This document shows positions 1-64,000 of a stretch of DNA of 64,000 bases, in pieces. The translations under genes were made by a program, and so were the position numbers. This DNA comes from Cristatella mucedo (lineage: Eukaryota > Bryozoa > Phylactolaemata > Cristatellidae): positions 3,116,001-3,180,000 of the forward strand of contig WPIO01000047.1 in the NCBI GenBank assembly GCA_009760855.2, written 5' to 3'. Under the pieces are notes generated by a model. The model made no database searches, was not told the DNA's origin, and worked only from the letters and a program-made list of their open reading frames with translations. Position 1 is the first letter of the stretch. Every line of letters starts with the position of its first letter.

Positions 1-124
1 CTCTATGTGTCTGCTTTTGAGTGTGTGTGTGTGTGTGTGTGTGTATGCGTGCATTCTTGTCTGTAAATTCACACAGCCACAAGTAATAAGTGTAAGAAAT
101 ACCCTTAACCTCATTACCTTGGCA

Positions 125-810
125 GTTTTCGGAGCACACACGGCAGTCTTGAGAAAATGAGAACCCCAGCTGAGTCAGGAGCGACATCAAGGAAGTTAAT
201 AGCATGGAAGTAGCAGCTCAGAAAGGCTGGAAAGAGTTGCAAGAGTCGGCATCAGGGGAATAGGTTGTTGATTAACAATTGTGGAAGTGAGTTTCACAGT
301 ATAGGACTTGCAGAGAAAAAGGTTACATCGCGAATGGTATTTAAGTGTAGGAATGGAGCAGCTAATGTATTGTCCAGAGGCGACCTGGGACCCGAGGAAG
401 CTGAAACTGGCGGAGCAGTTTATCTAGGCACGAAGGAGTCCGTCCGTTACAGGCCTAGTTGGTCAGGGTAAAAACTTTGCTCTGTATCCATTGATCGACC
501 GGAAGAGATCGCACCTTCTCCAGCAAATCCGACACATGGGGAAACCTCTTCGATTTGTTAAAAACCCTTGCAGCGTTATTCATGAACAGCTGAAGATTCC
601 TAATGACTTTTTTGGTAGCCTAGCTAGAATGGAATCTCAATAGTCCAGCTTAGACAGAGCTGGCAAAACATTCTAGCTAACCGCCACAGTAGACAGCCTT
701 TAATCATAGTCAGGAGTCAAACGTGATGGTTAGCTGTGGAAAAAGTCTTCGTAAGGAAGCTTTCAAAATTTAAGCAGTTACCAAAAAGGATACTCAAATC
801 CGAAGTACAG
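125..810 (-). mobile_element. LINE family B fragment, 3' part of RT ORF, decayed
   Basis: Read on the minus strand this matches, block by block, the RT C-terminal region and 3' end of the copies at 47630-48340 and 4180-4860, including the counterpart of the [11 protein letters not shown] and [10 protein letters not shown] segments. Frames are broken throughout. Where it ends upstream of about 810 is unclear. Confidence 0.75.
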
Positions 811-1319
811 GGTGGCTGCTGCACTCCAACCTCTTCAATGAGCCTCTATAGCACCGCCAAAGAGAAAGGTCCAGGACACCAGCCGAGAAGGCCCTATGAG
901 TGGGGCATCGGTTTTATTTTGCTTAAGGAAACTCTCTGACACCGAAGATTGAATGTCTGCTGGGTGAGTAATCAAGGTATCTAGCTTTGAAGAAGAACAA
1001 TCTATATCATGGTGAAATATAAATTTCAATAATGGACTCACGATTTTGCTGAGAAATTATCTCTGGAAACAATCAATACTTAACAATCTGTTTAGTTTGC
1101 CTAAGAAGCTTATAAATCAAGCGAACCATTATTTTAATTGTTGTGCTAATGTACAAAATTAATTATATTCAACAATATTTTACTGTAATTAGTCATTAAT
1201 ATGAGTCAAATAATCAAGTAAGTATCAATCATCTTTACTTAGGTCTCAAAATGGGCTTAGCAACTACATCTTCTGCAGAATCAGCAAGAAATCATGTGTA
1301 ATGTTTTCAGAGATCTTTT
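811..1319. other. No gene recognised
   Basis: AT-rich unique-looking sequence. Short overlapping ORFs at 736-1041 have no recognisable motifs. Confidence 0.5.
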
Positions 1320-1760
1320 GCTAGAAGACTAGATTACCTCCACAGTTAAAAAATCAATTTTATTTTTTTCTCATGCATTCGCGACATTTTATCTCCACTT
1401 TTGGAACTCATTACTCGTGGGCCTCCTAGCCTATGCAATACGCCGCTTGCAATTGGTGCAAAAGTTTCCAGTGTGCCTGTCGTGAACTTGGTAATTGCCT
1501 TATTTCAGCTCCTCACTCCGAATTCACTGGCACCCTATTAAGCAAGCTTCGACTTCAAGGTATTTGCACTCACGTTTCTATCCCTACATCCTCTTTTTCC
1601 GTTTTACCTTTCGGAATTACTTCCTAGTGAGATTAAAAATCGTGTCAACCACTCTTTTTACTTAAGTCATATAGCTGTGTTTTTAACTAATCTCAAATCT
1701 GTTTTAAATCGTGCCTTTAGCTCGTAGGCTTCCAAAGCCTTGATATAACTCTATAATGAA
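1320..1760 (+). mobile_element. Old LINE (CR1-like) RT C-terminal fragment
   Basis: Strongly decayed plus-strand copy. The stretch around 1430-1560 corresponds to the conserved [20 protein letters not shown] and [10 protein letters not shown] region of the family A copies, and 1700-1740 to the [10 protein letters not shown] end. Many indels. Confidence 0.55.
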
Positions 1761-2084
1761 GTGAGACATCCTTTGACTCAACGACACCTAAAACAACCTA
1801 AACACCACCTGTTCCTTCTAAGTGGTGAAACTTTCAATTTATCATTGTACTGTTATGAATAATTTGCAGCACATGGAAAATTCCTAAAAAGAGATTTTCT
1901 ACATCCACGCTCTTAGGGAAATATTAAAGTTATATCTTATTATTAATGTCACAATTTTAATATCCACAAGTCCAAAAAGGTCAAATTTACGGAGTTACAT
2001 AAGAGCTGAATCAGCTGCAATTTACTTACTAGATTTGAGTTTTTAGCAAATACATTATCACATGTGTTTACACACATAAATAAA

Positions 2085-2115
<31 letters not shown>

Positions 2116-2791
2116 GCTGATATATGTGAATATGCGTAATCTATTCAGTAATTTGAAAAGCACAATGACTAAAACCCCATCCATAATGGGACTGAGTACA
2201 GACAAACGTAGGCTGTAGTGGTTAACTATCTTCCATATATAGTTGCGATATATAACATTAGCTAATAATGGGTAGATCAGCACCATTTTTTCACAACGTT
2301 TACTTTCTCTACCTTACTACCAAACAATTGTTTACGCTATTTTGCTCACCTCTTTTAGTTTTTCAAGGTTGTTCTGCAAACATCAGTCGGTTGAATCAGG
2401 AAGTTAAAATCTATATTAGGTAGCTGATTTTAGTGCAGACCGATCTGGCGACTTTATGTGGAGTTTCACATATTTACGGATCAAGATCTATAGTTAAATA
2501 GAGCAGGTAGCATGGAAATTCTCCTATGAACAATACTGCAAGAGAAACCTATGTGGTTCTGGCGCTCTTTATTATTTTTATTTGTTAAGGCTGTTACATG
2601 ACCTGTAGCGTATAATCTATGCAGGCAAGCTTAATTTTAACATGATTCCTTGATTATGAGCACATCTAATTTAGTCTGGCAGGTGAAAGATACTATTTGA
2701 AGCTCATGAGAAGAATTCATACAATAACAAAGTGTTTGCAAACTTTTTGTGATTTATAAACAATTTCTTATTAAAAGTGTCAGTAGAATAC

Positions 2792-2899
2792 CGGTATTAG
2801 CTTGAAATCCTTCGATAGTTGGTTTTTCAGGTGATGTGATAGTCGTTGTGTCTGCTTTAGTTGTCCATACGCCGTCAACATCAGTAGCGGAGGTTCGTC
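2792..2899 (-). CDS. Candidate semaphorin exon: Thr-rich stalk, part 4
   Basis: 108-nt exon, phase 1 to 1. It reads [20 protein letters not shown] and then [15 protein letters not shown]. Acceptor CTCTAACTTTTAG and donor ACCG followed by GTATTC. The Thr-rich composition and phase suit the stalk of the upstream semaphorin, but 8.6 kb separates it from the last exon, so another gene cannot be excluded. Nothing after it in the window clearly encodes a membrane anchor. Confidence 0.6.
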
Positions 2900-3381
2900 C
2901 TAAAAGTTAGAGCTTCTTACATTGTAATAATTCAGATAAATCTAGCATTTAATTTCTTAACTTATACGGCATTATATTTTTCTCGATATTTTAAAGCTAA
3001 AAACACACACATTTATAAGGAACTAATGCCTATGCTGACCAACGAACTCATAATTGAATTTACATTTTCCTTATGCTATTATTTACATAAGAGTGCCTCA
3101 TCTCTCTGTATAAGATCTAATTGAATGTTAGCTGATTTAACAGCCTCATTCTTATATCGGCAGATGAGCCTTAACTTCTATAATTCCCGCTGCAGTTGTC
3201 AATACAGGATCACCCACTGAAGGTTTCCAATCCATGACTTCAGTCGTGAAAAGCGAGCACCTTACCTCTTGGGCTATCAAGGTCTTTAATGAAACCCCGA
3301 CCTGCTAGTAATATGCGCTCAATACTGAAAAGGTGGGCAAAACACGGAGGCAAAAGAAAGTTCATTGGATATAATATACAA

Positions 3382-3424
<43 letters not shown>

Positions 3425-6400
3425 TATAAAACTATTTTTCTCTTTTCCTCACTCAAGATTTGCCTAGTTTTGCAAAGCACAACGATGCATCTCCATTCAC
3501 TTGAACAGCAAAAGCTGTGCAGAACAGAAGGTTTTTAGCTTCTCTTTTTAAATATCTTCGAGTCCAGATATGTGATTTCAGGGCCTTGTAAAGTCATTGT
3601 TTAGGGACCGGAGTAAGCAGATAGAATGGTGGAAAGTAATGACTAATGCGAAACTAATTAGGATAGATAGGCAGACCAGGGCACAATGGCAGAGGGACCT
3701 CGGAGCAGGTGATTCGCAGAATATTGAATTGGGAGCAGTTCTTGATATGCACTCAATGCAGGTTGACTTGCAGTAGTGTAATGTAACAGAATGAACTCTA
3801 TGACAGACGGGCCTAGCTAATGAGCTTTGAAATTACGTCGTCGCTGGTTTGGTATAGCAGTTAAGGTGCTCGCCCCGACCAAGGTCTGACTGAGGTCGTG
3901 GGCTCGAGCCCAAAAGCATAAGTGAAGCGCCTGAATTGAGATTAAGTTCTCTTGGGGCGCTATATAAATGAATTATATATATATATATATATATATATAC
4001 ACTAGACCTATTTGTTACGGCACCATACATTAAAGGTGTACGATTTTGAAATTTTAACTTCAATGCTGCGTATTCTGATTACCGATGTACTTCAATTTCA
4101 CACTGCTTGCTGAATATGGCACTCCAGTAATAAGTCGGGCTATATCCTTTGCACTTATCTAACAGCGATCGATCTATATAGCTCTTTAGTTCTGTCTCGG
4201 CTTGATTATTGTAATTCCCTTTTGGCTGGGCTACCAAAGAAAGCTATTATGCCACTACAGCGGACTTTGGATATGGCTGCAAGGCTGGTCTTCAAGTCCC
4301 AGCGGTTTGAGCACGTGTCTCCTTTGCTGAAAGAGCTAGAATGGTTGCCGGTTGATCAAAGGATACAGAGCAAAGTTCTTATGCTGACCCAAAAGGCCCG
4401 CCACGGCTTGGCTCCTTCGTATCTAGCTGAACTGCTACATCAGTTTCAGCCTGTTCGCGCCCTCAGGTCCAGTGTGGACAATAAATTAGCTGTCCCATTC
4501 TTCCGCTTAAAGACAGTTGGCGACAGAAGCTTTAGCTCTGCAGGTCCAAGACTGCAGAACTCGCTTCCACAATTCTTACGCAACGACAACTACTCTCCAA
4601 CTGCCGACTATGGCACATCTTTTTCAGCGGTCCTGAACTGCTACTTCTATGCTACTCACTACTTCAACTGCTCTCCTAACTCTGCTATGCTTCCCACTTT
4701 CTCTTTGTTGCGTGAGACGAAGTCTGTTGGCTACCGAATGCGTACCGAAAGCCGCTTAGGTTGTGAGTGGGCTATACAAAACTCTCCTGCGTAACACCCA
4801 CATGGTCTTTATGACTTTGTGGAGTTACTGACGGAGATACATACTGGAAACTGCAGACAAGCTTAATGCTGAAATACCTGTCGCTCTCATTTGATTTTAT
4901 TTATGAAGCCTGTAAGAACTGGATTGGAGTAAATTGAATCTATCTCTTCAATAGAATCCAATAAAGAATTTACTAATTGCCAACATCTCTGGATAAAAAA
5001 TAATGCAATCGCATCCACCCGTGTACAGATACTCTAATTATCTCTTATTCACAAAAGAAAAACTCATCGAATATGTAAGAGCAGCTTTTCAATTCGCTGC
5101 CGTCACCGAATAGTACAATGTATCAACTATAGTTCAATGTGTAAGACCGTATAGGCTCCAATAACCTTTAACAGCATTAGTAGGGAAGGTTTTGAGGTTC
5201 AAGTACCTAGTGCGTGTACATTGGATTTGAGAAATCTACTGTGCTACGAAAAGGCCTCGTGTAGCTAGTAACACCTGTGGAAACTCGTAACTGACTGGCG
5301 GCGATACGCGTGGGAACACGGTCATCGTGCTATCTTGGCAAGAAAATGAAATTATGTCGCGATGTCGTTACGACCAAAGCTTGTTTGGTTGGACACGTAG
5401 GCATTGGTGGGGATGCTTGTAACACTTTTAAAAGCGACCTAGCTGCGAACCATCGAAAGCACGCCTTACGATTGCCCCGTCAACTTGTAAACTCTTGTAA
5501 GCCCAATACCTCTCATAGGGTGCTACCCTGAATGTCGAGAGACACTGCCTGCTTAGAGAGTTTCTCGGTGAATAAAGAGCCTTTTTGCACTTATCTTCTA
5601 AGTTTTAATTTAGATCGCCCAATCCTTTCAATTTCTTAGTGAAGACATGCACTTTATTAGCATCCTGGAACGCGTGGAAGACAATTCAAACGGACCAATC
5701 ATTTACTGTCAGGAACAGGTACACTTCAAAATTCTTCTTAAATATCATCAAGTCAAGGGACATCGTGACATCAGTTGCGAGGGATTTCAACGTTTTTGGG
5801 ACCGTAGGAGCTAAGAGCAGGGTCTCCAAAATATTTCAGGTTTTACGAAGCAAAGCGAAACGAACCGAGTCAGGGCAGTGGGTAGTGCGATGCCAACCTT
5901 GCCTTATTGGGAAGTAGTTCAAATAGATAGGCTGGAGCGAGAGAATGAAGAGTCCTAGAAATGAGCTAAGAAGGCTCAAATTTTTTTCGCTGCAGCAATT
6001 TGCGGATAATTAAATGGGACAGCAACATAATTTAAAAGGCGGTTTTTTGTTGGGCTACCTAGCATATCGGGGAAACCTGCTTCTCCAAAAATGAATTAAA
6101 CATTGAGGTATTGTTCCATGTGAAGACAACCTCGATATGCAAAGATCCTGAAACCTTAGAAACGAAAATTTTGTAATCGAGCATCCCATGGCTACTTTTT
6201 ACTAAAATAAACGGAGCTGATTTCCAACCCTCGATATATTGAGGCGATAGATTAGCCTTTAAATTGAGGGCAAAATCTTGGAAGATGTATCCGCAATGAT
6301 TAATAATAATAATGCATTTGATAAAGCGCCCTCGGAGAACTGAATCTCTCTCTAGGTGGTTTACGTTTTCTGCAATAGGAAATGCAATTGAATGGTGAGT

Positions 6401-9400
6401 AATATCATGCTTGATAAACAAACAACATAAAAAACATGGTCAGGGGTGACATGTAATAATAGTAATCATAAAAATAATGTACTTGATAAAGCGCCCTCAG
6501 AGAACTTAATCTCTTTCTATGCGCTTTACATTTGCTGCAAAGGGAAATGCAATTGAATGGTAAGTGAAATCACGCTTGAAAAATAAATTATATGAATAAC
6601 ATGGTTAGGGGTTACATGCACAGGGTCAGCATGCAAATGTGGTTAGTGGCACCATGCACAGTGTCAGCTCGCATAAGCACGTGAAAGACGAATCACATGG
6701 ACCCACTAAATTCTGTCCTAAATAGGTGTGTTTTTAAGTTCCTTTTGAATGTGGTCTGGTCAGTGGATGTTCTGACGCAGGTCGGGAGGGAGTTCCAGGC
6801 TTTGGGAGCAAGCATACACACTAAATCCACGGTCTCCAAAGGATTTAAGGTTTGTATGAGGTATTTCTAGACTGTTGGATTCCGAAAAGCGGCTGGTACG
6901 ATGCTTGGCCTGAAGGAGGAGTATGTCGGACATATAGACTAGAGCCATAGAATGAAGTGACCTAAAAGCGAGCGACAAAACCTTGAAGTCAATCTGTTGC
7001 TTGACTGGTAGCCAGTGCAGGTCGGCGAGAAGTGGAGTAAGGTGGCAACTGCGACGCTCACGACAGACAAGTCTAGCTGCAGAGTTTTGCACCAGCTGCA
7101 ATCGCCTGATCGCATATGCTGGTAGGCCAGTAAGCAGTGAGTTGCAGAAGTCGAGACGAGATGTCACGAATGCATGGACCAACTTGGACGTGGTATCCTT
7201 ATCTAAACAAGCCCTAATTTTAGCAATGTTATGAAGCTGAAAATAGGCAGATTTGACTGTGGAGCTGATATGGTCGTCCAACGAGAGGTCACTTTGGAAT
7301 ATGACACCTAGATTTCCAGCTGATTTAACCGGAGATGTGCTGACAGAGCCAATTTTGAGAGACAGCCTTTTCATCCTCTGAATAACACTCGGTTTGCCAA
7401 TAGCTAGTAGGTTAGTTGTATCATGGTTTAGTTTTTGTAAATTTGCTGCCATCCATGTGCGGATGTCATCAATGCATGCAGCAAGTGAGTTGAGAGAATT
7501 TGAGGTGCTCGAAGGCTGGGAGGGGTCAAAGCAAAGGCACAACTCAGTGTCATCCGCATAGAAGTGAAAGCATAGATTGTGCTCGGCAATCACATCAGCA
7601 AGAGGGAGAGTATAAACCGTGAAAAGAACCGGACCTAGCACGGAGCCCTGAGGTACTCCATATTTCAGAGGTACTTCAGATGATCTTTGTCCATTCACGT
7701 CAATACTCTGGAGTCTCCCACTGAGATAGGACCTGAACCACTGCAGAGCAGTGCCAGTGATGCCCAGGCGACATGCACAGGGTTAGCATGTAAATGTGGT
7801 TAGTGGCAGCATGCACAGTCTCAGTACACATAAGCTCATTAAGAAAGAATCACAGGGACCTACTAAATGCTGTCCTCAGTAGGTGTTTTTAAGTTATTTT
7901 TAAATGTGGTCAGGTCAGGGGATGTTCTGACGCAGGTCGGGAGGGAGTTCCAGGCTTTGGGAGCATACGAACTAAATCCACGGTCTCCAAAGGATTTGAG
8001 ATTTGTACGAGGTATTTGCAGACTTTTGGATTCCTAAAAGCGGCTGGTACGATGCTTGGCCTGGTAGATGAGTAGATCTGAGAGATAGGCTGGAGCCAAA
8101 GAATGAAGTGACCTACAAGTGAGCGAAAAAACCTTGAAGTCAATCCGTTGCTTGACTGGTAACCAGTGCAGGTCGGCGAGAAGTGGTGTGATGTGGCAAC
8201 TGCGAAGCTCAAGACAGACAAGCCTATCTGCAGAGTGTTGCACCAGCAATCGCTTGATCACACATGCCGGTATGCCAGTTAGCAGTGAGTTGCAGAAGTC
8301 GTGACGGGATGTCACGAATCCACGGACCAACTTCAACGTGGTATCTTTATCTAAACAAGCGCAAATTTCAGCAATGTTATATAGCTGAAAGTAGGCATAT
8401 TTGACTATCCAGCTGATGTGGTCGTCTAACGAGCTGGAAAACATTGCAGAGAGCTTAGAATGGAAATTGAATCAGTAACGTCAATAGTTTGCAGCATTAC
8501 CAGCAGTAAATTGACTCGTTATGTGAGAGAACGTATTTTTATTACATGCAGCCTGAATTCTTATTCGAAGCCGGGCTCGCTTTCTTTAAACGTGGAATCT
8601 ATTGGAAACAGTATAATTTGGAGCTTGAAAATTCAGAAAATTACAAAGTTTGCCCAGCGCCAGCATTTATGAGACGCTGTGGACTCTTTCCATTTGAAAC
8701 ACTTCAGGAAAATAAAGAATGATTAAAAGTCAAAATTGAAAGAGCAGTCATAACGGCGAGATAATTCTGCAAATATTTGAAGACGCTGTGAGAAGCTTTG
8801 AGACAGTACGCTTGCGTACTGCAATTGACGTATCGGTGAATCACTTTCGGCGCCATAATGAGTAGCTCATAAGTGAACTATTTCTAGCCAAGGCTTTCAT
8901 CTTGAAAGCTTCACATATTAGAAACTCTAATCGACGGAAATTAAGATTTAAAGTACCCGAGAACAGAGACAGCAACCGTTTTGTAATGAAAGCCCTTGGA
9001 AGCTCAGGACTCAGTAACGTCGAAGACTAAAATACTTTTTCTCCTGGCTCACGATGAGCCAGAGGAATAAGCGTACTATTCTCAGTAAATTTTTGAGACT
9101 GTATATTTCTTGTCAACCCGATAAATTCATGAAGGTAATCCAACAATTCTGGTCCGAATTTGGTTCTATCATGCTAGCGAATCGAAGCGAATGTGCTAAA
9201 AGAAATATGGCTAAAACTTTCCTTGCAAACGTCTGAGAACACCAATTCTGACATCATAAAACATGTATGTCATGTCTCGTGCCTTCCATCATTTAGCGTT
9301 GAGAAGTTGATTCAAGATATAATGCTGCTTGATACTGATTGACATCCAATTGACCTCTGATCCTCAGCGACGATTTATCTCTGGCAGCGAGTGCTTTGAG

Positions 9401-12400
9401 TCAGCACATCTGTCGAACAAGAGACTTTGAAAAACAAGGACAGTGACGCTCACTCTCCTTATCAAGAAAAACTACAAGCTGATTTACCAGCCTCTTCTTT
9501 TGCGAGACAAGAGCTCTGACGGTTATAACGTCGCTTGCAGTGGCAATAGAGAATCCCCCACTGCTGAATTCGAACCCACGACCTCGGGACCGAGGTCATG
9601 AAAGGCAACCGCTTTAGCTAGTGTGCCATCGCGGCTGGCCTACAAAAGTGCTCTCTCTGACCTTAACACACATAGTAATGCACCGGATCTTTGCTTAATA
9701 AATTTAATTAATTGTATAGCAGGTTGATTTTGTTCGTTTGCAAGCCCGTAGGGTTGGTAAGGCTATACAGTGATTCAGCCTTGCTAATATGCCTGCCTGC
9801 AGGCCGAGAGAGTGCTGAGCATCAGCGTAGAATCGGATAACATAAAAAAGGAGTCTTGCTAACCCAGAGTCCTGCCTGACTTTGAATCACTGAATGAAGC
9901 ACTATCTAAATCTTTTCTTTCGATCTGGCACATGTTGAATCAATTGTAAATAGTGCACGCTTAGGGAAGAGTTCGGCCAAGTTTTAGCCTGCTCAACAAC
10001 ATGCAGACAAACGGGACTTGCATAAAGCCCCGTTTGTCGTTGCGGTTAATTAAATTTACTTCCAGCCTCAACGCTTGTTGCATTGGGTCCTACTGATCTT
10101 ATAACCTAGATACGCCAGGATCAATACTATAATCAGTCTCTTGAAAGGCTATGGGCATCTTGCCGGTGAAGCAACTTGCCTACCTCCTTTCCCGCACGCA
10201 CGCATGCGAACCTGCCTGCTAACTATTGTATACTTCAATCCCTGTGAAACTAAGATTATCGAAAATAGAGATGTCGAGCTACAGGCTGGCTCCGCGAAGT
10301 ACTCCTCAAACTTCTGAGGAATTTCTGACGAGAGAAAGCTTAGTTAGTCATGGAGTAGTAGTAATAATTATAATAGTAATGAACATGATAAAGCGCCCTC
10401 AGAGAACTCAATTCCTTTCTAGGCGCTTTACATTTTAGTATTAGATGACGCTGAAAGAAGATCCCACACGCCATTGTATCTTCCATCTATGTAGTCTTAC
10501 TTTGATAGTACCAGTTCATACTAAAAGAAACGTTCTACGTTGCAAGTGTTCCCGATACACAAGCATACGCACGAGCACTTCTTCTACTCCTTCTCCTCCC
10601 AGCTCCTCCTCCTCCTCCTCCTCTGCCCTTCCTTACCTTTCCTCCCCCCCCCCGATATTCTCCTCTGCGTCCTCCCAGCCTTCCTACTCCTCCAAGCGCT
10701 CAGTTTAGACAGCAGTGGAAAATCTGTGTGTTATTACCAGCACAAGGACCTTACTGGTCTTTACTGCAGCAGATAAAGTCTGTCGGACGCAAGACTTGAA
10801 CCCCTGACATAGGCTATAAATTGCAAGTACCTCCCTGCCAGTCTAAGATGTGGTCATGTCATTGGGTCAATGCTCCACTACCTTGTAAGAACGAGAGAGT
10901 GCAGTAGGATAATCTGCAATCGCACAATACCATGGTACATAATTTAACATTGAGGCTTTCATATTAGAGTTAAAACTCTAAAAAGAGAGCTTGAAAGTCA
11001 AATCATTCGATAAGTCGCTCAGAAAATCACTCTAGCTTAATTCTTATCCAATTAATTTTTTGAGACTCATATTTTGATTTTGTAAAGAGTGGCTTGTTGG
11101 AGTGGTCGTAATATTAAAGGGTGGGGTGTAAACTAGCCAATCCTGCTGCACTGTCAAAAAAAGAGTAACGTTTTATACCTGTGCCTACGGGACATCTCCC
11201 CTTACCTAATATGCTTGTGGCCTCTTAAAAGTACTTAAGTATTATTCAAATTTGAGCTTGTATGCCTCAATTACTAAAAGAAACAGAAAATAAATGTTAT
11301 CTTTAATTTTTCTAGATTTCCAAATACAGATTACTTTGGAACGGTACGACATTTAAACGTTTTAAGAATATGTTTCTTACAGGAAAGGTAAGAAACTTTA
11401 GTTTTCTCGAATAAAAATGAAATGTATCGAGGATTCTCTAGCCATGTATTCTCATAACAATCGGCGGCCGTGTACTCTAACCTTCGCTTGCTATGGTAGG
11501 CAAGTAATGCAGTGCTGATGTCCCGGTCATAGCTGAAGTTGGCTGCGAGGAGGAAAACTCTTTGCTAGCGAGAGTTTGCATTGAGATGCCCATTTTTTCC
11601 GTCAAAGTAATAGTTTCCACATGGGGATTGAATCTTGAAGTACTTGAAAAACGTCTGCTAAACGATAAGGTGCACGTATAAAGTTCTTTAGTTGCCCAAG
11701 ATCTCAGAACTGTGAACTAAAATATGCCAAGGTGTGGCTTGCTCAATTGCTACTTGCCTCGTAGTTGTAAAAACGCTAGTGATTTCTGTCGCTGCTTCAA
11801 TGGAACGAGTGGTCTGAACATCACTAGAAGCTGAGCTTAAATTCTCCTTTGCAGCTCTTGGAAGATTTGCAGAGTAGGCTGTTCGAACTGTAGGCGGATA
11901 TGGGGTGCTGGAATTGGCTGGCTTCACCCCGTCGGGTTCAAAGGTGAGCATCTCTGACTCTCGTGCCTCCGATAAATGTTCTCGCGTCGATTGCTTTTCA
12001 GCAGCAGCAGCAGCTAGATCTGAAGTACCTCTTAATGGACCGAAGGACGCTCTGTAAGAGACGTGCTTCACTGCTGAAGACTGTGAGAATGTCTGGATTA
12101 AACTATGGCTAGCTTTCATGTGGTCAGTAGATGCCACAGTCTGGAGAACTTGTGAAGATCTTGGGGATTCATTTTCATAAAATGAAGAAGCTGTAGCCAG
12201 TGGCTTACTCGCTGCAGACACATAAAACCTCTCAGTGTAGCTGGAAATGTTAAAAGCGTGTGATTTTGAACCTAACGAATTAAATGGCAGTGTGTGCGAG
12301 ACTTCAGCCGTTTCATCATCCTTCTGACATGTAGTGGGCACTGAAATATACAAACGTTGTTAGTATGTGGTTATCGCTGGCATGTTAATAGCTTGTAATG

Positions 12401-15400
12401 GAATTGTCTTAGTCGCTTTCGCTGGAGCATCCGATGGAGACATTGCAAAAACCCGTGGGAAAATACTGCGCCTTCGAACCTGTGTGATCTGAGTTGCTTG
12501 ATGTTGATCCAATAAGGTCATTTTCTGCTTCTTTGTCTGTATAAGTCAGTTGGGTGTTTTTATAGGATTCTGAGCCGGAAGTGGACATGCTACCAGGGTT
12601 TTTCGCTCTCGTGAGGAAAGTTGCTCTTGTAGGTATCGGGATTTCATGCGTGGCTACAGAAACAAGAAAGTTGGATTTGGTAATATTAGAAAATTTCTGA
12701 AATTCGAGGTCAATACTTGGGCTTTGTTCGTAAGAATTATATCAATCTAGAATTTGTGTCACATCATCTTACAGCATACGCAGAGTCATTCAATTTCAAT
12801 TTTATTGTTTAAATGTGTTTTAGTGATTTGGCGACATTCTCATTTGCGAGCATACTCAAAGTCCTGCGTAACCAAATACCACTTGCAGTGCGAGAGTTTA
12901 TGCAAAATAATTCTTGAGTTGCCTCAAGAATCGAAAACATAAAAATATAAAAATTCAGCTCTATTTTCAAACGAGCCTCAGTGATACATTTACTAAATCG
13001 GCATTAAAATAGAGCGACAACTGACTGAGAGGTGTTTCAGAGCCTGGAGAAAGTGTGTGGGCGTGCAAAACCTTAGCTCTTTTCCTTCTACTCTGCCTAC
13101 CGCTTGCTGCGACTTTTCACTAGACGGTCTAGTAAAAAGTGTAAGATTTCTGAAAACAAGCACTTTTTACCGTCCTTTACAAACCTGATGATATTGGCAC
13201 CTGCGGTTTTTTAAACCGACCTAGTAAGCGGAGTTTATTTAAATTATTTCAGTTACTTTTGCAAAGCAAAAGTGGTTCCCTACCCAAGCGAGACTCAATG
13301 AACGGTGCTTAAATGATACAGGCAGGCGAAGCAGCACTCCTGTGCAGCGTCTCGGAGTTTTGTAGTGAAACATTTAAGTAGCTGGCGACATCGAAGTGAT
13401 GCAGCACCTAGAAGTTTAGTGCGCAGGTATATGTACGGAAATGAAGGACGTTTAGATTATGGCAGATGCATCCGACAGCAACGAACATGCATTAGTAGCA
13501 TTCTGAAATCGATGCTCAAATTTCGTAGAACCTCGTGTACAGACAAGCCGATTGAAAAGCTTAAGCGTTCCGTGTGCCCAGGAGGCTTAAAGTAGCAAAT
13601 AAGCTTAAAAATAGGCTCCCATACTAATGACTCAGAAGTTTCGCTCACAAAGCTCTGTCAAAAGAAATTAAAAATTAAGCTTATGGATATAGGATATTAA
13701 GGCTTTAAATTTAGAAGCTCTTTAGGACTGTATCACGAGTTCCACCAGGAGGCTGTGCCAACCTAGAGTTGAAGTCACTGAAATTCCTTCAAGCGATACA
13801 CATTAGCATCAGTGCCGTGCTATCCGTGTTGAGTATTTCTGTAAAAGCTGGGATGAAAGCTTAAAGGAAAGGTGGTCTAGCCGAAACATCTCAGCAATGG
13901 TAGCAAAGTTTTGCTGGACCGCTTGGATAGGGTAATTTGGGACACTAGGTTCAATAACACGTGCGAAAACTAAAACGCACTTTTAATTTAGCAGATGAGC
14001 AATGAGTTGCAAGCACTATGTGGAAAAAGAAAACTACAGATTTTAGAAGGCAGTATCCGTTTCCTGTATTCTGCGATCGGGTAGCTGGGGCACTCTCACC
14101 CGTAGGCCGGCGGAAGACGGCTTAAGCACCTAAATGAATAGCCTTAACTGTGCGAATATAGATTCAGCCATCTTATGGCGCCGTGCAAACGACCTATTGT
14201 ACCTACCACTTCACTCGCTTGCACCAGCCAACTGATTCGGCCATCTTATTTTTCCAGTGTGCTCTGGCACCAAAAGCACCCCTGCATCTAGTCATCTCTC
14301 ACTAAACTGAAATCTTGTGATGATTGAGCCTTCAGCTCGTATGAATCGAGAGTCTGCATCCCTCTTCCGGCTACGGTCACTATTTTGCTAATCTTTTTGC
14401 ATAGCCTTTACGTTTCGGCTAACGACTAATCTCTCCACTAAGTTATTCATTCGCCCTCACTGAACTTGTCTGTTTCTGCTTGGGTTGGCTTTGAGTAGAT
14501 ACATGTGCTTTATTCAGTACTCCTTACTCGCAAGAGGTCATACAAATCGGCCGACTAGATTTTTTTCGTGTTTTCCTAACAAGCTAGCTTAGGAATTGTA
14601 TTTTATTTGGCTTTCGTGTTCCTGATACTGATATTGTTCCTGATACTGATTCCTGATACCCCTCGGGTATTGAATATCTTGTAGTGATATATTACGCACC
14701 CGTTGAGCGGTTAAGTTTTATTTTTGCAATATTCAAATAACCTGTGGTTCTTGTTATTTATACGGCCGGCTTTAAATTGCTAGTACAAAAAAGCGTATTT
14801 TTTCAGTTACTTATAATAATTATACATTTGAATAGCGCACTCAGAGAACTGAATCTTTTTCTAGGCACTTAACAAATGCTGTATATGAAGCATTATCAAA
14901 TTTCGCTGGTAACATCCGCAAGCAGCAGGCAGAAACTTGAGATTATTTTACAAGCTCTGTCCTTCATGCAATTAACTCAGAGGTCAAAAATACTTTGAAT
15001 TATTCGTCGGCTACTGATTGTATACTTTTCTATCAATCAAAATATTATCATCGTAAGAGTTCAAGACCAGAGATGATCAATTTCCTTGTTAGGCACCACA
15101 GTAACCCATGTCAGAGAGGCTTTGATATTATGAAAAAAAGGATTCTCACACGAAAGCTCTAACGATTATCAAATAGACAATTTTGCTTTAGTTTGCATAA
15201 CATTGGCACTTGGCCATTGTTTTTATGGCCTACAGGTATTCACTCATTGCTTTATGAGTCTCAGTATAGTAATCACAAACAAGCCACTGTGGAACACGAT
15301 AAGATAGTTTGATCTCTGTTCAAGTGCCTAACCACTACTTGAAGATAAGACTGCCTTGTGTGGGCACACACGTCTCAATCGCTGAAGTGAAAATCTGGGA

Positions 15401-18400
15401 CCTAAACCTCGTACCTGAATACCCTCATAGCCCTATTCCGATGATCAAGCTCCGATCTTGCGGGCCAAAGGAGAGCTTGCCTGCCGAACGAGATGTCCTG
15501 CTTCAGGGGGGACTTTCTTATTTTAAAATAAAATTCTAGCTGATTCAACAGCCCCTTTTTTATATCTACAGAAGAGTCTTGAAGACTGTCACGAATTCAA
15601 GCCCACGACCTCTGGGCCGAGATCACAAAGAGCTACCGTCTTACCTAGTGTGTCATCGCGGCTCTCTTAGTAAGTGTCCATAAATATATGCGCCCTTATT
15701 TTAGTATTGACGCATAATTTCAGTCATGATGTTACTGCATGAATATAGTATGAACCTTATCCAATTTAAAATCCATGAGCATCTTAGCTTACCATTAACG
15801 CGACACCGATCGTCCATTCCAAGCTCGATGTTTTGAACATACTTAGTGTCCTCATTGCTGCAATAATAGCATTAACAGCGATAACTAATTTGCATGTTTT
15901 CCTAAGAGAACTAAATCTCTTCCGAAGCTCATCACATCGGCTGAAAAAAGGCATATCAACTGATTATCAGTAATAAAGTAAACAATTGCATACCAATTCT
16001 AAGGACATCAAGGACAAGTCGCACCGTCAAAGCAAATTGTGTCAGTAATCCAGTTTATAAATTCAATCTATCTGTCTCAAACACAGTTGCTACCATTACT
16101 TATTAAAGTCAGTAGTAGGTTTCAGTTTTTGGTGCAATGCCACTAATGGCACGACTCCAAAGAACCTGATGTTGGCTAGCGCCACAGCTAAAAAGTGTTC
16201 CAAGTTTCAGCAGCTGGGGTGCAATTAAAGGTCGGAGGAGAAAGTAGCTAAGACACTTTAGCCGGAGCTAGAAAATGAAGAGTCTTAATCAGAAGCTGAT
16301 GCTCTGAACTTTGAGCTAGGAATGCCGCATGATCTAGATCGTCTGCTGAATATAGAGAATCTAGATTTTAGATAATCGTTCTTAGTCGGCCACGCTTCGG
16401 TTCCCGTGCAGGCTGTAGTGTGTTGGGTTCTCAGTAAGAGACTCGCAAGCTGCTGCAGAGGGCTCTCCGAGACTAGGCGATAGGCCTACGTCTAGGCGAT
16501 AGACTAGGCGATAGGCGATAGGCCTACGCTAACGCGATGAACTTAGCAAGCTGAGCTATGATTCTCTCGATTGCCGCTGTACACCGATAGCTTCGCGGTG
16601 ACTGCACGTCACGTGTTGCTTCGAGCCCGCCTCTTCGACTTGCTTGCCACACTTCTAGGCGCCTAGCAGTATCGGCGCTTGCCACGCCTCGGCGAAGGTG
16701 CACACCGTGCTGTTAAGAATGCTCTTCTCGCAGGCTTAATGACTTCGAGCTAGGAGGCTGCGACAGCGCTTGTGTACATATGCACTACTCGCCATGTAGC
16801 GTTTTAGGCCGCCGATGCTACGGCGGTTGCTGGCCTATGCTAATAATGATAATTATAAGAATAATAATACACTGATAAAGCGCCCTCAGAGAACTCAATC
16901 GCTTTCTGGGTGCTTTAAAATTGCTGCAAAGGAAACTTCATCGAATGGTGAGTGGTATCATGCTTGATAATCAATATGAATAACATAGTTTGGGTAACAT
17001 ACACAGGGTCAGCATGCAAGTGCAGTTAGTGGCAGAATGCACAGTGCTCCGTATCGAACCGGCCTGCTTTTTATGCTAAGGCTTTGTTCAGGATTATCGA
17101 ATAGCACCTGGATTGCGCTCGAATCTGGAAGAATTTCTCACCTATAGTAGGACGGTACACATTGACGAAGCTCTAAATCCCAAGAGCAGTAGGGGTCTCT
17201 CAGTGCAACGCACGAGACGCAAGTCCGCCAACGGCTGCACGTTTCTACGGAAAGTTTCACTACGCTGTCAAATGTGTTCACGAGCAGAACTCGTGACTCC
17301 GTTGGATTGTTCAAAGTGACCAATCTGAGCTCGCCAACAGACTTTTCATCTACGGTGAATGTTCGACTCTCAATAATAGTGAAGGTTGCTAGGCTACTCG
17401 GGCCTATATTGACGAGCTTTAGTATCCTGCCGTCGTCTACAATTAGAACTTGCATTACTATCCACACGACATAGCAAAATTTCTAGCACGGAAATATTGA
17501 TAGGAACGTATTTTACCAGTTCCCACGTGAAGAATGTCATAGTGCTTGCCGCTCTGTGCCTTTACTTGCCAGTCGACTGCTATCTGGGTCATGGTGTATC
17601 TGTAAATTGAAAATCGTTAATAAAAATATCACAGTTTAGCAAGCTGCCTTTAAATAAGAACTAATAAAATTCTAATTTTTCCATTAAGCAGGCGGACTTT
17701 TTAAAGCAAAAATCAGCTTTGGCTAGTGATTATATCGGAGTTGCAGTAAAAAAAAACTTAATCCAACCCAAAGGTGCCAGATTTTAACGTCTCATCGATA
17801 CTGTAGTTTCTATAGCCATTTTTCGGAGAGTTGACTAATTATTCCAATGAAAATAGTGTGTGCTGGAATCTGCATGGACTCTTCGAGTTATAAGCGTCAT
17901 CAACTGGGTCGCCAATGATACAGAGGCGCCTGCAAATTTCTATTCGCTTTTTTCTCCTCCACTGAGCGTGGTCAGCGTCGGGTGAGAATTTCAGATAGGA
18001 AAACGTACGCGGGGCTTAACTCCTGAGCTGTGTAGCTTAAGGTAGATGCGTCATTGCTCTCGCATGCAGAAAGGCAAGCCGCTCCATCAGTAACAATACG
18101 GCACCGAAATTTTTCTGAGCAAGACTAAGTGCGGCCGCCGGAATTGTGCTTTTCCCACGTTGCTGCTAAACCTGTACAGATCAATGCAGGATGCAGAATG
18201 TAGCTTAATGATGCGGCATGTCTTAAATTGCAACCTGCTACCTTCTAAATTAAATTATATGAGAGCTATCGATATCAACTCGTGGCAACGAAAACGAAAG
18301 AAGTTTAAGGCTTAAAGCAACCTGAAGTGACCTCGTTTAGTCTTTACTTGTGAAGAAGAGAATCCAAGCGATCAGTTTTCAAACATTTATTCGGAAATGA

Positions 18401-21400
18401 GGTTATTCCGAATACCATCTAGTCGACAGACTATTATCTTATAATTCTGGATTTGAAGTTTTGATCCTGCTAATTGCTACATTGCCCGTCGCTTCCTAAA
18501 AAAATAAAAACGTGCTATAAATCTATTAAAGCTAAGGGAGAAGACACGCTGGCCAGAAAAATGCCATTCAGAAATTTAAGTGACACCACTTCCCTGCATG
18601 ACCTCTACGTGACTGATGGCAGCCATCACAGTTGGTGGAGCCGAATCAATCAGTTCAGCCTGAATCGAAGTGTTGGCAGCAGCTGTCGGCAGCGTTGATA
18701 AAAAGATCTTTCTTATGAGATTAGGAGCGGTGGCAGGTCAGGCCGACGAGGCTCCAGTGTGGCTGAAATCGCATCTCTAAGGCAGCCGCTGCGTCCGTTC
18801 CGTGCCGCTCGACGATCGGGTCCCGCCGGAAAATCCGCTACCTGCGGAATTCCACGAGTGTACTTTCGAGGTCTGTTTCCGCTTTCAGTATGTAGCTCTC
18901 CTCTTGAGGGGCTAGCTTGAACCAATATAATTTGCTTTCACCTTTCTGTCTTGAGGACATACAGCTGCCGTTACGTCATTCGCATCGTTATCAAAGTCTT
19001 ATGCGGAGATTTAGTTCTCTTTAGTTCTCTTAGTTTTACAAGTGCCTTGTTCTTAGCATTATTATATTACTTACACATTCAGTGGTGGTTCAGAAACTGA
19101 ACGCCTACCTTGCAAGCGTTGTGATCTAAATTTTTGAAAACTTCTTTTAACTTAAGTGTGGAAAAACCTAATTCGTGCAGATAAATTGGAACCCTAAATA
19201 CGTACAGCTGACTCCAGCAACTTTTCCTCCACCAATTGCCGCGCTCTGTAATTGAGCAGATTTGCCTTTTAAGTTCTTTCGTTGCTAGAGCGGCTGTGTA
19301 AGCGTGTACGGTGAGCAGCGGCTGCCGTTCGAGCAGCACGAGCAGTATGACTGGCGCAGTGCCAGCAGCAGCAGCAATTGTAACAGCTGCTACAGCGACC
19401 CCAGCTATGCCACTGAGAGCATGGCCGCTGAACTCTCAGAGCCGAAGCTAACGATTCGGGCGGAGCGTCCTCAGCTTTCCAGCACGCTTCTTATAAATCC
19501 TGCTTGCCCTAATAAGAAATTTCTTTGCCTCTATCAGGTATCTTCTAGAGGGTTGATGCGGTTCTTCTTCATTTTACCTAGTTCGGCACCACGCAAGTTC
19601 CGCGATACCAAAGCGGCTAGCGTCAGATTCCACCGGAGCCTGCGTTCCTTGAGATATCTCAAATCCGTTAAATGGTATTCCTGTGAAACAAAATTATTAA
19701 CTGAGAAAGAGGACATATTTAAGGGACTTCCAATTACATTGCCTTCTTTTTAACCTCACCTGTGATCTGTCTGGAAGAAAATTGGTTTGTTTGTAATTGG
19801 CTTCACGCTAGGGATCAGCAGCCTGTCGTCGTAATACTCAAGGGTATCGGTTCGGTTCATAGTATTGTCGCACTGCCATTAAAAAAAAGAAGCGAAATGC
19901 CTTTTAATGCAAGCGAGTAGTTTTTACCGTTACACTCGTATTTTCCCTGTACATTTACATTAACTACGCTTTCTTCTAAGTAATTCCTTTGGCTTTTTAT
20001 ACGGGCGATGAAAAGAAGCACTGGGACGGGTATTTGTCTGGGGCACAGCATTCGCTAACTAGAGCAGCGAAACGCCTGTAGCTTATAATCTTATTACCAA
20101 TGTATGCCTCTTGCCCGGCGACGACAAAGAAGCGAAGTGAGAGCTTGCGACAAACTTGTGAGCTGGAGCTGTAGGATCCCTATGCTAAATGCACTGTCAA
20201 CTAGGAGCCTAGCCACTTTACGGAATTATATGAGACAACACTTTGATTGCAAATATTGCTGCCAGGCCCCCAATTCCGTATCGATAGCCACATTTTAATA
20301 AAAAAATTGCACGCAGAGTTTGCGAAAATTCGAGAAAATAGGTCTCTTGGGCAAATCTATTTGAACCAGAATTAAATAGTCTCTGGGAAAGTAACCTTTT
20401 TAAAGCAAGCAAGCTTCCTCGGATTATGTGATGGAAACCCGACGCAATGCAGTACCTTGGGGCAAGGTTTCTCTTCGGTCTCTCAAAAAAATGGCAAATT
20501 GAAGCCACAATGGCAGATTTTCGCCATCAGTTTGCACGCATGTCTTATTTCTAGATATGCGAAAATGAAAACGGAGCACATTAAAATGTATTGCTATATG
20601 ATGACTTTAGTTTTCGTTTGCTTTTCAGCGTTCCTGCAGTCCCAACATTTGAGAGACTGGTTTAGGTTAGTTACAAAACCTTACTCAAAGTACGTCTGTC
20701 ATCATGAAAGACTGTACTCTTCTTAAGGTTACGGTAAAACTAGTGATATGCTCGAAAAGCGCCCTCTTAATGACGTATTTTAATTTTGGCTGCTAATCGT
20801 TCTGTGACTCTCTTGAGCCGCTTTAAGTAGCTTCCCCCTGTAGTCTTACCGACGGCTAACTAATAAAATACGGAAAACAAATAGAGTATTTGATGGCTCA
20901 CTAAGAGAACAACAAATCTCTAAGCATCTACACTGCACATATGCTCGAGATATGGGAGTGCTGTTCAAAGATTCCAGATTACTGTGGCAGCAGGCTTCGA
21001 CTACAGAACAGATATAACTAGAGCCACAATCTGACTCACTGATTGTGTGCAGTGTTTTAACTCAAGTTTTATAAAAAAAAAAAATGTTTGTACAAGTGCT
21101 ATGTCTGCCTCATCGTCTCTTATCATTCAATTGCTCGAAACTTTATCAGTTGAAAAGCCGCGACACTGGCAAGGCAAGGCGAATTGTCGATGCCCTGCCA
21201 CTTGCTTCGTCAGCTGATTTTATTTGCGATACATTTTTATTTTAAACTAACAAGCAATATCGTCTATTAAATGTGAACTTGGCGCGAAATTCATAAGCAG
21301 ACCCGCTGAAGACTGCTACTCGCTATTGGACGTTAGTGGCATTCTTCGACGAATATTAAGCCTTTGTTTCTGGTTTCTTATGGGAGTCAAAATGTTGATG

Positions 21401-21496
21401 GATACATCACAGTAACCTCCGAATGGTTATAATAATAATAATAATAATGAAGTGCCTAGAAAGAGATTGAGTTCTCTGAGGGCGCTTTATCAAGAG

Positions 21497-21529
<33 letters not shown>

Positions 21530-24500
21530 GCATTTGTATAGCTTCCTCAGAGAACCGAATCGTTTGCAATGTACTTTACAGATTCTGTGTAGAAAGTATT
21601 ACCAAATAATTGGTATTAACGTCCGCAAGCAGCAGACATGGGGCAAGAAGGTACACGCACACAGAGAACGAATCACGAAGACCCACAAATGCTGCCATAA
21701 ACAGGTACGTTTTAAGCTTTTTATTGACGTCGTCGTGTCAAGAGATGTTGTGACGTGCGTCGGTAGTGAGCTTCACGCTTTGGGAGGAGAATAGGGACTA
21801 AAACAGGTACTCCATGCTCCATGCGGCTTTGAGGCTCCTACACGGTTACAGGCTAAGCGGTTCGAGATAGATAGTGATTGGTGCGACTCTTCTCCTGGTA
21901 AGGAGTGGATCAGATAGGCAGGCTGGAGACAGAGGATGAAGGGGCCTACAAGTAAGTGACAGAACCATGAAGTCGACCAGCTGCTTGATTTGGATCTAGT
22001 GCAGTCCGTTATCAGTGGATTACGTGTAGATTCAGCAGGACGCATGCTGGCAGAGCTGACTTCGAGATTTTAGGTTTTTCAATTTTTGAATCACACTTGG
22101 TCTACCCATAGCTAGTAAGTTCATTTTATTCTCACTCAATTTAAAAAGTCCGCTGCCATTCGTGGGTGGATATTATCAATATATGCAGCAAGGTTGCTTA
22201 GAGAATTCGACGTGCTTGAGGGGTGGGAGGGATCCATGCAAAGGTATAACTGATCTGCATAGAATTGAAAGCCAAGATTGTGCATGTCAATCACATCGGC
22301 AAGAGGAAGAGTATAAATTGCGACAAGAAGCGGAACGACTACAGGGCCCCGAGGTACCCCGTACTTAAGTGGCTCCTTGGATGATCTTCATCCGTTTACA
22401 TCAATACACTGAAGTCTTCCACGGAAATGGGACCAAAACCATTGCAGGTGCGGCGTCAGTGATGACCAGGTGAGATTTGAAAGGCTCAAGAAGGGCTTAG
22501 TGATCAATATTATCAAACGCTGCGTAAAGATCGAGCAGAACAAGCAGAGCGATTTTAACCATGTCTGCATTCATGAGAAGGTTGTTGTACACCCAAGGCA
22601 AGGCAGACTCTTTGGAGTGATTAGCTCTAAACCAAGTCTGTAACTTACTTGCAGGCTTTGAGGTAGCAATATAAGAGTTCAGTTAATCTGCCACAACTTG
22701 TTTGAGCGTCTTTGATAAGAACAGGAGAAGGGAGACTGGAACAAAGATATTCAAGTCCTGTTGGTCTAGCTCTGCTTTCCTAATTAGTAGCTTATCTGCA
22801 GCCTTGTGAAAGGTTCAGGAACATGATCTGAGGCTAAGGACATATTTATAATGTTATTAATGTTCTGCAGGAGCAGATCTAAGCATCGCAGTAGTAGGAC
22901 AGTGGGAATAGGGTCTATAAGGCTATTTATCTTCTTTGACTGGGAGATACATTCAATGATAAGGTAAAAGCCAACAGTGAGAAATAAGAACACCTAACTG
23001 CAGCTGATCCTTTAGATTTATGTCCTGCCGCTTCTGTTCAGCGAACAGCTTTGGGATAGATGCAATTAGTTGTCCACAAGCGGCAGCTCACAAGTGGGTT
23101 CATTCTCATAACATCCTGGGCAAAATGGAATGAGGAGTTTTTGATAGCTTTTAGCTCACACTCACGAGACATTTTTAACGTTCGTTTCGTGATATTGCAG
23201 CTCTGAAAGTAATGGCGCACAACTAGTTCAGTCTGTTTTCCTGGCCATGAATTAAATAGGCTTAAAAGAAAGCTAATCGCTTCCCAGCGTGTGAGCTCTT
23301 GGGATTTACTTGTTATTGTAAAAAGGCATTTCATTTTCCTTTGCAGCTATAACTGCTTAGGGGATATTTAGTTGATGTTATTCGCTAAGTAGCAGGTGTT
23401 ATTTTGCGATTCCTTATGCTCTAAAATTAAAAAAATGGCCACAACGAATAATATATTTTACTTACTTAGAAATACAATCATAATATCGATAATAATTCAT
23501 TTTCCAGAATAGGGCCTACATTCTAGTAAATTATTAATAAAAAAATATATATCCTGATAAAAATGATTTATATATCACAATTATTTTAAATTTGATAATA
23601 ATCAAAGTCTTCAAGCTACCATAAAACGTAAAAATGCCTTATGTTGTGTGGCAAACTTTGCTGCTGACTTATAGACGAAGTCGTTCGAGCATTATATCAA
23701 TCAGTCGCTGTACACTTTGCATTGCAATTTTTAAGAAATTCATTAGTAGCTATTTTATGTTTAACTTTTGCAAGCATATATATTGATTATTATTCACTTT
23801 ATTTGCATACTGCATATTTTTCACGCTCAGGTTAATAAAAACGTGTGCGAGAAGTAATTAAAATTGTTTTCTAATGTTGAGGCATCCATATAATCTTTTA
23901 GAAGTTACAAAATATCACTTCCTACCGGGAACACAAAATTTCAAAGCACAGTAAAATTAGTTTCTGACGCATAAACAAAATGACTCATAAATTGCTTAGC
24001 CATGCATTGAAAATTATGAATAGTTAAATTTTAGTATCTCAGACTTCACTTCTTTGCTAAGCATTGCTTAATTCCGAGTACAATTGTTGAGAATGTGCAG
24101 TGTAGTCTTTCATATTGGACTATGAATCTTCAAATTGCAAGAGTTGCATGCCCATGTGTGCAATCGCAGCGTCTCACCGTTGCCGGATGCCGCAACGGTC
24201 GAGCTCTGACTCGGTCAAAGTCTCGTATTTGAAATCCCCTCTGCCATTGAGGCGAAGCCGGGTCATAACTGTTGCTGCTGTCAAGCATGTAAACGGGACC
24301 CCTGAATGCTGCGTCAATAAGTCTATGCTCAAATGCACAGATTGCAGATCCACGGATAGAATTCCTGCAGAAAAAAAATTTAACAGCTGCTGCATGTAGT
24401 TATACCCGGGCATCATGTACCTGTACATGCACCTATTACATGCAGCATGTAGTTGACAAAGTGAACAGCTGTGGTAAGCAGCTATACCTATACCAGCACC

Positions 24501-27500
24501 CTTGTTTACATATAGCATACAGTGAAGCAGCTACACTATGCAAAACAATTCCATTCCTTTAACGAAGTGGTGCTTTTTTGGTCCAATGGTGTTACATCTT
24601 AAAACAGATTGTACACAAACATTATATTAACCATCACTGTAAAGATAAGTACATTCAGTTCTTATGGATTCTCTTTTAAGAGCGTTTTTATAGAACATAT
24701 TTTGTCGCGGGGAGGAGAATAGTGACTTCGGCAAATGTGCAGCTTGGCGAATGATTGCAAACTATTAATTTACAGCCCATGCAGGGCTTATCTCCAAGGC
24801 GAGCTAAGCCCCTGAAGTTTGGGTTATGTAATGGCGCTCTTAGCCATCACCATAGGTCAGGTGTTGAATTGAATAAATATCGAGGGACTTTCGCACGCAT
24901 CTTCTGCTCTAAGAATTTTGCTTTCACTGATAAAAAAATCCAAGGTAATTTGGAGACAATGACAGGACCAAATTGGCAAAGAAAATAGGTATTGGCGATC
25001 GAAATAACGTCAAGCTACCAAGGAAGACAAGAAAATTGCAAGGAGCCAACAGGATTTGGGTGTCTATAACTCTTGTTTGCTAAGAGGTGAATGCATAGAT
25101 AGATTGAAAATAAAATCGTATGCATATGGCAGGAATCACTGGCTCTGCTCTGCAGTGGTTCAGGTTCTATCTCAGTGGGAGACTCCAGAGTATTGACGTG
25201 AATGGACAAAGATCATGTGAAGGACCTCTGAAATATGGAGTACCTCAGGCCTCCGTGCTAGGTCCGGTTCTTTTCACGGTCTATACTCTCTCCCTCTTGC
25301 TGATGCGATTGCCAAGCACAATCTAGGCTTTCACTTCTATGCGGATGACACTCAGTTGTACCTTTGCTTTGATCCCTCCAAGCCTTCGAGCACCTCAAAT
25401 TCTCTCAACTCACTTGCTGCGTGCATTGATGACATCCGCACATGGATGGCAGCAAATTTTCTATAACTAAACGATGATAAAAACCAACTTACTAGTTATG
25501 GACAAACCCAGTGTAATTTAAAAATTGGAATGTCTGAAGCTCAGAATTGGCTATGCCAGCATATCTCCAGTTGAATCAGCTCGAAATCTCGGTTTCAAAG
25601 CGACCTCTCGTTAGACGACCATATCAGCTCCACAGTCAAATCTGCCTACTTCCAGCTTCATAACATTGCTAAAATTCGGGCTTGTTTAGATAAGGATACC
25701 ACGTCCAAGTTGGTCCATGCATTCGTGAAATTCCATCTCGACTTCTGCAACTCACTGCTTACCGGCATGTGCGATCAGGCGATTGCAGCTGGTGCAAAGC
25801 TCTGCAGCTAGGCTTGTCTGTCGTGAGCGTCACAGTTGCCACATTACACTACTTCTCGCCGACCCGCACTGGCTACCAGTCCAGCAACGGATTGACTTCA
25901 AGTTTTTTTCGCTTAATTTTAGGTCACTTCATTCTTTAACTCCAGCCTATCTTTCAGATCTACTCACCCACCAGGCCAAGCATCCGACCACCAGCTTTTC
26001 GGAATCCAGCTGTCTAGAAATACCTCGTACAAACCTCAAATCCTTTGGAGACCGTTCATTTAGTTCGTATACTCCCAAAGCCTAGAACTCCCTCCCGACT
26101 TGCGTCAGAACATCCCCTGACCTGACAACATTTAAAAAGCTTACCTATTTAGGACAGCACTTAGTGTGCTCCTGTGATTCGTCCTTCATGTGCTTATGCA
26201 TGCTGACACTGTGCATGGTGCCACTAACAACTATTGCATGGTGACCCTGTGCATGTCACCCCTAAGCATGTTATTCATTTTGTTTGCTTATCAAGTACGA
26301 TATCATTCACCATCCAATTGCTTTTCCCTTTGCAGCAAATGTAAAGCGCCTAGAAAGAGATTGAGTTCTCTGAGGGCACTTTATCAAGTTCATTCTTATT
26401 ATATATCTTAGTCGTATCTTGGGTCTGAGGCCAGCCCCTAATATGCATATTCGGAAGCTGCTTGTGGGGATTACTGGATAACATGCTGGCGAAATGGAGA
26501 TTGCTTAATCTACGCTCAAGTGAGCGAAAATTTTCCTTTTTACCAAAAGGCTCACGAATTGAACTGCTATTCAAAGCCAGTCCAGAAGACCCGAACTTGG
26601 CTTGGAAAAGGTTGGTGAGTGGCAAAGCGGTGCTGTTATAGAAGCTGCAAGTGACTTTGATGGACAGAAAATCTTGTGCAATTCAAGCAGTCTTCTTTGG
26701 AAGTTCGTATGTGCTAGCATTCCTGCCAACTCCAACGCCTAAGTGTTACGACCAAGAATCGGGCAGTTACAAAGATGGCCCTTCTCTCAACTTTATGCGA
26801 CTATACAGCCCACTCATCAGCCAAGGGCGTTTGTGAATCATGAGCTGCAGAGACCGAACCGGCGCATAAGTATGGCAGACACTGAAGTCTCGTGAGAACA
26901 ACCTAGGCACCTCAGCCGAATTTGGCTGCTACTGATGATGAAGTTTTTCCCTTTAAAGGAATTCAGGATGAAGAATTCAAATTTTGAAGAGGAACATGTC
27001 TTTAACACTGTACGATTTCCGACTTCAAAGGTTGCTCAACACTTTTAGATTCTACTCTGTTGGCAGAATGTGAAAAGTGGCTCTAGGTAACTGCCTATCT
27101 CAGCTCGCCTATATATGCAGATAGCACCACTGAAAGAATAGTATTTAGTTATATTTCTATCACTTAGTGTCTTAACAATTAAGTACTGAGATATAGGTAC
27201 AAGGCCACGGTTTAACGTGATGAAAATGGGTTATTCTCCAAATTCACCTATACTGTGAAGAATCCGGATTTCATCGGTAAGATACAACACTGGGATTGTT
27301 ATGAAGCTTACAGCTTGCACAAGAATGCATACATGGCTATTTATGAGCTTAAAAGTTAGTATTCTAATTTGAGGAGCCGTATGAAGAAAAGGCTTAAAAA
27401 TGTACAGGGCACAGTCAAGCCTCCGTGCAATTAGTTTATAGATCAAACTGCAGCAAAGAGACAGTTTCTGCACTACACAACTTGCTGACCCTTGCTTAAA

Positions 27501-30500
27501 ACTGAATCGCTTCAATATTAATTGCGTAGTTCTCTTAAGAACTTGTTTCAAATTCTATCACTTGGTGAGAAAAGCTATATACTTAAATTGAAATGATCTG
27601 ACACTTCCTAAAGCAGTCAACGACGGTCAGATATGTTCTAAATAAACTGTCGCTGTGCGAATAGGGTTCACCTCGTTTAGCTCAATTGACTTAGGTTTCT
27701 CGGCTTTCGGTTCACAGAGACCTACAAAGCATATCAAGAACTTAAGAATGAATACCCCTATGTTTTTGCTGGGGTGAAACTTATCGGTTCTGTGGTTCGC
27801 TAAATATAACACAATTAGTGTATACCAGTGGACGTTTCTGTGTATCACTAATAGGAATAGCAAGGTATGCATCTATAAAACCTATTGTGCAGGCCTGATG
27901 GCTGGTAATGTGAGTTTTCAAATTGGAAGTAACCAGCGAACGTCTGGCAGCTTCTTTGCCTGCAAAGATTTTGCCTTCAAAAACAATGAGGATGCATTGC
28001 CTTACCTATGGGTGTTGAATACGCCATACAGCATCTTCTGCTTCGAGCCTCCGTCACCAAACACACTTCCGGTGCCCAGCTTTGAAGCGCCCGCTGAAAT
28101 TCAGATCAAATTATAATGCCACTGAATTCGGCTTAAGCGCTTCCTGGTTATGGTTACAAGTATAAATCTATTTGAATGTAAAAAATTGACAGATAGAAAT
28201 GAAACAATATTTCCTAAAATTTAGCTACTATTCTTTTTTGAATATGTCGCTCTCAGTTCTTAATTCTTCGAAACAATTATTCCGTAGCTTTTTCAAATGC
28301 TGAGCATAGTTTTAAGTGCATCGCTAACACGACTTGCTGTAATGCAGTCACTTACAGTGACTAGCTCCATCATTCCATCATCATCCACCATCATCATAGC
28401 ATTACAGCTGCATGTTTAGCATAAAGAGTAAAGCGAAAGAAACGGAGCCCGTAAAACGAGTTCCATTGAGCTAATGAAAGAGTTTGCTTTATTCGAGACC
28501 TTCTAAAAGACTACTCAGTAACAGCACAGACATTTAAGATGATTGCGAATCTCTCCCTGATGATTATACAACGTTCAATGGAGCTGACACGTGATTAATC
28601 TTTCTGTTCGCCTATTTTGTGTACGAATGAATAACTCCAGCCGTGTAGGACTTGCAACGATTGACTAAGCACAGATCACTGCGAGAAAACGGTTCACCTA
28701 AAAGTTAAAGCAGAACTTTCAAATAGAGACGTGAAATGTAGTGGTCACTGCACTCTGTTTCTCATAAGTTTTTTGTTCGATGTTGTGCATGAAAATCACA
28801 TAGCAGCATTAAATTCGTAAGAATCGGGCTTAATCAACGTGATTTGAAGACCTCCTTTTCCAGCAGAGTCTTTCATATAAGTTTGGAATTTTAAGACTTC
28901 TAATAATTTTTAAAAGTTTTGAGCCATCTTATTATTCTTTAGTTACAGGTTTGCTTCGTCCAATTTTAAACCCGTCAATAATCATGAAGAGATCATTCGT
29001 TGACATCAAAATTTTTGGTTTTTAAGCGCTATTTCTAAAGTCTTTATTGGCCGCTATCTCTCTAAAATATTTGTCAAGCTGGTATGAAAACGCATTGGCT
29101 TGCTTCTAAGTAGCGGACCTGGTCTGTCATGAAAACTCAGAGTGATCAGCCAGTGAAATCACTTTGGACCGATACATTGAAATGCGAAAGTCTTGATGAT
29201 TGAAGGCTATCCATAAAATCCATTGGAGCTACTACAGTAGTTTCTGCAGCTGGTATCTAATTTCAGATTTTCCAATACTTCAACGTAAACATGGATCACT
29301 AAACAGCGGTACGATAGATCTCGTCAGCCAGACCGTGGTCTACACTAAATTTTGCTTCCAATTCGTTTCCCACAAGGGCGAGAATCCAGTAGTCAAGCAA
29401 TGAGGCCAATCAGAAGAGCGGATCCTTAGAGAATATTAAAATCTAATGGAAATACGGATACTTGTTGACGTCCTGATGAATCTTTTGATTGCCTTTAGCC
29501 GCGATCATGCGGCGGCTGTCCAGTCTCGCTGACTAGACTACGCACCCGGTTGAATTGCACAAGTACTTCACTCACGGTCCATTTCGACTATTCGCACATA
29601 GAAACCCTATAGGAAATATGGTAATCCGTCACCCTGTCGTGGCGTCTCCTATAAATTTAACGCCAACGATACCCGTCCGTCCTACCCGTTCAACTCTTTA
29701 AAGTCAGCATGGTGCAATAGATAAGCTGTGACCCTGTCTTGCAGATAGTATGGTGTTTAACCTCAGCCAATTCGCTTGCGATAGCCTTGATAAATTAAGT
29801 TCCTCGTCGGAAACCCTAAGCGTGCGGATGGAAAAATATTCTCTAGTCTTTATTCTCGTAATTGGTATTGCCGTAGTGTGACACTTATCAATTCCTCATA
29901 ATTTCAAGTTTCCTAATCACGAATGCCTGCTATTTCAAAGTTGTAGAAGTGCATAGCCTACACTGCTAGTCATTTTGTCTGATCATTGTCCAGGTTTATA
30001 GAATAAGTAGTGCATTTTAATGGCTAAAGGTCTTACTGATCCCTGGTTTTTATAGACTGTACTACTGCCACAAAATATTGGCAGGCATTGGCATAGTGAA
30101 AGATGAACCACCAGGCTCTGGCTACCCTAGTAACAAACTAAAGGGGAGAGTCACACGACCTTTATCATCTTAGGATTGGCTGTCTCTGCCAAGTCTAAGG
30201 CAGGCTCTTTCTTATTTTAATCCGGGCGGAGTCTTTTCAGTGGAAGGGTTAACGCAATCTATTAAAGGCTCTACAGTAATATTGATAAAGCAGCAATGTT
30301 AGTTTCTAAGACCTAGAAATTCATCTCCATGTCTCCTTTGAAAAAAGCTGTGACGGCTTTTGTTTGATCCAAAAGGCGCACGGCCGTCTTTTAAAAATGA
30401 CCCACAAGACCCGCTATGGCATATTTCATATCTGGTGAACTGTGCTACCATTTTCGGTCACCTCATTCCGTCTCATCAGGTCTTCTCTGGACTAAGGATT

Positions 30501-33500
30501 AACCGATACATTTTTAAACTTATGTACTCTTGGTGCCTGAAGCTTTTGCTCGGCCTAATGTGCATAGTGGATCTCTCTGCAATTGTTATTATCCGACGCC
30601 TTCTTCCAAAAGAGGACATCATTTTAACTTGTCTCCAGCTACTACTCTCCTGCTCTGTAACTGCCTCTACTGTGCTCCTGCTTTGAGTTAGCAGCCCAGT
30701 CTTTCGTAAAGTCCATTGGCTACTTTATTAGCCCCGATAACCGCTTAATATCTGAGTTCACGATAAGCAACCCTCTGGAGAAACCACCGCTTAGTCTCCC
30801 TGAGTTATGCTACAGACAGAGATATATATATAGGTGTACTTTACATTCATGCCCGTCATGTGAGCTATTCTGTGCCTGTAAGATCTACATCATCTTAAAT
30901 TGCATTGCATTACATCACAGATTGCCCATCCGCTCTTTATACTCTTCCAGTAAGCGCTTACACCAGCCATTCAGTTTGGATACACTGAAAATCTAGAACT
31001 CGCCTCCTGCTTCCCTCACAACCAATAATGACCCTGCATTGCTTAAGGCTCAGCTAAAGACTCAAAAGCTCCGATCCTTCTTTTCTGCTCTCAATACTAA
31101 GTTATATTTTTTCATGACTACTTTACGTGTACATGTGCTTATTCAGGTCATGGCAGTTTCTAGACGTCCACAAATCTGGTAGGTTTGATTATCTTTGTGT
31201 TTTCTTTAACATACCGTCTTAAGCATAGTGCTTGGCTTGTTCCTGCATATCCAAGCATGGACCTATGCATGTCATTAACCCTTTGCTACTCAGCGCTTTG
31301 CAGTGAGTTCCAATCCTCCCATTGAAGGATTTAGTCCTCTTAGGACGCAATACAAAATTGTATGGTGTTGTCGAAATTACTAGTACAATGATCTTTAGCT
31401 TTCTGCTTTCTTTATAATTTTTTATTTTTAAGCCATGGCCGCAAGTTTCCGCTTACGCGCGTACCCAATTCCAATAGACGCCCTTTCTTAATACAAAAAA
31501 AGATGTTACTTGTAATTGGGAGCAGAGAAGCCACAACTAATTATGCCCGGTTGTGGGACCCCATCAACTACAGGCCTCACTCCGGTCGAAGCTGTCAACG
31601 CATCACTGACCACGTGAAAGATCCCCCGAGGGGTTTTCTCCGCGCCTTGAATGCTTGGATGCATGCTTCGTCTGTAGCGGGTCTCTGGAATTCGCCTGAC
31701 TAAGAGCAAGCTGCGTGAGAGAGCTGAGACGAGAGCATCGTGAAAGCAACGCCCTAGAAATACATCCTCAGCAGATCGGAAACTTTCGCTGTACGCTACC
31801 TATTTCATCGAAGTAGAACGTATGAAATCCAGCGTTATTTATAGTGTTTAAGTCGTGGTGAACAAATCTTCCCTCGACAGAGCATTCCAGTGACGCCTTA
31901 AATAGAGTAGCGAAGAGCATTGCACCATCTGTCTCCTGCAGCAGCTGTTCGTGTGACATGTCGTCTTTACATGCTCTAGCAACTCTCGACACACTCTTGT
32001 ACAAAAACGGAACGAGTTCTTGTGCCACTTCCGTAAATATCCAATAGACATGCTGATCCGATTCAAAGTGTGTGAGGAAGTTTGGGTATATTCGACTATC
32101 ACGCGACGCTCCTGTAGAAAAAAAGAAACGTCATAGTTCCTAATGTATCGGCATACATGCAAAGTGATTTAATTTATCTCCGTCTGCAACTCCACAAAGC
32201 CACACAGACTATGTGATTGTTCAGAAGAAGTGTTTTGTTTAGCTCACTCACAGCCTAAACTGCTTTCGGTACGCATTTGGTAGCCGACAGACTTCACCAT
32301 GCACAACAAACAGAAAGTTTGATGCATAGCAGAGTCAGGAGATCAGTGAGCAGTTGAGGTAGTGAGTAGCATGAAAGTATCAGATCGGGACCGCCGGAAA
32401 GAATGCGCCATAGTCGGCAGCAGGAGAGCAGTTGTCGTTGCATAAGAATTTTGGAAGTGAATAACAGTCTAGGACCTGCACAGCAGAGGCTTCTGTCACC
32501 ATCGGTTATAAAGCAGAGGAATGGATCAGCTAATTTATTTCCAGAGAGGAACTGAAAGCACGAGGGTGCTGAAACTTATGCAGCAGTTCAGTTAGGTATG
32601 AATGAGCCAACCTTTGGCGAGCATTTTGGGTCAGCCTAAGAGCTTTACCTCTGTAGCCATCAATCAACTGTCAGCCATCCAAGCTTTTCTAGCAAAGGAG
32701 ACTAAAGTTCAAACCGCTGTAGTATGTGTGAACTAGCCTTGCAGCCATATAGATTACCAGCCGCATCGGTCTACTGGCCTTTTTGCAAGATCATCTAAGA
32801 TGGATATGCAACGATCTGATTGCCGAATCAGAACCGAAGAAAAACTTAATTTCGTGCAAGCAACTGTGGAATACAGTTCCTAATCCTAGATAGGGATCAA
32901 ACATCGTTTCTAGCTGTCGAAGCAGTCTTCTGAACGAAGCTTTTAAATGTAGGCAGTTGGCGAAGACGACACCTAAATTCCGAGCACCTGGTAATGGTTG
33001 CAAAGCACCATCACCTAACAGAAGACCAAAGACTTCCGATTCAACCACACGCTTATGTTTTCCTATGAGCAGCAGTTTAGTTTTATAGTTGTTTAGTTCT
33101 AAGAAAACTTCCGACATCCAGTATCGTATGTCTTCAAGGCAAGCATTCAGTTTATCAGTTGCAGCAGCAGATTTCAACGGTTTAAATAAAAAATACGGCT
33201 GAGTATCGTCAGCATAAAATTGATCTATCTGGATGAAACCGGACCCCACCCACGTCAAAGTACGAACACGACCAAAAACGTACGATTTAAGTCATGCCAA
33301 CGCCTGGTCTGCCAGACCGAGCGTTGCTCACAATTATTCAAGTAGGAAATCGTGATCGGTGGTATCGAAAGCAGCTAATTAATCTGGCAGTACTAGGGCA
33401 GTGACATTCCCGTCATCGTTGCTGCATAGGATGTCATGGTTTGCCTGCCTGTAGCCAAACGATTCATGAATAGGAATTGCAACACCTCCACCAACCTCGC

Positions 33501-36500
33501 TCGATTGCATTGACTGATAGAATGAGATTCCGGGTGGGGTGGTCTCAGATATGCAGCTCCGGAGCAGGGCGTCATCTTTATTTTGGTAAGTCGATCCGCG
33601 ATGGCAGACTAGGTAGTGCCGTTTCTTTCAGGACCTCGCTACCGAGGTCGTGGGTTAAAATCCTGCAGCGGGCGATCCTCAATTGCCGCTTCTAGCTGCA
33701 GTGCTAGCCTTTTAAGGCTCTTCTGTCGCTATACAAGAGGTGGCTGTTAAATCAGCTTGAATTATTTAAGCAGAAACGCAAGTACCTTATCCTGGACAGC
33801 CTGATCGCGAATAAGTAATCCCATGGTTTTGAGTAAGCGGACATGTTGCTGGGAAAACTTAAGAGACTGTCCAGTGACCGTGCGACGCCGATTAAGGTGC
33901 TGGTATTCTAGTCGGCATATATCCGGCCTATCAGACGCACTCTTCAAATTTAAATTAGAACTTAGTAAAGGTCCCGGTCGACTTTTTACAACATGATGAG
34001 GCACGGCAAGCGAGCTACTACCCCAATGAGCGCTAATCGGCGCTTTAAACCTAAGGGTCATAGGTTTGATAGCCGAGCTGTTGATAGGGCGAACGAAGGA
34101 TGAAGAGAGGTTCTAAATTACTGGCCGAAGTAGGCCCACAGGTAGGTATCGACAAATGATGCCATCGCACCTTCTGCTAAGCAGGTCCTGTTTTGAGTTG
34201 CATATCCGAGGACAGCTCGTAAACGGTCCCAGCGAAGATAGCAGCGGAATGTCCGATGGTGTCGCGTAGAAGTCAGGTAAAGGTCTACAAGGCACTCAAA
34301 GTCGCCTAGGGCAGCCGCTCTCTAGCGAGAGGAGGAATCATTTTCAGAGCGGTCTCGACATTTTAAGTGAACTAAATTGATCCTATTTAAAAACAATTAC
34401 TTGACATTTGGTCTCTAACCCACATATGTCTCCTTGTATTCTTCGAATAGCCCATTCCACTAATACTGGATCCAATTTTCGTAGCCTTGCTCGCTCAGTT
34501 AGAATAGCAGTAGATGCGCTTGCAGGATTCGCTTCGATTTACCTCGGTGTGCATAAATTTCGGGCACCGAAAAAAGATGACTGGTTATTAGTAACTATTG
34601 GCTGTTCTAGAAACGTTCAATGGCAATAGCCAAGAATAAAGCTGTGGGTTGGGTGAGCCTTCTACCTCTGGGCACTGTTTTCCTTCCTCCTTCGTCTGGC
34701 TATGTGGGCGAATGCAGCGAGCCAGCCGACACCGAGCAGCCTTGTGAGGCTTCATAGTTATCTAATACGTCCGAATCGATGATCAGCGCGAACGACCACG
34801 AGAAGTTAAAGTACCAAATAAAACCTTATTGGACTGCAAGAGCCGTTAGGACTTTTCCAGTCTCTGCTTTTGTGCTTTTAATTTCTTACGGCGCATCTGA
34901 AAGGGGCTTTAGCATGCACCCAGTTTCCATCTTGCCATCACGATCAAGAGCAATTCATCCGAAATCTTACGCCCCTCGAACCTGTAGGTCTTCACGAGTT
35001 ACTTATACAGTATGGCGGCTCTTGCCCCTCCCAAAAATGTCAGCTCTTGGAACACTATTACGCGTTTTTCAATTGTTTTTCCGCATTACTGTCGGCCTTT
35101 TAATGCTTTCTTTAATCGTCGCAGTGCCGATGTTTGTTTGAGCAGATGGCGTGAGTGGACACTCGAGGAGCGATTAATTCAGGTAGGTATGCCAGAACCA
35201 AAGCGCTCTGACAATCAGGCATTTAACGTTACTCACAAAAATTAGTTTCTGATATGCTGTCATATTCCGAATGATCCAGATGTTATAGTCACTGCTGACG
35301 CGACATGTGTAGAGTTACCAGCAATTATAGCCAAAGCTTTAAGCGACAAGTCTTTAAATGACCTCAAATGCTTCAGCTGACTGAATAATATATCGGTAGC
35401 AGAGCTGAAGCCGGCTAACAGTCTATGAGTCTACGAGGCGCCTTAAAAACATATGGCAATTTTTTAGCTGATTCATACTAAGTGCTTAGAGCCACTTTTG
35501 GAATAGTTGCTATCGGTCAGATTATCGCTCTAGAATTTTTTTCTAATTACTGATCATGGTAACGTAAATCGCCTACAATCAACTCGAGATGTTGGCAAGC
35601 CACTGCAATTTGCTACTAAATTTACTCTTGCATAATTTACCAACCTTCTAAACTTTGTGAAGTAAGCAAATTCATGCATCATCAAAATAATTACGGCCTA
35701 GATGACTACACCAATGATCTATTTATGCTGCTTGTTTTTAAAAACCTCAGTTCACTTACCCCTGTCATTTACTCTGAACCGAGATATGCCTAAAGGAGAA
35801 TCGCCAGTGCGTAGTGATGCGCCAGATTCATTCAAGGAAGCTCTGTAGATCAGACATTTAAACGCCGTGAAGAAGTCCAGCACGCAGCCTCCGAAATAGG
35901 CCAGCAAGCCTGGGCCTTAAAAGATCACGTAGCACTTCTAAGCTTTACGTTGCGTAATTGTTGAGCACACGCCTAGAGATATTAGTATCACTCAAAGCAT
36001 CGAAACCTTACCGGTGACGAAGGAAACTGAATTCATCCATGGCAGCGGTGGTGCGAAAAAAGTGCTCTTTACTCCAAGTCGGTTGGTTCCACTGGAACTT
36101 AAATTCCAGCGTGCCTGAAAATAAGGAATACAGGATAAATATTTTTACAATTGCAAATAGGTTTTTTCTCATGAGACAGTTCAGCAATCATCTATGGCAT
36201 AATTAGGTTTAGAGGTAGCCCTTGAAGATGTAAGAAAAACTCCAACTTCGTTTTGGAAGGTTCGTGCCAGTTTAAGCTGATCTAGCAGTTAGTTCCAACC
36301 TACTTATTTCCAAGCTTATCCATGCATAGTCAATGGAGCGAAACTTATATAAGATTAGAAATGAAAGCATATTTCAAAATTATATGTAAAGATTTTCTTA
36401 TACAACGAACATGCATCTAATGTTATTAAGCTTATTTGTCTGAACTGAATAGCAAATCAGCAGTGAGTTCCTTGAACGGAATGTATGGATGTGCTAATCA

Positions 36501-37825
36501 TCCTTAAATTTTACATTAACTAATAACTATATATTAAAAGTACACAACAACCAACCATGCATAGACAAGTAGGAAAAAGCACATAAGAAGATTCTAAGTG
36601 TTACCGGTCATAAGGACCAATAGTTATTTGCAACGGTGAATTGTGCTCACGTAAGCATGCTAAAAAACACAGGAATTACAGGAAAACCGACATTTTTACT
36701 CACTATATACGTCATAATCTATAGTTTAAAAAGTACAGCTGGACATTTAGAGTGTTAGTCAGTCAGTTAAAAAAACTGAGCAAAATAGACGCGTCTTCAA
36801 CCGAAACTGGTACGACGCAAAGTCAATGCAGCTGGATACAGTAGCTGGAAGCAAGTTCCAGACTTCCTTTCATTCAAACTGAAGGACCCTACCACCAAAC
36901 CATTTCTGTTTATTCGTGCAACGCCCCGCGATAGTGAATTTTGAGCGTGACTTTTAACTGAAGATTGCTTAATAAATAGCCGCGATTGGAAGGTTTAGTA
37001 GCGGTCTACAGGAAGTTACGTGTCGCACCACTTATAATGTAAAGTAAATTATTTGTGCTGTTGCGATTTCGGTATTTTTAATGGAACTGCTTGTGGAATA
37101 GCGATGAAATGTTTTTGCCGCTTCGTCTGTTTAGAGCTCCGGGTCTGTATATTTTGCATGCATTGCATTAATGCTGCCTTTATCCTATATTTAAAAAAAA
37201 TAAAATGCGTCGGAAATATCCTATTATACTAGCTCAGCTAAAATGCACTTGCTGTAGCTTACCTCTGCCGTTAGATATACAAGACTCTTGCACGAGGCCT
37301 GTCCGGCATTGCTTCCGCATATCAAAATCTCTTCGTTGGAAATCGGAAGTACTGTCCGAATAAAGTTTTTGTGACACTAGCGGTATAAAACATTTATATT
37401 GAGTTACCATTAAGTAGCAAAAAAAATCAAAAAATCAGAGCTGCGATTAGAAGGTTTAACGCAAATTCACCATAAGCTAATACCTGAGAAAACCCTGCTT
37501 CAATTTTTCGCATGAGTTCCCGACAGCCTGTCCTAAAACTGCTCGAGCGCCCAGCGTCGACAGGCATGTAAACTTCTGATGTTGCCGTCATGTTGCCGAG
37601 GCTCACGTTGAACATTTTATCTCTGTGGTCGACCACGCAGAGTGGCTCAGCTATTCATGACAGTTTCGCTTGCTAAGAGAACGTACGAAGGTGGCAAAAG
37701 ACGCTTGCTATCTACACGTGAAATTTACCTGGCTCCAATAAGTACGAAGGATTCTCCTTCCTGAAGAAATCGAAGCCATTTTTCTTTTTTTAAGGGATCC
37801 GGATCAAAGACGGACAGCAAAGAGC
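2792..37825 (-). CDS. Semaphorin gene (sema + PSI + Ser/Thr-rich stalk), 16 exons recognised, both ends missing
   Basis: Semaphorins are secreted or membrane-bound guidance ligands that bind plexin receptors through the seven-bladed sema propeller. Sixteen minus-strand exons (listed separately) join in phase at every junction to about 930 codons. Family hallmarks appear in the right order: [77 protein letters not shown], then the PSI core [12 protein letters not shown]. After PSI comes a Ser/Thr-rich stretch and no Ig domain, which fits a transmembrane class-1/6-like layout better than Ig-bearing classes; that class assignment is inference. The first exon(s) with start codon and signal peptide, and the membrane or terminal exon(s), are not identified. 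No CDS-disrupting stop or frameshift was seen in the joined exons, so the gene looks functional. Confidence 0.9.
3125..3300 (-). mobile_element. tRNA-derived SINE, diverged copy
   Basis: Starts with AGCTGATTTAACAGCC (the element's 3' end on this strand) and ends near the tRNA-like head around 3225-3300. Same layout as the better copies at 9478-9655 and 33591-33766, but the internal promoter boxes are eroded. Confidence 0.55.
3838..4000 (+). mobile_element. tRNA-derived SINE with a LINE-like hairpin 3' tail
   Basis: The head has an A-box-like GGTATAGCAGTTAAGGTG and a B-box-like GGGCTCGAGCC, as in RNA polymerase III tRNA promoters. The 3' part, from AAGCGCCTGAATTGAG to TTGGGGCGCTATATAAATGA, pairs AGCGCC with GGCGCT, the same plan as the 3' tail of LINE family A. 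It ends in (AT)n. A shared tail is how SINEs borrow a partner LINE's reverse transcriptase. Confidence 0.7.
4180..4860 (+). mobile_element. LINE family B, 5'-truncated, RT C-terminus intact
   Basis: The 190-codon ORF at 4222-4794 encodes the end of a non-LTR reverse transcriptase: [35 protein letters not shown] and [16 protein letters not shown]. It is followed by a 3' UTR ending near GACGGAGATA. The catalytic YADD region is missing, so this is a typical dead 5'-truncated insertion. It is close in sequence to 60726-61310. Confidence 0.85.
5690..5990 (-). mobile_element. Old LINE family A 3' fragment
   Basis: The minus strand carries a decayed version of the RT end and 3' UTR: a counterpart of the bases around 58440-58620, including the TCCAAA...TTTAAGGTT and AGGCTGGAGC...AATGAAG blocks. 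No intact frame. Confidence 0.5.
6296..8445 (-). mobile_element. LINE family A, outer (older) copy split by a nested insertion
   Basis: The outer copy consists of 6296-6453 (tail and start of the 3' UTR) and 7770-8445 (rest of the 3' UTR and RT C-terminus). The RT part reads [15 protein letters not shown] and [20 protein letters not shown], with some frame damage near the 3' end. The interruption is another family A copy at 6454-7769, flanked by GACATG on both sides. Confidence 0.85.
6454..7769 (-). mobile_element. LINE family A, inner (younger) copy with a 312-codon intact RT segment
   Basis: The ORF at 6760-7698 carries RT motifs: [15 protein letters not shown] (motif B), [12 protein letters not shown] (catalytic YADD, motif C) and [20 protein letters not shown], then the thumb and C-terminal region. 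The tail at 6480-6540 on the minus strand is the hairpin type followed by (ATT)n-like sequence. The element is 5'-truncated, missing the endonuclease and RT N-terminus. CR1/L2-like non-LTR clade by motif layout (inference). It lies in intron sequence between stalk exons of the semaphorin, on the same strand. Confidence 0.92.
9478..9655 (-). mobile_element. tRNA-derived SINE, best minus-strand copy
   Basis: On the minus strand the head reads GCCGCGATGGCACACTAG, then TAAAGCGG (A box), and further on GTCGTGGGTTCGAATTC (B box). The body ends with GGCTGGTAAATCAGCT. Total about 178 bp. The same head, body and end occur at 15538-15668 and 33591-33766. Confidence 0.75.
10355..10440 (-). mobile_element. 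Solo 3' tail of LINE family A
   Basis: Only the hairpin tail is present: GATAAAGCGCCCTCAGAGAA on the plus strand followed by CTTTCTAGGCGCTTTACA, preceded by an (ATA)-like run. It represents an extremely 5'-truncated insertion. Confidence 0.75.
10590..10680 (+). repeat. (TCC)n-rich and poly-C low-complexity tract
   Basis: Runs of CCTCCTCCTCCTC and CCCCCCCCCC. Two overlapping Ser/Pro- or Leu-rich ORFs here are artefacts of this composition. Confidence 0.8.
10780..10855 (-). other. tRNA-like head sequence, probably a SINE remnant
   Basis: On the minus strand, TAGACTGGCAGGGAGGTA followed about 30 bases later by GGGGTTCAAGTCTTGC resembles A and B boxes. I could not fold a full cloverleaf, so a functional tRNA gene is unlikely. 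Confidence 0.3.
11482..11654 (-). CDS. Candidate semaphorin exon: Ser/Thr-rich stalk, part 3
   Basis: 173-nt candidate exon (phase 2 to 1). It reads [17 protein letters not shown], then [20 protein letters not shown] and LPTIASE, with the same composition as the neighbouring stalk exons. The acceptor is TCGTTTAGCAG at 11655. The donor GAAG followed by GTTAGA is mediocre. It fits in phase between the 583-nt exon (through a GC donor) and the exon at 2792-2899. No similarity to named domains. Confidence 0.5.
11758..12340 (-). CDS. Semaphorin exon: Ser/Thr-rich stalk, part 2 (large exon)
   Basis: 583-nt exon (phase 1 to 2), about 193 codons. It starts [16 protein letters not shown] and includes repeated Ser/Thr clusters such as [20 protein letters not shown] and VFTTTR. 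There are NIS, NSS, NLS and NES sequons, but no hydrophobic run long enough for a membrane segment. The acceptor GTATATTTCAG is good. The proposed 3' border is a GC donor (AG then GCAAGT) whose phase matches the next candidate exon. If it is not used, the frame ends at a TAA at 11688-11690, which would give a secreted form. Confidence 0.75.
12480..12653 (-). CDS. Semaphorin exon: Ser/Thr-rich stalk, part 1
   Basis: 174-nt exon, phase 1 to 1. The joined start reads [16 protein letters not shown], then [20 protein letters not shown] and [11 protein letters not shown]. Composition is rich in Ser, Thr, Asn and Pro, as in O-glycosylated extracellular stalks. The acceptor is TCTTGTTTCTGTAG. The donor CACAG followed by GTTCGA is weaker than the others in this gene. 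The frame also stays open beyond the donor to a stop near 12407, so a read-through product is possible. Confidence 0.77.
12654..15537. other. Semaphorin intron, no other gene recognised
   Basis: Contains the LINE tail at 14808-14990 and a short tandem TTCCTGATACTGA at 14625-14660. Small ORFs at 13365-13648 on both strands lack support. Confidence 0.5.
14808..14990 (-). mobile_element. LINE family A tail and partial 3' UTR
   Basis: ATAATAATTATACATTTGAA followed by GCACTCAGAGAACTGAATC and TTTCTAGGCACTT on the plus strand: the reverse complement of the family A hairpin tail, diverged from the main copies. A similar variant with CATTTGTATAGC lies at 21533. Confidence 0.65.
15538..15668 (-). mobile_element. 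tRNA-derived SINE, shorter copy
   Basis: Begins with AGCTGATTCAACAGCC and ends at the head sequence CATCGCGGC (all on the plus strand). The B-box region GAATTCAAGCCCACGACC is recognisable in reverse. It lies 125 bases from the post-PSI semaphorin exon. Confidence 0.65.
15793..15857 (-). CDS. Semaphorin exon: post-PSI linker
   Basis: 65-nt exon (phase 2 to 1). It reads [20 protein letters not shown] and then N. A polar linker with one cysteine just after PSI is typical of semaphorins. The acceptor ATTATTGCAG and donor TAATG followed by GTAAGC are strong, and the phases match both neighbours. Sequence similarity alone would not identify it. Confidence 0.82.
16380..16845. repeat. GC-rich block with short tandem CTAGGCGATAG repeats
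   Basis: Base composition is clearly more GC- and CpG-rich than its surroundings. Between about 16475 and 16525, units of CTAGGCGATAG and ATAGGCCTACG recur. It lies in the semaphorin intron between the PSI exon and the post-PSI exon, so a promoter CpG island is possible but unsupported. Confidence 0.5.
16845..17050 (-). mobile_element. LINE family A tail plus 3' UTR fragment
   Basis: (ATA)-rich start, then GATAAAGCGCCCTCAGAGAA and the 3' UTR words GGGTCAGCATGCAAG and GCAGTTAGTGGCAG seen in all family A copies. Ends about 90 bases from the PSI exon of the semaphorin. Confidence 0.8.
17142..17436 (-). CDS. Semaphorin exon: end of sema domain and PSI domain
   Basis: 295-nt exon (phase 1 to 2), 97 whole codons. 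The first part, [10 protein letters not shown] and later [11 protein letters not shown] and [12 protein letters not shown], covers the last sema blade. The second part is a PSI domain: [20 protein letters not shown] then DLELRQC. The spacing of the cysteines and the RDPYCxWD core are classical. PSI domains are Cys-rich knots that orient the sema propeller. The acceptor is CTAATTGTAG and the donor TATAG followed by GTGAGA. This is the most certain coding exon in the window. Confidence 0.97.
17517..17599 (-). CDS. Semaphorin exon: YTxIAVD..V
   Basis: 83-nt exon (phase 2 to 1). It reads [20 protein letters not shown] then DILHVGT, matching ytkIaVd.V.a.dg..YdVlFlGT. The acceptor is TTCAATTTACAG and the donor ACTG followed by GTAAAA. 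The split last codon joins the next exon to restore GTDDGR. Confidence 0.93.
17600..19759. other. Semaphorin intron, no other gene recognised
   Basis: No repeats of the main families. A 149-codon plus-strand ORF starts at 19304 and overlaps the next exon's border; it shows no family resemblance. Confidence 0.5.
19760..19872 (-). CDS. Semaphorin exon: HPLM-equivalent segment
   Basis: 113-nt exon (phase 0 to 2). It starts with CDNTMNRTD; the Cys completes the RPG.C motif. Then [20 protein letters not shown] and FFQTDH follow, equivalent to fik.HPLMd..V.P..grPlf...d. The strict HPLM residues are replaced (DRLLIPSV). The acceptor has an eight-T run then AATGGCAG; the donor is TCACAG followed by GTGAGG. 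NRT is a sequon. Confidence 0.88.
21426..21535 (+). mobile_element. LINE family A solo hairpin tail between ATA/ATT runs
   Basis: (TAA)n, then AAGTGCCTAGAAAGAGATTG to GAGGGCGCTTTATCAAG, then a long (ATT)n. It abuts a second tail in the opposite orientation at 21533, giving a tail-to-tail pair. Confidence 0.8.
21533..23000 (-). mobile_element. LINE (family A-like, diverged) RT fragment
   Basis: Minus-strand pieces in broken frames: [20 protein letters not shown] with [14 protein letters not shown] at 22784-22993 (the RT N-terminal block), a region with AFDNIDH-like coding near 22500-22560, and the C-terminal part down to 21800. The copy is older than the A copies at 6.5 and 58 kb. Confidence 0.8.
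24178..24364 (-). CDS. Semaphorin exon: GSAICAF and RP..C approach
   Basis: 187-nt exon (phase 2 to 0). It contains [20 protein letters not shown], matching ipgSAvCvYsm.di...F.G, then SPQWQRGF and [10 protein letters not shown]. The last piece, joined to the next exon's Cys, matches the P.pRPG.C motif. The acceptor is exceptional, with eight T then CTGCAG; the donor is ACG followed by GTGAGA. The intron to the previous exon is 3.6 kb and contains a family A LINE in the opposite orientation. Confidence 0.93.
25115..26402 (+). mobile_element. LINE family A, 5'-truncated, frame-broken
   Basis: Plus-strand copy from [20 protein letters not shown] with [15 protein letters not shown], through a YADD-type region near 25330 and [20 protein letters not shown], to the hairpin tail at 26340-26395. 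Several indels split the RT frame. It lies in the semaphorin intron in antisense orientation. Confidence 0.88.
28006..28093 (-). CDS. Semaphorin exon: LYGVF strand
   Basis: 88-nt exon (phase 1 to 2). It reads [16 protein letters not shown], then [17 protein letters not shown] is the ivYGvFt strand of the sema propeller. The preceding Gly/Ser-rich stretch looks like a loop insertion. The acceptor GAATTTCAG and the donor CATAG followed by GTAAGG are both good. A 72-codon ORF on the opposite strand over this exon is a shadow. Confidence 0.87.
28094..30839. other. Semaphorin intron, no recognised feature
   Basis: Unique-looking AT-rich sequence. ORFs at 29200 and 30360 on the plus strand have no motif I recognise. 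Confidence 0.45.
30840..31370 (+). mobile_element. Old LINE RT end and 3' UTR, strongly decayed
   Basis: Around 30960-31060 there are counterparts of the W-NSLP-type RT end, then a tail-like stretch ending GTCCTCTTAGGACGCAATAC near 31330-31355. It seems related to the CR1-like group but belongs to neither A nor B closely. Confidence 0.45.
31800..32111 (-). CDS. Semaphorin exon: central sema domain ([10 protein letters not shown])
   Basis: 312-nt exon, phase 1 to 1, 103 whole codons. It contains [12 protein letters not shown], matching vYfffrE.a.E, then [13 protein letters not shown], the very conserved .srvaRvCK.D, then [11 protein letters not shown], matching fLKArLnCsvpg, and FHTFYFDEI. 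The acceptor is AAATAAGTTTCTACAG-like with TTTCTACAG at 32112-32120. The donor is ATAG followed by GTAGCG. It is separated from the previous exon by a 3.6-kb intron that holds the 5' part of a family B LINE and a SINE. Confidence 0.93.
32165..34345 (-). mobile_element. LINE family B, internally deleted copy carrying a SINE
   Basis: The 3' part (32165-33260) includes an RT piece with [19 protein letters not shown] deletion then joins it to RT start remnants (33290-33480) and to endonuclease-region and 5' sequences up to 34345 that match 50290-51040. A SINE interrupts it at 33591-33766. The 3' end begins only 54 bases upstream of the central sema exon. Confidence 0.82.
33591..33766 (+). mobile_element. 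tRNA-derived SINE inserted in a family B LINE
   Basis: Head CGCGATGGCAGACTAGGTAG, B-box region GTCGTGGGTTAAAATCC, end GGTGGCTGTTAAATCAGCTT. It interrupts family B between GGTAAG and TAAGCAGAAA; the intact site at about 50445 reads GGTAAGCAGAAATGC, so TAAG was duplicated on insertion. This also fixes the element's length at about 176 bp. Confidence 0.8.
35760..35915 (-). CDS. Semaphorin exon: DF..IYR..LRT segment
   Basis: 156-nt exon, phase 1 to 1. It reads [15 protein letters not shown], then [20 protein letters not shown] and RFRVNDR. This matches the sema-domain order (G)eLYagt..DF.g.d..IyRslg...LRTe..d. Two cysteines (FGGC, FKC) sit where most semaphorins have none, possibly replacing the lost CP cysteine of the preceding exon. 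The acceptor ATCTTTTAAG is moderate; the donor AGGG followed by GTAAGTG is near consensus. Confidence 0.85.
36012..36114 (-). CDS. Semaphorin exon: divergent mid-sema segment
   Basis: 103-nt exon (phase 0 to 1) with a good acceptor (CCTTATTTTCAG) and donor (CACCG followed by GTAAGG). It begins [14 protein letters not shown] and ends [14 protein letters not shown]. The end aligns with the usual ydP.hnsvavfvdG segment, but the canonical GKCP cysteine is absent; the equivalent stretch reads STFFAPPLP. Similarity alone would be weak. The call rests mainly on phase agreement with both neighbours, the splice sites and the position. Confidence 0.72.
37263..37376 (-). CDS. Semaphorin exon: CxNFIRxL and CGSNA motifs
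   Basis: 114-nt exon, phase 0 to 0, 38 codons. It opens with [11 protein letters not shown], the family motif eCaNFvRvL whose Cys pairs with the one in the previous exon. It goes on to [20 protein letters not shown], matching lyvCGTnAf.P.C.yi, so the second disulfide pair is kept. The acceptor ATACCGCTAG has a weak pyrimidine tract; the donor GCAGAG followed by GTAAGC is strong. This is one of the most diagnostic exons of the gene. Confidence 0.9.
37484..37622 (-). CDS. Semaphorin exon: sema domain, first cysteine region
   Basis: 139-nt exon (phase 2 to 0). The joined codon gives IGAR followed by [15 protein letters not shown], the counterpart of VGArdkvfalnL in other semaphorins. It continues to [10 protein letters not shown], matching the WPv segment, and to [15 protein letters not shown], which holds the first conserved cysteine. 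The acceptor is CGACCACAG at 37623 and the donor is CAG followed by GTATTAG. The intron separating it from the upstream exon is only 106 nt. Two N-glycosylation sequons (NVS, NMT) are visible. Confidence 0.85.
37729..37825 (-). CDS. Semaphorin exon: start of sema domain
   Basis: 97-nt exon, entering in phase 1 and leaving in phase 2. It reads through [11 protein letters not shown] and [13 protein letters not shown], matching the first strand of the sema domain (usual form: LLLde..LyVGAr). The donor is GCCAG followed by GTAAAT. The chosen acceptor follows a pyrimidine-rich run ending in TTCTGTAG at 37826. The same frame stays open upstream to about 37946 but has no ATG, so the start codon must lie in an earlier exon. 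The exact 5' border is the least certain part; the 3' border is firm because the next exon completes the VGAR-type motif. Confidence 0.7.
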
Positions 37826-39284
37826 CTACAGAAGCCAAGCCACCGGCACCAGCATGAGCCACGTGACATATGTACGGCGCCCGCCGCAGCTGCTGCTTCA
37901 GTTTGTCATTAAAAACAGTGCACTTGACTGCACTTGACTGGCATCATTTGAATTACCGACAGTTCGCGTTAGAAAGTAGTCTCGCGAGAGTTTAAAAATA
38001 ATTTCGATCGAATGACCCGAAATAGCCATGCTTCAAGGAATTATTTCTTTTTCTAGATTTCGAAAGACGATTGTGGAATGAACCACCCCCATTGTGAACG
38101 TGAGTGCTAAAATATCACATCCAAACTTGAATACTCGACAAAATTGAAGCTTACTGTGCAAGTTGTACTCAGGACTAGACAGAGTGAACTATGTGATTGG
38201 CATTTCTGCGGCATTGCAAATTGTACTTAATACTGACTACTTTTCTACTGCTATATCAAGCAACAGCTATGAATACGCTGCAAGCGGTCCTAAATTTTCT
38301 TTTACTTAGTATAAAAATGAAAACTGTCAACTTTTCTTAGATATTTCAAATATTTACAAAAATTATAGGCCCTCAATTCCTAATGATGCTTAATATTCTG
38401 ATGCGAGCATAAGCTTTCTGTAGGCCGAATGGTTTTCGGCACATTGTCAATTTGCTTTCTCCAGCGATCTCCTAATCACTTATTACAATCGTTTTAGCGA
38501 GAATTATTAAGCTATTGACCAGACTACGTGCATGAATCCATACGCTTAAATCCATTACGCTCTGGCTGCACTATGGAATCTGGAAATACAGGCTTTGATA
38601 TTTCTTACATCGACATTAAGTGTGTCAAAGGAACGTTAGGCCACTGGAAGAAAAATAAAATTGAATGCTCACGGTTCGACAAGGTAGGTAAAGCTCCATG
38701 GTGAGTAAGAAACATTTTAAGCCTTTCAGGTCGTGTTGGCACACAATGAACAGCTAGGGTCCTTGAAATTTTTTCATTTTTACCAACACTTCGTTATTCA
38801 TATAACTGACACCCGCACCAAGAAGGAAATCGGAAAGTGTCACCAAATGAAACTAGCATTTGCTGACAAACACTCATTGCACCAGCTCATCCCCCCACAT
38901 ATCCTTACCAGACATCCATTTTGTATCTGGATTTAGAGTAAGTTGCGTGAGCCAACCACAGACAACTGGTCTCACTCTGAGCATAAATGAAGCAGTAGCT
39001 CAACCGTTCACTATCGGCGCCTTAGGCAGCTGGTTTCGTGCGGGAAGTAAGTGTGACTTTACGTCCGGGTTTGTATGTCAAATGTGTTTGTACGAAATTC
39101 CCAGGCTCGCACCAAATACAATTATCAGAACATAAAAAACATTATTATTGGAGAATTTAATCCCTTCAACGTTGTTACTATTTCATTCTTTTAAGGTATG
39201 ATCCCTGTTTGTCATAACGACGCCGTGTTCCGTGCTCTCGGCGATCGACATCTCGTACATCCGTCTATAAGTTCACAAAGATGC
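37826..39284. other. Sequence upstream of the first recognised semaphorin exon
   Basis: A tandem TGCACTTGAC duplication lies at 37918-37939. No convincing signal-peptide exon found. Plus-strand ORFs at 38733-39135 are unsupported. Confidence 0.4.
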
Positions 39285-41290
39285 AAAGACTACGGTTGGG
39301 TGTTGTAGGGGAGAGATTTGTATAGCTTTTTCAAAAACGAAGTGGCTTTCGCCACGCATTAGATTTTCAAAAGGCTTCATCTCACGCAACAAAGAGAAAG
39401 TGAGGAGCATAGCTGATTCATGAGGAAAGATAAGCGAGTAGCGAGTAGCAAGGAAGTAGCAGCCTAGGATGGCTGGAAAGGACATACCATGGTTGGCAGC
39501 TGGAGCGTAGATGTCATTGCATAAGAACTGTGAAAGTGTGTTCCACAGTATGGGATCTGCAGAGCAAATGCTTCTGTTGCCCACGGTCTTTAAGCGGAGG
39601 AATGTAACAGCTAATTGATTGTCTATACATAAACTGAGGGCACGAGAAGGCAGAAACTGGTGCAGCAGCCCAGCTAGGTATGAACTAGCCACGCTTTGGC
39701 AGGCCGTATGGGTCGTGTGGACGTGTGTGTGGCCATTAGGGCGTGTGGGCGTATGGCCGTGTGAGCGTGTGGCCGTGTTTGTCAGCGTAGGAACCTTTTT
39801 CTGCTTCCCTTGATCAACCGGCAATCATCAAAGCTCTTTCAGCATGGTAGAGCCTCTGGTATTTTTAAACAAACCTTGCAGCCATATTCACAGTCTGCTG
39901 CAGTGGGCTAGTTTCATTTTTTCAGTAGCCCAGCCTAAAGAGAATTAAAAGAATCTAACGAAGACAGCGGTAAGCGGTTAGCTCAATTGTTTGAAAGCCA
40001 CCGTGGAAGACAGTTCCTAAGTACAGATACGGATCGGACGTTACGGCTAACTTTGGAATCAGTCCTCTTACCATAGCCTAACAAATTTAGGCAGCTGCTG
40101 AAGACATCTAAATTCCGAGAACACGGTGATGGTCACACAGCAGCATCACCTATTAAAAGACCAAAGCCTTCTATTTCAGCTACACGCGTTGGTGAGACCG
40201 GACCCCCATGCGATATGGATTGAACACAATCATAGAAGTACGATTTAAGCCATGCCGATTCCTGGCCTGCCAGACCGATCGTTGCTCTCAAACGTTCAAG
40301 TAAAATATCATGATCAATAGTGTCGAAGACAGCTAATTGATCTAGCAGCGTTTCATCACTGACATACTCGTCATTGTTGCTGCATAGAATGTCATCGGCT
40401 GCACAGAGGAGAGCAGGTTCAGTGGGATGCTGCCCCTTGAACTCCGACTGAGATTTTTCAGAAAATTAATTTATTTTAATTTGTGCAACAAGCTCTGCTG
40501 CTTAGCGGCAATTTTTTAAGAATCTTAACCAATAAATGAAGAAGGGAAACTGGGAGATAGTTTACAAGGTCCTCTGTATCTAAACCAGGCTTTTTAAGTA
40601 TCAATCTAACGACTACCGATTTGAAGGACATGAATACAACCCTTTCTATCAGAGAAGCAATTACAATTTTGGTTATAGCTGTACTAATTGTGTCTGTCAC
40701 TAAGGACTACAGAGGGAACAGTATTGGGTCTTCGGGAGACGAGTTCTTTTTACTTGACCTTATTAAGGTAGCCACATCGCATCTAGAAACCTCAGAAAAT
40801 CTTTTCAATGAAGGTCTACGGGAGGGATACGACTCGAAAATTGCTTTAGTTGGGTGAAGCTTTACGGAGGCTGGAATGTGCGCATTGTTTTCAGTGAAAA
40901 AGGATGAAAACCTGTACGCCACGCAGTTAATATCTGAGAGTGGGACATCTCAGCATCGGTCAGCAATTACCTCACGAGTAGCATATCCAATCTGGGTCTG
41001 ACTGGCAGGATTACGTTTTGAGGGAAAAAAAGAACCTCTCGCTTTCTGAAATTCCGGATGTAGATCCCTTACGAGTTCTGTGAAATTGACTAGATCGTCC
41101 TCAGACTCAGTCTTCCTAAAGCAGAATTCATGCTTGTGCTTAACACGGCGCATCGTTTGAGGTTTTTTGTAAATTAAAATGAATCTCCACGACTCAGTGT
41201 GTGGACAGAATGCATGCGAGCATGCTCATCAAGGGCTCTCTTAAGTGTCTGGTTCACTGCATCAGTTAGAGTATAAAGACAATCGGTCTT
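39285..41290 (-). mobile_element. LINE family B, long but frame-broken copy
   Basis: From the 3' end near 39285 (RT C-terminus with SSYLAGLLHQFLPSRALSLC) through RT N-terminal pieces (VNYLPVSLLHLLVKILKKLP at 40476-40700) into the endonuclease-RT linker at 40707-41290. A GTGTGGCC-type microsatellite has expanded inside it at 39705-39790. Confidence 0.82.
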
Positions 41291-41499
41291 CTCTGGGTGC
41301 GTGTTCTGGGTTTGAGCGCTGCTGGGTCGCGAAGACTGGGCACTTTATCATCTTTTTGCTAATTCGTGCCCTTACGTAAATGATTTTCAGTTCTTGCTGC
41401 CCTAGAGGAGAATGCCACACTGAGAATACACTATGTTTTGCATGGCCCAAAGTAAACGCATTTTCTCTCTTACCACTTTATTATGCTGTTGAGTAACTA

Positions 41500-42250
41500 T
41501 GAAAATTGATTGGTGGTAACGTGTACAGTTTCAGCACGCACAAGCATGAAGCAGGAAAATTCACGCGGTCAGCAAATGCAAAGTTCCTAGAAAGAGATTG
41601 GGTTCACCGAGGCCGCTATATCAAGTGTATTATTATTATTATTCTTACCATTACGGGCGGAACAAGGGTTAATAGGAGCATTTGAATTTCGACTTCTTTT
41701 GGAATTACGTAAAATCAAGGGATCTTGGGATTTAATTGAAAGGGAAGTTCCAGGTTTTTGGAGCATATCAACTGAAGTGCCTGGCCTGCCAAAACAAGTT
41801 TACTTTGGTTAGAGACGCAGCTCAGTGAGCTGAGACAGACGAGCGGATAGAACGGAGCGAAGACTAAACAAGGACAGGTATACCCGACAGTTAAGCTGTG
41901 GCCAGACACGGAATTCCATAAAGTAAGTAAAATAGCTTTGAATACGGTATGCTGCGTTTAATTGGGGGAGGGAATTCGGGTCTGTGAACTTCTGAGTTTG
42001 CATAAACTGCAAGCTTCCTATCGCAGTCTGAAAGACTTGAAAATAGTGATTCGCAGAGACGGGATTTAAAAAATGCATAGACTAGCTCGGCTACTGTATC
42101 CTTGCCTTTGCTAGTCTATCCTAATATTTGTCCGTAAAAGCTCGAGATTTTTTCATGGCAAAGATCTAAAAGTAGTCGGATTCGAATACGTAGCTCATGT
42201 GATCCTCAAATGAAAGGTCATTTTGGAACTGGCTAACTAGGTTGTACGGT
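41500..42250 (-). mobile_element. LINE family A-like remnants in mixed orientation
   Basis: A plus-strand hairpin tail with (ATT)n is at 41575-41645. Minus-strand RT C-terminal sequence lies at 41720-42240, including NAAYRIQSYF and counterparts of the DDHI and LGV blocks. Decayed. Confidence 0.6.
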
Positions 42251-42744
42251 GACGCCACAGATGATATGCTGGCTAAACCCGGCAGAAGGTTAGTAGGCTT
42301 TCCCATTTTTGAGAGGGCTAGCTTTTACCAGAGCTTAAAAGCTGAATTTACCGTCTTAAAACTAGGATTTTCTGTCACCTTTGCTTTGTCTCAGCTTCAC
42401 TTGCTCGCCATCGCGCACGAATCGACTTCAATATTCTCTCGACGGAATACACGTCACTTCCGTTCATTTGCATCGGCCTGCCGATCCGACCTCATTGATC
42501 CTTCGAAAAACTCTCTCACTCCCGGTTGTGTGACTTGCAGTCGTCTAGCATTCCTCGCGTTAAATAAAAATGTATTCTAGTTCGCGTTTGCCAAAAGTCT
42601 CGAAATCGCTCTTTGACTCTGTCACCGGCAGTAATTGATGTTGCATCCTCGATCTCGTTCGTAGCTAAAGCCGCGTCTGCTCAGCTCATCTTTCCATGCA
42701 CCCTGGATCCTTGTTCCTGTGCGCCTTAAAAATTTAAAAATTAA

Positions 42745-42860
42745 TTTGATTTAACAGTCTGGTCTATCTAGCTGCGGAAGTGATTTAATGGCTATCACCT
42801 CCGCTTTCAATTGTCAATGAAGGATCGACCGTTTCAGGACTCAATCCCGCCACGCGGATT
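42745..42860 (-). mobile_element. Possible tRNA-derived SINE, very diverged
   Basis: Starts GATTTAACAGTC and has the general spacing to a B-box-like GACTCAATCCCGCC in reverse. Similarity to the better copies is patchy. Confidence 0.3.
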
Positions 42861-43839
42861 GTAATGAGCTAGCACTAGATCTTTCGGCAACAAAGACCCA
42901 GCCTTGCATTCTTACTTATAAAAGACTCGTTGCAAATAACAACTGACCAGCGGTAGTTTAAACAGGATGCTCTGAGTTGTGTCTTGTCCACTTTTGGATT
43001 TGGCAGGTCAGCGTGTGCTCCATAACTAATACGTATTTCTTTCCTTAGATTGAGTTGTCAAGCACCTGGATAAGGCTTGGTTTCTCGTGAAGCATTATAC
43101 AAAAGAAACAATTACGAATAACATAATCCAAGGCCCAATTAACAGCTGTACTGTTGCGTCTCTCCTAACTCCTCAAAGCTTAGTAGCAGGGAAGGGTTAC
43201 AAGGCTTAAGAGACAGATCAATGATATTGCAAAACGCCCTAAATCAAGGAAACTCATTTAAAAATGTAATACATCAAGATACTTTACTTAAAGCTTTTCC
43301 GCGAGATTCAATGTTCAGCTTCAAATAATAGTGCATATTTTAGATATATACAGTATGCACATTCTTAAATTATCTCGCCTGATATTTTTAATGGCACTAA
43401 TCATAGCTTTGCAATAGTATTCTAACTATGAATATCCCATAGGGTACACAGTATCGTGATGTCAGCGACTTGTGTTCAATGACTAACTAATACTTTCAAA
43501 TCAGAAGTTACATGTGCTGGTTTGTGACTCTAAAGGCGTGGTGGGTGTGGTACCCTCGGTGCACAGGTTATATGTGCTTTTTCTGATGGAACAACCGCTT
43601 TTTTATATAGATCTGGAAATATTTATGGAACTGCGTCCTTTCATTACTCACTCAATGTCAGCTTCAAGCACTATAATCTTTTTCAGACGGCACCATGTCT
43701 TAAAGTTTCCTAACCACTCTTAAATACCAGCAGGTTTAAATTGGCCAATCTGGCATAATTCCTTTGCACAAATTTAGGCAGGCTTTCCAAATAGTGCTAA
43801 GAATACCTCATAGGAAATCGTTGGAGACCTCTAGATGAC

Positions 43840-44150
43840 GATAGTTCGGCACGTAAGGTAATGCAATATATTTCCGCCTGTAACTTCACAATGCCCAAAG
43901 ACTACGTGAGTGTTACGAAGAGAATTTTCCATAGTACACTCACAGCCTAAGCGGCTTTCGGTACGCATTCGGTAGCCAACAGACTTCGTCTCACGCAACA
44001 AAGAGAAAGTGGGAAGCATAGCAGATTCAGGAGAGCAGTTGAGGTAGTGAGTAGCATAGAAGTAGCAGCTCAGGACCGCTGAAAAGGATGAGCCATATTC
44101 GGCAGCAGAAGAGTATTTGTCGTGGCGTAAGAATTGTGGAAGGCGCGTAG
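43840..44150 (-). mobile_element. LINE family B 3' end fragment
   Basis: The ORF at 43831-44169 contains LPQFLRHDKYSSAAEYGSSF and [17 protein letters not shown], the C-terminal end of the family B RT, followed by the family B 3' UTR at about 43855-43915. Strong 5' truncation. Confidence 0.85.
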
Positions 44151-45529
44151 CTTTTGGCTTCCCATACACTGAAAGAATAAACTAACAACTAAAGTTGAGT
44201 TAATGACAGTAAGAGTAAATTTACAATATTGCACATGGGCTTAAGAACTTTTCTTAGCAGATTTCGAAAAGAAAGCATTGATCGTATTCTAAAGTTCAAT
44301 GTTTAGCTTCCCCAACCAAAAATGCTAGGTACATCCGGGATAGTAAGAGCTATTTTTTAATGGAGCCTGGCTTCGTTAGTTAACGCCGTACATAAGGACG
44401 TGCTGCTTTTTCAAGTTATGGCTAAAATGGACAAATCGTCATCAGAAATTAACAAATGAAATTCTGGTCCTGCTAAAAAGTATTAGAGTAAACCTATATA
44501 AACACACTCCAAGTAAACTAAAATTGTGGAAATTATAGATTTACAGCTAAATATTTAATGCACGTGCAGAGAGGCGTTTTATAATACTTCAACTCACCCT
44601 TGCTCACCTTCGCTAGCTGACGTCAGTGGAGTGTGTCGTTCAACCAGGATGGCGCCCGCATGGTAGACCGTGCACAATATGGCCACGATAGGGACAGTAG
44701 TGCCACTCATGGCAACGCTGCGAGCAAGTCAACAGAGGGTGCGCCGAAAGCCGCTGCTGGGAGCTTCTGCAAAGACATTGACATTTGACAGCTGATGCGA
44801 CAATTGCCACCCCACACCTTAAGGCTACACTTTTCTGTATCACTAACCAACGGCTCAAAATTCAGTGTGGCTAAATCTCTTATGCTTTCCTAATCGATCG
44901 CAAACCTACCGTAACGTAAATTCAAGTATTTTGCTATAGGTTATGTTCGTTTCATTTTGTTTGAGCAAGGCTTTCGGGCCAGTTGCCTTGTCCAATAATC
45001 GAGGCTCTTTCGTAATAGGCCAGCAGATCTATAGCTACGTTCACCGAGACGAGGTGTTAATCTTAATTTGTATGACGTACTACAGTAACATTATAAAGAG
45101 CTTTGTTTAGCGCCTTAAGAGGACGCAATCTTAATCCTGGTGTGTTACAACTGGCTGTAAGAGAAGCAGTGATGGTCGAGAGCTGCTGGCAAGCATGCTG
45201 TCATTATCGGACGAGAGAGCAAAAGCTCCCACAAACATAACGCTAAGACAAGTATGTCAAAGCGCTCAAAGACGACCAAGGGTGAGGGGGACTCGGGAAT
45301 TTTAGCAGCAATTGAATTATGTACAGTCACGCACTCAAAGCGCGTAGCAATTGATATTTTCAATGGAGTAGTATCCAGCAGCTTGAACGTGCAAAGTTTC
45401 ACAGCACACAAGCACGCATAGGATAGTTAACTTATCCGAGAAAAATACTGTTCAGAAAAGGCAGCCGTTTAGCTTTTTGAATGTCCTGTCATTCGGAACT
45501 GAGCTCAAGCTATGAAAGTGTAGTAGCTG

Positions 45530-45870
45530 CTGGCACCGTTGGCTCAGAGGGATTTAGGTGTAGTTAGGGCGCAGCAAGCCAACAGTAGTCAGAATAGCCA
45601 GCGGAATGACACGAGGCCTGGTGTGAAGCTTATTCTGATAGATATGCCAGAGTAAGATTACGAAGATACCTAAAGCTGTTTAACGTATTCCTGACATCTA
45701 TACACTACTTGATTTGCATCCAGTTCAGATTGGTGATTAGTGGCGTAATGCGGCTATGTGGCAGTTGCGAATTGTACGAGATACAACTTAGCTGCCGAGT
45801 TTTGGACTATCTATAACCCTCTTAGGCAGGTATAACTATCACCAGAGTTCTGCGGAAGTCAAATGAGAAA
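45530..45870 (-). mobile_element. Old LINE family A RT fragment
   Basis: The bases around 45700-45850 follow the RT C-terminal block of family A in reverse (ATTTGCATCCAGTTCAG, GTGGCAGTTGCGAATTG, CAACTTAGCTGCCGAGTTTT). Coding frames are destroyed. Confidence 0.5.
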
Positions 45871-46794
45871 AATAGTTAGGTTATTTGTATTTCAATTGAA
45901 TTGTTTTGGTATTTACAGATTTTTGTTAGAAAAAATGCCAGGGATGTGTAGCCCTAAGCAAAACTGTTCAAATGTTAGCTTTAAGCAAGGAATCGATGGA
46001 TCCGCCAAACATGGTTAGGTGATTAAGCAGCACAGATAAGGACCAAAGGCCTAGTGTGCACGGCGACATTACCTTCGTTCTAGGATAACTATTCTATCGA
46101 TATTCGGCCGTTTCAAAGCACTCAAGTAGGCGCTAGGGAGCCATGCGAGATCCGAGGATCCGGGAATAGTTTGATAGATACCTGGCGTTCGAAACTGTTC
46201 TGCCCAAGACTTGATACGGAGACGTAAACCTGGCTGCGACTTGAGCGAAGCAAAAGCATCTATGTAGCGCAGTGAAAGAAAAGCGTAGCGTCAGGCCAAT
46301 CCTAGCGTAACATCACACAGCAGCCATTGTAATGAGCAGCTGAACTGCGAAAATTCCGGCAGGCCTTAGAGCTTACGACTCTTCCAAGTGAAATGGCCTG
46401 TATTTTAGTATGTACGATTGTGGCTTGCCGTAACTCATCTGACGCACTAGTTCGCTTAGACTATGCAGAGCGTCTTAATCGTTACTTTAATCCTTGGCAA
46501 ATTAACCAGCGTTCTTTGACTTTGCTTGCACGAACGCTTCTTGGGCCCCATAGCAGTACTGTAACTCGTTCCGCGGCCGTTAGCATAACATTCTGGTATT
46601 ATGCAAATGCGTACACGAACTCAAGGGCAAGTCAAGGTTTGAGGCACGCAGTTAAAATCAAGCTACCTTCGTTTTCACCGTGTTTCTATCAGCCGCACTC
46701 ATGTGGCGGTCTTAAATAGACAGTTCAAAGCGTCAGAAAAAGATGTAATGTTCACTGGGAGCCATAAAAAGACTTAAAATTATTTTTCTGTGTA

Positions 46795-46912
46795 AACACT
46801 TCGTGGGTTTGAATATAGCAGTGTGCGATCCTTTTTCGCCAGTGCAAGCGGTGGTGATAGCCTTAGAGGCTCTTTTGTCGCTATACGATAAGAGGCTGTT
46901 AATTACGCTAGT
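46795..46912 (+). mobile_element. tRNA-derived SINE, head-truncated
   Basis: From TCGTGGGTTTGAATATAGCA (B-box region) to GATAAGAGGCTGTTAATTAC. The body matches the copy at 33591-33766, including CTTTTGTCGCTATAC. Confidence 0.6.
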
Positions 46913-47354
46913 ATTTTATTGTTGATTGTATAACTATAAAAATTATATACGCCTATGTGGAAATGTTTCACCTGTGCCTCCATTACGGTTAGGCCTATGG
47001 AAAATTGTCATGTTTGGTAAAGTTTTAATACACCGGAAAAGGCAAAGCTTGAGGATGGTAGATTCGCGAAGTGCTCAACTTTTTCCCAAAGCTATAACTT
47101 TATTTACTGCGAAATTGTGCTAATCTTCTAACTATTGCGAGCACATTTACTGTATATCTAGGTAGTGTTGCAAATGTGGTTTGAGACTTCCGCGTCCGGA
47201 CAGAGCTAGGTCGCAAACACGGCGCTCGCAACTTCTCTAGTCTCAGCTGACTCGTGACGAATGCAGGCGACACTGAAAGCTTGTACCGCGGCTAGCTAGT
47301 TGCAGTTGCAGTAGCAATGCATGTAGATGTGTCGGCAGTAGCCAAGCACGCGAG

Positions 47355-47412
47355 CAGCGACGAAGAGCGTAGGCCTTAAGGCCTACGCTAAGGCCGTAGG
47401 CCTTAGATCTTA
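47355..47412. repeat. Palindromic GTAGGCCTTAAGGCCTAC cluster
   Basis: A perfect 18-bp palindrome followed by a second partial unit CTAAGGCCGTAGGCCTTAG. Similar GGCCTACG words occur in the GC-rich block at 16.4-16.85 kb. Confidence 0.6.
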
Positions 47413-47514
47413 ACGTGACAAGCCCATATCTATAATGTAGATAAGTCAATTTCACCGAAATAGAGCTCAACAAGCACGAGCTCAACGGCGGCTGTGACTA
47501 ACACTGATGTGAAG

Positions 47515-50500
47515 TAATGTAGTTTATCTCCATCTGTAACTCTATAAAGTCATACAGACTATGTGGGTGTGACGCTGAAGGGTTTTGTATAGACCACTCA
47601 CAGCCTAAACGGCTTTCGGTACGCATTCGGCAGCCAACAGACTTCGTCGCACGCAACAAAGAAATTTGGGAAGCATAGCAGAGTCAGCTGAGCAATTGAT
47701 GTAGTGAGTAGCATGGAAGCAGCAGCTCAGGACCGCTGAAAAAGATGAGCCATAGTCAGCAGGTGCAGAGTAGCTGTCGTTGCACAAGAATTGTGGAAGC
47801 TAGTTCCACAGTCTAGGACCTGCAGAGCTAAAGCTTCTGTCGACAACAGTCTTTAAGTGGAGGAATGGAATAGCTTATTTATTTTTCATACAGGAACTGA
47901 GGGTACGAAGAGGCTGACACTGTTGCAACCGTTCAGCTAGGTACGAAGGAGCCAAGCCATGGTGAGCCTTGTAGGTTAGGGTAAGAACTTTGCTCTGTAT
48001 CCGTAGCTCAACCGGCATCCATCCTAGCTCTTTAGCAAAGGAGACACGTGGTCAAACCTCTGGCACTTGAAGACCAGCCTTGCAGCCATATTCATAGTCC
48101 GCTGTAGTGGCATAATAGCTTTCTTTGGTAGCCCAGCCAAAAGGGAATTGCAGTAATCAAGCCGAGACAGAACTAAGGGGCTAGTTAATTCTGTTGCAAT
48201 CCACTTTGGAAGACAGCTTCTAATCTTGGATAGCGATCGGACGTGATGGCTAGCTGTACAAACAGTCTTGTGAATGAAGCTTTCAAAATTTAGGCAGCTG
48301 TAGAAATCGACACCTAAATTTGAAGCACGTGGTGATGGTCGCACAATAGCATAACCTATTAGAAGAGCAAAGCCTTGTAATCCAGCCACACGCTTAGGGT
48401 GTCCTATGAGCAGCAGTTCGGCTTTATCATCATTTAGTTTCAGGAAGTTTTCTGACATCCAGGATCGTATATCGGCAAGGCAAGCATTTATTTTCTGAGT
48501 TTCTGCAGCATATTTCGACGGTTTTAATGACAAATACAGCTGAGCATCGTCAGCATAAAAGTGATATCCCAATCCATTGGCCTTAATCACTTTTCCAAGA
48601 GGTTGAATATAAATGGAGAACAGCAAAGGACCGAGTACGGACTCTTGAGGAACTTCACCGGCGACCCATCTCTAGTGCGAGACCTGACCCCCACACGACA
48701 CGGATTGAACACGATCAGACAAGTACGATTTAAACCACGCCAGTGCTTCGTCTACCAGAACGATCGTTGTTCTCAACCGTTCAAGTAGAACATCGTGATC
48801 AATGGTGTCAAAGGCAACCGGAATCTGGAAGAGCTAGGGCAGTGACATTCCCATCATTCTTGGCACGTAGAATGTCATTGTTAACACGGACGAGAACAGT
48901 TTCAGTGGATTGCTGTCTCAAGAACCCCCCCCCCGATTGAAATGTTTCTGAAATTTCATTATTTTCAATGTGTTCACACAGCTGCTTAGCAACAATTATT
49001 TCAACAATCTTTGACAAGAAAGGAAGGAGAGAAACTGGGCGACAGTTTGCAAGGACCTCTGTACCTAATCCAGGTTTTTTAAGTGTGGGTCTAACGTTGC
49101 CAATTTGAAGGTCTTGGGGACGATCCTTTTTCCCAAAGAAGCATTACAAATATCACGTTTATGGCAGGGCTAAGTTGGTCTGCTAGTAATGAACACAGAG
49201 ATGATGGTATAGGATCTTCAGGAGACATCCTTCTTTTACTAAACCTTATTAAGGTAGCACATCCCATGCAGAAACCTCGGAAAACCTTTTACGGAAGGTC
49301 AAAGGTTGTGATACCGCAATCGCTTTAGTCGGAGCGGGCTTTATGGAGGCACGAATTTGCAAAAGAATTTCCTTAAAGAAGGCTGAAAACTTTTCGGCTG
49401 AGCTCTTATTGTCTTGGGAGTCAGACCTCCAAGCATTGGCCAGTAAATAGTTTACTGTCTTATAAATCTGTTTAGGGTCCAACCGGGATGAATTCAGGTT
49501 TCGAGTGAAAAAAAAGCCCTGGTCTTTTTTAGGTTCCAGGTGTAAACTCGAATTAAGTCTTTGAAATTGGCTAGATCTGCATCTGACCCTGATTTCTTGA
49601 AATGACGTTCAAGCCTTCGCTTAACACGGCGCATCTTCAGTTTTTGCATAAATTGACAGAAATCTCTACGACTTTGTACACGGATAGAATGAACGGAAAC
49701 ATGCTTGTTAAGAACACTCCTGAGTGTCATGTTCCCTGCATCAGAGAGGATATCAGGGTTTCCGGTCCAGTCTGAATGCAGATCAAGAAGACCTGCACCA
49801 CAAACACACTTCAAAGCCTTGTCTACGTCAATGCTTTGTAAATTACGTCGCTTGACAAGTTCGACATTACCCCGTACGTACAAGGAAGCAGGAACAGTAA
49901 AAGAGACCGAACAATGGTCTGAGAGGGTCAGTGGGCACACCACAAGGTCAGTGGGGAGGACATCCTTGGTGATCACGAGATCTAGAATACGGCCACCGAC
50001 GTGCGTGGTGTGATTATCGTGTCAAACCAAACCAAAATTCACCAGACTGTCAAGAAATGAGCAGACCTAGCTGCTGATAGGGTTTCCTACGTGAATTTTG
50101 AAGTCTCCAGCAATCGGTAACGGCCTTTTACACACAAATACTGTAGCGAGAAACTCTGAAGACTCCTCTGTAAACAAGTTCAGACAGCCAGAAGGAAGGC
50201 CGGTATATCACGACAGTGAGAGGCATTGTCTTTGATGAAGACCTGACTGCAATCGATTCAAACGATGGCCCACGCGAAAAACTGCACATCTAGTAGCCAA
50301 ATGATTTGCGAACAACAATTGCAACCCCGCCACCAACCTTGTCAGAACGCATGGACTGATGAAATGAGATCCCGTTCCATGAAAACCCGGGTGGGGCAGT
50401 TTCAGATATACAGCTAGTGGAACAAAGCGTCATCCAAGTATCGGTAAGCAGAAATGCACCTAGCTTCTCCAGGACCACCTGATCACGGATAAGTAACCCC

Positions 50501-51040
50501 TCGGTTTTTAGCAAGCGGAAATTTAGTAGGCGGAACTTAGGAGGCTGTCCAACAATTTGGCGATGGCGATGAAGTGGTTTGTATTCACGTTGGCGTGTAT
50601 CCTGCCCGGCGGACGTGGGCCCTTCGAATTTGAATTGGACCTTAGTAACGGCCGCCGGTCGACGTTTCGCAACGTGCTGGGTCACGGCAGGTGAGCTACT
50701 ACCTCAACGAGTACTATATATTCAGAGCTTTAAACTTACGGGTCGTGAGTTTTATAGCCGAGCTGTTGATAGGGTGAACGCAGGCTGCAGGAAGGCTCCC
50801 TATGACCGGCCAAAGAAGGCCCGCCGGTAGGTATCGATTAATGGCGACATTGCACCTTATGCTAAGCAGGTCCTGTTTTATGTAACATATCCTAAGACAG
50901 CTTACAAATAGTCACAGTGAAGATAGCAGCGGAATACCCGGAGGTATCGCGGAGAAAATCAGGTAAAGGTCCACACCACGCTAGGAGTCGCCCGAGGCCG
51001 CTCTCTAGCACGGGGAGGAATGAGCTCAAATCAGCCCAAA
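47515..51040 (-). mobile_element. LINE family B, most complete copy (endonuclease + RT)
   Basis: Minus strand, in order: 5' region (51040-50690, also present at 34000-34345); endonuclease with NFRLLKTEGLLIRDQ, FLLTDTWMT, KVGGGVAIVVRKS and LSDHCSVSF (50685-49494); linker (49482-49249); RT start SKIVEIIVAKQLCEHIENNE (49017-48808); RT catalytic region [20 protein letters not shown] (48626-48024); C-terminal part and 3' UTR to about 47515. A G-run in the RT start (minus strand of 48923-48933) and other indels break the frame, so it is inactive. No ORF1 recognised. Apurinic-type endonuclease and RT layout fits CR1/L2-like elements. Confidence 0.9.
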
Positions 51041-51799
51041 CATCTAGGCCAACTTCGAGAACACCACAGCCGGTCTATCACTCGAGCTTTGGCTTGTGTG
51101 CTGCCTTGGCCCTAGACTATTGCATAATTGGTTCCTAGTCACCAGGATTCATGAACCACGAATAATGAATACCAATTGTAATTCCGTTGATTTAGCACAC
51201 CGCCATTTCAGTGGATGAGTTTCCATAGGGTGGCCCACGATAGCAATTAAAGAAGTCAATCCACCTTTCTTATTTTCGAGGCGCTATTGAGGTAACTATT
51301 ACTAGACGTTACTAAAGAGGTTTTCTAGGCTGCCTAGTGCTTTCATCAACCCGCTTCTATCGTTCAGACACGCTTCTCGTGGGAGTTTCCTAATTCTCAT
51401 AATCCTGTCAGAAGCAGGCGTGCAGGCCTCGTCTAAGACTGCCATCAGACTGCCTGAAGCGGGACAACTTCTTCGTGAGCCCTTACACTTTCTTGCCAAC
51501 TTTAACTGAAAACATATTCGCGATACGGCTACGGTCAAGCCAGCTGAAGAAAGCTCTGTCGGGAAACCCGGATGCGTGTAGCGAGTGCATTATTTGAGCT
51601 TCACTTGAGCAACCAGGCTCTCTTTAAATGAGCAGTACGAAAATGTCTTCGCGTGCCTGTATGAAATAGTGCATTATTATTGAGTACCAGACAACTGGCA
51701 CTGTTAAACTATGGGCAATCATGCGCAAACCAACTAGTCCATGGGGCTCGACGAGCTGTCTGCGAGTAATTCCGGATTTGACTTGAACAGCTGACAGCG

Positions 51800-52000
51800 A
51801 GTGACGCGTCTACGCGCTAGCGTCTAAGCGCTAAAGCCCAAGCGCTAGCGCCTAATCGCTAGCGTCGCCAGCGCTAGCGTCGCCAGCGCTAGCGTCGCCA
51901 GCGCTAGCGTCGTCAGAGCTAGCGTCGCCAGAGCTAGCGTCGCCAGCGCTAGCGTCGCCAGAGCTAGAGTCGCCAGCGCTAGCGTCGCCAGCGCTGTTCG
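51800..52000 (-). repeat. 15-bp minisatellite GCGCTAGCGTCGCCA, reads as (GDASA)n
   Basis: About nine to ten units with variants (GTCAGAG, GCCAGAG) between 51858 and 51995, preceded by looser GCGCTAGCG words from 51810. On the minus strand the unit length keeps one frame and encodes a Gly-Asp-Ala-Ser-Ala repeat continuous with an upstream ORF (start 52115). CpG-rich, unlike its surroundings. Confidence 0.85.
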
Positions 52001-52714
52001 TGATAAACCTATCTATATCTGGAGAATGCATAAAGTGAGCTTCAAGTTTTGCGATGACTTCACAACAGCCCCTTTTTAGGGAATAAAAAGTATTATAGAA
52101 AATATGCCTATTCAATAAATATATAGCTGTAAATCATTGCAATCGGTTGATTTATTTTGCACATGTACGTTAGCAGACGCTAGGGATTTAGCTCAATAGA
52201 GAGTGAATTTTACAAGACTGGAGTTTTGTGGTGCAATCTAACTCCGCAATATTATTATAAGAACAGGTCATTTTCATAGCACGGTAAGACATCTAAATCC
52301 CTATCTAGGCGAGTTACAACTTATTCTAAGAAAAGTGCTAAGTAAAGGCTAACGACGTGCAGCGCATCCTTCTTAGACAAACAAAAATAAGCGAACAAGA
52401 AGACCCTCGTAGAAACCTGTTAATAAGAACCCGGTTATTACGATGCACTTACGCTCAGATAAGCATGCAAAGCACCCAGAAACGCATAGACAAGTTTTTC
52501 GCTAAGCAGGGAAAGCTGAGCGGATCTGTAGCACTTATCTTTAGCTGATACTTCACTGATGCGCGAAGACATGCAGAGATGTTGACGTGAAGCTGGAAGC
52601 TGAAGCTCTTGAATCTCGGATCATATAAACTAAAAGCCGAGGTCAGCTAAAGATTTCAATAGAGGGCGAAGAGCCGAGAGAGACAACTGAAAGCTGAGTT
52701 GGGAGTGATACGAG

Positions 52715-52990
52715 ATCATACTGGAGGAGGGAGCAGGGGGGGATACTGGAGGAGGGGCCGCGGAGGATAGGTAGGCTGGAGCGATGGCCGCGAGTGAATA
52801 GACCTGTACGCTAGAGGGGAAATCTTCAGGTCGACTCTGCCATTGACAGGGAGCGAGCGAAACTGATACAGGAGTGAAGCGAAGTGGCAGCTACGACAGT
52901 TTTGACGACAGAGCGGACGAGCTGCTGACTTACTGACGGATCTGGTCATTTCAATTAGCCTGCGATGATTAGGAGAAGACAATTAGTCGT
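52715..52990 (-). mobile_element. LINE family A-like RT C-terminal fragment
   Basis: The frame at 52716-52982 contains a degraded copy of [15 protein letters not shown] and LPVNGRVDLKISPLAYRSIH. No tail seen. Confidence 0.65.
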
Positions 52991-54144
52991 TATAGAAAAC
53001 GTCAAGCCCAAGAAAGAGGTTTACTGGGGCAAGACATGCAAGAGATTCAGCTTAGCCCATTCTTTTCTCCCGTATTATGATAGGTAGCAGTTAGTAGCCA
53101 GCTGTCATAAGTGAGTGCACCAATCATTAGTAGATCGGCATACAATCCAAGTGGCAAATCACGCACTTGGCACTAGCTGCGGCTTTATCTGCCACACTAA
53201 TCAACAAAGCTGTACGGTAGCTACAATGTTATGCCTCAGGGCGAACCGCCAACGTATTCTTGATTGGAATATGCTCTGGAAACGGAGCATATTTCGCAAC
53301 ACACGTAAATACACAAGCTCGCAAATACATAATTTTCTCAATTTTCAGCAGTGATTTAATTGTTTGGGGCTTGTAAAACTAGCTCTATAGAAACCGCCAA
53401 AGTGCTGTTTGTCTGTGATTTATAGAATGAGATAAGATTAGAAGAGGGTAAGGTAACTACTTCACAATTAGGGTAAAACTTCCAAATCATCCACGACGAA
53501 AAGAGGTTTTCGCAGAGAGGGTGGCCAAATAAGAACCCTTTGCAAGCCACGTCTCAGAGGTATGATGCACCATGTTGTCTTCGGCTGGCCATTCCTACCG
53601 TGACACGGTACACGTGCGCTGCGGCTGGCGACTATTGTAACTAAAAGAAGGTAAACCTTTTGCAAACCGCCATTGGCAAGCGGTTGTGTGAGAAGAAAAA
53701 ATAACATGACCAGGAAAACTCGGCTTTGATGAGCAGAGTATTACTTCGCTTTGGCGTATTGGTGCCTGTTAGCTTCCCATACCAAGACACATATATATAC
53801 ACATATGTGTGCGTGTGTGTCTGTCTGTGTAGTTTCTGTTCTTTATCTTGTATTGTGCTGGCCAGAGGCAAGTGCAGCTGCCCTTCGCAAGACTTGCGGA
53901 TGCAGTGAAGTTGCTGGCTGATAAGCTGCCTACGTGAAGTTATTTACATCAAACTAGATGCATCCTGGAGCTGCGAATCGTGTGCGACGCGTCTAGTGAT
54001 TCCTAACAGCGAGTTAGAGCCGCCTCGGAGGCAGGCAGCCAGCCTTCTCAGTATTGAGAGCATGCCGACCTTCATGCTAGGGAGAAACAATCGGAGCAGG
54101 AAGGCTGCAATTCGTGTCTTCGGTCTTCTGTGCCATTTCTAGCA

Positions 54145-54312
<168 letters not shown>

Positions 54313-55064
54313 AAGACCTTCCAAGTCAGAAGCTGACCATTCGCCGATCAGTTATATGATGACAAGGAGTCACCACTGAAGCAGACGAATGCTCCCATGA
54401 TGGTACTCAGCAGACATTCTCAAGTATCAGTGCACGCTGCAGAATTCATGTCAGCACCAATGCGTCATCTTCTTTAATTACGGCTTCCATGGCTTGATAT
54501 TGCATAGGATCATGTCTTTATTTGTACCGAAGGACACTTCCTTCGGTTTATGTACTTTCCCAGGCCCCTATCGTCAGTGCAGCATTTTAGGGTTTCCAGT
54601 GGGTTAAGGGGTTTGAACTTCGCGACCAAATCGCAGAATCTAGTCCGGCAGCAGACAATAAATGCTTCACTGCCACTGCAAATGGGGCGAGAGCCGCTAT
54701 GGCTCGTCGCGTGCTATTTCAGTGAGGTGTGCGTTTCATCTTTGACCTTGTTAATATTAGCGTGCATGAAGATTAATTAGGCAGAGGTCTTTGCTATGGT
54801 GGATGTCTTTTTGCGATGCGAAATTTAGCAATTTAACAATGCCTTACGGCTCAGCCACTTGGCAGTGTGCGAAAGTGAGAGTAGAAATCGTAGGTGCTCA
54901 AACTTGTCTCGAAGTATATCTTGGTTCGCAACTATCAACTAGTCATCGGACACTAAACGAGCACGCTGCCAAGGAGGAGCGGTCGTCGCAGGGTGGCTTA
55001 GCTGTCAGCCAGGCTTAGCATCTCTCCGAGACGGAATTTCGCATTAGAGATGTAAGTACAATGC

Positions 55065-55245
55065 ACCTTAAAGTAAAGGTAAAGGTAGGTAAGCTGTTTT
55101 AACAGCTTAGATTGTATGGCGACGGCGCGGGGAGAGACACGTTGGCTATCCCTACCACTTGAAATCGGTATTAAAAAGATTTTCCGCGACAGGATCCGAA
55201 CCAACGGCGTTGTTCGTTAAGTGCAAGCGCCGAAAGCACCCCTAG
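55065..55245 (-). mobile_element. Second type of tRNA-derived SINE
   Basis: On the minus strand, CAGCCTAGGGGTGCTTTCGG (A box region) and GTTGGTTCGGATCCTGTC (B box) form a tRNA-like head different from the main family. The element ends with AAGCTGTTAAAACAGCTTAC and a short (CTTTAC)n tail. Only one copy seen. Confidence 0.5.
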
Positions 55246-57072
55246 GCTGAGACTTTGGAAGGCCGCATTCCAGAAATAAGAACGCATGACCTCGTGCGCA
55301 CGATTGTCCTGCTCCAAGCCGTAGGCGCTGCGTACACGTACTGTGTACGTGCCTTAAGCAGTGGCACGTAGCAAGATCAAAGAGTTGCATGCTGCCAAGA
55401 TCATTTGACTCACGCCCCGCGATGCTTTAAGGCTCTGAAAATCGGAGCTTGCTCGGATGCCAACGTTAAACCTGCTGGTATTCAGGGAGCCACGCTGCAG
55501 AGCTGCCAGGCAGCACTTGCAAGTAAAATATGCAGCTCTCGTCCTCCTCCGCTTCGGCTTAAACCGGGATATCTCGCGGGCTGTCGGTGCCCCGGAAGCC
55601 GGGATCGCTTTGGGTGCTCTAAGCGCGGCTCCTCCTTTGGACTGGAGGTCGTCGTAGCACTGATTGCTCCTCAGGTCAAGGGCTCGAGCTCTGTGGCCTA
55701 TGTGAAGTGCATGGATAGAGGATAAATTCTCTTAGGTTACCATGCAAAATAATTGCATTTCATTTTATTTTTATCTATTTGGCCTACACACGCCACACTC
55801 GCAAGCTTTTTATATCCTTGTCCGTCCGAGCGGGAGGTTTGTGTAAGCCCTAGACTAGGAAGCGTCCTCAAAAAAACAGCCAGCTGGTGGACTTTGGATT
55901 CGATGCTGCATTCCAAATCATCGCGATCTCTGCTCGGTGTCTCATTAGAGAGAGATTAGTTGCTGATCAGCCGCTTGCATTCCCAATATAGCAAGCGCTC
56001 ATTAGCAGTAACCTTATGCATTGGTGGGTACGACAGATAAAAGCCATTAAAAATAGAGCAAATACTGAGAAGAAAGAGGATATATCTTGAAGATAAGCAC
56101 TAGATACTTGAGGGAATAGCTAAGATATTTGCTTCAAGCTTGAACATTAAACGAAACACTGACTTGTTCATGAAAATCAAACATTTGCGGCTAAATATGC
56201 AGCCAAATGCATAGTGCCGCTTAAAAACACTGGGGACTTGAGCAGCGACAGCAGAGAATGGCAAGTACGCACGTCGAAGTATTTGACACCGGAAAGAGCA
56301 CTTTTCTTTTGAAGCTGGAAAAAAGATTGAAGCCCCTCGGCATTTTGGATTAAAGGATCGACGAATCTCCTGCTGCTAACAGCGCCAAGAGGTATGGTCA
56401 GAGTCGTCAGTGCGGATAGAGCTGTCACAAGAAATAGGACAGAACGGTATATCTAGCGACATCCACAAAAACCTTCTACTCGGCCTCGAAAAACTCCGTC
56501 ATTCTCGTGACTTTAAAAACGCGTTGTCGCTAGCTGTTGTCTCAAGCCCACCGTCTCAGTCTTTAGCGAGGGCAGAGCCTCAGTCGGCCGCAAGTTGTCA
56601 CTGTAAAGATGTGGCACTAAGCTGTGACTTGTGGCGCTACGTTGTCACGGATGAGAAACCCCAGCTTAATTGATAACGACAGCTGATCAGTCCCCCTTGC
56701 TCAGACAGGGCTCCCAGCGTGTCTGGCTAAAGAACCAGGGTAGTATTCGCTCAAGTTTGGTAGATGATTATACGAGACAGAGGGAGACATCAACCAGCGT
56801 TTAATCGTTTAATCAGTAGTCTGGTGGTCGCCCACTTAAATGGGTGCGTACGATTGCAATCGAAATTCCAGCGTAGGGTAAATGTGACAGCCAACGCTGC
56901 CGAGTTAAGATCCAATGCAGGTGTTAGCACGCTGAATTCGAGGACTAGTCGGCCGATTAATTAAACTCATCCAGACCGATTTCCTTTCGATTGGAACTTC
57001 TTAGAGTCTCTCTACAGTGGCAGCCGCCGGCAGTGTTGTCAAGTAAGACTCTGTACCGCCGCAATGATACTA

Positions 57073-57110
57073 TGTGATCGTCCGATCATGTGATCATGTG
57101 ATCATCGACA
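57073..57110 (+). repeat. Short TGATCATG tandem/palindromic run
   Basis: GATCATGTGATCATGTGATC: overlapping TGATCA palindromes in tandem. Confidence 0.6.
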
Positions 57111-57439
57111 TCATCTGTTCCTGGTGAGCCTCACTCAACTGGAACCGAAGCGAGAATCTGGCGAAAGATGGCCCATCTTTGGTTGGAAAGTGTCATTTAG
57201 AGTGACCCCCACAGCTGGCGCGAGCGAGCGAGTGAAGAGTTCAAGCAGCAACAACTGCTGCAGGGTATGCACATGGTTTCTGGCTACTGTGTAGGACCTC
57301 TTGAGGGTCGTTATCTTCATGCTGGCCGAACCAAGAGAAATCACTAGCACTTAGTTCTAAGGCGAGTGCAGCGACTGGGAATATCTTGGTTCTAACCAGG
57401 CGCACGCTTGCACAATTGCTTCGATTCGCGTTAGGCCTT

Positions 57440-59480
57440 AAAGTAATAATAATGCTAGTATTACGTTTGTATAGCGCCCTCAGAGAACTTAATCTATTTC
57501 TGGAAACTTTACCCATGCTGCTAAGGTCGCGTGGTCGAATGGTTAGTGATAGCACGATCGCTGACAGTAAGTATAACATAGAGGTGACATGAACACGGTC
57601 AATATGTAAACATGGTTAGTGGTAGTATGCACAGTTTCAGACAGCATAAGTCTACAAAGGATGAATCATATGCACCTACTGAATATTGTGATAATTAAAT
57701 GCATTGCTAGTTTCTTTCTAAAACTCTCCAAGATGAGGGATGTCCTTACGTCAGTCGGCCGTGAGCTTTGGGCTTTGGGAGCATATGAACTCAAGGCACT
57801 ATCACCAAAGTATTTAAGGTTCGTACGAGGTGTAGCTAAATTACTTTTTTCGTAAGAGCGAAGAGCACGATGCTTAACCTGGTGAAAGAAAATATCTGAT
57901 AGGTAGGCTGGAGCCAAAGAATGAAGGGAACTGAAAGTGAGTGACGGAACATTGAAGTCAGTGCGCTTCTTGACTCTGAGCATGTGCAGGTAGGCGAGAA
58001 GTGGCGTGACGTGCCAACTGTGACGTTCACGAGAGACGAGCCTAGCTGCACAGTTTTGCACCAGCTGTAAGCGAGTGATTGCACAGGCCGGCAGCCTAGC
58101 AAGCAGTGAGTTGCAGAAGTCAAGACGGGATTTCCCAAATGCCTGAACCAATCTAGAAGTAATAATAATAATAACAATAATAATTCACTTGATAAAGCGC
58201 CCTCAGAGAACTTAATCTCTCTCTAGGCGCTTTACATTTGCTGTAAAGTGAAATGCAATTGAAAGGTAAGTAAAATCATGCTTGAAGAAACAAACGAAAT
58301 GAATAACATGGTTAGGGGTGACATGCACAGGGTCAGCATGCAAATGTGGTTAGTGGCAGCATGCAGAGTGTCAGCACGCATAAGCACATTGAGGACGAAT
58401 CACAGGGACCCACTGAATGCTGTCCTAAATAGGTGTGTTTTTAGGTTCCTTTTAGATGTGGTCAGGTCAGGGGATGTTCTGACGCAGGTCGGGAGAGAGT
58501 TCCAGGCTTTGGGAGCATATGAACTAAATGCACGGTCTCCAAAGGATTTAAGGTTTGTATGAGGTATTTCTAGACTGTTGGATTCCGAAAAGCGGGTGGT
58601 ACGATGCTTAGCCTGATGGGGTAGTATATCTGACAGATAGGCTGGAGCCATAGAATGAAGGGACCTAAAAGTGAGCGACAAAACCTTGAAGTCAATCCGT
58701 TGCTTGACTGGTAGCCAGTGCAGGTCTGCGAGAAGTGGAGTAATGTGGCAACTGCGACGCTCACGACAGACAAGCCTAGCTGCCGAGTTTTGCACCAGCT
58801 GCAATCGCCTGATCGCACATGCTGGTAGGCCAGTGAGCAGTGAGTTGCAGAAGTCGAGACGAGATGTCACGAATGCATGGACCAACTTGGACGTGGTATC
58901 CTTATCTAAACAGGCTCGAATTTTAGCAATGTTATGAAGCTGAAAATAGGCGGATTTGACTGTGGAGCTGATGTGGTGGTCTAACGAGAGGTCGCTTTGG
59001 AACATGACACCTAGATTTCGAGCTGATTCAACTGGAGATATGCTGGCAGAGCCAATTTTGAGATTCAGCCTTTCCAATCTCTGGATCACACTGGGTTTTC
59101 CCATAACTAGTAAGTTAGTTTTATCATCGTTAAGTTTTAGAAAATTTGCTGCCATCCATGTAGTATGTTTGTCCAAGCAAGGCCCAATTTTAGCAATGTT
59201 ATGCAGCTGAAACTATGCAGACTCAAATGTGGAGCCGATGTGTTTATCTAATGAAATGTCACTTTGGAAAATGATACCTAGATTACGTGCAGAATCATAA
59301 GGAGATATCCTGGCAGAGCCGATTTTTAGTGTAAAACTTTGCCGTTTCTTAGTCACATTTGGTTTTCCCCATACTAGCAAGTAGTTTGTCATTTAATTTG
59401 AAAAATGTCGCTGCTATTTGTGTGCAAATGTCAGCAATACATGCAGAAAGTGTATGTAGAGAACTCGACCATCTAGACGG
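57440..59480 (-). mobile_element. LINE family A-like, outer copy split by a nested insertion
   Basis: The outer copy is 57440-58161 (tail, 3' UTR, RT C-terminus with [20 protein letters not shown]) plus 59162-59480 (the continuing RT part, counterpart of the LNLKIGSASISP block). The two halves read on through the junction once 58162-59161 is removed. It is more diverged than the inserted copy. Confidence 0.82.
58162..59161 (-). mobile_element. LINE family A, inner young copy with an intact RT C-terminal frame
   Basis: The frame at 58400-59176 is open over 258 codons, from [20 protein letters not shown] to the C-terminus [16 protein letters not shown]. Hairpin tail at 58190-58245 and (ATT)n at the insertion edge. 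Nearly the same protein as the copy at 6760-7698 over the shared part. AGTA flanks it on both sides. 5'-truncated just upstream of the WMAAN motif. Confidence 0.9.
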
Positions 59481-60124
59481 CTGGAGAGATGAAATCACTT
59501 GTACATTGCCGATCTTAGTGTGGTTTGTGTTTTTCTGTGCTCGATTCAGATCGACGGGAGCACCGGCACGCTGCTGAAGCATGCACACCGATAGTGCCCT
59601 AAACGACCCCAGAGTCTAACAGCTGGTGGCTGTGGCCTAGGGACGGCCGGAGCCCAGATGTGGTCTGGCAGCGTTGGTTTATTCACAGGCTGGGTTTGTG
59701 CTCCCTCTAACCCACTGGGATAAGCTGCGGCTGAGAGGGAGTAAGAACAGAAGGAACGCCGGCCTAGGAGAGAACACTTGTGTTTGGGGAGCGCTGGCTG
59801 CAGGCGCTAGCGAAAATACAGTTCTTGTGAGCCAGCTTCGGTATTCTGCATGCTTCCGCGTGCGTACTCACTTGGAAGAGCATTGTTTAATCGGCAGTTG
59901 GTAACCTGCTGTAATTTTTAGCCTAGTAGATAACCTTGGTGCTGCAAACTTATGATGCTCCTTACTCAACAGCATTTAATCCGGACAAAATAAGTCAATC
60001 TTTAGAATGTTATTTCTGGATGCATACATTCCTGAATATTTTTTCATTTAGTGCTGGCACCTCGGAAAGAAACGTTGCAAAATGTAATACCCGAATTACT
60101 CCTCACAATCCTGGGCTTGATAGG

Positions 60125-61680
60125 CCCAACAAGATAATACTAGCTACGGGCAAAACCAGTGTGAGTCAGAAATTGGAACGGCTAACGCTCAAAATTGGCT
60201 CTGCCAGCATATCTCCAGTTGAATCAGCTCGAAATTTAGGCGTCATGTTCCACAGTGTCCTCTCATTAGACGACCGCATCAGCTCCACAGTCGAGTCTGC
60301 CTACTTTCAGCTACATAACATTGCAAAAATTCGGGCTTTTTTGGATATGGATACCACGTCTAAATTGGTCCATGCATTTGTTACATCCCATCTTGACTTT
60401 TGTAACTCACAGGTCGCTGGCCTACCGGCATGTGCAAATAGGCGATTACAGACAGTGCAAAACTCAGCAGCTAGGCTTGTCTGTCGTAAGCGTCGCAGTT
60501 GCTACATCACAACGCTTCTCGCCGACCTGCACTGGCTACCAGTCAAGCAACGGATCCACTTCAAGGTTTTCTCTCTCACTTTTAGGTCACTTCATTCTTT
60601 GGCTCCAGCCTATCTCTCAGATCTACTCCCCCACCAGGCCAAGCATCGTATCACCTGCTTTTCGGAATCCAACAGTTTACCAATACCTCGTACAAACCTC
60701 AAATCCTTTGGAAACCGTGCATTTACTACAGCTGACTATAAATATGGCTGCAAGGCTGGTCTTCAAGTCCCAGCGGTTTGAGCACGTGTCACCTCCGCTG
60801 AACGAGCTAGGATGGTTGCCGGTTGAGCAAAGGATACAGAGCAAAGTTCTTACGCTGACCCACAAGGCCCGCCACGGCTTAGCTCCTTCGAACCTAGCTG
60901 AACTGCTGCACCAGTTTCAGCCTGTTCGCGCCCTCAGGTCCTGTGTGGACAATAAATTAGCTGTCCCATTCCTCCGCTTAAAGACAGTTGGCGACAGAAG
61001 CTTTAGCTCTGTGGGTCCAAGACTGTGGAACTCGCTTCCACAATAAATGCAACGAGAACTTCTCTTCTACTGCCGACTATGGCATATCTTTTTCAGCGGT
61101 CCTGAACTGTTACTTCTATGCTACTCACTACCTCAACTGCTCTCCTGACTCTGCTGTGTTTCCCAGTTTCTCTGTGTTGCGTGAGACGAAGTCTGTTGGC
61201 TACCGAATGCGTACCGAAAGCCGCTTAGGCTGTGAGTGCGCTATACAAAACTCTCCTGTGTAACACCCACATGGTCTTTATGACTTTGTGGAGTTACTGA
61301 CGGAGATTCAATTTAGCTCGTAAGCTCCCAAAGCCTGAAACCCCCTCCCGACTTGCTTCAGAACATCCCCTGACCTGACCACGATTAAAAAGAACTTAAA
61401 AACACACCTATTCAGGACAGCATTTAGTGGGTCCCTGTGATTAGTCCTTGTTGTGCATATGCGTGCTGACACTGTGCATGTTGCCACTAACGGCACTTGC
61501 ATGCTGACCCTGTACATGTCACCCCTAACCATGTTATTCGTGTTGCTTAGCAAGCATGATATTACTCACTATTTAATCACGCTTCCCTTTGCAGCAAATG
61601 TAAAGCGCCTAGAAAGAGATTGAGTTCTCTGAGGGCGCTTTATCAATTGCATTATTATTATTATTATTATTATGTGCTGG
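60125..61680 (+). mobile_element. LINE family A, outer copy split by a family B insertion
   Basis: The first half (60125-60725) encodes SVSQKLERLTLKIGSASISP through [15 protein letters not shown] to the NRAF end. The second half (61311-61680) is the RT tail, 3' UTR and hairpin tail with (ATT)n. The frame is largely intact, so this was a fairly young copy when hit. Confidence 0.88.
60726..61310 (+). mobile_element. LINE family B, 585-bp insertion inside family A
   Basis: Family B RT C-terminus ([40 protein letters not shown]) and 3' UTR ending GACGGAGATTCA. ATTTA occurs at 60721-60725 and 61311-61315, flanking it. Close to the copy at 4180-4860. A long frame across the junction is a chance A-B fusion. 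Confidence 0.88.
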
Positions 61681-62164
61681 TTGCTACAATGAGAGAAGGC
61701 TAGTTTATAGTTTAGCTGTTTACTGCTTGTCACATTCTCTGCCCCTCACATTTGCCTAACGTGTTCGTAAGATTCAGGCTCGGTGCCAAATACAAAAGTG
61801 CCACTCATTTCCTAAGGCTCTGTGGTAAATATCCTTGTAAAAGTAACTAAGCCGTGAAGCAGTGAGCCAAATCTCTTGTACTGAGTCTGCTAAGCACAAC
61901 TTTTTATTGATACACCACATACCAAGTCTTCCTTTATTACAATCATTTTCTTAGGTAGAACTTTGATTTTTGCTCTAGAAATCACCCTTTCAGTCTATCG
62001 GTTTATAACACCGTTTTGAAGACCACACTGACTCCTCATCTACAGAATCGTGTACGTGGGCTGATGCATTCTCTCAGTTGGTTCATTTGCATGGCTCAAA
62101 GATTGAACAAAACTTGATCAAATATTCTTCCTCGAGGGCAAGCTTTCAACTTTTTTTATAATCG

Positions 62165-62260
62165 AATTATATATATATATATATATATAACTGTGGAGTT
62201 GTTTATATATATATATATATATATATTTTATTATTTATTTATTTATTTATTTATGTGTTT
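62165..62260. repeat. (AT)n and (TTTA)n microsatellites
   Basis: Two AT tracts (62168-62190, 62206-62226) and TTATTTATTTATTTATTTAT. They sit at the 3' edge of the LINE copy that follows. Confidence 0.9.
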
Positions 62261-62269
62261 CTTTTTAAG

Positions 62270-63110
62270 CCTCGGCGGCTTTTGGTGTGCATACGGAAGC
62301 CAACAGACTTCATCTAGGAAACAAAATGAGAAACATTACTGGTTCGGGAGAGCAGTTAGGTTAGTGATTAGTATGGAAGTAGCAGCTGAGGACCGCTGGA
62401 AAGGATGTGCCATTATTGGCAGCAGGAGAGTAACTGTCGTTGTCTAAGAATTGTGGAGTTGATTTTCAAATTCTAGGACTTGCAGAGCGAAGGCTTCTGT
62501 CACCAAAGATTCTACAGTGAGGGAATGGAACAGCTAATTTTTTTCCAGAGAGGAACTAAGGGCACGAGGAGGCTGAAACTGGTGCAGCAGTTCAGCTAGG
62601 TACAGAGGAGCCAAGCTGTGGCGGGACTTTTGGGCCGGCGTAAGAACTTTGCTCTGTATTCGTTGATCAGCCTAAAGCAGTCATCCTGGATCTTTTAGCA
62701 AAGGAGACACGTTGTCAAACTTCTGGGACTTGAAGACTAGCCTTGCAGCCTTATTCATAGCCAGCTGCTGTGGCTATTGGCTTTGTGCTAGATTATCCAA
62801 AATGGAATTGCAATAATCTAGCCGAGACTGAACCGAGGAGAAACATGACTCGTTTCCAAGCCACCATGAAGAATAGCTTTTAATCTTAAACAGAGATTGA
62901 CGTTGATGCAGCTGTTAAAGCAGTCCTCCTAACGATGCTATCAAAATTTAAGCAGCTGTCAGAGACGAAATCAAAACTCCTAACACGTGGCGATGCTTGC
63001 ACAACAACATTATCTATTAGGAGCAAAGTATTTTAGCCCAGCTACACGCTTGGATATCCTATGAGGAGCTGCTTTGTTTTATTGTCATTTAGTTTATTTA
63101 TCTCAATAAT
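62270..63110 (-). mobile_element. LINE family B, decayed 3' half
   Basis: Block-by-block reverse match to 47590-48450: the MRTES-type end near 62270-62310, the LAELLHQF region near 62580-62620, and the LLIG/KLND block near 63050-63100. Frames broken. Confidence 0.8.
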
Positions 63111-63519
63111 AATCGTTAGTGAATCGAAAAACCCTTGGACTTGACATCGATGTCACTTGCAAAAATTGTCCTCCTTACTCCATCTACTAAGTTGTCTGTC
63201 CGACCTATCTCCACTGACGGAATACAAAACACAGCACTAGACAGTTTTCTGCATGGTTTTCTCCTCTAGTTAAGCAAACTAAACCACTTCGCCTAAATTC
63301 CCAGCGGTTTAGTGAAAACTTTAAAATAGCTGGGACCACTAAGCGAAAGCCTGAGATAGCATACACAAGGTCAGGACTCACAACCACTGGCCCACCAGGA
63401 TTTTTTTGGTAGTACCAATCCACCTAGCTGAAGAGAGATTCAGATTATAGGAAAATACAGTAGAATGACAGGTGGATAATCCAAAAGTGCTAATTTTGAA
63501 CGTGAAATATTGTCAAAAT

Positions 63520-63970
63520 CTCTCCCATCTCAGTACCGTACTTTAAGAACCCACTTTAAGGTATTCCACTATCGTGCTCCGGCCTACTTGGCCGATCAAA
63601 TCAGGCTTCGCACGATACAGCCAACTCTGCTGACTCAAGCCATTTAGCTGTGCCTCTAACCAATCTCAAAACCTTTGTAAACCGTGCCTTTATAATCTTA
63701 TGCTCGTAAAGCCTGGAGCTCACTCTCGACTAATGTCACGACATCACCGGACTTTCCAACATTCATAAAGAAACTGAAACCTGCTTTTTCCTTACAAATT
63801 GCTCTTTGTCGTGTGAGTTGTACTTTGTGTGCTTTAATGTCCTGACGCTGTCTGCGTCATCGCTAAGCACCCGACATGCTTCCTCTCCAGCATAAGTCAA
63901 GTCTCTAAAAAGAGATTTTGTTTCCTTAGCGTACTATGCGGATGTTATTATTGTTATTCTCTCGTTTAAT
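63520..63970 (+). mobile_element. LINE family A-like 3' end, diverged
   Basis: Reads the RT end (counterparts of FRSLHS.APAYLSD and PRTNLKSFG) from 63540 to 63740, then a 3' UTR and a tail AAGTCTCTAAAAAGAGATTT followed by (TTATTG). The tail hairpin is altered compared with the main family. Confidence 0.65.
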
Positions 63971-64000
63971 AAAGAGCCTTGCGGTCCCGCCAGGGGGATT

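Follow-up and report, generated by a model that had tools for sequence, protein, structure and literature searches.

The minus strand of the window, by which we mean the whole stretch of 64,000 nucleotides analysed here, carries a chain of 13 exons (37825-11691, 2329 bases, 776 codons) that is very probably a divergent, intron-rich animal gene for a semaphorin with the sema-plus-PSI layout (class 1/6-like), whose introns contain retroelement remnants. The exons encode first a sema domain, then a PSI module and finally a stretch rich in Ser and Thr, and no stop codon was found inside the modelled exons down to 11691. The semaphorin gene is real and of an ordinary sort, though a divergent member of a known family, and homology, rather than reading-frame phase, decides the case for it. 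A gene reading made by eye has thus become a tested gene model, whose trustworthy part runs from the sema core to the PSI module and does not include either end. The gain for biology is one extra divergent semaphorin, which would be weightier if the host lineage is poorly sampled.

The exon model was rebuilt from scratch, since the initial annotation gave no exon list. Open frames of the minus strand were listed, candidate exons were chosen by their resemblance to semaphorins (with known semaphorin motifs as a guide), and splice sites were scored against a consensus with generic weights. Nine exons were obtained directly in this way. Strict criteria applied to the gaps between exons returned zero candidates; exons C2 and D2 came from phase-filtered gap scans, and exons I and J were added after the PSI exon. 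For the Pfam and PDB searches, exons 1 to H and one doubtful bridging exon were joined into a protein of 551 aa.

The joined protein matched Pfam Sema at 7e-27 (profile positions 14-176 of 182) and, right after the sema domain, Pfam PSI at 3.3e-6. This was the test proposed with the original claim that sema and PSI hallmarks occur in the right order, and the claim was borne out. Adding exons I and J extended the PSI match from profile positions 1-30 (27.8 bits) to 1-48 of 52 (31.3 bits, 2.6e-7). The first three exons (1, A and B; 116 aa) gave no Pfam match at 0.1 by themselves. The best PDB matches of the joined protein were 6fkk (1.2e-38; listed as MIP07328p, which we take to be fly Sema1b) and 6qp9 (Semaphorin-1A, 2.5e-37), and it also matched SEMA6D (7y4o, 5.6e-30) and SEMA6A (6wts, 1.5e-25). 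It is highly improbable that the exons belong to a different sema-domain protein such as a plexin or a Met-type receptor. The PSI exon also matches plexins (plexin A, 5e-6), but the joined protein reached 4.3e-7 at best against plexins in the PDB, far from its best semaphorin match, and IPT, Ras-GAP and kinase domains were absent from the Pfam results of 10 long ORFs.

A tblastn search with the Sema1b chain against the window (E up to 10) listed 12 matches, of which the top five were exons H (4.6e-13), D (4.4e-7), G, B (0.014) and E (0.12), all on the minus strand and collinear; the other seven had E values of at least 1.9. A home-made spliced alignment, using a profile of four solved semaphorins and four intron costs, scored 249 on the gene's strand, compared with 41.3 for the whole plus strand and 32.3 for a control region on the minus strand above 38600. 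Forty dinucleotide shuffles of 38600-16900 reached at most 44.2 (mean 34.2). One spurious piece in the whole-minus-strand alignment (44889-44818) was worth less than 0.01 points. The contention that a minus-strand chain of short exons exceeds chance is therefore upheld by the Pfam and PDB matches, the collinear tblastn matches and the score of 249 against the shuffle maximum.

Phase agreement had been the main argument of the initial annotation, which counted 16 exons in phase at all 15 junctions. In the rebuilt model of 13 exons, 11 of the 12 neighbouring exon pairs agree in phase, the exception being B-C. When the top-scoring sites near the model boundaries were picked without regard to phase, 10 of 12 pairs matched, with misses at B-C and G-H; the top-scoring A-B sites differ from those of the model, yet match in phase. 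Among the six pairs that touch none of C2, D2 and I (1-A, A-B, B-C, E-F, F-G and G-H), four matched, a result that could be obtained by chance. The phase argument is thus weaker than it sounds, since C2, D2 and I came through a phase filter and only four of the six remaining pairs match, and it is homology that carries the case. The free choice of sites and the four unconditioned matches also speak for a chance chain, its exons chosen by eye from the many open frames and sites that resemble splice sites, and it counts against the gene model that C and C2 were not selected by homology. However, neither the 40 shuffles nor the other strand came near the score of the gene's strand, and the ORFs of exons H and D match semaphorins on their own, so that the probability of such a chance assembly is negligible.

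The first two exons of the model are recovered less firmly. Exon 1 (37825-37729, phase 1 to 2) holds the start of the sema domain, including a 16-residue stretch, and is not a start exon; its acceptor is weak (0.4) and its donor scores 5.4. Exon A (37622-37484, phase 2 to 0) opens with an 11-residue stretch and has weak sites (0.6 and 0.9). The spliced alignment recovered both exons only at the two lowest intron costs, entering exon 1 from 37772 and finding exon A at costs 8 and 10 and not at 12 or 14. Exon B (37376-37263, phase 0 to 0) contains CHKNFIRT and, further on, an 11-residue stretch, with an acceptor of -0.1 and a donor of 6.1.

The junction that follows is the one internal junction that does not fit: exon B ends at 37263 in phase 0, and exon C starts at 36114 and needs phase 1. 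Exons C (36114-36012, phase 1 to 2, strong sites of 5.3 and 5.2) and C2 (35842-35760, phase 2 to 1, containing SLRTGDS, sites 2.5 and 5.4) are probable exons with weak homology, and C2 was the best phase-filtered candidate in its gap. The block between B and D shifts with intron cost in the spliced alignment, which does not settle exon C, entered it in the wrong phase at the default intron cost and did not pick C2. When the B-to-D block was aligned separately, it yielded scattered short pieces without C or C2 that changed with intron cost. A loose scan between B and C, in which a single exon of 20-250 bases was allowed as the bridge, gave three in-phase candidates; the best, of 40 bases at 36343-36304, has weak sites (-0.7 and 1.4) and no recognised homology, and this doubtful exon was kept outside the 13-exon model. 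The CPYSP/CPYDP segment present in the two fly chains was not found at the B-C gap. A CPYDP-like exon Y at 36659-36605, ending in a 17-residue stretch, was rejected; it needs phases 1 to 2, against phase 0 of B and phase 1 of C. We also rejected a stretch past an acceptor at 37184 (17 residues, then a stop), where no GT lies between the listed donors at 37230 and 37088.

From exon D to exon I the sema core keeps its frame and has usable splice sites, and exons D, D2, E, F, G and H were the same at all four intron costs, with H followed to 17171, approximately the profile end. Exon D (32111-31800, phase 1 to 1), which opens with a 12-residue stretch and closes with one of 10 residues, alone matched Semaphorin-2A at 2e-7. 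Exon D2 (28093-28006, phase 1 to 2), ending in a 10-residue stretch, was the best of 10 phase-filtered candidates. Exon E (24364-24178, phase 2 to 0) begins with an 11-residue stretch, lies in the collinear place and has sites of 5.4 and 4.4, and exon F (19872-19760, phase 0 to 2), ending in a 17-residue stretch, has sites of 4.8 and 7.0. Exon G (17599-17517, phase 2 to 1), with a 27-residue translation, has sites of 2.7 and 1.9. Exon H (17436-17142, phase 1 to 2) encodes the end of the sema domain and most of the PSI module, and its ORF alone matched Pfam PSI at 4.9e-7 and, among PDB entries, a chain of a fly semaphorin at 3.1e-8; its acceptor is weak (-0.4). Exon I (15857-15793, phase 2 to 1, sites 2.2 and 5.0), found in a phase-filtered scan, ends the PSI module with a 14-residue stretch. 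Overall, weak splice sites were the acceptors of exons 1, A, B and H and the donor of D.

The last modelled exon, J (12340-11691), is entered in phase 1 through an acceptor of 1.2 behind TACTAAC and is a Ser/Thr-rich open frame (27% Ser+Thr) with no Pfam hit. Position 11691 is the end of this frame and not a splice site; the best donors within the frame score 1.7, 1.0 and 0.3, none leads to a supported exon, and no onward donor in the needed phase scores well. In the region 12741-11480, three successive Ser/Thr-rich open frames occupy three different reading frames on the minus strand, which represent either a series of stalk exons or a single exon disrupted by small insertions or deletions. 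None of the Ser/Thr-rich frames below J was added to the model. One of them, at 11654-11482 (phase 2 to 1, sites 2.7 and 2.9), is an unsupported candidate, the phase-2 donors of J all scoring -2.5 or worse.

The gene was originally described as complete-looking, with about 930 codons down to 2792, and neither part of this description is supported. The upper limit, 37825, coincides with a weak acceptor, and its frame reaches the preceding stop without containing an ATG; the lower limit, 2792, coincides with a weak GT site (-1.4) instead of a stop codon, and the candidate exon there (2899-2792, sites -0.03 and -1.4) is unsupported. The candidates below 11691 have no homology and have weak or conflicting splice sites. 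No start codon, signal peptide or stop codon was found for the modelled gene, which is incomplete as modelled, with neither end located, and may continue past the window edge. The minus strand below 17140 contains 14 hydrophobic stretches above threshold, none of which could be joined to the gene as a membrane segment.

Pattern scans (not profiles) of the minus strand from 17141 to 1 found no TSP1 pattern, and the frames with Ig-type patterns were either those of retroelements or short and isolated. Since no TSP1 pattern and no convincing Ig pattern lies downstream, the sema-plus-PSI (class 1/6-like) layout fits best; this is a description and not proven membership, because seven sequences cannot place the predicted protein. 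In an unrooted tree of these seven sequences, the window protein is placed between the two fly and the four vertebrate sequences (support values of 87 and 87), with a branch length of 1.65 compared with 0.23-0.80 for the others. Across the D-H block it shares 30.3-35.0% identity with six solved semaphorins, which share 35.0-65.3% with each other, and it keeps 35 of their 57 invariant columns. Like the fly class 1 chains, with which its D-H identity is 32.6% (6fkk) and 35.0% (6qp9), it has sema followed by PSI, and the LYGVFNT-NSI-GSA-CAF and DPYCxWD stretches align. Unlike them, it has no CPYSP/CPYDP that we could find, and its FYFDEI and RPLRHPATC stretches are each preceded by extra residues. 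It also shares sema plus PSI with the class 6 proteins SEMA6D (7y4o, D-H identity 33.4%) and SEMA6A (6wts, 30.3%). According to PMC6374515, transmembrane class 1 semaphorins have this sema-plus-PSI layout, which is also found in some semaphorins of sponges, of comb jellies (secreted) and of starfish (Sema-SP, secreted). The domain layout of these sponge, comb-jelly and starfish proteins is alike as far as the window shows, in a comparison based on their published description (PMC6374515).

Two other readings of this divergence were considered. If the gene were a semaphorin pseudogene in decay, or if the assembly contained small errors, this would account for the B-C mismatch, the absence of CPYDP and the shift of frame beyond J, and the three reading frames of the Ser/Thr-rich region and the long branch of the window protein point the same way. 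We consider this unlikely, as the modelled exons contain no stop codon and the core from D to I has kept its frame and usable splice sites. It is somewhat less doubtful, but still only tentatively proposed, that the gene is a fast-evolving lineage-specific semaphorin with a partly rebuilt propeller (extra residues before FYFDEI and RPLRHPATC, CPYDP segment lost), a long Ser/Thr-rich stalk and perhaps a changed receptor partner.

For the semaphorin gene that we favour, a function can be proposed by analogy. In semaphorins, the sema propeller binds a plexin carried by another cell, whose leading edge then collapses or turns locally, and the PSI module and stalk hold the propeller off the membrane. 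The predicted protein would combine a sema propeller with a PSI module and a stalk that is rich in Ser and Thr and probably glycosylated, and would guide cells or axons from outside the cell by serving as a plexin ligand. Most likely it is a plexin-binding signal. We infer that the gene is transcribed, that its product binds plexin and is membrane-anchored or secreted, and that its stalk functions as in known semaphorins.

The initial annotation also regarded this as the host gene of the window. Pfam searches of 19 other ORFs, including the Ser/Thr-rich exon J, are consistent with this, returning two reverse transcriptases and 17 ORFs without a match in a scan of single ORFs. No Rfam match at the gathering score was found in the window. 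The two reverse-transcriptase frames (Pfam RVT_1, two of 10 ORFs) lie on the minus strand at 6763-7782 (7.6e-10) and 48027-48671 (2.1e-9). Similar fragments occur on both strands, e.g., at 58403-59212 (-), 59930-60781 (+) and 25729-26085 (+), and by reading we take the reverse-transcriptase fragments to be remnants of non-LTR retroelements. A 165-base unit repeated 1.9 times (6303-6618, 82% match) adjoins a retroelement frame, and a 15-base unit is repeated 9.3 times at 51857-51995 (93% match), where the minus strand reads SGDASAGDAS-like repeats in an open frame.
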